The translations under genes were made by a program, and so were the position numbers. A model generated the notes under the pieces. It worked only from the letters and a program-made list of their open reading frames with translations, did no database searches and had not been told where the DNA came from. A stretch of 39,991 nt of DNA from Allomuricauda sp. GTDB lineage: Bacteria > Bacteroidota > Bacteroidia > Flavobacteriales > Flavobacteriaceae. The number at the start of each line of letters is the position of its first letter. Position 1 is the first letter of the stretch. Below, one piece after another: positions 1-39,991 of the stretch. The DNA lies in contig JANQRD010000145.1 in NCBI GenBank assembly GCA_028284725.1, forward strand, positions 1 to 39,991. The letters are read 5' to 3'.

Positions 1-187
1 GAAAACAGCTTGTGATATTATTGAATGCGGCATCGGGGGTGCTGAAATCGATAGCAACATCCATTTGGTTATAGGCAATTTCAGTGGCGCCCACATCAAT
101 TTTGGCTACGATGGTATGACCTCTATCTTGAGCGATGCGCTCTATCATTTTTCCCATTTTACCATAGCCGAATAGACCGATGTTCAT
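1..187 (-). CDS. dapB: 4-hydroxy-tetrahydrodipicolinate reductase, N-terminal part
   Basis: The frame runs off the left edge, so only about the first 62 residues are visible. It starts MNIGLFGYGKMGKMIERIA, the glycine-rich NAD(P)-binding Rossmann loop (GxGxMG) of DapB, and continues with a VAIDFSTPDAA stretch that matches the DapB nucleotide-binding fold. The enzyme reduces the dipicolinate precursor in the diaminopimelate/lysine pathway and so feeds peptidoglycan synthesis. It is the fourth gene of a parA-parB-DUF5683-dapB run and begins 3 nt after the stop of the DUF5683 gene. This gene order is common in Flavobacteriaceae. Identity is fairly sure, although the catalytic half is outside the window. 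Confidence 0.88.
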   Translation of the reverse strand, partial: MNIGLFGYGKMGKMIERIAQDRGHTIVAKIDVGATEIAYNQMDVAIDFSTPDAAFNNITSCF

Positions 188-190
188 AAA

Positions 191-832
191 TTAAAATTTT
201 ACGACCAGTGCCATGCCGTAGTTCGGTTGATTGGTCACGGAATTAAGATCTAGATAAGGTTTGAAATCGATGACGAGGTTATCATCCACATTGTATTGTT
301 TCAGGTGGGAATCCACGTTCGCATCAATAATATTCAGTGCATAAAGGGCTATTGTGATCAGTAAGGCTAAATCTCGATCACGTTGCCGGGCCTCTTGGGC
401 ATCCTGTAGTGCCTCCAAAGAAATATCGGGACCTTCCCCATCTCCGTTAAGATCGAAAAATTCATCATCATTGAAACCTGCCCTGCGTCTTTTAAAGGCA
501 TCCCGTGCTCTATTATATTCCGTGTTGTTGAAGGAATAAACATAGATTCCTGTTCCGATAGCACCCCAAACGATGGGAGCTTTCCAATAGCGCTTGTTGT
601 AGATTTGCCCCAAACCTGGTAAGATGGCCGAATAAAACGCCGCCTTACTGGGTGCCAATGGGTTTATTTTTTTCTTTTCGTAGGTGACTTCCTCGATGAT
701 CAGACCCTGATCTTCCAAATTTTGGGCGAGGGAATCAATTTCTTGGGGATGGCGTTGTTCCTCATCTTCCTGGGAAAGGGAGAAGTTGAGAAAAAGCAAG
801 GAGCAGCATAGAAAAAAGAGGTTTTTACTCAC
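191..832 (-). CDS. DUF5683 domain-containing membrane protein
   Basis: This is a 213-residue protein. Residues 1-20 look like a signal peptide (hydrophobic core ending FSLSQ). An acidic linker follows, then a conserved block at about 60-105 with PSKAAFYSAILPGLGQIYNK and a hydrophobic segment, which is characteristic of DUF5683. A second hydrophobic stretch near residues 155-170 is followed by the N-I-I-D-A-N-V-D-x-H motif of the family. Its molecular function is unknown; similar proteins sit between parB and dapB in many Bacteroidota. The start overlaps the end of parB by 8 nt, so translation is probably coupled. A short DLNGDGEG segment resembles a calcium loop but is isolated, and I give it no weight. 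Confidence 0.8.
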   Translation of the reverse strand: MSKNLFFLCCSLLFLNFSLSQEDEEQRHPQEIDSLAQNLEDQGLIIEEVTYEKKKINPLAPSKAAFYSAILPGLGQIYNKRYWKAPIVWGAIGTGIYVYSFNNTEYNRARDAFKRRRAGFNDDEFFDLNGDGEGPDISLEALQDAQEARQRDRDLALLITIALYALNIIDANVDSHLKQYNVDDNLVIDFKPYLDLNSVTNQPNYGMALVVKF

Positions 833-1736
833 CTGTCAACAATTTTTTTAGCCGCTGGAACTCTTCTTTGGAGTGGAACGGAATCACAATTTTGCCTTTA
901 CCGTTTTGTGCCGTGGTAATGTCTACCTTGGCCGACAAGTGTTCCTTTATGGCATCCATGCCTTTCGAAATAAAGTTGGGAACTTCTTTGGAAGTCTTCA
1001 GTCTTTTTTCTGAATCACCTTGATTTTTGGATTCCTTGTAGTTTTTGACTAAGCTTTCCGTCTCTCGTACCGAAAGACCATCGGAAACAATTTTCTCGTA
1101 AATGTTGATCTGATCTTTCTTCTTTTCGATATTGACCAGGGCCCTACCATGACCCATACTTACAAAGCCATCCCGCATTCCTGTCTGGATGATGGGATGC
1201 AATTTCAGCAATCGCAAATAGTTGGTAATGGTGGAACGTTTTTTACCCACCCGATCGCTCAATTTTTCTTGAGTCACTTTGATTTCTTCAATCAGCCTTT
1301 GATAGGAAAGGGCGATTTCGATGGGATCCAAATCCTGCCGTTGGATGTTTTCCACCAAGGCCATTTCCAAAGATTCTTGATCATTGGCTATTCGGATATA
1401 AGCTGGAATTGTATCGAGCCCCACCAATTTTGAGGCACGGTACCTACGTTCCCCAGAAACGAGTTGGAACTTGTTGAAATCGAGTTTTCGAACGGTAATA
1501 GGCTGTATGATTCCCAATTCCTTTATGGAACTCGCCAGTTCTTGAAGGGCTTCGTCGTTGAAATTAGATCGTGGCTGAAAGGGATTCACTTCAATGGAAT
1601 CGATATCCAGTTCCACCACATTTCCGATGACCTTATCCGCATTTTTGTCCCCAACCGACTGAATATCGTTTTCGGGATCTTTCAACAACGCGGACAGGCC
1701 TCTTCCCAAAGCCTGTTTTTTGGTTGCTTTCGCCAT
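825..1736 (-). CDS. parB: Chromosome partitioning protein ParB
   Basis: The 303-residue protein has the family's standard plan. The N-terminal GRGLSALL motif (residues 11-18) is the usual ParA-contacting segment. The ParB/Sulfiredoxin CTPase domain carries the GERRYR box at 95-100 and an ENIQRQDLDPIE stretch at 129-140. A helix-turn-helix at about 155-178 would bind parS, and the C-terminal part would dimerise. ParB loads on parS and spreads to organise the origin region together with ParA. Its ATG lies directly after the parA stop with no spacer, and its end overlaps the DUF5683 gene. I found no convincing parS site inside the window. Confidence 0.96.
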   Translation of the reverse strand: MAKATKKQALGRGLSALLKDPENDIQSVGDKNADKVIGNVVELDIDSIEVNPFQPRSNFNDEALQELASSIKELGIIQPITVRKLDFNKFQLVSGERRYRASKLVGLDTIPAYIRIANDQESLEMALVENIQRQDLDPIEIALSYQRLIEEIKVTQEKLSDRVGKKRSTITNYLRLLKLHPIIQTGMRDGFVSMGHGRALVNIEKKKDQINIYEKIVSDGLSVRETESLVKNYKESKNQGDSEKRLKTSKEVPNFISKGMDAIKEHLSAKVDITTAQNGKGKIVIPFHSKEEFQRLKKLLTGE

Positions 1737-2510
1737 TTAAACTTTCTCCTTGTTTTTCTTCAATATTTCATTGGCCAAGTTGAGATAATTGGAGGCACCC
1801 TTGCTGCTGGCATCGTATTTAATGATGCTTTCTCCATAACTGGGTGCTTCACTTAGCCTAACATTTCTTTGGATTATGGTATCGAATACCATATCCGCAA
1901 AGTGTTTTTTGACCTCTTCAACAACTTGGTTGGACAAGCGTAATCTGGAATCGTACATGGTCAACAGCATGCCCTCTATATCCAAATCGTTGTTGTGTAT
2001 TTTCTGAACACTCTTTACCGTGTTCAACAGTTTTCCCAATCCTTCAAGGGCAAAATATTCACATTGAATGGGAATCATTACTGAGTCCGCTGCTGTTAGT
2101 GCATTCAAAGTTAAAAGCCCTAAAGATGGGGCACAATCAATCAAGATAAAATCATATCGGTCTCCAAGTCCCCTCAGTGCTTCCTTCAACATGTATTCCC
2201 TGTTGTCCTTGTCGACCAATTCTATCTCAATGGCCACAAGGTCAATATGCGCTGGAATCAAATCCACATTAGGGGAATCCGTTGAGACAATTACATCGTC
2301 GACACCCATGGTATGTTCGAGCAATTGATAGGTTCCGTGTTCCACGGAATCCACATCAATTCCTAGACCAGAGGTTGCATTGGCTTGGGGATCGGCATCG
2401 ATCAACAACACCTTTTTTTCCAATACACCAAGTGAGGCGGCAAGGTTTACTGTAGTTGTAGTCTTTCCAACGCCACCCTTCTGATTTGCAATAGCAATAA
2501 TCTTGCCCAT
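1737..2510 (-). CDS. parA: Chromosome partitioning ATPase ParA (Soj type)
   Basis: The 257-residue protein is a MinD/ParA P-loop ATPase. It has the deviant Walker A motif KGGVGKTT at residues 11-18, the A-prime motif LLIDADPQANAT at about 35-46, and a Walker B-type FILIDCAPSLG segment near residue 121. It lacks an N-terminal DNA-binding extension, as expected for the chromosomal Soj class. With ParB it segregates the replication origin. It is the first gene of the minus-strand parA-parB-DUF5683-dapB run. The 135-nt AT-rich gap before it (2511-2645) must hold the promoter; a TATTTTTA near 2531-2538 on the minus strand is one mismatch from the Bacteroidota -7 consensus. Confidence 0.97.
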   Translation of the reverse strand: MGKIIAIANQKGGVGKTTTTVNLAASLGVLEKKVLLIDADPQANATSGLGIDVDSVEHGTYQLLEHTMGVDDVIVSTDSPNVDLIPAHIDLVAIEIELVDKDNREYMLKEALRGLGDRYDFILIDCAPSLGLLTLNALTAADSVMIPIQCEYFALEGLGKLLNTVKSVQKIHNNDLDIEGMLLTMYDSRLRLSNQVVEEVKKHFADMVFDTIIQRNVRLSEAPSYGESIIKYDASSKGASNYLNLANEILKKNKEKV

Positions 2511-2645
2511 TTCATAGTAAGTTAGGTGCTAAAAATACGATTATTTGAGACGCTAAAAAATGTAATTTGTTAACAGTAGGTGAATAACGTTAACATTGCG
2601 CGTTAAAGAAAGTTAAAGTTATAATTATTAGATTGTTAAAGGGAT

Positions 2646-4724
2646 TTAGTCCATCAAAATCTTTAAGATTTCAATGGCGGCATCACTGATTTTTGTACCA
2701 GGTCCGAACACCGCAACAGCGCCATTGTTTAAAAGATGGTCGTAATCCTGTTTAGGGATGACCCCACCCACGATGACCATGATATCTTCCCGACCATAGT
2801 TTTTTAGTTCTTCGACCACTTCTGGTACCAAAGTTTTGTGCCCACCAGCTAGGGACGACACACCCAGCACATGGACATCGTTCTCTATGGCTTGTTTGGC
2901 TACTTCGGAAGGGGTTTGGAAGAGTGGGCCGATGTCTACATCGAAGCCCAGATCGGCATATCCAGTAGCTACCACCTTTGCACCACGATCATGGCCATCC
3001 TGTCCCATTTTGGCTATCATGATCCGTGGTCTTCGACCTTCCTCCAAAGCAAAGTCGTCTGCCATTTTTTTGGCCTGCTCAAAGCTCTCGTCGTTTTTGA
3101 TTTCTTTGGAATACACTCCTGTAAAAGATTGAATTTTAGCTCGATATCGCCCAAAGGCGCTTTCCATGGCATCACTTATCTCGCCCAAAGTAGCCCTTGC
3201 CTTAGCAGCTGTTACCGCTAAAGCTAATAAATTTTCACGCTCCCCATCATTTTCAATGGCCTTTGAGGCTGCCTGCTCAATTTGATTCAGTGCCTGTTGA
3301 ACCGCCGTCTCGTTTCTGGTCGATTTGATATCTGTCAAACGTTGCACCTGCTGTTCCCGAACCTTGGCATTGTCGACTTCCAAGATTTGCAGTTCGTCCT
3401 CATCTTCCAAGCGATATTTGTTCACCCCTACGATTGTATCCTGACCGCTATCGATTCTGGCCTGTTTTTTGGCCGCGGCTTCCTCGATGCGCATCTTGGG
3501 AATTCCAGCTTCAATCGCCTTGGTCATACCCCCTAGTTTTTCCACTTCTTGAATGAGTTCCCAAGCTTCTTTTGCAATTGAAGAAGTCAAGGATTCTACA
3601 AGATGGCTGCCTGCCCACGGATCTACTGTTTTGGTGATATGGGTTTCTTTTTGGAGGTAAATCTGTGTGTTCCGTGCAATACGTGCCGAAAAGTCCGTTG
3701 GGAGCGCGATGGCCTCATCCAATGCGTTGGTATGAAGACTTTGGGTTCCCCCAAAAGCGGCTGCCATGGCTTCAATAGTGGTACGGGCAACATTGTTGAA
3801 AGGATCCTGTTCCGTTAAACTCCAACCACTCGTTTGGCTGTGAGTGCGTAGCATCAGGGATTTTTCATTTTTTGGCTCGAATTGTTTCACCAGCTTGGCC
3901 CAGAGCATTCTGCCCGCCCGCATTTTGGCAATTTCGGTAAAATGGTTCATCCCAATTCCCCAGAAAAAAGAGAGGCGTGGAGCGAAATCATCGATTTGCA
4001 AACCTGCCTTAAGCCCAGTTCGGATGTATTCGATACCGTCAGCAAGGGTATAGGCCAGTTCCATTGCCGCTGGAGCACCGGCCTCATGCATATGGTACCC
4101 GGAAATACTAATGCTGTTGAACCTTGGCATGTGTTTGCTGGTGAATTCGAAAATATCGGCCACCAATTGCATTGATGGGGCAGGAGGGTAAATGTAGGTG
4201 TTTCGCACCATGAATTCCTTCAGGATATCGTTTTGAATGGTTCCTGAAAGCTTTTCCATCGGTACTCCCTGCTCTTCCGCAGCAACAATATAAAAGGCCA
4301 TAACCGGGATTACTGCACCGTTCATGGTCATGGAAACCGACATTTGATCTAATGGAATGCCATCAAACAAAATTTTCATGTCCTCCACAGAATCAATGGC
4401 TACTCCGGCTTTGCCGACGTCACCGACCACACGTTCGTTATCGCTGTCATAGCCGCGGTGCGTGGGAAGATCGAAGGCCACGGAAAGTCCTTTTTGACCA
4501 GCTTCCAGATTTCGGCGGTAAAAAGCGTTGCTCTCTTCTGCAGTGGAGAATCCCGCATATTGACGTATGGTCCAGGGTCTTCGAACGTACATGGTGGAAT
4601 AGGGTCCTCGTAGGAAAGGAACAATACCCGCTGCGAAATTGGTATGTTCCTTAGAAGAGGTCTCGACTTCATTGGCCTCATTCTTTAAAAGCTCGATATG
4701 ATTCAGGTCTTTTCTACTCATCAT
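2646..4724 (-). CDS. mutB: Methylmalonyl-CoA mutase large (alpha) subunit
   Basis: This 692-residue adenosylcobalamin-dependent mutase interconverts methylmalonyl-CoA and succinyl-CoA. The N-terminal TIM-barrel part includes the substrate-domain segment [12 protein letters not shown] at about 84-95. The C-terminal cobalamin-binding domain begins near residue 565 and has D576-G-H578-D-R-G581, the DxHxxG motif whose His ligates cobalt, followed by conserved GVSSLAGGH and VVGG(V)I loops. It is therefore the catalytic subunit. It overlaps mutA by 11 nt. The start has two adjacent ATG codons; I kept the first. Neither the MeaB/ArgK chaperone nor methylmalonyl-CoA epimerase is encoded in the window. 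Confidence 0.96.
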
Positions 4725-6108
4725 CCAATCTTTTTTGTTCCAAAGTTTCAGCCAACCTTTTGGGAATTATTGGTTCCACCAGTGTCTTTCTTGGTTTGGT
4801 TTTGACAAAGGGAAAGAGTTCGAGTTCTCCCTTCATACGATCTTCAGGATTCTTGTAGGTATTTGTGCCGAGTAAAACTAGTTCGTTAGCATCAAAAAGC
4901 TGTTGTTGCTTGGCGGCACTCTCCTTAATTTTTCGTTGCAGGGTGCCCTTTTTTAATTCATTTAAAAATCCCCCGGAATTCTCAATTTGTTTGAAAAGCT
5001 CCAACGCTTTCTCCGCCAGTTGTTGGGTAAGGGAAGCAATATAATACGAACCTTCCGCGGCATGGGAGGTCTGACCAAAATAGCTTTCTTCTTTCAACAA
5101 TAAAAGTTGGTTTCTGGCAATGCGATCACCAAACTCATTTTCTTTGTGATAGATGGCATCATAAGGGGTATTGCAAACCGTGTTCGCGCCACCCAATATA
5201 GCAGACATGCTTTCTGAGGTGGTTCGAAGCATGTTTACGTTGTAATCGTACAACGTCTTGTTTCTTGTCGATGGAAAGGCCACAATATGGCAATCATTCT
5301 GAATCCCATAAGTAGTGGCAAAACTTTTCCAAAGCCACCTAAGTGCCCTGAGTTTTGCTATTTCGAAGAAATAGTTGCCACCAACCGATACTTTAAAGGT
5401 GATGGGAAAGTTTTTCAGGGGAACATCCGAAGAAGTTGCAAAAAGGTTTAGATACTCATTGGCCTGTGCCAATGCGTAAGCCAGTTGTTGTATCGAACTG
5501 GCACCCGCATTTTGATAAAGGGAAACATCGACACTGGGAACAGCGATTCTGTCATCGCTTTCTACCATCCCAAAAACCAGTTTTAGGAGTTCCTGATCTT
5601 TTTCCAGTGAGTGATACCAATTTCCCGTTCGTGCCAAATGACCAAAGGGGTCTATATTGAGGTAGGCCTTCGCCTGGTCTTTCCGCAAAATGTCCAGCAG
5701 CCTTTGAATCGGTGCGATTTCCAAAAACTCAAAATCGAAATACAGCAAGACCTTTGTTTGATCGATCCCCGAAAGCAATTTTCCAAAGTCTGTTTCTTGA
5801 TCTGGGATGGTAAAGATCAAGCTTTCGGCCCCTCTGTCCAGGCTGTCCAAGGCTTTGGTATTCGCTTTTTCGACATTGCCTGCATAAATGGACTGCGCGA
5901 TGTTCCACGAGTGGTCTTGTGCGAGGTGAAATGTTTTTTGGTCTTCGAGATCTTCGGAATGGTAAAAGGGTTTCACTTTGATGCCCTCCAAAGATTCCCA
6001 AACCAAAGTGTCATTGTAATCAGCACCCTTAAGATCGACCTGTATTTTTTGTTTCCATTGTTTGGCGGAAACCTCGGGAAATTCTTCAAACAATCCTTGT
6101 TTACTCAT
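4714..6108 (-). CDS. mutA: Methylmalonyl-CoA mutase small (beta) subunit
   Basis: The 464-residue protein resembles the barrel of mutB but is clearly divergent and ends without the DxHxxG cobalamin motif. That fits the non-catalytic beta subunit of the heterodimeric bacterial mutase, which in some Bacteroidota is this short because most of the B12-like domain is gone. Recognisable mutase segments include [20 protein letters not shown]-like sequence near residue 230 (here [18 protein letters not shown]) and [14 protein letters not shown] near 300. It lies between the FtsB-like gene (8-nt overlap) and mutB (11-nt overlap), so the three are likely one transcript with coupled translation. Confidence 0.92.
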
Positions 6109-6433
6109 TCTTTTTGGTCTTTAGACTGTCCTCATACTCAATCAGGAAAATCTCCTCGTTTTCTTTTTTCATATAATATTTCTCTCGCGCAAATCTTTCA
6201 AGCTCTTTTTTGTCCGATAGCTTTTCCAGAATTAACTTATCCCTGTCGATTTCACCTTCAAGAAACTCCTTTTGCTTTTCCAGTTTTTTGATTTCCTTCC
6301 TCAGCTCCAGATGGATCAATAGCGAATTGGTATCAAAAAAAGCCATCCAAATCACAAAAATGGTAAGTACCAGCACATACATATTGGTCATTACTTTGAA
6401 CCATTTTCTGTTCTTCAATTCCTTGAATCCCAT
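6101..6433 (-). CDS. FtsB/DivIC-family septum formation initiator
   Basis: This 110-residue protein has one transmembrane helix at about residues 16-32, a heptad-rich coiled coil from about 40 to 85, and the conserved FtsB/DivIC tail with LERFAREKYYMKKENEEIFL. The layout matches FtsB/DivIC, a bitopic division protein that bridges FtsL and FtsQ at the septum. Its position between udk and the mutase genes is a common Flavobacteriaceae arrangement and probably reflects co-transcription more than shared function. It begins 3 nt after the udk stop and overlaps mutA by 8 nt. Confidence 0.9.
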   Translation of the reverse strand: MGFKELKNRKWFKVMTNMYVLVLTIFVIWMAFFDTNSLLIHLELRKEIKKLEKQKEFLEGEIDRDKLILEKLSDKKELERFAREKYYMKKENEEIFLIEYEDSLKTKKNE

Positions 6434-6436
6434 GTA

Positions 6437-7045
6437 CTATCCCAGTTTGTCATTTATAATGCTACGCACCATATCCACGGCTACCGTATTGTAATGGTTG
6501 TTCGGAATAATGATATCCGCAAACTCCTTTGACGGTTCTATGAACTGTTCATGCATGGGCTTCACAGCATTTTTATATCGGGTGAGCACCTTTTCCAAAT
6601 CGTGTCCCCGCTCTCGGATATCCCTTTGCAATCGGCGCATAAGGCGTTCATCTGAATCGGCATGCACATAGATTTTTATGTCGAACATTTCACGCAATTG
6701 GGGGTTGCTCAATACCAAAATGCCCTCAACGATCATAACCTTTCGAGGGGGTGTTAACACGGTTTCCTCCAATCGGGTTTCCTCAACGAAGGAATAGATG
6801 GGTTTTTCAATGGATTCCCCTTTTCGCAATTGTTTTAGATGCGAGATCAACAATTCAAAATCTATGGAGTTGGGATGGTCAAAGTTTACTTTTCCGCGCT
6901 CTTCCTTTGTCAAATGCGAAAGGTCGTTGTAGTAAGAGTCCTGAGAAATGACCCCAACCTCATTCTCTGGGAGTTCGTCCACAATTTGATTTACCACAGT
7001 CGTTTTTCCACAACCTGTGCCCCCAGCAATTCCAATAATCAGCAT
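6437..7045 (-). CDS. udk: Uridine kinase
   Basis: The 202-residue P-loop kinase phosphorylates uridine and cytidine in pyrimidine salvage. The Walker A motif GGTGCGKT is at residues 8-15, followed by QDSYYNDLSHL and the NFDHPNSIDFELL substrate segment, then VEGILVL and a lid region rich in Arg (RLMRRLQRDIRERG). I chose the ATG at 7045 because it gives MLIIGIAGGTGCGKT, the usual family N-terminus. A longer in-frame reading to 7111 would add 22 residues and cross a TACTTTTG promoter-like box at 7063-7070. It heads the udk, ftsB-like, mutA, mutB operon and is divergent from the acyl-CoA carboxylase operon. Confidence 0.94.
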   Translation of the reverse strand: MLIIGIAGGTGCGKTTVVNQIVDELPENEVGVISQDSYYNDLSHLTKEERGKVNFDHPNSIDFELLISHLKQLRKGESIEKPIYSFVEETRLEETVLTPPRKVMIVEGILVLSNPQLREMFDIKIYVHADSDERLMRRLQRDIRERGHDLEKVLTRYKNAVKPMHEQFIEPSKEFADIIIPNNHYNTVAVDMVRSIINDKLG

Positions 7046-7062
7046 GATGATGATTTTGATTT

Positions 7063-7070
7063 CAAAAGTA
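7063..7070 (-). promoter_or_regulatory. Candidate -7 promoter element for udk operon
   Basis: On the minus strand this reads TACTTTTG, an exact fit to the Bacteroidota -7 consensus TAnnTTTG, and would place the transcript start about 10 nt before the udk ATG at 7045. I see no good -33 TTTG at the right distance, so support is partial. Confidence 0.4.
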
Positions 7071-7174
7071 AGCATTTGAATAAGATTTCCTTTCCATGAT
7101 TGCCTTTGCATAGTTAGTACAGCGTTTGTTAAAATAGAATGATAATCATCATAATTTAGCTAAGTAAATCGGTA

Positions 7175-7182
7175 TAGCTTTG
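7175..7182 (+). promoter_or_regulatory. Candidate -7 promoter element for the acyl-CoA carboxylase operon
   Basis: TAGCTTTG matches TAnnTTTG exactly. A TTTA at 7155-7158 is at about the right distance for a degenerate -33 element. A start near 7189 would leave an untranslated leader of about 50 nt, which contains the hairpin at 7191-7206. Confidence 0.45.
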
Positions 7183-7190
7183 TGTGGGAT

Positions 7191-7206
7191 TAAGGCATTA
7201 GCCTTA
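7191..7206 (+). other. Small leader hairpin with a competing third arm
   Basis: TAAGGC (7191-7196) pairs perfectly with GCCTTA (7201-7206) over a 4-nt loop. A later CTAAGGGC at 7223-7230 can pair with the same CCTTA, so two exclusive structures are possible ahead of the ATG at 7239. No poly-T follows, so it is not a terminator. Function is unknown. Confidence 0.35.
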
Positions 7207-7238
7207 TCTTTAGCTGAATAACCTAAGGGCACTATTTT

Positions 7239-7724
7239 ATGGAAAAATCGTATCGGGTAAAGGTCGACGAAAGCTTTGATTTCCAATTGTCGGAAAAAGA
7301 CATTTCGTCATTGGATGTTTATCTAACCAGCGACCTTTCATTTCATGTTCTACAAAGCGACCACTCCCATCACGTTCAAATTATTAAGGCCGATTTCAAC
7401 GACCGGAAATATCTGGTCAAGGTAAATGGCAATGAATACGAATCTACCATACATACTCCTTTGGATGAGCTCATCGACAAAATGGGATTTGCCGTCAATG
7501 GCTCCAAAAATGTGGATTCCATTGAAGCACCAATGCCAGGATTGATTCTGGATATTATGGTCGAGGAAGGACATGAAGTAAAGGAAGATGACCAGTTGCT
7601 GATTCTGGAAGCCATGAAAATGGAAAACATCATCACCTCACCTAGAAATGGCACGATCAAAAAAGTGACCGTAAAACAAGGTGATGCCGTGGATAAAAAA
7701 CAATTGTTGATTCAATTTCAATAG
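7239..7724 (+). CDS. Biotin carboxyl carrier subunit of acyl-CoA carboxylase
   Basis: The 161-residue protein carries a C-terminal biotinyl domain (about 95-160). It opens with APMPG and has the biotinylation motif EAMKM at 124-128, so Lys127 is the expected attachment site. The N-terminal 90 residues are not a full AccB dimerisation domain; they resemble the short carrier subunits paired with propionyl/acetyl-CoA carboxylases in Bacteroidota. It is first in a three-gene operon with the biotin carboxylase (6-nt gap) and the carboxyltransferase. The carrier shuttles carboxybiotin between those two active sites. Confidence 0.92.
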   Translation: MEKSYRVKVDESFDFQLSEKDISSLDVYLTSDLSFHVLQSDHSHHVQIIKADFNDRKYLVKVNGNEYESTIHTPLDELIDKMGFAVNGSKNVDSIEAPMPGLILDIMVEEGHEVKEDDQLLILEAMKMENIITSPRNGTIKKVTVKQGDAVDKKQLLIQFQ

Positions 7725-7730
7725 ATTTAG

Positions 7731-9173
7731 ATGAAAAAAATTTTGGTGGCCAACCGAGGTGAGATTGCCATTCGGGTAATGCAAACCGCAAAAAAAATGG
7801 GGATACGAACCGTTGCTGTATTCTCGGAGGTAGATCGAAATGCACCTCATGTTCGTTTTGCGGATGAGGCGGTCTGTATTGGTGAGGCACCCTCGAACAA
7901 ATCGTATCTCGTCGGGGATAAAATTATCCAGGAAGCGCTACGACTTAGGGTTGATGGCATACACCCCGGCTATGGATTTCTAAGCGAGAATGCTGATTTT
8001 GCCGAAACTGTTGAGAAAAACGGTCTAACTTTTATTGGGCCAAAATCCAAGGCCATTCGGATAATGGGAAGTAAGCTTGCCGCAAAAGAAGCCGTAAAAG
8101 CATACGATATTCCTATGGTACCCGGGGTAGATGAGGCCATAACCGATGTAAATGAAGCCAAGACCATCGCTGATAAAATTGGCTACCCAATCCTTATCAA
8201 AGCTTCGGCCGGAGGCGGGGGCAAAGGGATGCGGATCGTGGAGAAGAAAAAGGATTTTGAATCACAGATGAAACGGGCCATTAGCGAAGCTACCTCTGCT
8301 TTTGGAGATGGTTCGGTGTTCATTGAAAAATATGTCACCTCACCCAGGCATATCGAAATTCAAGTGATGGCCGATACCCATGGTAACGTATTGCACTTTT
8401 TTGAACGGGAATGCAGTATTCAACGACGACATCAGAAAGTGGTAGAGGAGGCGCCTTCCTCAATTTTAACACCCGAACTCCGCGAAGCGATGGGAATAGC
8501 GGCCACCAAAGTAGCTAAATCGTGCGATTACATCGGGGCAGGTACAGTAGAGTTCTTAATGGATGCCGACCTGAATTTCTATTTCCTAGAAATGAACACA
8601 CGTTTGCAAGTGGAGCATCCGGTCACCGAAATGATTTCTGGGGTCGATTTGGTCGAACTTCAGATAAATGTTGCCCGAGGCGAAGCGTTGCCATTTAAGC
8701 AAGAGGACTTGAGCATAAAAGGTCATGCAATGGAACTAAGGGTATACGCCGAAGATCCATTGAATGATTTTCTGCCCAGTGTTGGAAATTTGGAGACCTA
8801 CCAGTTACCGGAGGGAGAAGGTGTCCGGGTCGATAATGGGTTCGAGGAAGGGATGGATATTCCCATTTATTACGATCCCATGCTTTCAAAACTGATTACG
8901 TACGGTAAAACTAGGGAAGAATCCATAGAGCTGATGCTGAAGGCCATTCAGAACTACAAAGTGAAAGGCGTGCAGACCACTTTGCCCTTTGGTGCCTTTG
9001 TAATGGAACACGAAGCCTTCAGGTCTGGAAACTTTGACACCCATTTCGTAAAAGACTATTATTCCCCGGAAGCAATCCATCAAAAACACACCCAAGAAGC
9101 TGAAATAGCCGCCCTGATAGCGTTGCGCCAATATCTCAAAGACCAAAAAACACTACAACTACCACTAAACTGA
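7731..9173 (+). CDS. Biotin carboxylase subunit of acyl-CoA (propionyl-CoA) carboxylase
   Basis: This 480-residue ATP-grasp enzyme carboxylates the biotin of the carrier subunit, using bicarbonate and ATP. The start [17 protein letters not shown] is diagnostic. The glycine-rich ATP-binding loop GGGGKGM is at 161-167, and the metal and bicarbonate-binding stretch [16 protein letters not shown] lies near residues 285-300. The biotin-carboxylase C-terminal domain follows to about 450. It lacks a fused biotinyl domain, which agrees with the separate carrier gene just upstream. Whether the complex prefers acetyl- or propionyl-CoA cannot be read from this subunit. Confidence 0.94.
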
Positions 9174-9177
9174 TACT

Positions 9178-10719
9178 ATGGATTCCAAAATAAAGACACT
9201 GGAAGAAAAAGTGGCCCAGGCCCATTTGGGTGGGGGCGAAAAGCGTATCGCGAAACAACACGAAAAGAAAAAACTGACCGCTAGGGAACGTATTACCTAT
9301 TTGTTGGATGATGGCTCCTTTGAGGAAATGGGAGTGTTGGTCACGCACCGTACCACCGATTTTGGAATGGAGAAGGAAATCTATTTTGGGGATGGCGTTG
9401 TAACCGGATATGGTACCGTCAATAGTCGATTGGTCTATGTATACGCCCAAGATTTTACCGTTTTTGGTGGCGCATTGTCAGAAACCCATGCGGAAAAAAT
9501 CTGCAAGGTGATGGATTTGGCCATGAAAGTGGGTGCTCCCATAATAGGTTTGAACGATTCCGGAGGTGCCCGAATCCAGGAAGGAGTGAAGTCCTTGGGA
9601 GGTTATGCCGATATCTTTTATAGGAATGTACAGGCATCGGGTCTTGTTCCACAAATATCTGCTGTTATGGGTCCATGTGCAGGGGGTGCGGTATATTCCC
9701 CTGCGATGACCGATTTTATTGTGATGGTCGAAGAGACCAGCTATATGTTCGTTACGGGGCCCAATGTGGTGAAAACGGTGACCAATGAGGAAGTGACTTC
9801 AGAAGAGTTGGGAGGTGCAAGCACCCATGCCATTAAATCAGGGGTGGCGCACAAAACATCGGCTAATGATGCCGCATGTTTGCAGGATATCAAAAAATTG
9901 CTGGATTATCTCCCCCAAAATAATTCCGAATTACCCAAAATGAAACCTTATGAGCTTGGTGAGGAAATTCGTGAGGAGCTTACGAACATAGTTCCTGACA
10001 ATCCCAATAAACCCTACGACATGCATGACGTGATCGAAGGGATTATCGATAAGGATTCGTTTTATGAAATCCATAAGGACTATGCTGAAAACATTATTGT
10101 AGGTTTTGCGCGACTGGGTGGTAGAAGCATTGGGATCATTGCCAACCAACCCATGTTCTTGGCTGGGGTCTTGGGTGTAAAGAGCTCCCGAAAAGCAGCT
10201 CGATTTACAAGATTCTGTGATGCATTCAATATTCCTTTGTTGGTTTTGGTGGACGTACCAGGATTTTTACCGGGAACGGATCAAGAGTGGAACGGTATTA
10301 TTATGCATGGAGCCAAACTGTTATATGCATTGAGTGAAGCTACCGTGCCACGGGTCACGGTGATTACTCGAAAAGCCTACGGAGGTGCGTATGATGTGAT
10401 GAACTCCAAACATATTGGTGCTGACTTTAATTTTGCATGGCCGAGTGCCGAAATTGCGGTAATGGGAGCAAAAGGAGCTAGTGAGATTATTTTCAGAAGG
10501 GAAATCGCGGCTTCCGGTGACCCAGAGGCGAAATTAAAGGAAAAGGAAGCAGAGTACGCCGATAAATTTGCCAACCCCTATCGCGCTGCACAACGTGGAT
10601 TCATCGATGAGGTGATTCTTCCCAAAAACACGAGGCGAAAGTTATTAAAAGCCTTTGCAATGCTGGAGAAAAAGCAGGTGCAACCTCCCAAGAAAAAGCA
10701 TGGGAATATTCCGCTCTAA
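9178..10719 (+). CDS. pccB: Carboxyltransferase (beta) subunit of acyl-CoA carboxylase, probably propionyl-CoA
   Basis: The 513-residue protein has the two crotonase-like halves of the PccB/AccA-AccD fusion family. Signature segments include [20 protein letters not shown] (first half, acyl-CoA side), [17 protein letters not shown], and in the second half [18 protein letters not shown] and [19 protein letters not shown]. It transfers the carboxyl group from biotin to an acyl-CoA. The gene starts 4 nt after the biotin carboxylase stop. Divergent linkage to both methylmalonyl-CoA mutase subunits makes propionyl-CoA the best substrate guess, giving a propionate to succinyl-CoA route with only the epimerase missing here. 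Confidence 0.93.
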
Positions 10720-10792
10720 ATGTTTTAGAAAAAAGTTTCAAAAAATAACTTAAATACTTCCTAAAAAGGGTCACCACTGAAAAGGGTATTCC

Positions 10793-10800
10793 TAATTTTG
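10793..10800 (+). promoter_or_regulatory. Candidate -7 element immediately before the MFS start codon
   Basis: TAATTTTG fits TAnnTTTG exactly and ends 5 nt before the ATG at 10806. If it is used, the transcript would begin at or within a base or two of the ATG and be nearly leaderless. No clear -33 TTTG is visible. Confidence 0.4.
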
Positions 10801-10805
10801 CACCC

Positions 10806-12014
10806 ATGAATCAGGAAACCCCACAACCCAACTTCGAATTCGTGGCCTTAATGGCTGCACTAATGTCGATTGTGGCTTTGGCCATAGACGCCCTTTTACC
10901 AGCGATATCCGATATCGGTGCCGCCATAAACAGTTTGGATCCGACCGATAATCAGTTGCTGGTAACCATGATTTTTTTGGGACTTGGCCTCGGACAGTTG
11001 TTCTTTGGCCCCCTTTCCGATTGCTACGGACGGAAACCGATTGTTTATCTGGGATTTGGCCTATTTGTAGCTGCTAGTATTATTTGTGTGTTTGCTCCGT
11101 CATTGGAAGTGATGGTCGTTGGTAGAATTTTACAGGGAATCGGTCTTTCGGCCCCCCGAACCTTGGCCATCTCCATTATTCGTGATACGTACAAAGGGGA
11201 TTATATGGCAAAAGTAATGTCATTCGTGGTTGCCTTTTTCATTCTGATTCCGGTGGTAGCCCCAGCCATTGGTAAGGTCATTTTGGATACGATGGGGTGG
11301 AGGGCTATTTTTTATATCCAATTGGCTTTTGGGCTTTTGGTATGTATTTGGTTTTGGAGACGTCAGCCCGAAACGCTCAAACCGGAATTCAAGATTCCGT
11401 TTTCCAAAACTGTTTTTGTTGATGGGACAAGGGAATTTTTAAAATATCGGGAAACCATTGCCTTTACCTTAATTTCCGGTTTGGTGACCGGTGCTTTTTT
11501 GGTGTACTTGAGTGCGGCGCAACACGTTTTTGAGGATTTGTACCACTTGAAGGAAGCATTCCCCTATATTTTTGCTGGCCTAGCCATTTCCATCGGACTT
11601 TCCACATTCTTAAACGGTACCTTGGTGCTGCGATTTGGTATGCGAAAACTATCGTTTATGGCAACTACGGCCTTTTGTGTCATTGCGTTGCTGTATGCTT
11701 TCATCTTTTGGAATGCTCCCAACCCCAACATCTTTATTTTGGTGAGTTTTTTGTCCGCGCAGTTCTTCTGCTTGGGCTTTATGTGGGGGAATTTCCGATC
11801 TATTGCCATGGAACCGATAGGGCATATTGCAGGTATTGGGGCAGCCATTAATGGGTTTGTATCAACCTTGTTGGCGATACCTATAGCTACGTTTATCGGG
11901 GATTTTGTAACAGATAGTGTATGGCCACTTTTCGCCGGATTGGCCATTTGTGGTCTTGTGGCGCTCCTTATTTTTATGATGGTTCGCAGACCGAAGCGAA
12001 TGGCTACAGCCTAA
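10806..12014 (+). CDS. MFS transporter, Bcr/CflA-type drug efflux
   Basis: The 402-residue protein has about 12 hydrophobic segments. Family signs are a first helix with ALAIDALLPAI, motif A in the loop between helices 2 and 3 (FGPLSDCYGRKP), GRILQGIGLSAPR in helix 4 and a proline/glycine-rich motif C in helix 5 (PVVAPAIG), typical of drug/proton antiporters of the DHA1 Bcr/CflA group. Substrate is unknown. It is transcribed alone. Its TAA and the TAG of anmK on the other strand share two bases, so the two genes converge with no spacer. It could in principle serve the neighbouring cell-wall cluster, but nothing in the sequence demands that. Confidence 0.85.
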   Translation: MNQETPQPNFEFVALMAALMSIVALAIDALLPAISDIGAAINSLDPTDNQLLVTMIFLGLGLGQLFFGPLSDCYGRKPIVYLGFGLFVAASIICVFAPSLEVMVVGRILQGIGLSAPRTLAISIIRDTYKGDYMAKVMSFVVAFFILIPVVAPAIGKVILDTMGWRAIFYIQLAFGLLVCIWFWRRQPETLKPEFKIPFSKTVFVDGTREFLKYRETIAFTLISGLVTGAFLVYLSAAQHVFEDLYHLKEAFPYIFAGLAISIGLSTFLNGTLVLRFGMRKLSFMATTAFCVIALLYAFIFWNAPNPNIFILVSFLSAQFFCLGFMWGNFRSIAMEPIGHIAGIGAAINGFVSTLLAIPIATFIGDFVTDSVWPLFAGLAICGLVALLIFMMVRRPKRMATA

Positions 12015-13093
12015 CCATTTTTTGGAAAAAAGATTTGACCGCTACTTGAGTCTGAAGTTGCTCCAGTAACGGAACTCAGTATGTTGACATTACCCTCTAA
12101 GCGTAATACGCCCATCAGTGCAAAGACAAGTGCCTCCTTGAAGGCAATAATGGTTTTTGATGGTATCACGACTTTAACTTTTGGACCTAGTTTTTCTTGA
12201 AGTGTATCCGTAAAAAACTGATTCAGGGCACCACCTCCGGTAGCGAATAGTTTTTGTGTTTTGCCCGATGTATTTGCGTGAACTTCCTTCGCAATTTGTT
12301 CACAATTATGATGAATGAACGTATGGAGCAAATCAGTTTCGTTGGAATCGGAAGCCTCGATCATGGGAACAATTTCTTCGGTAAACCATTCATATCCTGT
12401 GGATTTGGGGTAGGGTAACCGGTAGTATTCCAGTGCATTCAGACTTTTTAGAAGTTCTACATCCAGTTTTCCAGTGCGGGCCAATTTTCCATTTTCGTCG
12501 TAGGCCAATCCTATTTTCTGGGTGATGTGGTTCAAGGGCATATTTGCCAGACCAATGTCATAAGCTACACGTTTTCCATCTTTTTCGAATGACATATTGC
12601 TGATACCACCCAAATTCAAACAAAAATCATACTCATGAAAAAGCAATCGATCGCCAATAGGTACCAAAGGTGCACCCTGTCCTCCCAGCGACACATCCTT
12701 TGTTCTAAAATCGCAGATCACCTGCTTGCCACTGGTATTGGCCAAAAGCTGCCCACCTCCAAGCTGAAAGGTGAATCCGTCCTCTGGACGATGATGTGAG
12801 GTGTGCCCGTGACTTGCAATGAAATCAACTTCCAAACCTTGTTCCTCGATAAATTTTTCAGACTGGGTTCCCAACCAAACCCCATAGTCCTTATGTAGTT
12901 CTGCGTGATCCGTTTCCGAAAGGAAAATGGCATTCTTGAGGTAATCCCGCATTTCTAGATCGTAGCTTACCTCTTTGGTTGCTTCAATAGCGAATTTCCA
13001 ATGACCCTCAGCGTGCCATAAATGGCAATAGGCCAGATCAAGGCCATCCAATGAGGTGCCAGACATCAATCCCAAAACCTTATATGTTTTCAT
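12011..13093 (-). CDS. anmK: Anhydro-N-acetylmuramic acid kinase
   Basis: The 360-residue ASKHA-fold kinase opens the 1,6-anhydro ring and phosphorylates anhydroMurNAc to MurNAc-6-phosphate in cell-wall recycling. The N-terminal phosphate loop GLMSGTSLDGLD is at residues 8-19. Further family blocks are FIASHGHTSHHRP, GGQGAPLVPIGD, NLGGISNMSF, YDIGLANMPLN and the C-terminal ATGGGALNQFF. Length is normal for the family (about 360-370). It is the last gene of the minus-strand run and overlaps the methyltransferase by ATGA, so coupled translation is likely. Its substrate would be made by the NagZ-like gene two places upstream and its product used by MurQ on the other arm of the cluster. Confidence 0.95.
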   Translation of the reverse strand: MKTYKVLGLMSGTSLDGLDLAYCHLWHAEGHWKFAIEATKEVSYDLEMRDYLKNAIFLSETDHAELHKDYGVWLGTQSEKFIEEQGLEVDFIASHGHTSHHRPEDGFTFQLGGGQLLANTSGKQVICDFRTKDVSLGGQGAPLVPIGDRLLFHEYDFCLNLGGISNMSFEKDGKRVAYDIGLANMPLNHITQKIGLAYDENGKLARTGKLDVELLKSLNALEYYRLPYPKSTGYEWFTEEIVPMIEASDSNETDLLHTFIHHNCEQIAKEVHANTSGKTQKLFATGGGALNQFFTDTLQEKLGPKVKVVIPSKTIIAFKEALVFALMGVLRLEGNVNILSSVTGATSDSSSGQIFFPKNG

Positions 13094-13761
13094 GACATTT
13101 TCTGAATTTGGATGATTAGGGAAACAGGTGTTTGTTCATCATTTACTACCTCTTCGAAGGAATAATTCGTGTTTTCGATGCTTACAAGATTTTTTGACCA
13201 ATCTTCAAAAGTTCGGGCATACCAGGCATGTCCATCCGTAAAATTTCCAGGAAGCCCCTTCCATGAATCAGAGAGCCACTGACTTTGGTATGGAAGTCCA
13301 TTTTGAATCAAAAAATAAGGATGCAAGGTCTGTATGATAAGATATCCATTGGAATTAATGGCCTTCAGCGTATTTTCCAAAAGAGGTTGAAGTCCATTTT
13401 CCAGATACAGACAAAAATTGAACACTGCAGCATCAAAAGGAGCGTTGGGTAGATTTTTGCCTGCAATGATATCCTCAAAAGTAAATACGTGGTATGACTC
13501 TTTGCCCTTTTGTTTGGCCTGCAGAATCAAAGCTTCAATGGCATCCAGTCCAATTGCCTCCACACCAGTGCGAGCAATTTCCCTTGTTAGCCAGCCCTCT
13601 CCGCAACCAATATCCACCAACTTTTTGGTCTTCAGACTTACAAGCGTATCCAGAATAGCCTTATTGGTGAATTTTCTGGAAGCGATGCTGTTTTCTTCTA
13701 TTGCTTTGATCCATTCAGCGGCATTTTTTTTCCAGGATGGGATAATATCGTCTTGTGTCAT
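13090..13761 (-). CDS. Class I SAM-dependent methyltransferase
   Basis: The 223-residue protein carries methyltransferase motif I, VDIGCGEGW, at about residues 49-57, followed by an acidic residue in GLDAIE for the ribose hydroxyls of S-adenosylmethionine, and a later FDAAVFNFCLYLENG stretch equivalent to motif IV. The fold call is safe, but the substrate is not known. It overlaps both neighbours (anmK and the GH3 gene) by ATGA, so it is a true member of the cell-wall sugar operon and not a passenger in its own unit. It has no signal peptide and would act in the cytoplasm. Small-molecule or muropeptide methylation would be a guess. Confidence 0.8.
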   Translation of the reverse strand: MTQDDIIPSWKKNAAEWIKAIEENSIASRKFTNKAILDTLVSLKTKKLVDIGCGEGWLTREIARTGVEAIGLDAIEALILQAKQKGKESYHVFTFEDIIAGKNLPNAPFDAAVFNFCLYLENGLQPLLENTLKAINSNGYLIIQTLHPYFLIQNGLPYQSQWLSDSWKGLPGNFTDGHAWYARTFEDWSKNLVSIENTNYSFEEVVNDEQTPVSLIIQIQKMS

Positions 13762-15365
13762 GATATGGTTTTAAGTTTGATGGGAAGTTTTCCAACGGCA
13801 TCAATCTCACCGGAAAAGTGTTGGAAGGCCACTTTCTGAAATTCCATGAAATCCTGGTACACCATAACGATACTGCAATCGGGATGAAGCCCAAGAACAT
13901 CCAGCGCATAGGGATTCCCAAAAAGATAGATCAATAGGTCTTTTTGAACAGAAATCTCACTGATGAGGTCAATTACTTTTTGGGATAGACCAAATTTGTT
14001 TTTGGGTTTAACCAAAGGTGGAAACAGTGCTAACACAACCCTTTCATACTTTTCCAGAAGCTCCTTTATTTGCGAAACTGCATGGGTTTGGAGTGTGTAG
14101 TGTCTTTGTCCGAATGCATCTTCAATTTTTTTGGAAAAAGTGTTTTCCGAATTGTTTTCCACGGATAGATTCAGAAAATCGTCAGATTTTAGGGTCGATA
14201 TCAGTTTTGGATCTATTTTTAGTTCAGTTACTGTGTTGGCGGCTATCGCCATGTTCAATTCGATATTCGACTCCAAAGTGTTATTGATGATAGGAGTATC
14301 ATTTGAAAAGGCTTTTTCTTTCAATTTCCAGAATCTTTTGAAGCTTTCCTCGATACGTTGTATGGAATTTCCTTTGGAAATTAAGTCAATCCCCTCTTCA
14401 GGATTTTCTGAAAAGCATAATACATCCATTCCTGCAGCAAATGCTTCCGCTTCCAAAGCCCCTTTTTCCGGATAGTTTTTAGAAACCGCATGCATATTGA
14501 GCGCATCAGAAATAATAACACCGTTGTAGCCCAATTCATTTCGGAGTAATCCAGTAATGATATTGTGCGAAACCGTGGCGGGTTTATCGGCAGCATCAAG
14601 CGCGGGTATTGCCAAATGTCCGACCATAACGGAATCCACACCCTCCTTGATTAGCGCTTTAAAGGGATAAAGCTCATTCTCCAAAAGGGATTCCTTAGAC
14701 TTTTGAATCACGGGTAGCCCCAGATGAGAATCTGTAGCGGTATCCCCGTGACCAGGAAAATGTTTTAAAGAATTCAAGATGCCTGTGCTCGACATTCCCT
14801 TCAAAAAGGCGCTGGCCTTGGAACGTACTTTTTCCTTGTTGTCACCAAAGGAACGATACCCGATAACCGGATTTTCAGGATTGTTGTTGATATCGACAAC
14901 CGGAGCTAGGTTCCAATGAATACCAGCTTTGTTAAAGTCTTCTCCGATGGCCTTGCCTACTTCGTAGATGAGTTCGTTTTTACTCCGTAGCGCCCCCAAG
15001 GTCAGGGCATAAGGATATTGTGGTGTGTTTTCAATACGCATGGCCAACCCCCATTCAGCATCCATGGCTATGAGCAAGGGAAATTTAGCTGCTTTTTGAT
15101 ATCGGGATATCAGTTCTTTTAAACGATTGTAGCTGTTTTCGTTGAAGATGACTTCTTTTTTGCCTTCAAAATTGGTGGCCGCACTGGCCCTACTGTGAAA
15201 AAAACAGATGGAACCAATGTCAAGTTTATGAATCAGGTGCTCCATCCTTTGGATCTCTTCCTCACTGTCGTTTATAAAAATGGCAGGCATAAACAATTGC
15301 CCGACCTTTTGTTGAGGACTTAACCGTGTTTTTGCCTGTTCATATGTTGGAATTGTTTCAGGCAT
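13758..15365 (-). CDS. nagZ: Family 3 glycoside hydrolase, NagZ-like beta-N-acetylhexosaminidase
   Basis: The 535-residue protein has the GH3 TIM barrel (about 1-340) with the NagZ motif KHFPGHGDTATDSH at 201-214, which carries the His/Asp acid-base pair peculiar to NagZ-type enzymes. The nucleophile is Asp287 in VIISDALNMHAV. A second domain of about 190 residues follows, as in longer two-domain GH3 proteins; E. coli NagZ (about 341 residues) lacks it. There is no signal peptide, which fits a cytoplasmic enzyme splitting GlcNAc from anhydroMurNAc after AmpG uptake. It overlaps ampG by 8 nt and the methyltransferase by 4 nt. Substrate assignment rests on motif plus neighbours. Confidence 0.88.
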   Translation of the reverse strand: MPETIPTYEQAKTRLSPQQKVGQLFMPAIFINDSEEEIQRMEHLIHKLDIGSICFFHSRASAATNFEGKKEVIFNENSYNRLKELISRYQKAAKFPLLIAMDAEWGLAMRIENTPQYPYALTLGALRSKNELIYEVGKAIGEDFNKAGIHWNLAPVVDINNNPENPVIGYRSFGDNKEKVRSKASAFLKGMSSTGILNSLKHFPGHGDTATDSHLGLPVIQKSKESLLENELYPFKALIKEGVDSVMVGHLAIPALDAADKPATVSHNIITGLLRNELGYNGVIISDALNMHAVSKNYPEKGALEAEAFAAGMDVLCFSENPEEGIDLISKGNSIQRIEESFKRFWKLKEKAFSNDTPIINNTLESNIELNMAIAANTVTELKIDPKLISTLKSDDFLNLSVENNSENTFSKKIEDAFGQRHYTLQTHAVSQIKELLEKYERVVLALFPPLVKPKNKFGLSQKVIDLISEISVQKDLLIYLFGNPYALDVLGLHPDCSIVMVYQDFMEFQKVAFQHFSGEIDAVGKLPIKLKTIS

Positions 15366-16638
15366 CGTTGGTTGTGGTTTTTTTACCGTAGTCTTCGGGA
15401 TACTTTAAGTACTTCAACACTAAAAAGGCGGGTAGTGCGGCAATCACAACCCACAAAAAGAAGCCGTCGTACCCCAACCATTCCTGGATGTATCCACTCA
15501 ACATGCCGGGTAGCATCATGCCCAGGGCCATAAAACCAGTTGCAATGGCATAATGTGATGTTTTTGAAATTCCCTCAGCAATATAAATGAGATAGATTAA
15601 AAAGGCGGCAAAGCCAAATCCATATCCAAATTGCTCCAAAACCACGGTTCCAACTACGGCGACCAGATTGCTGGTTTGGGTGAAAGCCAACAGTGCATAA
15701 AAGGCGTTGGGCAGGTTTAGAGCCAACAGCATGGGCAACATCCATTTTTTTAAACCATCCCTCGAAATCAAAATACCACCTACGATTCCCCCTAAAGACA
15801 GCATAATAACCCCAACTGTTCCATATATGGTGCCAACTGCCTCCGTAGAGTACGCCAGTCCGCCAACATCTTTGGTGTCAAGTAGAAATGGAGAGGCCAT
15901 TTTTACCAGTTGCGATTCACCCAACCGATAGGTTAAGATAAAAAGCAGGGCAATTCCTATTTGTTTCTTTTTGAAAAATGAGGCAAATACTTGTAAAAAG
16001 CTAGATGGTTTTTCTGCTTCCTTGTTACCACCTGTTTCGAATTTTGGAGCTGCAAAAAAATTGGAAATGGTCAGCAGCAACATTAGTACGGCAGCACAGA
16101 TCATGGTGTAAGACCATGCTTTGGTATTGTCTCCGTATTTCTGTTCCAGGAATCCGGCAAAAATCACCAAAAGTCCCTGCCCTGTGACCATGGCAAGGCG
16201 ATAAAAGGGGCTTCGCAAGCCAATAAAAAAGGACTGTTTTTTTTGGGTGAGCCCGATCATGTAGTAGCCATCCGAAGCCATGTCGGTGGTGGCCGATGCA
16301 AAGGCAGCCATCCAAAAGAATGCCAACGTAATGGTGAAAAAAGCGTTGGAAGGCAAAAAGAGACCTATACCCAAGAAAGCCAGGGAAATGATCAGTTGCA
16401 TCCCCAAAAACCATTTTCGTTTGGTACCATTAAGATCCACAATGGGGCTCCACAAAGGTTTTAATACCCAGGGGAGATATAGCCAGCTCGTGTACAGTCC
16501 AATGTCAGCATTGCTGATCCCCAACCGTTTGTACATGATCACGGAAACCGTAACGATCAGAATGTAGGGAATGCCTTGTGTAAAATATAGGGTAGGAATC
16601 CAGGCCCACGCTCCTTTATCCTTTTGAACTTCGCTCAT
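15358..16638 (-). CDS. ampG: AmpG-type muropeptide permease (MFS)
   Basis: The 426-residue protein has about 12 hydrophobic segments. The N-terminal part shows the AmpG pattern: YFTQGIPYILI, then a conserved loop WVLKPLWSPIVDLNGTKRKW, and ASATTDMASDGYYM in helix 4-5. AmpG imports GlcNAc-anhydroMurNAc and its peptides from the periplasm. AmpG-like proteins are also used for other cargo, so motif evidence alone is moderate; linkage to NagZ-, AnmK- and DigH-like genes raises it. It overlaps the upstream DUF187 gene by ATGA and the NagZ-like gene by 8 nt. Confidence 0.87.
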   Translation of the reverse strand: MSEVQKDKGAWAWIPTLYFTQGIPYILIVTVSVIMYKRLGISNADIGLYTSWLYLPWVLKPLWSPIVDLNGTKRKWFLGMQLIISLAFLGIGLFLPSNAFFTITLAFFWMAAFASATTDMASDGYYMIGLTQKKQSFFIGLRSPFYRLAMVTGQGLLVIFAGFLEQKYGDNTKAWSYTMICAAVLMLLLTISNFFAAPKFETGGNKEAEKPSSFLQVFASFFKKKQIGIALLFILTYRLGESQLVKMASPFLLDTKDVGGLAYSTEAVGTIYGTVGVIMLSLGGIVGGILISRDGLKKWMLPMLLALNLPNAFYALLAFTQTSNLVAVVGTVVLEQFGYGFGFAAFLIYLIYIAEGISKTSHYAIATGFMALGMMLPGMLSGYIQEWLGYDGFFLWVVIAALPAFLVLKYLKYPEDYGKKTTTNDA

Positions 16639-18155
16639 CGGCGTTTTGGGTTTGCGTTGATTGACATAAGCTTGCTTTTATTTCCAAATGCATCCTTGAT
16701 TTCAATGCCAATGTCGTGTTTTAATTGTTTTTTGGTCAATTTTAGGGTGATGCAATTGGAATCCTCATTTTCGGAAAGATAACTTTTTCCAATGAGTGTT
16801 TTTTTGTCAGGTCCACCAATGGGAGCAAAGCTGTAAAAATGTGCAAATCTTGGTATGGTGTCCGAATGTGACAGACAAACCGTAACGCTTTTATGCGCTA
16901 TTTGGGTCGATGTAATGTTGGGAAGTGCCAAGTCGCGTTTTATCCCGCTTCGTCCAGATGGATTTTGAGCTGGTATCGGATAGAATCGTCGTTTTAGGAT
17001 GTTGACCACATTTTTATGTTTTCCTATTAGTGATTTGGCACTAAAAAAGACATTTCCTGTAATCTCTTCTTGCGATCTTGCCAATGTTAGTTGTTTGGGA
17101 ATTTCATTTTTACGATTCCAGGCTTTGTCCTTATTGTTTTTGATTTTGTACGGGCCATTTCCGACATACAGATTGACATTTTCGGCTTTTTCTGCCCACC
17201 ATTGGGTCACCACCCGGTGGGATGCCGGTGGATAATCCATGCTCCAATACGCCTGGGGTACAAGATAATCCAACCATCCCTTTTCCATCCACAGCAATGG
17301 ATCCGCGTAGAGGTCTTCATAATTGGTCTGTCCGGCTTTGGTGTCCGACCCATTGGGATCGGTATCCTTGTTTTTCCATACGCCAAAGGGACTAATGCCA
17401 AATTGTACCCAGGGTTTGACTTTTTTGATGGCCTTGTGCACCTTTTTAACCAAAGTATCCACATTGCTTCTTCGCCATTCCTCCAGCGATTGATTCGGCA
17501 AACCATAGGTTTGAAAGGTCAGCGAATCTGTGAAGGTTTCTCCCTTAACTTTATAGGGATAAAAATAATCGTCGAAGTGGATGGCATCAACGGAATAGTT
17601 TTTAATTACTTCGGTGATAACATTTGTCAATTTTTGCTGTACTTCTGGAAGTCCGGGATCATAGTAATATTTTTTTCCATATTTGATCATCCAATCAGGG
17701 TGTCCGTAAAAGTCATGCTGTTCCGAAAGTGCCAAAGTATCCAAATCAAAAGTGGCCCGGTATGGATTCAGCCATGCATGAAATTCCATTCCCCGCTTGT
17801 GGGTTTCACTAATCATCCAGTCCAAAACGTTTTCAAAATCTTTGGGTGGACTCCCTTCTTTTCCAGTTAAATATTTGGACCAAGGTGCAAGTTCGGTAGG
17901 GTAGAATGCGTCCCCTGCTGTACGAATCTGTACAATTGCTGCATTGAAGTTAAGGGTTTCATAGAAATCAAGAATCTCAATAAAATCCTGTTTCTTTTTT
18001 AATGCAGAATCATTGGGATTTTTTGGCCAATCAATGTTGACAACAGTGGCAATCCAAACACCCCTAAACTCCGTTTCAGGAACGGTTTCACCCCTTCGAT
18101 GCACCGAACAGGAAAGGAAAAAAGATAATAGACTAACAAGGATAAGGCTTCGCAT
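16635..18155 (-). CDS. DUF187/GHL10 glycosidase-like lipoprotein (DigH-like)
   Basis: Starting at the ATG at 18155 gives 506 residues; a longer reading to 18164 would need TTG. Residues 1-16 form a lipoprotein-like signal ending FFLSC, with Cys16 the likely acylated residue (Phe at -3 is unusual). Family blocks are EFRGVWIATVVNIDWP, FHAWLNPYRATF, and DAIHFDDYFYPYK with the acidic pair expected at the active site, followed by WVQFGISPFGVW. GHL10/DUF187 includes E. coli DigH (YddW), reported to cleave peptide-free peptidoglycan glycan. A C-terminal beta-rich region of about 130 residues follows. The start codon sits only 12 nt past a strong hairpin, so expression relative to susCD may be attenuated. 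Confidence 0.82.
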   Translation of the reverse strand: MRSLILVSLLSFFLSCSVHRRGETVPETEFRGVWIATVVNIDWPKNPNDSALKKKQDFIEILDFYETLNFNAAIVQIRTAGDAFYPTELAPWSKYLTGKEGSPPKDFENVLDWMISETHKRGMEFHAWLNPYRATFDLDTLALSEQHDFYGHPDWMIKYGKKYYYDPGLPEVQQKLTNVITEVIKNYSVDAIHFDDYFYPYKVKGETFTDSLTFQTYGLPNQSLEEWRRSNVDTLVKKVHKAIKKVKPWVQFGISPFGVWKNKDTDPNGSDTKAGQTNYEDLYADPLLWMEKGWLDYLVPQAYWSMDYPPASHRVVTQWWAEKAENVNLYVGNGPYKIKNNKDKAWNRKNEIPKQLTLARSQEEITGNVFFSAKSLIGKHKNVVNILKRRFYPIPAQNPSGRSGIKRDLALPNITSTQIAHKSVTVCLSHSDTIPRFAHFYSFAPIGGPDKKTLIGKSYLSENEDSNCITLKLTKKQLKHDIGIEIKDAFGNKSKLMSINANPKRR

Positions 18156-18167
18156 GGATGGCAATAA

Positions 18168-18200
18168 AAAAGGCCTACATTACCTAAATGTAGGCCTTTT
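18168..18200 (-). terminator. Rho-independent terminator-like hairpin between susD and the DUF187 gene
   Basis: Two perfectly complementary 14-nt arms (18168-18181 and 18187-18200, with AGGCCTACATT and its complement at the core) flank a 5-nt loop. On the minus strand the stem is followed by a run of six T, as in an intrinsic terminator for susCD transcripts. It ends 12 nt before the DUF187 ATG, so it may be an attenuator that lets part of the polymerases through. Confidence 0.85.
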
Positions 18201-18240
18201 GTGGATTAACTAAAAAACTAACAAACTCAAAATAAGTCGT

Positions 18241-19572
18241 TTATATTGTTGGATCCGCCGGGGTGTTAGGGTTGCTGTTTCGCTCCAAATCGGGATATGG
18301 ATAGAAATTCCGGTTCCGCTCTTCGTTATAATTCATAGCAGCACCGCTCGGTTCCGGTCTGCCGAAACGTCGACTGTCCTCCAAACTCATTCCTGTAAGG
18401 AAGAGCTCGGCCCGTCGATTCCTAAACACCTCGTCCAAAAGTGCATCAACTGTATTTGGCCCTGAATAAGCCGCTACATCTGCATTGACTCCGAAGGGAT
18501 CGTCTGTGTCTGTAAGGACTTCATCGAGGGCGGCTGTGGCCGCTCCCAGGTTTGGTGTCCCCAACCTTAAATTAGCCTCGGCGATTATTAGGTTCATTTC
18601 ATCTGGAATGTAAACAGGAAGTGGACCCGTATCTACGTCAAAAAAGCCTGCTAAATCTTCAATAGGCAAGCCATTTTGGTTGGTTTCATCCAGAGGAACC
18701 AAATAAAACGCAAGCCTACCATCCGCGGCGTCAAAAGTAAATGCTGCTGGAAGCCCAAAATTATCTCGGGGCTTAAAATTCGGTGCAGCATTTTGAAATA
18801 CCCGTGCCCAAATTGGGTTTAGATTTTGTGTATCATAATCAAAAATTGATGTTGAGGTCAAATCCACAGCATTGGCAGCTGCTAATGCAGCATCGTAATT
18901 GCCCGCAAAGAGATTGTAACGTGCAGTCATTGCCAAAATGGTATTTGGCAAGTCGATATTGCCTTGCGTCACTGCGTTTATGAATTCATCGGAGGCTGCG
19001 GTAGCCGCCAATTGCGCTGAAGCTTCCGTTAAGAGGGTTATGGCAGTTTCAAACCCTTGATTACGGGTCACGAAAGTGGCATCATTGTCATTGCTGGTTT
19101 CGACAATCACTTGCTCATAGTTTTGTGCCAAGCTGCCAATAGCCATAGCCTTGAACAATTTGGCATGGGCAATCAAACCACTTTGCGTACCGGGATCCAG
19201 TTCTATGTTGCCAGCGTTGGCCTCTATATCTTCCGCGATTTTAACGACACGGAGCATCGTGGACCATAGACCTTGAACATTGGAATTAAAATTGGGCAGG
19301 GCGGTTCCTCCATCTTCCAATTCAATCATATTTTGGAAAGTGGTTGTGATTCCACCTTCGCGGGCCGTGATGGCAGGGGTCTCCACAATCCAACGCACTC
19401 CTGTGGTTGAAAATAACTGTTGTAGCCCTACTGCTGTGGCCAGGATACCTTCACGGGAGGAAAACGTTTGTTCTTCCGTTGCCGCATTCGGATTGTCAAA
19501 ATCAGTTTCGCAGGAAATGATTCCCATCGAAAATGATATACAAAGAATTATATATTTAAAATTGTTTTTCAT
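18241..19572 (-). CDS. SusD/RagB-family outer-membrane nutrient-binding lipoprotein
   Basis: I chose the ATG at 19572, giving 443 residues that begin with a lipoprotein signal (MKNNFKYIILCISFSMGIIS then Cys21). A longer frame to 19716 would run back into susC and has no signal at its start. The body is the tetratricopeptide-like SusD fold, rich in alpha helices and Ala/Asn, and the C-terminus carries the conserved RRAELFLTGMSLEDSRRFGR and YPYPDLERNSNP segments. SusD-type lipoproteins lid the SusC pore and bind glycan or peptide fragments at the cell surface. It starts 19 nt after susC and ends 40 nt before the hairpin. Ligand cannot be read from sequence; the neighbours suggest muropeptides or amino sugars. 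Confidence 0.93.
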   Translation of the reverse strand: MKNNFKYIILCISFSMGIISCETDFDNPNAATEEQTFSSREGILATAVGLQQLFSTTGVRWIVETPAITAREGGITTTFQNMIELEDGGTALPNFNSNVQGLWSTMLRVVKIAEDIEANAGNIELDPGTQSGLIAHAKLFKAMAIGSLAQNYEQVIVETSNDNDATFVTRNQGFETAITLLTEASAQLAATAASDEFINAVTQGNIDLPNTILAMTARYNLFAGNYDAALAAANAVDLTSTSIFDYDTQNLNPIWARVFQNAAPNFKPRDNFGLPAAFTFDAADGRLAFYLVPLDETNQNGLPIEDLAGFFDVDTGPLPVYIPDEMNLIIAEANLRLGTPNLGAATAALDEVLTDTDDPFGVNADVAAYSGPNTVDALLDEVFRNRRAELFLTGMSLEDSRRFGRPEPSGAAMNYNEERNRNFYPYPDLERNSNPNTPADPTI

Positions 19573-19591
19573 CGTAGCTGCTTTTTTTTGA

Positions 19592-22500
19592 TTAGAAACT
19601 GACATTGATTCCCAATTGATATGTTCTGGGTATTGGGACACCTGCAAAGTCGAAGCCACGGACCCCATTACTTTGTCCTGCCGTATTGATTTCGGGATCC
19701 CACCCGGAATAGTCATCCCAAGATATCAGGTTTCGGCCCACTAAACTGAGCTCTACATTGTCCACGCCATCAAATGGAGGTTTAAATCCGTAGGTAATGG
19801 CCAGTTCCCTTAATTTTACAAAAGAACCGTCTTCCACAAATTCCTCGAAAATACCCGCCTGCGCACCACCGAATCCTTTTAGACGATTGCCCAATAGTTC
19901 TTCACCAACATTGGAGCCCCCTCCAAAAATCACATTGTCCAAAAGTCTTCGGTTCCAGTTGAAAACATCAAATCCTTGAACAGCGTCCAATTGGATACGC
20001 AGTTTAAAGTTCTTATAGGTAAACTCATTGATCAATGAACCAAACCAATCGGGGTTGGGATCTCCAATGACTTTGGAACTTGCACCATCCTCTGTAGTGC
20101 CCCTAAAAGGATATCCATCATCATCCAATGAGATGCTTCCATCGGGATCTCGAGCATAGAACTGCCGGAAGAACACCCCAAGAGGTTCTCCCTCGATGAC
20201 AAAGTTGGTGGAAAAACTACCATCCAAAGCAAACTGTCCACCTCCAGCTACTCGGGTCACAACGTTGTCGTTTTGAGAAAAGGTAGCGGTGATATCCCAG
20301 CTAAAGTCGTTCGTTTTGATTGGGGCACCCCTCACCAATACTTCAATACCTTCATTTTCCAAATCCCCGACATTTTCAATTCTTGATCCAAATCCGGTAG
20401 AAGGAGCCAACTCTCTTGGCAGCAACAGGTCGGTCACATCTTGTTTGTAGTAGGTGAATTCAACACCTACCCTATTGTTCAAGAAACCGGCATCAAAACC
20501 TAGTTCAAATTCTTCCTGACGCTCTGGAGCGATGTCCAAATCTCCTTGTTCGGGGGCATTGCTTATAATGTTATTTCCTGCTGGTACTAAACTGGGCTGT
20601 CCATTTAGTGAAAAAGGGGTGAATACCGTAAATCTTTGGAAGGCTGATAATGCCGTTAAGTTACCAGCCTGTCCCCATGACCCTCTCAGTTTGAAAGTGT
20701 TGAAGGCATCACCAAAGGTGTTTTCCCAAAAATCCTCTTCGGAAATCACATAGGAAACACTTGCTTTGGCATATAGCTGGTTGCGTTCGTCCTCCCCAAA
20801 GGTGGACGCACCATCCAATCGTATCGCTCCGTTCAGATAAAGTTTGTCTTTGTAGCTAAAGGTCTGCTGCAAGAAAGAACCCCAATAGGAGATTTGGGAA
20901 CGGGTCTCACCTTGTGCCAAAATACTTCCATCGGAAGCTACTTCCACCACTGGTGCTAAACCGTCCGCCTCGATGGCTACTCTGTCAAATTCTTCGTATT
21001 GCCAAGACCCTCCAAGTGTAGTGGTCGAAGCAATATCCTCTGTAATCGGGGTTTGATAGACAAGGTTTAAATCGCTGTTATACTGAAAATTATTAATGTC
21101 CGCTCTTCTTGAAAAACCGTCACCATTTGGTGATGTGTTATTAATCGGTATAAAAGCAGTAGCAGATTGGTTGTAAAAATCAAGACCCAAAAGATAGCTG
21201 GCACTCAATTTATCCGTAATTCGAGCATTCAATCCAATACTGGTGATGACCCTATTTACTTTTTGACCAAAGTCAAATCGATTTACTGCTTCCGCGGGAT
21301 TTGTTCTGGGAACCAAAAGTGAGGTAACTGGATAAACTCCTGACTCATCAGGGGATGGGTCGATTGAGTTATCGCTGAACACAAAACCCGTAATGGCGCC
21401 ATATGCGGCATTTATTCCACCGTTGGGAATATCGCTACTTACACTGCGTGTAAAGTTCAAGCCAGCATTGATATCGAGCCAATCCCAAGCTTTCTGGGTA
21501 ATGTTGGTCTTAAAGCCTATACGCTGAAAATCGGTATTCTTTATAATTCCCTCGTTATCCAAAAAAGATCCAGAAATGTAGTAAGAGGTTTTTTCATTTC
21601 CTCCAGTAACCGATAGGAAGTTCTCGATTCCGAAACCGGATTCGAAAAATTCGTCCTGTAAGTTGAATCGTTCTACAGGAACCGTCTCCAAATTCTCCCG
21701 GTCAAAAGGATCTACCCATGCCAAGGGAACTTTGTTATAATCGATTTCCTTTCGAAGTTCATTGATTCTTACATTGGTACTAAAGTTGAATTGTGGGTCT
21801 CCCGTTTTTCCTCTTTTGGTAAAAATCTGTACTACCCCATTACTTGCACGGGAACCGTAGATTGCAGCGGCGGCGGCTCCCTTAATGACCTCTATACGTT
21901 CAATATCATTGGGATTCAGATCTACCAAACGGTTTTGGGAATTACCTCCCAAATCAACCAGGTCATTACTGTTACTGGAATTGCTTACAATAATTCCATC
22001 TACAATATATAAAGGATCTGAATTACCCAGAACCGTACTGGGTCCCCGTAGCCTAATACTAATACCCCCGGCAGGATCACCAGAGTTCTGCTGTACCAAT
22101 GCACCTGAGATCTTACCAGAAATGGCTTGATCTACCGCTATGGCACCGTTGTTTACCAATTCTTCCGCTTTTACTGAAGAAATGGCGTTACCTAAAGTTC
22201 GTTTGTTGACCCCTGCAGGGTTTCCGGTTACCACCACTTCATCCAAACTGAGCAAGTCTTCCGAAAGTGAAATATCGTTGGTAACCTCACCCCCCGAGAA
22301 GCTCACACTTATTTTTTGGGTGGAATACCCTAATGAACTTGCGGTTAGGGTGTAATCACCTGTCGCGAGGTTGACCTGGAAGCTGTAGTTACCGTCAAAA
22401 TCGGTGACCGCTCCAAAGGAAGTGTTTTCAATGAACACAGACACTCCGGAAAGCGGAATGTTGTTTTCACTATCTGTTACCGTTCCAGAGAAAGAGCCTG

Positions 22501-22594
22501 GATTCTGGGAAAATGCAAAGGTGCTTATGCCCATGCAAGCCAAAAACAGGAATTGGCGTAAAATTTTTCCATTCATAAAGTTGAGTTTTTCCAT
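19592..22594 (-). CDS. SusC/RagA-family TonB-linked outer-membrane transporter
   Basis: The 1000-residue protein starts with a signal peptide ending about residue 30 (STFAFSQ). A carboxypeptidase-regulatory-like domain follows (about 33-110, GTVTDSENNIPLSGVSV). Then comes the TonB-box-like DEVVVTG at about 118-124 and the plug domain with LRGPSTVLGNSDPLYIVDG and the SusC signature ASNGVVQIFTKRG. The rest is a beta-barrel ending in the aromatic terminal strand LGINVSF. It imports bulky substrates with SusD using TonB energy. A second ATG 18 nt downstream could also serve as start. This is the only SusCD pair in the window and it heads the minus-strand arm of the cell-wall sugar cluster. Confidence 0.96.
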   Translation of the reverse strand: MEKLNFMNGKILRQFLFLACMGISTFAFSQNPGSFSGTVTDSENNIPLSGVSVFIENTSFGAVTDFDGNYSFQVNLATGDYTLTASSLGYSTQKISVSFSGGEVTNDISLSEDLLSLDEVVVTGNPAGVNKRTLGNAISSVKAEELVNNGAIAVDQAISGKISGALVQQNSGDPAGGISIRLRGPSTVLGNSDPLYIVDGIIVSNSSNSNDLVDLGGNSQNRLVDLNPNDIERIEVIKGAAAAAIYGSRASNGVVQIFTKRGKTGDPQFNFSTNVRINELRKEIDYNKVPLAWVDPFDRENLETVPVERFNLQDEFFESGFGIENFLSVTGGNEKTSYYISGSFLDNEGIIKNTDFQRIGFKTNITQKAWDWLDINAGLNFTRSVSSDIPNGGINAAYGAITGFVFSDNSIDPSPDESGVYPVTSLLVPRTNPAEAVNRFDFGQKVNRVITSIGLNARITDKLSASYLLGLDFYNQSATAFIPINNTSPNGDGFSRRADINNFQYNSDLNLVYQTPITEDIASTTTLGGSWQYEEFDRVAIEADGLAPVVEVASDGSILAQGETRSQISYWGSFLQQTFSYKDKLYLNGAIRLDGASTFGEDERNQLYAKASVSYVISEEDFWENTFGDAFNTFKLRGSWGQAGNLTALSAFQRFTVFTPFSLNGQPSLVPAGNNIISNAPEQGDLDIAPERQEEFELGFDAGFLNNRVGVEFTYYKQDVTDLLLPRELAPSTGFGSRIENVGDLENEGIEVLVRGAPIKTNDFSWDITATFSQNDNVVTRVAGGGQFALDGSFSTNFVIEGEPLGVFFRQFYARDPDGSISLDDDGYPFRGTTEDGASSKVIGDPNPDWFGSLINEFTYKNFKLRIQLDAVQGFDVFNWNRRLLDNVIFGGGSNVGEELLGNRLKGFGGAQAGIFEEFVEDGSFVKLRELAITYGFKPPFDGVDNVELSLVGRNLISWDDYSGWDPEINTAGQSNGVRGFDFAGVPIPRTYQLGINVSF

Positions 22595-22666
22595 TTAATA
22601 ATGGACGTTAGTAATTCAATTTAAGTTAGTGCGTTTGATTTCACTGAAGTGATATAGCGTTCATAT

Positions 22667-22674
22667 CAAAAATA
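22667..22674 (-). promoter_or_regulatory. Candidate promoter (-7 element) for susCD
   Basis: On the minus strand this reads TATTTTTG, an exact TAnnTTTG. A TTG at 22696-22698 (minus) lies 21 nt upstream and can be the -33 element. The leader would be about 65 nt. The -33 half overlaps one of the TGCAwTAwTTT repeats, a natural place for a repressor to act. Confidence 0.55.
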
Positions 22675-22773
22675 TGCAAATAATCGAAAAGCTTGCAATA
22701 TTTTGCAATAATTTTTACATATTGACTTTGCAACAGCAAATTTTTGCATTATTTTACCAGCACTTTTGCACAC
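22675..22773. promoter_or_regulatory. Cluster of TGCA-centred repeats, candidate DeoR operators (susC/deoR gap)
   Basis: The 201-nt gap between susC and the DeoR gene holds six TGCA tetramers within 99 nt (starting at 22675, 22694, 22704, 22729, 22745, 22767). Three extend to TGCAwTAwTTT: TGCAATATTTT at 22694, TGCAATAATTT at 22704 and TGCATTATTTT at 22745. A separate inverted repeat TTTGC-AACA-GCAAA lies at 22727-22740. The same two long forms recur in the nagB/deoR gap at 25547 and 25579. A role as operators for one or both DeoR proteins is inferred. Confidence 0.55.
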
Positions 22774-22795
22774 TTTTTCGCGTTAAAAACTAATT

Positions 22796-23542
22796 ATGCT
22801 CAAAGAAGAACGTCATCAGGTCATTTTAAATGAAGTCCGGATTCATAACAAGGTTTTGCTAACGGACATAGCAGAAATTCTGAAGGTTTCACAGGATACC
22901 GTCCGGAGGGATATCAAGGAACTGCACGACAAAAACAAACTGAAACGGGTTCACGGTGGAGCCATTTCCTTGGGATTCAACCATTATAATTATGCCAACC
23001 GCGAGATTTATTCTTTAGAAAAAAAATCAAGAATTGCCGAGAAGGCAGTCTCCTTATTAAAAGAGGGTCAGGTGGTATTGCTCAGCGGGGGAACCACAAA
23101 TCTTGAGATTGCGAGGTTGATTCCACCCTACCTTAATATCACTTGTTTTACACCCAGTTTACCCATAGCAATGCAGTTATTGCCCAAACCAAATATTGAA
23201 ATCATTTTTATAGGGGGGAAGGTGAACAAGGATTCGCAAATCACGGTTGGGGGCGGCCCTATAGCGGCATTATCCGAGTTGAAGGCGGATATCTGTTTTT
23301 TGGGGGTTAATAGTATCCATCCGGCTGAAGGTGTAACCGAACTGTACTGGGAAATTGTACAGGTAAAAAAGGCGATGATCAAGGCATCCAAAAAGGTAGT
23401 GGTTCCTACAATTTCAGAAAAAATACACTCAGTGCAACGCTATAAAATATGCGATGTGGAAAATGTAGATCTATTGATCACCGAGTTGGATAACCACAAC
23501 CCTATTTTGGAATCTTATGGAAAAAATATCGCGATAAAATAA
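22796..23542 (+). CDS. DeoR/GlpR-family transcriptional regulator (first copy)
   Basis: The 248-residue protein has the family's N-terminal winged helix-turn-helix (about 3-57: LTDIAEILKVSQDTVRRDIK then KRVHGGAIS) and a C-terminal sugar-phosphate-sensing domain of the ribose-isomerase-like fold with LLSGGTTNLEIARLI and IFIGGKV(N) loops. DeoR proteins usually repress sugar genes until a phosphosugar binds. It is divergent from susC and convergent with the NagB fusion gene (17-nt gap). It is clearly related along its length to the second copy at 25688. In the IGGTT-equivalent loop it reads SGGTT and the later GVNSIHP differs from the GTGYVDS of its paralogue, so the two may sense different ligands. 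Confidence 0.93.
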   Translation: MLKEERHQVILNEVRIHNKVLLTDIAEILKVSQDTVRRDIKELHDKNKLKRVHGGAISLGFNHYNYANREIYSLEKKSRIAEKAVSLLKEGQVVLLSGGTTNLEIARLIPPYLNITCFTPSLPIAMQLLPKPNIEIIFIGGKVNKDSQITVGGGPIAALSELKADICFLGVNSIHPAEGVTELYWEIVQVKKAMIKASKKVVVPTISEKIHSVQRYKICDVENVDLLITELDNHNPILESYGKNIAIK

Positions 23543-23559
23543 AAGTTCCAGGCGGCAGC

Positions 23560-25503
23560 CTACATGAAATTGTACCGCACAAAACCTTCAATGGCTTCGT
23601 ACTCTGCCATACCAAGTTGATTGTATTTTTTAGCAGTTTCCTTGTTCCTTTGCTCGGCACGTTGCCAAAATTCCCGCTCATCATTTCCGGGGAACATGGC
23701 CGCATCTTTTTGGGATTGGTGCTTAAAAATGGCATTTTTCTTTCGCTCCATATCCATTGGGCCTATCGGAACCGCCATTTCCATGTCGGCTATGTCCCAT
23801 TCTTGCCATGCCCCGCGATATAGCCAAAAGTAGCAGTCCTTGATCCATTCCACTTTGTCCTTTACCAGTCTATCCAATGCCTCGTAAATGATCTGTAGGC
23901 ACACGCGGTGGGTGCCGTGCGGATCGGAAAGGTCACCCGCAGCAAAAATTTGATGAGGTTTTATCTCGTTCAGAAGATCATAAGTGATTTTTATGTCCTC
24001 TTCGGAATGGGGTTTTTTCTTCACGGTTCCAGTTTCATAGAATGGTAGATTCTGAAAGTGTGCGTTCTTTTCTTCCACACCACAATATCGGCATGCCGCC
24101 AGGGCTTCTCCCTTTCGGATGAGTCCTTTTATCTGTTGAATTTCCGGACTGTCTACCTGACCAGGGGATTTAGAACTCAAAAATTTACGTACTTCTTTAA
24201 GTTTGTCTTCCAATTCTTGGTTGTCTTCTTGTACATCTGTGGCGAAATCCAAAAAACGAATGACTTCGTCATCGAACACTGCGATGTTACCCGAAGTTTG
24301 ATATGCTACATGTACTTCGTGCCCTTGATCTACCAAACGGAGTAATGTACCTCCCATGGAAATCACATCATCGTCGGGGTGGGGGCTGAAGATAAGTGAG
24401 CGTTTGGGATAGGGATCTCTTCGTTCCGGGCGTTGACTGTCATCCGTATTGGGTTTTCCTCCCGGCCATCCAGTTATGGTGCGTTGAAGATCGTTGAAGA
24501 CTTTGAGATTGATATGCTCTGCCGAGCCTACTTCGGCAACCAAACTTCCCATTCCATATTCATTGTAATGCTCGTTGGTCAATTTTAAAATCGCCTTGTT
24601 CAACTTTTCAGAGAGCCACAGCACCGCCTTTTTGATGAGCTTGTCGTTCCAGTCGCATTCGCTCACCAACCAAGGTGTCTTTACCCGGGTCAGGGAAGAT
24701 GCAGCTGCGGTATCGAGTATAAAATCACAATTGTCGTGATGTTGGAGGAATGTAGCTGGGACGCTTTCACTGATCTGGCCCTCAACAGATTGCTCTATGA
24801 CGCTTGATTTTCCTTCGCCCCAGGCCATAAGGATAATCTTTTTGGCAGCCATGATGGTACCCACACCCATGGTAATGGCTTTCGTCGGAACATTTTCAAG
24901 ACCAAAAAAATCACTGGCAGCATCCAATCGGGTTACCCTATCCAGCCGAACGAGCCTTGTTTTACTTTTCAGGGACGAGCCCGGTTCATTGAATCCGATG
25001 TGTCCGGTACGTCCAATTCCCAAAACCTGGATATCGATTCCGCCCACCTTTTCAATTTTTTCCTCGAATGCTTGACAAAAGTCCCGTACATCCTCTTTGT
25101 CCAAAGTCCCATCGGGAATATGTATGTTTTTCTCCTTGATGTCGATATGGTCAAAAAGGTGTTCGTTCATAAATCGCACATAGCTGTGGATGGAATCTGG
25201 CTGCATCGGGTAGTACTCATCCAAATTGAAGGTGATCACATTCTTGAAACTCAAACCTTCCTCCTTATGAAACTTCACCAAGTAGTCATAAACTTTGATG
25301 GGCGTGGATCCAGTAGCCAGGCCCAAAACAGCATTTTTACCCTGTTTTTGGCGTTGCCGTATCAGTTGTACAATTTCATTGGCAACCCAAAACGAAGCAT
25401 CCTGTGAACTTTCGTGGATGTGGGTGTTGACCTTCTCAAATTTTCTGGATTCTTCATCACTGGCGTGATCTAGGTTTTTAGGTACCTCAATAAGTTGTGA
25501 CAT
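23560..25503 (-). CDS. nagB: NagB-like glucosamine-6-phosphate deaminase fused to a PIG-L/LmbE deacetylase-like domain
   Basis: The ATG at 25503 gives 647 residues; extension to 25533 would need TTG. Residues about 30-290 are a NagB/RpiA-like isomerase domain with GLATGSTPIKVYDYL (61-75) and NLDEYYP (Asp95, the E. coli Asp72 position). The active-site loop reads GIGRTGHIGFNEPGSS: His168 and Glu173 match E. coli His143 and Glu148, but Thr166 stands where Asp141 is expected. Residues about 368-600 are a PIG-L/LmbE domain with both zinc motifs kept, H375-P-D-D378 and H529-G-T-H532. NagB converts glucosamine-6-phosphate to fructose-6-phosphate. The fusion is known in Bacteroidota; the job of the second domain, perhaps de-N-acetylation, is inference. 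Confidence 0.88.
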   Translation of the reverse strand: MSQLIEVPKNLDHASDEESRKFEKVNTHIHESSQDASFWVANEIVQLIRQRQKQGKNAVLGLATGSTPIKVYDYLVKFHKEEGLSFKNVITFNLDEYYPMQPDSIHSYVRFMNEHLFDHIDIKEKNIHIPDGTLDKEDVRDFCQAFEEKIEKVGGIDIQVLGIGRTGHIGFNEPGSSLKSKTRLVRLDRVTRLDAASDFFGLENVPTKAITMGVGTIMAAKKIILMAWGEGKSSVIEQSVEGQISESVPATFLQHHDNCDFILDTAAASSLTRVKTPWLVSECDWNDKLIKKAVLWLSEKLNKAILKLTNEHYNEYGMGSLVAEVGSAEHINLKVFNDLQRTITGWPGGKPNTDDSQRPERRDPYPKRSLIFSPHPDDDVISMGGTLLRLVDQGHEVHVAYQTSGNIAVFDDEVIRFLDFATDVQEDNQELEDKLKEVRKFLSSKSPGQVDSPEIQQIKGLIRKGEALAACRYCGVEEKNAHFQNLPFYETGTVKKKPHSEEDIKITYDLLNEIKPHQIFAAGDLSDPHGTHRVCLQIIYEALDRLVKDKVEWIKDCYFWLYRGAWQEWDIADMEMAVPIGPMDMERKKNAIFKHQSQKDAAMFPGNDEREFWQRAEQRNKETAKKYNQLGMAEYEAIEGFVRYNFM

Positions 25504-25530
25504 AGGATAGATGATTTTTAGACTCGCAGG

Positions 25531-25538
25531 CAAAGGTA
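25531..25538 (-). promoter_or_regulatory. Candidate -7 promoter element for the NagB fusion gene
   Basis: On the minus strand this is TACCTTTG, an exact TAnnTTTG, giving a leader of roughly 20 nt before the ATG at 25503. It supports that start over the upstream TTG, which lies inside this box. The TGCATTATTTT repeat at 25547-25557 falls between this element and the -33 position. Confidence 0.55.
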
Positions 25539-25546
25539 GTTAAAAG

Positions 25547-25588
25547 TGCATTATTTTGCTGTATTTAATGCTGTTTTTTGCAATAATT
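25547..25588. promoter_or_regulatory. Candidate DeoR operator pair (nagB/deoR gap)
   Basis: TGCATTATTTT (25547-25557) and TTTTGCAATAATT (25576-25588) are exact 11-nt and 13-nt matches, on the same strand, to 22745-22755 and 22701-22713 in the susC/deoR gap. The rest of the two gaps is not obviously alike. A partial copy, TTTGCTGTATTTAATGCTG, lies between them. Confidence 0.55.
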
Positions 25589-25648
25589 AACTTTTTGTTG
25601 ATGTTTTGGTAATGAAAACAGTATAAAATGGCATGGGGAATAATTTTA

Positions 25649-25656
25649 TATCTTTG
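25649..25656 (+). promoter_or_regulatory. Candidate -7 promoter element for the deoR-murQ operon
   Basis: TATCTTTG fits TAnnTTTG exactly and lies 31 nt before the ATG at 25688, so the leader would be about 25 nt. No clean -33 TTTG is seen at the right distance. Confidence 0.45.
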
Positions 25657-25687
25657 TTCCTCAAGTGCAGTATACCACCCTTAATTT

Positions 25688-26437
25688 ATGTTGAAGGAGG
25701 AGCGTCAGCGAACAATTTTAAACGAAGTGGCCTTACACAACAAGGTACTTTTGCTCGACATTGCCGAAATGTTGGACGTATCCATCGATACCGTCCGTAG
25801 GGATGTAAAGGAGCTCGATGCCGAAAATAAGCTACGAAAAGTGCATGGCGGGGCTATTTCGCTGGGCTTTACCAATACTACGGTGCGCAACACCAACATT
25901 TATGCGCTAGAGGAGAAACAAAAGATTGCAACAAAGGCATTGACATTGGTAAAAGAGGGTGCGGTTATTTTTATTGATGGTGGTACTACCTGTCACGAAT
26001 TGGCAAGGCAGATTCCTGATAATATTAAGCTTACTTGTTTTACACTGAGCCTACCTGTTGCCATGGAACTTTTGTCAAAACCCAACATTAAAGTGATATT
26101 GATCGGCGGCGAGGTTTCCCAGGATTCACAGATTGCTATTGGTGCAAGTGCCATTCATCAACTTTCCGAAATACACGTGGACTATGGATTTATTGGCACA
26201 GGATATGTGGATTCACTCTACGGGCTCACAGAATTCGACTGGGATATCGTGCAAGTGAAAAAGGCGGTCATCAAGGCTTCCAAAAAAACTGTACTTTTGT
26301 CGATATCCGAAAAATTGAACTCACAACACCGTTATAAAACCTGTGATATTAATGCCATCAACACCATGATTACCGAATTGGATCCCAGTAATAACCTTTT
26401 AAACCTCTTTAGAAATCACGAGATTCGTCTTTTGTAA
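25688..26437 (+). CDS. DeoR/GlpR-family transcriptional regulator (second copy)
   Basis: This 249-residue protein is a paralogue of the one at 22796: both begin MLKEER and share the winged helix with DTVRRD and (R/K)VHGGAISLGF. Its effector domain has FIDGGTTCHELARQIP, the normal phosphosugar loop. It is first in an operon with murQ (TAATG overlap of one base) and the helical-repeat protein, which suggests MurNAc-6-phosphate or a downstream amino-sugar phosphate as ligand. It is divergent from the NagB fusion gene. The recognition helices of the two copies (SQDTVRRDIK and SIDTVRRDVK) are nearly the same, so they may bind the same operator. Confidence 0.93.
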   Translation: MLKEERQRTILNEVALHNKVLLLDIAEMLDVSIDTVRRDVKELDAENKLRKVHGGAISLGFTNTTVRNTNIYALEEKQKIATKALTLVKEGAVIFIDGGTTCHELARQIPDNIKLTCFTLSLPVAMELLSKPNIKVILIGGEVSQDSQIAIGASAIHQLSEIHVDYGFIGTGYVDSLYGLTEFDWDIVQVKKAVIKASKKTVLLSISEKLNSQHRYKTCDINAINTMITELDPSNNLLNLFRNHEIRLL

Positions 26438-27255
26438 TGAAAATGGAGTATAAGAAAATTACGGAGAATCCTTCAAATTATGACAATTTGGAGTTGATGG
26501 ACACCAACACCATTTTGGAGAGCATTAATAAGGAAGATCAAAAGATTGCTGCGGCTGTCGCCGAGGCGATTCCCCAAATTTCCAAGCTTGTAAATGCCAC
26601 TGCTGAACGCTTCGTTGACGGTGGTAGACTCTTTTATATTGGTGCGGGAACCAGTGGACGATTGGGCATCCTGGATGCCTCTGAAATTCCACCAACTTAT
26701 GGAATGCCACACGACCGTGTCATTGGTCTGATTGCAGGTGGGGACGGTGCCATAAGGAAAGCTGTGGAGTTTGCTGAGGACAGCACCACCCAAGCTTGGA
26801 AGGATTTGACGGAATTCGATATCAATACGAATGACGTAGTCGTTGGAATAGCCGCTTCGGGCACCACTCCTTATGTATTGGGAGGTATCCGCGATGCCAA
26901 AGCAAACGGACTTTTGACTGCGGGGATCACCAACAATCCAGGTTCACCGTTGGCCACAGAATCCGATATTCCAATTGAGGTTGAGGTAGGCCCAGAGTTT
27001 GTTACAGGCAGTACCCGTATGAAAAGTGGAACCAGCCAAAAATTGGTCTTGAATATGATTTCCACGGCCTTAATGATTCGAATCGGTCGGGTTAAGGGAA
27101 ACAAAATGGTGAATATGCAGTTGAGCAATACGAAGTTGGTGGATAGGGGAACCCGTTATCTGGTTGAAGAATTGCAAATGGACTACGACGAGGCTGAAAA
27201 AACCCTTAAAAAATACGGCTCCGTAAAAAAGGCAATTGAGGCTCTAAAATCATGA
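26437..27255 (+). CDS. murQ: N-acetylmuramic acid 6-phosphate etherase
   Basis: The 272-residue SIS-domain enzyme removes the lactyl group of MurNAc-6-phosphate to give GlcNAc-6-phosphate. The phosphate-binding loop GAGTSGRLG ends at residue 77, and ILDASEIPPTYG carries Glu83. A second Glu at position 114 (EFAEDS) also matches; both are the catalytic acidic residues described for E. coli MurQ, with the same numbering. TGSTRMKSGTSQKLVLNM is the other strongly conserved block. It is a little shorter than E. coli MurQ (298) at the C-terminus. Its ATG overlaps the deoR stop by one base, and its end overlaps the next gene by 4 nt. Confidence 0.97.
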   Translation: MKMEYKKITENPSNYDNLELMDTNTILESINKEDQKIAAAVAEAIPQISKLVNATAERFVDGGRLFYIGAGTSGRLGILDASEIPPTYGMPHDRVIGLIAGGDGAIRKAVEFAEDSTTQAWKDLTEFDINTNDVVVGIAASGTTPYVLGGIRDAKANGLLTAGITNNPGSPLATESDIPIEVEVGPEFVTGSTRMKSGTSQKLVLNMISTALMIRIGRVKGNKMVNMQLSNTKLVDRGTRYLVEELQMDYDEAEKTLKKYGSVKKAIEALKS

Positions 27256-27776
27256 TGTCTTTTGAAAAAAGACTACAAGGTGGGCATCCTAATTCTTTGG
27301 GCAATACCATTCAAATCGTCGAGGAAGTATTAAAGAATCCCCATCTTTTTGATGAGCTTTTCAACTGTTATTTTAGCCAGGATGAAGTGGTTCGTCTGCG
27401 CGTTTCGAACGGTATGAAACGTATTTGTAAGGAAAATAAGGGAATGCTCATTCCTTACTTAAATCGGTTCCTGGATGAAATCTCAAAAATTGATCAGGCT
27501 TCAACCCAATGGACGTTGGCGCAATTGTTTTTGCTGTTGGAAAAGGATTTAGACGATTCGCAGATGGCAAAGGCCAAAGGCATTTTAAAAAACAACATTG
27601 CGAATCACCAAGATTGGATTGTGCTCAACCAGACTATGGACACCCTGGGGAAATGGGCTAAAAACGATGAGGAACTGAAAGTATGGCTTGCCCCACATTT
27701 GGAACGCCTATCAACAGACAATAGAAAATCGGTCTCAAAAAAAGCTCAGAAAACACAAGGACTATTGAATCTATAA
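27252..27776 (+). CDS. Helical-repeat (HEAT-like) protein of unknown function
   Basis: I do not recognise a named family. The 174-residue protein is predicted by eye to be almost all alpha-helical, with repeated helix pairs about 35-40 residues long (for example DEVVRLRVSNGMKRICKENK and STQWTLAQLFLLLEKDLDD), like HEAT or ARM scaffolds. It has no signal peptide, membrane helix or catalytic motif. Its ATG overlaps the end of murQ by ATGA, so it is likely made together with MurQ and could be a partner or regulator. It ends 1 nt before the stop of the convergent sugar dehydrogenase gene. Confidence 0.65.
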   Translation: MMSFEKRLQGGHPNSLGNTIQIVEEVLKNPHLFDELFNCYFSQDEVVRLRVSNGMKRICKENKGMLIPYLNRFLDEISKIDQASTQWTLAQLFLLLEKDLDDSQMAKAKGILKNNIANHQDWIVLNQTMDTLGKWAKNDEELKVWLAPHLERLSTDNRKSVSKKAQKTQGLLNL

Positions 27777-27777
27777 A

Positions 27778-28896
27778 TTACTTTGGAGTAAGACGATAAA
27801 TCCCTTTGCCCTCAATTCCCACGTAAATAAAGCCATCAGGAGCTTGACGTACGTTTCGGATCCTGCCCATGCCATCCAACAATTTTTCACGATAGGTCAC
27901 TTTGTCGTTCTGTATGACCAAGCGTTCCAGGTACTGAAAAGATAATGACCCCACTAAAAGATTCCCTTTCCATTTGGGATATTTATCCGAAGAAACGAAA
28001 GTCATTCCGCAAGGTGCAATGGAAGGTGTCCATTGGTATAGTGGTTGTTCCATGCCAGGTTTGGAGGTCTCATTCGTGATTTTAGTACCACTATAATTGA
28101 TGCCATACGTAATTATGGGCCAGCCGTAATTCTTCCCTTTTTCAACAATATTGATTTCATCACCTCCTCTAGGCCCATGCTCATGTTCCCATAACTGACC
28201 GGTCTCAGGATGTAGCGCCAACCCTTGTGGATTCCGATGGCCATAGCTGTAGATGGCCTTTTTTGCACTAGATTCATTTATAAAGGGGTTATCTTTCGGA
28301 ATGCGCCCGTCATCATGGATTCTGTAAATTTTGCCGCCATCCCTTCGAATGCTTTGTGGATTTACATCCCGATTACCTCTATCCCCTACGGAAAAATAAA
28401 GGAATCCGTCCCTGTCAAATTCTAACCTACACCCAAAATGCTGACCTCGTGTGGTGTTGGGCTCCGCTTTGTAGAGTAATTGCTTTTCCACCAGCGAATT
28501 CCCTTGAAGTTTGGCTCGCATGATAGCCGTATTGCCACCTTTACCATTTCCTTTCTCAGAAGAGTAGGACAAGTAGATCCATCCGTTTTTCGAATAGTTA
28601 GGATGGAGTTCAATATCCATAAACCCACCCTGACCCCGCACATAGATTTCAGGCAGACCAGAGATTTGCACGGTATTTCCGTTGATAAAATGATATAATT
28701 TTCCTGCTTTTTCGGTAATTAAAATACTACCATTCGGAAGAAAAGCCATCCCCCATGGATTCTGAATGTTGGGGACAACCTGTTCTACAGTGAAATCAAT
28801 AGTTTTGGGAAGGTTGATGCTGTTATCCTTGCGTTGAGCGCAGGATGTACTTAGCATTACAACGAAAAAATAAGGAAGAAACGCACTTTTTTTCAT
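27778..28896 (-). CDS. PQQ-dependent sugar dehydrogenase (Asd/YliI-like) lipoprotein
   Basis: The 372-residue protein starts with a lipoprotein signal (MKKSAFLPYFFVVMLSTSC, Cys19). The six-bladed propeller of the soluble glucose/aldose dehydrogenase family is shown by NPWGMAFLPNG, GQGGFMDIELHPNY, RGQHFGCRLEFD (the His here is the expected catalytic base), GGKIYRIHDDG, WEHEHGPRGGDEIN and NYGWPIITYG. Enzymes of this group oxidise aldoses with pyrroloquinoline quinone in the periplasm or at the cell surface; many Bacteroidota members occur without PQQ synthesis genes, so activity is uncertain. It is monocistronic and divergent from the giant SprB-repeat gene. Confidence 0.88.
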   Translation of the reverse strand: MKKSAFLPYFFVVMLSTSCAQRKDNSINLPKTIDFTVEQVVPNIQNPWGMAFLPNGSILITEKAGKLYHFINGNTVQISGLPEIYVRGQGGFMDIELHPNYSKNGWIYLSYSSEKGNGKGGNTAIMRAKLQGNSLVEKQLLYKAEPNTTRGQHFGCRLEFDRDGFLYFSVGDRGNRDVNPQSIRRDGGKIYRIHDDGRIPKDNPFINESSAKKAIYSYGHRNPQGLALHPETGQLWEHEHGPRGGDEINIVEKGKNYGWPIITYGINYSGTKITNETSKPGMEQPLYQWTPSIAPCGMTFVSSDKYPKWKGNLLVGSLSFQYLERLVIQNDKVTYREKLLDGMGRIRNVRQAPDGFIYVGIEGKGIYRLTPK

Positions 28897-29041
28897 AGTT
28901 TTACGTTGAAATAATAGATTTTGTAGACGAATGACGACTTTGTATAGTCGAAAGATAAATAGAATTATATAAGTTTAGATAATTACAATCTAGAATATTA
29001 AGGTCCCAAATCTGAGTATTCTTTCTAACAAGACTTAACCT

Positions 29042-32000
29042 ATGCTCCCTCGAAAAACAAGGCATTCGCTATATGCCGTGTTATTGGCGATCATATCAAT
29101 TTTCGGTTCCACGGTATTAGCAAAGACGGAGGTAAGTAGGATGCTTTCTAGTATAGTATCCGCTGTTTCAGAACCTAGTGTTGAAAACAATTCGGAGTTT
29201 TCCAAAGCCGATGATTCAGCAGCTCAAGCAGATATTTCCTTTGTTGCCGCCAGCCCCATGTTTATGACCATCATCCAAGGTGCAGATGAGGAAGTCGTGT
29301 GTCCCAATGACGGTAGTACGCTAGCCAAATTCTTTTTATGTGGTACCAGTGATATCAGAACACTTAGTGTAAGTCAATCCGGAAGCAGTTATGAATGGCA
29401 GCAATTGGATACAAATACATGTGCGCCAACCGTTGTCGAAGATTGTCCTACGATAAACGCTGCCTGTACCTGGAATACAGTGGGCACCAACTCAACTTAC
29501 ACCTTGTCCACCGCCGGTGAGTTTAGGGTTAGGGTTGATTCTGGTCAATTTTACTATTTTAAAGCCACTTTGAACCCCTTGGATCCCCAATTGATTCACG
29601 AGGATATTATTTGCGGAAACCCGGGGAGAGTTGAGGTAACCAATGTTCCAGCCGGATATGAGTATAGTTTGAACAGTTCTGCCGGGCCTTACCAAGATGA
29701 TCCATTTTTTGATGTCACCACTCCTGGAAACTACAGGGTTTGGGTGCGTTTGAAAAACGTTTCGGCCAGTGCCTGCCTTTTCCCCTCAAACGAGGTTACA
29801 GTTCAGGACCTGGATATTACCGTTGATGTCACGGCTAATGATATTCTTTGTAGTGGCGAATTGGGAAGTATTGATGTACAGGTCTCTGGTGTCCCAGGAT
29901 TCTACACCTACCGCCTCATTAAGGGAGGGGTAACCGTGGATACGTTTGGTCCCAATGGCTCTGACTCCTATACCTTTGCCAATGTAAGTCCAGGAATCTA
30001 TAGTATTCGCGTGGAGACCAATGACTGTTCCGAGACGGTAACAACCGATATCAATAGCGACCCGATTGAAATCGGAAATGGTATCAGCCCCTTGGACGTT
30101 TCAGCTACTGCCTCTGCAAGTTTTGGCTGTGGAGCGACTTCTGTGGACGTGGATTTGACTACTTCCGGAGGAACCGCACCCTATCGTTTTAGTGTGGACG
30201 GTGGTGCTTTCAGTTCACCGTATACGGGAACTACGTCCTTCTCAGTGACCACGCCAGGAACCTATGCCATTGTAGTGGAAGATGCCAACGGTTGTCAGAG
30301 AACAGCCTCTGTGGATGTTCCGGACATTCCACCACCAACTTTCACCATTACTGAAGAGGACGCCAATTGTGGTGGCTCCAATGATGGTCGAATCACTATT
30401 AATGTGACCAATGGGTTTGGTTATGAAATTGAGTATAGCATAGACAATGGGGCCAACTATCAAATCAGTAACGTATTTTCCAATCTCGCTCCTGGAACCT
30501 ATGATATCGTTTTACGCTATCAACAAGATTCTTTTACATGTACCACAACACCTGTTACCGGAACTATTGGGACTCCATCAAATATTACTGCTACTGCAAC
30601 CCCAGATTCGGTACCGACCTGTCTTAATGAGAATGGAGGTCAGATTACCATATCAGGTGTTTCCGGCGGAACCGCACCCTATGAATATAGTGTTGGAGCC
30701 GGTTTTGGAGCCAGTCCTGTATTCACAAACTTGGGAGTGGGGACCTATACCCCTTTGATTCGTGATGCCAATGGATGTGTCCAGCCATTGCCGGATATCG
30801 TCTTTAACGCATTAAACAAGCCTACTGACCTCGATTTTACCATTTCAAGCTTAAACTGTATCACCACCACAGCTTCTGTTGGATTGACGGTTACCGGAGG
30901 TACAGCACCTTATAACTATGAAATAATTGCGCCGGCGGCCAGTGCTATAAACAATGGCACGAACAATACATTCTCCGGACTTGGATTGGGTACTTATACC
31001 TTTAGGGTAACCGACAATGAGGGGTGTTCTTACGATGAGAACTATGCAATTACTGACATCAGTTCCATTGGGGTTCAAGCACAGCAGACCAGAGTTGTCA
31101 CCTGTGTTGGTGATTCGGATGGTGAAGGGCGTTATCTGGTGGACGGATTCAACACAACCTATAGCTACAGTATTGATGGTGGACCTGTATTTACAGGACA
31201 AAGTGCTAGTATTGTTCCCTTGACAGGATTGGCGGCCGGTAGTTATGTGATTTCTGTTACAGATGAAGAGACAAGCTGTACGGATACAGCTACTTTGGTT
31301 ATTGAAGAACCTTCCACAGCATTTGCCATTTCAAGTTTGAATGTTACCCCAATGACTTGTCAAAATGGTAATATCGGAGCTGTAGTTGTTAACACCACGG
31401 GGGGCTGGGGAGGTAACCGGTATACCCTTACGCAACCTGATGCCTCCACAAGAGGCCCACAAAATGGTAGTGTGTTCTCGAATCTTTCCCAGGATGGTTT
31501 GTATCAGGTAAGTGTTACCGATGCCAATGGATGTACAGTGACCGATACGTTCACACTTACTTCATTGGATGCCCCAACGTTAACATTGAACACAGGTGCA
31601 TCAGATCTTTGTTATGACAATTTCAATGCTGCAACTTTGGTTGTGGATGCTACTTTGGGTACGGCACCGTATCAGTATCGAATTAATGGAGGGGCTTTGG
31701 GTGCAAGTAATACGTTCTCTGGACTTACACCGGGCACTTACACCATCGAAGTAGTGGATGCCAACGATTGTCGCGATACGGTTACCATGACCATTGAGCC
31801 ACAAGTGATAGCTACCGCGACCACCATTCAAGAATTGGATTGTGCAGGACCACCTGCTCAAATACAGGTGAACATCAGTAATGGATATACTTCAGGTGGT
31901 GATTATGACATTTACGAAGTACAGATAAATGGAGGAGGTTACTCATCCGATAATAACAACATTACAGGAAATTCTTTCATTTATAGTATCCCAAATGATG

Positions 32001-35000
32001 GTTCCATAACTTCCGATACTACCTATCAATTTTTGATTACGGACAGTGAAGGATGTACCACAGAATCGAATATTGTAACCATTACTCCTCCAGAAACTAT
32101 TGCGGGTTCTGTGGTAGGTACGGATACACAATGTGGGGATAACACCAGTGGAATTGTGGAATTGATTCCTGATACATCGCAGGGAGTTCCCCCGTACGAA
32201 TTCAGTAATGATAATGGAGCAACATTTACAACACAAAATATCTTTTCTGGTTATGGTCCAGGTACCCATGGCGGCTTTATCATACGTGATAGCAGGGGAT
32301 GTGTAAGTCCTCCTTATAGTGTTACCATAGCGCCCAGTGATGCCTTGGATGCCACTGCCACCCCGACCCCGGCGGTATGTGCTGCACCGAATGTAGAAGG
32401 TTCCATATCCACCACTATTAACAATGGAGTTGCGCCTTTCGACTATGTACTATTGGATGCTGCCGGAAATCTTGTTGCCTCTTCAATTGGAACAGCAAGT
32501 ACAACGGTTACTTTTCCAGGTCTCCCAGTGGGGAATTATACCATTGTCACCACAGATGCACAAGGCTGTGAGGACAGGGACGATGTTATCATCGATCAAA
32601 ATACACTTGATCTCATTCCTTTGGATGTGACTCCTCCTGTATGTTCAGGCAGTGCGTTTACCTATCGGGTCCGAGCAACCGGAGGTACCGCCCCATACGA
32701 TTTTAGGTTGGTCGGTGATCCAATCTTTCAGCCAGGTACCGGAATTAATGGTGATGAATTCGATTTTACAGGGCAGGTCACCTTTGGAGTCACCTACTAT
32801 GTTGAGGTGCGTGATGCTTTGGGGTGTACCTACATAGAAGAAATCGACCCAATTACTGCAACAAATCCAGTTACCGTTACGGCTACTTCGAACACGGCAT
32901 CCTGTAATGTGGCCGGAAGTGGAACCATAGATTTCGAAGTGACCGGAATCACCAATAACCCCGGGAATTTTACGGTCACACTTCAAAATACGGATACTGG
33001 AGCTACAGAGGCTGGACCAGATACATATACAAATGAGCCCATTCCATTTAACAGTACCTTTACAGGGTTGGCTCCTGGCAATTACCAGATCATAGTAACG
33101 GACGATGATTCGGGTTGTAGTGCAAGCACCTTGGTATTCATTGGTTTTAGTTCGCCCACAATTGTTGTCGACAATAATGTTGAGGCCACCTGTAACGCTG
33201 GCGCCTTTGTAACGGTACGTGGTTTTGGCGGAACGGCACCTTTTGGATACGCTTATGTTCCAAATGGAGCTCCTGCACCTACCACTTTTACCACCGATAC
33301 AACTTTTGAAATACCTGGACCCTATCCTTTGGACTATGATTTTTATGTGGAAGACGCCAACGGATGTACCGCTCTTACCACCGTTACTGTTACTCAGGAA
33401 GCGGGAATTCCACCACCATCCATAGATGTTACAAACCAGTGTACGGCCACAAGTGGATATCAAATTGAAGTAACTGCTCCAATATCCACAGGATCTGGTC
33501 TTCCAGAGGAAACCTTTATGTATGACATTGGAAGTGGTTTTCAAAGCAGTGTCAACTTTGTGGTGCCAAATCCTGGAAGTTATGTGATTACCATACGTGA
33601 TGGTAATGGTTGTACTGACACCATTACGGCTGATGTTTTCGATTTCTTTGCCATTACTGCGGATGCTACATCCTTCCCGACCTGTAATGCGGGAGATGGG
33701 GTTATCACCGTAAATACTACCGGAGGTAGTGGAAACTTTGAATATCAGCTGAGGGATGCAGGTACTTTGGTCAATATTGGACCTCCGCAGAGTTCCAATG
33801 TATTCAACAGCGTACTGCCTGGTGATTACAATATTCTGGTGACGGATTTGAGCTCGAATACGTTTCCATTATGTTCCGATGAAACCGTTGTTAACGTATC
33901 AACAGTAAACACACCAATAATTACAGCAACACCAAATACTGAAATTACTTGTGAAGGTGCGAGCAATGCTTCCATAGCTGTTGAATTACTGCCAGGAAGT
34001 GATACGGATACTCCATTGAGCTTTATATTATACGATGGTTCCAGCACTACGGTGATCGCAGGGCCGCAAGCCTCTCCAATTTTTGATAATCTTGGACCCG
34101 GTTCCTATCAAGTTGAAGTAGTTTCCGATAGGGGATGTACCGATCGTTCCACGGATGTTATCATTATCGAACCGGCACAATTGCTCGTGAATGCCATCAA
34201 TACTGAGTTTAGCTGTAATCCGTCAAGCAATCAGTTTAGCACGGCAACAATAACGGTATTTACAGACACCAATGGTGATGGTACAGGGACACCTACTGGA
34301 ACAGGTCCATACACCTACAGTATGAACGATGGGACACCGCAGTTTGATGGGACCAATTTCCAGACCAGTAATGTTTTTGAGGTCATTGATAATGGTACCA
34401 ATCAAACCATTATCCTGACAGCCAGAGACCAAAACGGATGTGAAGAAACCACTACCGTCAACATTAATACACCTACTGATATCACTTTCAGTTATGCGGT
34501 TGGCGAGATAACATGTGATGCTACCGGTACCGGGGTGAATCCTGGATATATAGAGATCATTGTAAATGAGGGACCTGGAAACTACGAAGTGGAAATTCTC
34601 CCGTTAGGTTCAGAACCAGCTTTAAACTCTGGAGGAACGGATAGGGTCACTTGGCCTATTTCCACACCAGGGGACTATATTTTTGCTGTAACCGATATTG
34701 GCAATGGTGGTTGTTCGTACCTAACGGCTACGGTCAACATGCCAGAATACAATACCATTGAGGCGATTATAGCCGAGGTTCAACCGGTTACTTGTTTTAA
34801 TGGTAACGATGGCGAAATAAGCCTTGAAATCAACCATTATAGTGGTACTTATAACTATGAAGTATTCTCAAGAGATAATTCTGGTGTAGAAACCACTACT
34901 GGTGTAACCGGAAGTTTTGATACCAATGCACCTATCAACACACCGGAAATCATTACCGGATTGCCCGCCGGCAACCTTGTTGTCCATATCGAGGCCTTGG

Positions 35001-37363
35001 ATTCACCTTTCTGTGATGTGGTCAGTAACGTGGTCACCGTAAGATCTCCGGATAGAGCGCTGTCTGTAACTGCATTACAGACTTCAGAGGTAACATGTAA
35101 CGTTCCCGGATTTGGTGAAATCACCGCTACAGGCGATGGTGGATGGGGAACCTACGAGTATCAATTGATAGCACCGGACGGCACTACGGTTTTGGTGGAT
35201 TACCCAAATACAGATCCTGTCTTCCAAAATCTATCCACAGGAACCTATACGGTTAACATAAGGGATTTTAGAGGTTGTGAAGAAAGCACTACAATCAATC
35301 TTCCGTTGCCGACTCCGATTACGGCTGATATCCAGGTAGTACAACCTTTACGATGTAACAATGATAATGATGGAATCATAGAAGCCTATAGTGTCGCTGG
35401 AGGTCAGGGTCCAGGTAATTATTTGTACCAATTAAATAGGATTACGGACGGTACCAATAGTGGATTGCAGACTACACCGACTTTTGCCAATCTATCGGCT
35501 GGGGACTATACAATTACTATTTTCGATGGATGGAACTGTAGCTTCACTACCATTCCCATAACTGTACAAGATCCTGAGATTGTTGTGGCCGAATTGGTGG
35601 AGCTTCAACCTCCTGGATGTGGGGATTTGGGAAGAATGGAGCTTACTGTGACCAATCCTGAGATAGGGGTGGATTACTTCTACCGTAGATCAGGAACTGC
35701 CGACCCTTTTACACCTTTTGGTGCTGGAATGACAAGTGTTGAAATTACGGCTGACATCACCATAGATCCAGGACCGTTCCAGTATGACGTTCAGAATTCT
35801 AATGGTTGTCCCTTCGTACTTTCCAACCAGATTTCCTTGGATCCAGCTGCACCTTTGGTAATTGCTTTGGACTTGACCAACGCGACCATAAACTGTGCTG
35901 GAGAAGCTACAGGAATTATCCGATCCGAGGCATTTGGTGGAATCGGGAGTTACGTTTATACGTTGTTGAATTCCAATACACCTCCAAACCCAATAGCTGC
36001 CAATACGGTAAGACCTGCACAAAGTTCAGGCATTTTTAGGGAATTGGAACCCGGAACCTATTATGTTTATGCGCAAAGTGGTGGTTGTGAAGCCATCTCA
36101 GACCCAATTGTCATCGAACCAAAACCTCCATTGGTGTTGGATTATCTTGAGGCTGTTCCTGTTGTGTGTGCAGGAGATGAAAACGGACAGATCATCATTG
36201 AGGCCAGCGGTGGAACCGGTGCAATTCGATATTCGATTTCAGACAACCTGAGTGAGTTCTTTGAAGGGGACGACCCCATGAACCCAAATCGAAAAACGTT
36301 CAATGACCTTGCTCCAAGAACCTATGACATCATCATTCAGGATGATTTGGGATGTACCATCACACGGACTGTTGAAATTACCCAACCGATGGAATTGGTA
36401 GCCGGTATCGCTGCGAGTACTCCGGAAACTTGTTTGGGTGATGGAGATGGAACATTGATGCTAGAAGTTACTGGAGGAACAGCTCCTTATTTTACCAGTG
36501 TGGATTCTGCCGAGGACGCTGACTTTGTACAAAACGACAATCTGTTTTTTGATAACCTGATGGGAGGACAGTCCTACATAATTTTTGTACGCGACGCCAA
36601 CGGATGTCAAACCAGCATTCCTGCCGAGATTGGAGTTGGTATCGAGCTGATGGCAGAACCTATTGTACAGTATGGGTGTGAGGGAATTTTCCCGAACAGT
36701 ACTACTACGATTTCAATAGCAGATGGTTCATTATTACCAAGTCTTTTGTTTTCATTGGATGTAAATGATGTTCAAATAGCTACGGAGCAACGGATTTTTG
36801 CGGATTTGTCGCCGGGTGAGCATACGGTTTACATTTATCATGAGAATGGGTGTGTAACTTTTGTGGAGTTTGAGATCGACGCCTACGAACCCCTTGTACT
36901 TGAAGCAGAGAAAATTGGCCCAGCGCAGATTAAGGCCATGGCATCAGGTGGTTTTGGTGGATATGAGTACTTTTTCCAAGGAGAATCCTATGGAGAGAAC
37001 AACATTTTCACCGTTACACAGGATGCTAACATCAATATTATGGTAAGGGACCAGAATGGTTGCGTCGCTAATTTAGTTATGCCGTTTAATTTTGAAGGTA
37101 TGCCGGATATCCCACCATTTTTTACTCCTGATGGCGACGGGATGAACGATAATTGGTATCCCAGAAATCGCGAATTGTTCCCTGACATTGATGTTATTAT
37201 TTACGACCGTTACGGTCGGGTAGTGGCCCGTTTGGACCAGGTTAAAAAATGGGACGGGACCTATGAAGGAAGTCCTTTACCAACAGGAGACTATTGGTAT
37301 GTGGTCAATGCCAATGACAAAGAGAAACAGCAATACGTAGGGCATTTTACCCTGTATAGATAA
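29042..37363 (+). CDS. Giant SprB-repeat surface protein with T9SS type B sorting domain
   Basis: This is a 2773-residue secreted protein. A signal peptide ends about residue 27 (FGSTVLA). After a unique region of about 160 residues come about 29 SprB-like beta units from near 190 to 2690, averaging about 86 residues. Each tends to begin with a Cys, pass through a GGTAPYxYS-type motif and close with PGTYxIxVxDxNGC, so most units have two Cys. A DTNGDGTG calcium-loop-like segment lies near residue 1741. Residues 2690-2773 form the gliding-motility-associated C-terminal domain (FFTPDGDGMNDNW, YDRYGRVVA, WDGTYEGSPLPTGDYWY). It would be exported by the type IX system and displayed as an adhesin or gliding surface protein. 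No PorP/SprF partner gene follows. Confidence 0.93.
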   Translation: MLPRKTRHSLYAVLLAIISIFGSTVLAKTEVSRMLSSIVSAVSEPSVENNSEFSKADDSAAQADISFVAASPMFMTIIQGADEEVVCPNDGSTLAKFFLCGTSDIRTLSVSQSGSSYEWQQLDTNTCAPTVVEDCPTINAACTWNTVGTNSTYTLSTAGEFRVRVDSGQFYYFKATLNPLDPQLIHEDIICGNPGRVEVTNVPAGYEYSLNSSAGPYQDDPFFDVTTPGNYRVWVRLKNVSASACLFPSNEVTVQDLDITVDVTANDILCSGELGSIDVQVSGVPGFYTYRLIKGGVTVDTFGPNGSDSYTFANVSPGIYSIRVETNDCSETVTTDINSDPIEIGNGISPLDVSATASASFGCGATSVDVDLTTSGGTAPYRFSVDGGAFSSPYTGTTSFSVTTPGTYAIVVEDANGCQRTASVDVPDIPPPTFTITEEDANCGGSNDGRITINVTNGFGYEIEYSIDNGANYQISNVFSNLAPGTYDIVLRYQQDSFTCTTTPVTGTIGTPSNITATATPDSVPTCLNENGGQITISGVSGGTAPYEYSVGAGFGASPVFTNLGVGTYTPLIRDANGCVQPLPDIVFNALNKPTDLDFTISSLNCITTTASVGLTVTGGTAPYNYEIIAPAASAINNGTNNTFSGLGLGTYTFRVTDNEGCSYDENYAITDISSIGVQAQQTRVVTCVGDSDGEGRYLVDGFNTTYSYSIDGGPVFTGQSASIVPLTGLAAGSYVISVTDEETSCTDTATLVIEEPSTAFAISSLNVTPMTCQNGNIGAVVVNTTGGWGGNRYTLTQPDASTRGPQNGSVFSNLSQDGLYQVSVTDANGCTVTDTFTLTSLDAPTLTLNTGASDLCYDNFNAATLVVDATLGTAPYQYRINGGALGASNTFSGLTPGTYTIEVVDANDCRDTVTMTIEPQVIATATTIQELDCAGPPAQIQVNISNGYTSGGDYDIYEVQINGGGYSSDNNNITGNSFIYSIPNDGSITSDTTYQFLITDSEGCTTESNIVTITPPETIAGSVVGTDTQCGDNTSGIVELIPDTSQGVPPYEFSNDNGATFTTQNIFSGYGPGTHGGFIIRDSRGCVSPPYSVTIAPSDALDATATPTPAVCAAPNVEGSISTTINNGVAPFDYVLLDAAGNLVASSIGTASTTVTFPGLPVGNYTIVTTDAQGCEDRDDVIIDQNTLDLIPLDVTPPVCSGSAFTYRVRATGGTAPYDFRLVGDPIFQPGTGINGDEFDFTGQVTFGVTYYVEVRDALGCTYIEEIDPITATNPVTVTATSNTASCNVAGSGTIDFEVTGITNNPGNFTVTLQNTDTGATEAGPDTYTNEPIPFNSTFTGLAPGNYQIIVTDDDSGCSASTLVFIGFSSPTIVVDNNVEATCNAGAFVTVRGFGGTAPFGYAYVPNGAPAPTTFTTDTTFEIPGPYPLDYDFYVEDANGCTALTTVTVTQEAGIPPPSIDVTNQCTATSGYQIEVTAPISTGSGLPEETFMYDIGSGFQSSVNFVVPNPGSYVITIRDGNGCTDTITADVFDFFAITADATSFPTCNAGDGVITVNTTGGSGNFEYQLRDAGTLVNIGPPQSSNVFNSVLPGDYNILVTDLSSNTFPLCSDETVVNVSTVNTPIITATPNTEITCEGASNASIAVELLPGSDTDTPLSFILYDGSSTTVIAGPQASPIFDNLGPGSYQVEVVSDRGCTDRSTDVIIIEPAQLLVNAINTEFSCNPSSNQFSTATITVFTDTNGDGTGTPTGTGPYTYSMNDGTPQFDGTNFQTSNVFEVIDNGTNQTIILTARDQNGCEETTTVNINTPTDITFSYAVGEITCDATGTGVNPGYIEIIVNEGPGNYEVEILPLGSEPALNSGGTDRVTWPISTPGDYIFAVTDIGNGGCSYLTATVNMPEYNTIEAIIAEVQPVTCFNGNDGEISLEINHYSGTYNYEVFSRDNSGVETTTGVTGSFDTNAPINTPEIITGLPAGNLVVHIEALDSPFCDVVSNVVTVRSPDRALSVTALQTSEVTCNVPGFGEITATGDGGWGTYEYQLIAPDGTTVLVDYPNTDPVFQNLSTGTYTVNIRDFRGCEESTTINLPLPTPITADIQVVQPLRCNNDNDGIIEAYSVAGGQGPGNYLYQLNRITDGTNSGLQTTPTFANLSAGDYTITIFDGWNCSFTTIPITVQDPEIVVAELVELQPPGCGDLGRMELTVTNPEIGVDYFYRRSGTADPFTPFGAGMTSVEITADITIDPGPFQYDVQNSNGCPFVLSNQISLDPAAPLVIALDLTNATINCAGEATGIIRSEAFGGIGSYVYTLLNSNTPPNPIAANTVRPAQSSGIFRELEPGTYYVYAQSGGCEAISDPIVIEPKPPLVLDYLEAVPVVCAGDENGQIIIEASGGTGAIRYSISDNLSEFFEGDDPMNPNRKTFNDLAPRTYDIIIQDDLGCTITRTVEITQPMELVAGIAASTPETCLGDGDGTLMLEVTGGTAPYFTSVDSAEDADFVQNDNLFFDNLMGGQSYIIFVRDANGCQTSIPAEIGVGIELMAEPIVQYGCEGIFPNSTTTISIADGSLLPSLLFSLDVNDVQIATEQRIFADLSPGEHTVYIYHENGCVTFVEFEIDAYEPLVLEAEKIGPAQIKAMASGGFGGYEYFFQGESYGENNIFTVTQDANINIMVRDQNGCVANLVMPFNFEGMPDIPPFFTPDGDGMNDNWYPRNRELFPDIDVIIYDRYGRVVARLDQVKKWDGTYEGSPLPTGDYWYVVNANDKEKQQYVGHFTLYR

Positions 37364-37447
37364 GGTGTAAAGGTGTTTTTTGAGTATATTTAAAGCAAAC
37401 TAACTCAAAATCACCCGAACAAAGTTCGGCCAACTCTACATAGCTAA

Positions 37448-37741
37448 ATGAGCGACAATAACGATGTCCAAATCTTCTCGTTTTTAACGAACGAGCCTGC
37501 CAATCTTGATTATTCCATCTTTCAACTGAATCTTTTCCTCAACGGAGAGGAACCCAATAAACCTTACAAAATTGATTATCATGTGCTGTTGATGAGCTAT
37601 CATTTATGGGGAGGAAGGGATTTGGATGAGTTTTGTCAGAAACAAACGGTTAGCTATTTCTTGATGAACCCTAGCAACGATTCAGCGGAAGCAAGGGAAG
37701 CCTTTTGTTTGGAAATCAGGGAATTTCTTCTTGGGATGTAG
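37448..37741 (+). CDS. Hypothetical small protein (97 aa)
   Basis: I do not recognise this family. The 97-residue protein is acidic, has no signal peptide or membrane segment, and contains two Cys, two Trp-Gly-rich turns (YHLWGGRD) and a helical C-terminus (AEAREAFCLEIREFLLGM). It reads as a compact cytoplasmic protein. It starts 84 nt after the giant gene. That gap holds a 6-bp hairpin CCGAAC-AAA-GTTCGG (37415-37429) but no terminator-like T run, so co-transcription is possible. The gene is kept because its codon use resembles its neighbours and no better frame exists here. Confidence 0.6.
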   Translation: MSDNNDVQIFSFLTNEPANLDYSIFQLNLFLNGEEPNKPYKIDYHVLLMSYHLWGGRDLDEFCQKQTVSYFLMNPSNDSAEAREAFCLEIREFLLGM

Positions 37742-37838
37742 CAGTTCGCTAAAAGTCCGCACCAAAGATTATGGGAAAACACATTTTTGTGTCTTGGAAT
37801 TGAACAAGAAGCCTTTTCTTCTTTAAACGGACATAATG

Positions 37839-37846
37839 TATATTTG
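37839..37846 (+). promoter_or_regulatory. Candidate -7 promoter element for the ArsR-type gene
   Basis: TATATTTG is an exact TAnnTTTG, 18 nt before the ATG at 37865. Transcription would start about 37853, inside the TAAACGATTTA inverted repeat at 37850-37860, so a repressor bound there would block it. Confidence 0.5.
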
Positions 37847-37849
37847 CTG

Positions 37850-37860
37850 TAAACGATTTA
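37850..37860. promoter_or_regulatory. Inverted repeat TAAACGATTTA, candidate ArsR operator (site 1)
   Basis: TAAA-CGA-TTTA is a perfect inverted repeat with a 3-nt centre, 4 nt before the regulator's ATG. The same 11 nt occur 12 nt before the acid phosphatase ATG (38261-38271). Binding by the encoded ArsR-type protein is inferred. Confidence 0.5.
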
Positions 37861-37864
37861 TGCC

Positions 37865-38188
37865 ATGAGAATCAGAACCCAAACCAAGAGTAAATACATT
37901 ACGGATAAAGATTATCAAATGGCAATTGTAGGTAACGCCCTTGCCCATCCACTTCGAGTAGCACTGGTTCGATATCTAAGCACAAAAAACTATGGAAGGG
38001 GAGTCGATAATATTACCTGTAACAAGGATTTGGTCAAAATGTTCGATTATTCCCAATCGACCGTTTCCCAACATGTAAAGATTTTAAAGGAAGCCGGATT
38101 GTTTATCACCGAAAGCAAGGAGAAGTTCACACTATACTACCTGAACAAGGAACTTCTTGAGGAATACCGACAGTTTTTGGATTTATAA
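37865..38188 (+). CDS. ArsR-family winged-helix transcriptional regulator
   Basis: The 107-residue protein has the ArsR/SmtB fold: AHPLRVALVRYLS at about 27-39, then a helix-turn-helix with SQSTVSQHVKILKEAGLF (recognition helix about 66-83) and a beta-wing (KFTLYYLNKE). It has a single Cys (in NITCNKD) and lacks the ELCVCDL metal-binding motif of ArsR/SmtB metal sensors, so it probably senses something other than a thiophilic metal. It sits just before the acid phosphatase gene on the same strand, and both carry the same inverted repeat upstream, which points to autoregulation plus control of that gene. Confidence 0.87.
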   Translation: MRIRTQTKSKYITDKDYQMAIVGNALAHPLRVALVRYLSTKNYGRGVDNITCNKDLVKMFDYSQSTVSQHVKILKEAGLFITESKEKFTLYYLNKELLEEYRQFLDL

Positions 38189-38260
38189 TCAATGTCATAT
38201 TAATTAATTGTTAAAAAGTAATCGGTAGTGGTCTTTTTAGATAAATTCGTATATCGACAA

Positions 38261-38271
38261 TAAACGATTTA
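38261..38271. promoter_or_regulatory. Inverted repeat TAAACGATTTA, candidate ArsR operator (site 2)
   Basis: This is identical to the 11 nt at 37850-37860 and ends 12 nt before the acid phosphatase ATG at 38284. The surrounding sequence differs, so the shared core is not simply a local duplication. Confidence 0.5.
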
Positions 38272-38283
38272 AAAAACTTGACC

Positions 38284-39162
38284 ATGAAAAAAATTGTTCT
38301 ACTCCTCATTCCATTCATTTATACGGGAGCTGCTTCCCAAAGCATCCATCCGCTCGAACCATCGAAAGGACACTACAAACGACTTCAGTCCTTTAGTTCT
38401 CATCCCACCACGGAAAATGCAGATTTGGATAAAATCAAATATCCTGCTTCGGAGTACCGAAGTGGAACCTTGATTTATACAATGGTAAGTCCACATTACT
38501 TAACTCCGGATGAGGTGGAATTGCTCAAAAACAGTATTAAGTTCCCTGCCAACAGTTCAGAACAGACAAGGGAAGAATTGGACTTTTTATTGGAGTGGCA
38601 ATATAAAAGAACCGCAGCACAGGAACATCGATCTAGAGAGGTGTTGGCCCCTATAGGCTACTGGCCCCATATAGACATTCTTAAAGACCATCAGCGCTAT
38701 GCGGAAAATCAGCGGCATTTGTTTTATATCGGGAGGGCTGTACTGGGTGAAGATTGCAATCCTGCTAAGTACCCTAATACCTTGCAATTGCTCAAAGGCA
38801 TTACAAAAGATATGCGTATCATGGAATTTACGGTTAAATACCATCTGCTCAGGGCCCGGCCATACCATCTGGAACCCAACTTAAATCCCCTTGCCCGTAT
38901 TTCATCACCTTCCTTCGCCAGTGGACATACATTATGGGCATACATCCATGCTTTTATTTGGAGTGAGCTGGTTCCCGAAAAAAGAAACGAATTTTTGGCA
39001 AAGGCATATGAGGTGGGCGAATCCAGGGAAATTATGGGAATTCATTATCCCAGCGACGAAGAAGCAGCGAGAGTACTTGCGCATAAAATACTTACTGAGA
39101 TGTGGGATAATCCAAAATTTATGAGAGACTATAACAGCGCCAAAAAAGAATGGAAAAAGTAG
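38284..39162 (+). CDS. Class A acid phosphatase-like PAP2-family protein
   Basis: The ATG at 38284 gives 292 residues; a TTG two codons earlier is less likely. Residues 1-18 are a signal peptide. The three PAP2/acid phosphatase motifs are complete: K185-x6-R192-P193, P209-S-F-A-S-G-H215 and S247-R-x5-H254-x3-D258. The segment AYEVGESREIMGIHYPSDEEAAR strongly resembles PhoN/PhoC class A nonspecific acid phosphatases, here given in part: GESREIMGIHYPSD. It would hydrolyse phosphomonoesters in the periplasm through a phospho-His. Vanadium haloperoxidases share the fold and also pair with FG-GAP proteins, but they are longer. It overlaps the next gene by 13 nt. Confidence 0.85.
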   Translation: MKKIVLLLIPFIYTGAASQSIHPLEPSKGHYKRLQSFSSHPTTENADLDKIKYPASEYRSGTLIYTMVSPHYLTPDEVELLKNSIKFPANSSEQTREELDFLLEWQYKRTAAQEHRSREVLAPIGYWPHIDILKDHQRYAENQRHLFYIGRAVLGEDCNPAKYPNTLQLLKGITKDMRIMEFTVKYHLLRARPYHLEPNLNPLARISSPSFASGHTLWAYIHAFIWSELVPEKRNEFLAKAYEVGESREIMGIHYPSDEEAARVLAHKILTEMWDNPKFMRDYNSAKKEWKK

Positions 39163-39991
39163 TCGTTAAAAGGAAATTACGATTTAAGTTGTACAGCATT
39201 CTGGTGTTGCTGTCTGCAGGTTGCAATCAGAATGCTTCCGAAGAAATGGGTAATCATAAACCAGAAGAAATCTTCAAAGCTGTTGAAGAGGGTAGGTTGG
39301 CTACCGATGGTGGACTTTCAAGAGGTGTGGCTTGGGGTGATTACGATGCAGATGGCGACCCCGATCTCTATGTGGCCAACTCCAATGGTCAATGGAACGC
39401 ACTCTACCGTAACAATGGGGACGGAACCTTTAAAAAAATGACCGAGGGGGGAGGTGATATCGGTGCCATTTCGGAAACTGTGAAGCATGGTGGCAATTCC
39501 CAGGGGGTAAATTGGGTCGACTATAATAATGATGGAGCTTTGGATTTATACGTGGCAAGTCGGGGATCCGAAGCAAATTTCCTGTTTAAAAATTTAGACA
39601 ATTTAGGCTTTACGCGAATTACGGACCATCCATTGACTGGCGAAGGAATGGGCACATCTATGGCTTGCTGGGCGGATATTGAGGGAGACGGAGACCTGGA
39701 TGTATTGGTCGTAGCCAGTGGTAGTGGTCCAAATTTTTTATTTGAAAACCTAGGAGAAGGAGTGTTTAGAAGGATCAGCGATCATCCCATGGCAGGCGGA
39801 ACTGGTCGGGGCAGGGCATGTGCCTGTGGAGATGTCAACAATGACGGACTCCCCGAGTTTTACATTGCCAATGCCCGAACTGTCAACGAATATTATGTGA
39901 ATCTGGGAAACTGGGATTTTGAAAAAGTGGAGAAAGGCCACTTAGTCGAGGATGTCGGATACTCGTATGGTGTCTCCTGGGCGGATTATGA
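39150..39991 (+). CDS. FG-GAP/VCBS-repeat lipoprotein, N-terminal part
   Basis: The frame is open to the right edge, giving 280 residues. It starts inside the phosphatase gene (13-nt overlap). Residues 1-25 form a lipoprotein signal with lipobox SAGC and Cys25. Four FG-GAP/VCBS calcium-loop repeats follow at about 64-76 (DYDADGDPDLYVA), 124-136 (DYNNDGALDLYVA), 176-188 (DIEGDGDLDVLVV) and 228-240 (DVNNDGLPEFYIA), and a fifth begins at the edge (WADY). The protein would be a beta-propeller exposed on the outer membrane or in the periplasm, similar to CRTAC1-like proteins. PAP2 enzymes and such propellers are often paired in Bacteroidota; the role of the propeller is not known. Confidence 0.85.
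   Translation, partial: MEKVVVKRKLRFKLYSILVLLSAGCNQNASEEMGNHKPEEIFKAVEEGRLATDGGLSRGVAWGDYDADGDPDLYVANSNGQWNALYRNNGDGTFKKMTEGGGDIGAISETVKHGGNSQGVNWVDYNNDGALDLYVASRGSEANFLFKNLDNLGFTRITDHPLTGEGMGTSMACWADIEGDGDLDVLVVASGSGPNFLFENLGEGVFRRISDHPMAGGTGRGRACACGDVNNDGLPEFYIANARTVNEYYVNLGNWDFEKVEKGHLVEDVGYSYGVSWADY

Follow-up and report, generated by a model that had tools for sequence, protein, structure and literature searches.

Gene content of the locus

The window analysed here is a 39,991 nt stretch of DNA from Allomuricauda sp. (assembly GCA_028284725.1, contig JANQRD010000145.1, positions 1-39,991, forward strand). Its source is a metagenome-assembled genome (MAG) with a completeness of 89.3% and a contamination of 5.2%, in which 26 SusD matches were counted. 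A tight operon on the minus strand runs from SusC through SusD, GHL10, AmpG, a NagZ-like GH3 and a methyltransferase to AnmK, and beside it lie DeoR1, a NagB/PIG-L fusion and a DeoR2-MurQ pair. From AnmK to GHL10 adjacent genes overlap by 4-8 bases, while gaps of 76 and 19 bases separate the GHL10 ORF from SusD and SusD from SusC, respectively. The features are as follows:

12011..13093, minus strand: AnmK, anhydro-N-acetylmuramic acid kinase, last gene of the operon (NF007144, 501.2 bits against a cut-off of 436; PF03702)
13090..13761, minus strand: class I SAM methyltransferase (Pfam methyltransferase domains)
13758..15365, minus strand: GH3 N-acetylglucosaminidase, NagZ-like (PF00933; YbbD/NagZ 3bmx, E 2.3e-58)
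15358..16638, minus strand: AmpG-family muropeptide transporter, inner membrane (solved AmpG 8zgz, E 4.4e-20)
16635..18164, minus strand: GHL10 lipoprotein with predicted periplasmic orientation, similar to the peptidoglycan glycan-cleaving enzymes Cwp19 and DigH (PF02638, E 2.9e-72; Cwp19 5oq2, E 1.9e-102)
18241..19572, minus strand: SusD, predicted surface lipoprotein lid of a divergent lineage (lipobox, SusD fold; PF07980, 20.6 bits, under the cut-off of 23.1)
19592..22594, minus strand: SusC, TonB-dependent outer-membrane transporter, first gene of the operon (TIGR04056, 570 bits against a cut-off of 368)
22595..22795, no strand assigned: promoter region between the divergent SusC and DeoR1, holding only weak variants of the operator
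22796..23542, plus strand: DeoR1, DeoR-family regulator divergent from SusC (PF00455/PF08220; tree)
23560..25533, minus strand: NagB glucosamine-6-phosphate deaminase fused to a PIG-L (LmbE-like) deacetylase (NF002557, 1077 bits against a cut-off of 384; PF01182 (Glucosamine_iso) and PF02585 (PIG-L))
25567..25581, minus strand: predicted DeoR operator, scoring 23.5 bits, within the promoter shared by the divergent DeoR2 and NagB (promoter in the motif training set)
25688..26437, plus strand: DeoR2, regulator of the recycling core (PF00455; synteny; tree)
26437..27255, plus strand: MurQ (NF003915, 373.6 bits against a cut-off of 168; solved MurQ 4s12, E 1.1e-76)
27252..27776, plus strand: small gene overlapping MurQ by 4 bases, with no Pfam match

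The ORF list and the family profile searches recovered at 12011-27776 every gene named in the initial annotation, which had missed the operon methyltransferase. As in a polysaccharide utilization locus (PUL), susC and susD are adjacent, SusD having a SusD fold despite its sub-threshold Pfam score, and degradative glycan-active enzymes (GH3 and GHL10, the latter with 244 bits to PF02638 against a cut-off of 28) are co-localised in their operon. As for muropeptide recycling, AnmK and MurQ both score above their NCBIfam cut-offs, MurQ falling just under the one for TIGR00274 (301.8 against 302 bits). Both DeoR proteins exceed the PF00455 cut-off. Since AmpG, GH3 and SusD stay below curated cut-offs, their identities were checked against solved structures and an AlphaFold model. 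AmpG (177.6 bits to TIGR00901, cut-off 350) aligns nearly full-length, over residues 16-421, to 8zgz. GH3 (162.6 bits to the NagZ model NF003740, cut-off 207) has the KHFPGHGDT..DSH stretch in common with 3bmx, a structure which we take to be from Bacillus subtilis, a His-Asp motif being expected of a cytoplasmic NagZ. A lipobox was found in none of the 39 GH3 orthologues tested, and the enzyme is predicted to be cytoplasmic. In the 50 matches listed, the AlphaFold model of SusD (pLDDT 83.9) pairs with entries titled as SusD-like proteins or SusCD complexes, at TM scores by query length of 0.46-0.68.

The true start of SusD is at 19572, from which the lipobox ends in Cys21, instead of the mechanical ORF start at 19716, and the mature N terminus reads CETDFDN. 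By sequence SusD carries the acidic surface-export signature of lipoproteins (as given in the available text of PMC5080379), whereas GHL10 does not. At least two D/E residues at positions +2 to +6 were seen in 70 of the 81 SusD orthologues with a lipobox (82 named-locus orthologues tested), and the acidic signal in 0 of the 34 GHL10 orthologues with a lipobox (42 tested). The window GHL10 has an in-frame ATG at 18155 and its lipobox is imperfect.

In the NagB fusion, the HPDDD and DPHGTH stretches are intact in 57 of 57 sequences. No match to NagA, the GlcNAc-6-phosphate deacetylase, was found in the source genome, so the PIG-L half must be assumed to deacetylate GlcNAc-6-phosphate; the route from outside glycan to central metabolism, called complete in the initial annotation, was in this respect overstated. 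One Amidase_2 protein for stem-peptide removal was found in the source genome, an incomplete MAG.

Recurrent linkage of SusCD to peptidoglycan-sugar genes

Among 53 recycling loci read in relatives, 52 have the AmpG cluster; the clustering of recycling genes is therefore not special to the window. SusD is present in 5 of these 52, one of them a wreck, and the other 47 are without SusCD. MurQ, the NagB fusion, GHL10, AmpG, GH3 and AnmK all occur in 31 of the 47, GHL10 being undetected in 15, while relatives of the small gene 3' of MurQ occur in 4 of the 53 loci. This Flavobacteriaceae cluster (GSDH / MurQ-DeoR / NagB fusion-GHL10-AmpG-GH3-AnmK) shares the recycling set of the window but is without SusC, SusD and DeoR1. 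SusCD with DeoR1 is thus an accessory module on a common flavobacterial recycling cluster.

For the SusCD pair itself, we compared 33 other Flavobacteriaceae loci of this SusD family, fetched with about 10 kb on either side of SusD, with 20 controls centred on other SusD genes in seven of the same genomes. MurQ, AnmK, AmpG or NamZ lies near SusD in 20 of the 33 family loci and in 0 of the 20 controls (Fisher p 2.8e-6); counted by genus the linkage holds in 19 of 26, and with NamZ left out it holds in 14 of the 33 loci. Within 3.5 kb of SusD there are 24 strict marker genes, every one of them encoded on the SusD strand. Eight family loci have no nearby marker gene: two are short contigs, three are plainly unlinked and three are DeoR-SusC-SusD-methyltransferase islands, in genomes that keep a SusCD-free core elsewhere. 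Among deeper SusD homologues a strict marker was found in 6 of 20, the linkage thinning with distance. NamZ occurs in nine family loci, in three of them with MurQ and an SSF symporter and in three without SSF, MurQ, AnmK, GH3 or NagB fusion. Among the 80 named SusD loci 55 have a relative of the methyltransferase, as have 7 of the 33 family loci, against 3 of the 47 SusCD-free clusters.

On the SusCD tree, slot loci (with AmpG) are intermingled with those that carry NamZ and/or an SSF symporter and MurQ, and the slot label needs 8 changes; the slot of locus L082, for instance, is filled by a SusCD pair nested among SSF-MurQ-adjacent pairs (L077, L078 and L080, of which L078 also has NamZ). The link between SusCD and peptidoglycan-sugar genes is therefore real and recurrent. 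The initial annotation had named an accidental adjacency in this one strain as what would overturn it; the neighbourhood counts, the slot changes on the tree and the shared operator described below speak against such an accident.

DeoR regulators and their predicted operator

DeoR1 and DeoR2 are paralogues within the same genome, with 57% identity. A DeoR regulator stands at the place of DeoR2 in 45 of the 47 SusCD-free clusters. In the regulator tree, DeoR1 of the window falls in a 17-row clade (100/95) drawn entirely from loci with SusCD or a SusCD remnant, while a separate 27-row clade holds all 15 regulators of SusCD-free clusters. Regulators beside SusC do not form one clade, as their label needs 5 changes, and those of the stand-alone SusCD islands group with the core type.

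An operator motif was learned from 45 recycling promoters, the DeoR2/NagB promoter of the window among them, with a whole-set line at 9.34 bits. For this motif, 30 of the 31 remaining recycling promoters score above 95% of shuffles, and 47 of 56 DeoR/SusC promoters do so as well, against 0 of 12 control SusC promoters. In the window, the DeoR2/NagB promoter has a second operator variant at 25545-25559, and two weak variants lie in the SusC/DeoR1 promoter, one of 8.8 bits at 22743-22757 and one of 7.2 bits at 22692-22706, both under the line.

Candidate function and related systems

In Escherichia coli the genes for muropeptide recycling are scattered; we know of no dedicated outer-membrane importer in this pathway, and the inward passage of muropeptides across the outer membrane is, to our knowledge, a gap in the AmpG pathway. 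A literature search found no tested SusCD for peptidoglycan fragments. The window is predicted to encode the same enzyme chain as E. coli, AmpG-NagZ-AnmK-MurQ with DigH (available text of PMC12288456). Canonical SusCD PULs resemble the window in that a SusC/SusD pair shares its operon with enzymes for glycan processing and has a local regulator, but in the window the downstream set is a recycling pathway that is mostly cytoplasmic, with regulators of DeoR type.

A PUL of murein genes has been published previously, from a Urechidicola symbiont (ISME Commun 2023). According to the available parts of that report (PMC10199937), it spans about 27 kb, with two susCD pairs, deoR, murQ, nagB, ampG, GH3, GH171 (NamZ), GH10, ampD and an L-Ala-D/L-Glu epimerase, most of which its authors assign to murein metabolism; annotation and expression are given for it. 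It has in common with the window susCD with murQ, ampG, nagB, GH3 and deoR, so that DeoR control, which the initial annotation had taken as distinctive, is not unique to the window. The two differ in that the Urechidicola PUL has a second susCD pair and extra peptide-side genes, whereas the window has one pair, AnmK and two DeoR genes; NamZ and the peptide-side genes are absent among the scanned locus proteins, and the source genome gave no NamZ match. In Tannerella forsythia (available text of PMC7670621 and PMC5790795), an ampG/murTKQ operon likewise has AmpG and MurQ transcribed as one unit and feeds on external muropeptides, AmpG taking up GlcNAc-anhMurNAc and GlcNAc-MurNAc; unlike the window it has nine genes, with MurT and MurK, and the main text of PMC7670621, as available, does not mention SusD.

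In other Bacteroidota, relatives of this pump recur next to genes for cell-wall sugars; this suggests that the marine flavobacterium takes in bacterial cell-wall fragments, for food or for salvage. We favour, as a probable reading, that SusCD is an accessory importer of MurNAc-containing peptidoglycan fragments within an ordinary muropeptide-recycling operon, with the ligand inferred. On the surface, SusD would capture a muropeptide or glycan fragment, which SusC would then transport inward. The GHL10 lipoprotein may then trim the strand to GlcNAc-anhydroMurNAc, as is presumed from DigH and from Cwp19, for which glycan-strand cleavage has been reported (available text of PMC6016235). By family assignment, AmpG would import the disaccharide, GH3 would split it, AnmK would yield MurNAc-6-phosphate and MurQ would convert this to GlcNAc-6-phosphate and D-lactate, before deacetylation by the PIG-L half and deamination by the NagB half to fructose-6-phosphate. 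DeoR1, a paralogue of the core DeoR2, would control uptake; in loci with one DeoR for both MurQ and SusC, the same operator is predicted before SusC.

Salvage by recapture of the cell's own leaked turnover fragments, in place of foraging, is an unlikely alternative that would fit the conservation of the remaining operon in the SusCD-free loci and the prediction that none of its enzymes is extracellular, GHL10 being assigned to the periplasm. However, some genomes have a SusCD unit separate from their SusCD-free core (G189, G227, G347) or together with a second, separate MurQ copy (G236, G340, G369), an arrangement that resembles a nutrient module more than housekeeping. Import of another amino-sugar glycan (such as chitin or GlcNAc oligosaccharides), with only the later steps shared, seems less likely still: the NagB fusion and DeoR-type control would suit any GlcNAc source, the three islands lack marker genes, and an FMN dehydrogenase and a carboxylesterase come next in two Maribacter loci (L095, L098), but MurNAc compounds are the substrates of MurQ, AnmK and NamZ, which recur as partners, and no chitinase was called among the neighbours scanned with Pfam. 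It is very improbable that SusCD came into the operon by historical accident, as a neutral passenger or as the importer of an unrelated ligand; the pair is missing from most of the relatives' clusters read, has collapsed as if by internal deletion in G176/L060 and is often unlinked in distant homologues, yet the family linkage recurs, the same slot is filled repeatedly and most DeoR/SusC promoters have the operator in common.

More tentatively, the peptidoglycan-fragment importer could belong to a dedicated SusCD family spread through Bacteroidota, often with its own DeoR (and often a methyltransferase) and repeatedly joined to differing sets, either GHL10-AmpG-NagZ-AnmK or cytoplasmic NamZ and/or an SSF symporter with MurQ, with DeoR1 and its operator having apparently diverged, once duplicated, towards a code of their own in Flagellimonas/Allomuricauda; we regard this as plausible but somewhat short of likely. 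Were such a spread family real, a textbook self-recycling pathway would become a means of eating the walls of other bacteria. The importer reading, if true, would offer a testable candidate family in Flagellimonas, Allomuricauda and Arenibacter, with uptake, regulation and recycling in one operon, and would partly explain how marine Bacteroidota use bacterial cell-wall carbon and nitrogen.

Linkage of SusCD to peptidoglycan-sugar genes

The window is on a single contig of a Flavobacteriaceae MAG whose nearest named relatives are Flagellimonas/Allomuricauda. The genes from SusC to AnmK are consecutive on one strand, with small gaps or overlaps between them.

Genes of the minus-strand run in the window
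22594-19592, minus, SusC
19572-18241, minus, SusD
18164-16635, minus, GHL10 (Cwp19/DigH-like lipoprotein)
16638-15358, minus, AmpG
15365-13758, minus, NagZ-like GH3
13761-13090, minus, methyltransferase, class I
13093-12011, minus, AnmK

The gene of a first regulator, DeoR1, is divergent from SusC, and past it lie a NagB/PIG-L fusion (minus) and then a second regulator, DeoR2, with MurQ and a small gene (plus); the AmpG and GH3 of the window score under curated cut-offs. The methyltransferase (13090-13761) is found directly after SusD in stand-alone SusCD islands, and its relatives occur in 55/80 named SusD loci versus 3/47 SusCD-free clusters. In one related locus, a 160-aa GNAT acetyltransferase is encoded between GHL10 and AmpG (L083:12938-13420) and its cluster has members in 22/80 named loci; the gene is absent at this position in the window because GHL10 and AmpG overlap there. 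On the other side, a glucose/sorbosone-dehydrogenase-like protein (27778-28896) has a relative in 49/53 loci with a window-type MurQ, whether or not SusCD is present, and a 2773-aa protein adjoining the locus (29042-37363) combines SprB repeats with a type IX secretion signal of the CHU_C kind.

The initial annotation had named accidental adjacency of susCD to the recycling genes in this strain as an outcome that would speak against a joint locus. SusD orthologues were found in 34/397 family genomes, and a strict marker (MurQ, AnmK, AmpG or NamZ) lies within about 10 kb on either side of SusD in 20/33 other family loci, while none of 20 control loci around other SusD genes has a marker; these controls came from seven genomes (G236, G370, G227, G229, G125, G014, G369), hand-picked stepwise down a ranked list and non-random. 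The count rises to 25/33 with a wider list adding GH3, NagB fusion, GHL10, epimerase and Mur ligase, the NamZ, SSF symporter, epimerase, Mur-ligase, D-lactate-oxidase and NagX queries having been chosen from SusD loci after inspection, and it is 14/33 when the queries are restricted to MurQ, AnmK and AmpG of the window. Counted by genus, linkage is 19/26, and all 24 strict marker genes located at most 3.5 kb from SusD share its strand. The neighbourhood data went against the refutation: 20/33 against 0/20 controls rules out a strain-specific accident in the placement of SusCD, and the association of SusCD with peptidoglycan sugars is not fortuitous.

No marker gene was found in the fetched stretches of 8/33 family loci. 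Short contigs account for two of these (L057, L058). Another three (L052, L053, L055) are islands of DeoR-SusC-SusD-methyltransferase in genomes that hold a separate SusCD-free core (L216, L219, L231), and the last three (L075, L079, L081) are simply unlinked. The link thins with distance: among phylum-level profile matches (20 loci fetched of 24 SusD-positive genomes not previously read), 6/20 have a strict marker and 8/20 a marker of the wider list. Among the best 80 of at least 481 named loci, a sample skewed toward Flagellimonas and Arenibacter, 55 are linked, and GHL10-AmpG-GH3 is present in named loci from Microscillaceae, Fulvivirgaceae and Cyclobacteriaceae (L141, L153, L155). Two loci from family genomes outside the first draw (L192 and L193, from G704 and G627) bring together DeoR-SusC-SusD-MurQ-SSF-AnmK-GHL10-AmpG, L192 also with GH3. 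Besides, three loci titled Latescibacterota/Latescibacteria (L160, L161, L162) carry the SusCD lineage (SusD identity 47-48%) in a stretch without recycling genes, reflecting a transfer out of Bacteroidota or else contigs that were binned wrongly.

The recycling cluster and its SusCD slot

Relatives of AmpG with at least 70% identity occur in 9/60 family genomes, window counted, with one further at 38%. The 8 other genomes have AmpG-GH3-AnmK together with MurQ, DeoR and the NagB fusion, SusCD and DeoR1 being absent and GHL10 present in 5/8. MurQ was found in 373/397 family genomes; cluster make-up was read in 53 loci of the 76 other genomes with a MurQ at least 69% identical, and none of the 23 unread genomes is among the 34 SusD-positive ones. 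AmpG is present in 52/53 of these loci and SusD in 5 of the 52, four of them intact (L050, L054, L056, L082). In the fifth (L060:9023-10708, genome G176), the same slot holds a collapsed pair, in which the SusC N-terminus runs into the SusD C-terminus in one 561-aa frame, as could result from an internal deletion or, alternatively, from an assembly fault. The full set of MurQ, NagB fusion, GHL10, AmpG, GH3 and AnmK is found in 31/47 SusCD-free clusters, while GHL10 was undetected in 15/47. Since the cluster is ordinary among relatives, the clustering of recycling genes does not by itself distinguish the window locus, and since SusCD is absent from most relatives' clusters, SusCD with DeoR1 is an optional insert.

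The processing genes accompanying SusCD also vary. One set is GHL10-AmpG-GH3-AnmK. NamZ, an exo-beta-N-acetylmuramidase by Pfam, is found in 9/33 family loci, which split equally between those with an SSF symporter and MurQ (3/9), those with a distant GH3 (3/9) and those with none of these (3/9); SSF and MurQ occur with NamZ absent in three further family loci. None of the nine NamZ proteins has a signal sequence by eye or a lipobox, and NamZ is therefore probably cytoplasmic. In a quick SusC+SusD tree of hand-chosen rows, with an outgroup of SusC only on very long branches and two loci dropped for want of a full pair (L099, L195), the locus types are interleaved; 8 changes, which may mix gains and losses, are required for the slot label, and the L082 slot pair is nested among pairs beside SSF-MurQ (L077, L078, L080). 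A single ancestral SusCD-containing operon inherited everywhere is unsupported, as most read clusters are without SusCD and the slot label takes those changes on the tree. Different processing sets share one SusCD importer lineage.

Regulators and operator

DeoR1 and DeoR2 share 57% identity, versus 28% for the next relative in the same genome. The 54 DeoR proteins of the regulator tree were chosen by hand; DeoR1 belongs there to a 17-row clade (100/95) drawn exclusively from loci that have SusCD or a remnant of it. A 27-row clade (100/100) comprises every regulator from a SusCD-free cluster (15 in all), 8 core-linked regulators from SusCD loci, including DeoR2, and 4 from stand-alone SusCD islands. 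Five further SusCD-locus regulators form a third group. The 'SusC-linked' label needs 5 changes in total on this tree, so one travelling regulator does not account for the distribution. The 17-row clade also supplies the sole DeoR found, beside MurQ, in Arenibacter, Croceivirga and several Muricauda/Flagellimonas loci.

A 15-base operator motif (consensus GCAAAAAACAGCAAA) was learned from 45 DeoR/NagB promoters, 44 from SusCD-free clusters and the window's own. It scores above 95% of shuffles in 30/31 further recycling promoters and in 47/56 DeoR/SusC promoters, the latter including near relatives and not independent, versus 0/12 control SusC promoters. The core site of the window reaches 23.5 bits (25567-25581); its SusC promoter has variants of 8.8 and 7.2 bits only, under the 9.34-bit line. 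The two-DeoR loci share this weakening as a group: position 9 is C in 72/76 core sites, 11/13 single-DeoR loci, 8/13 stand-alone islands and 2/10 two-DeoR loci, a comparison made after the sites had been seen, and we read this pattern as a probable regulator duplication followed by operator drift.

Predicted ligand class and steps of the route

MurNAc is the common denominator of the processing sets, and this is the main argument for a predicted MurNAc ligand class. A dedicated SusCD family for MurNAc-containing peptidoglycan fragments that would be widespread in Bacteroidota and have joined different processing sets repeatedly is possible, though we lean slightly away from it, since NamZ, SSF and MurQ occur together in only 3/9 NamZ loci and the SusC-linked DeoR proteins are not one clade. 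The fragments taken up may be foreign or the cell's own. The available portions of PMC10877868 and PMC4829426 deal with peptidoglycan genes in general and contain no SusCD-peptidoglycan locus, and a tested SusCD for peptidoglycan fragments was not found among the papers listed from the literature searched, preprints and most subscription journals being outside its scope. Rhodothermus RmNag3 was dismissed as a precedent, the consulted part of its paper stating that the organism is without AmpG. The interest of the locus lies in the recurrence of the linkage, the history of its regulators and a testable ligand.

The mature N-terminus of SusD is CETDFDN, and excerpts of PMC5080379 give SDDFE as the surface-export consensus of F. 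johnsoniae SusD proteins. At least two acidic residues at +2 to +6 are present in 70 of the 81 SusD orthologues with a lipobox (82 tested) and in 0/34 GHL10 orthologues with a lipobox (42 tested). With the signature carried by SusD and absent from GHL10, a surface position is probable for SusD and a periplasmic one for GHL10. The sole solved relative found for GHL10 is Cwp19 (E 1.9e-102). DigH is another GHL10 protein. Lytic transglycosylase activity with anhydro products is described for Cwp19 (PMC6016235, in part), and anhydromuropeptide release from denuded strands for DigH (PMC12288456, in part); such products would feed AmpG, NagZ and AnmK. Uptake of both GlcNAc-anhMurNAc and GlcNAc-MurNAc is described for the T. 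forsythia AmpG in a section of PMC7670621. One Amidase_2 protein is encoded elsewhere in the genome.

For the deacetylation step, NagA was dropped as a candidate: it has no match in the window's MAG at E 1e-10, and among 12 relatives 7 give only short matches (<40 bits), while 5 give long ones (>200 bits, 2 of them above the curated cut-off). This makes the PIG-L half of the NagB fusion, whose motifs are intact in 57/57 sequences, the likelier deacetylase here, and on the simplest view one fusion protein would perform both deacetylation and deamination. Finally, a large FAD/iron-sulphur oxidase, 2-hydroxyacid dehydrogenase-like, lies beside MurQ and AnmK in two loci (L066:3559-6462 and L073 from 15048 on); MurQ releases D-lactate.
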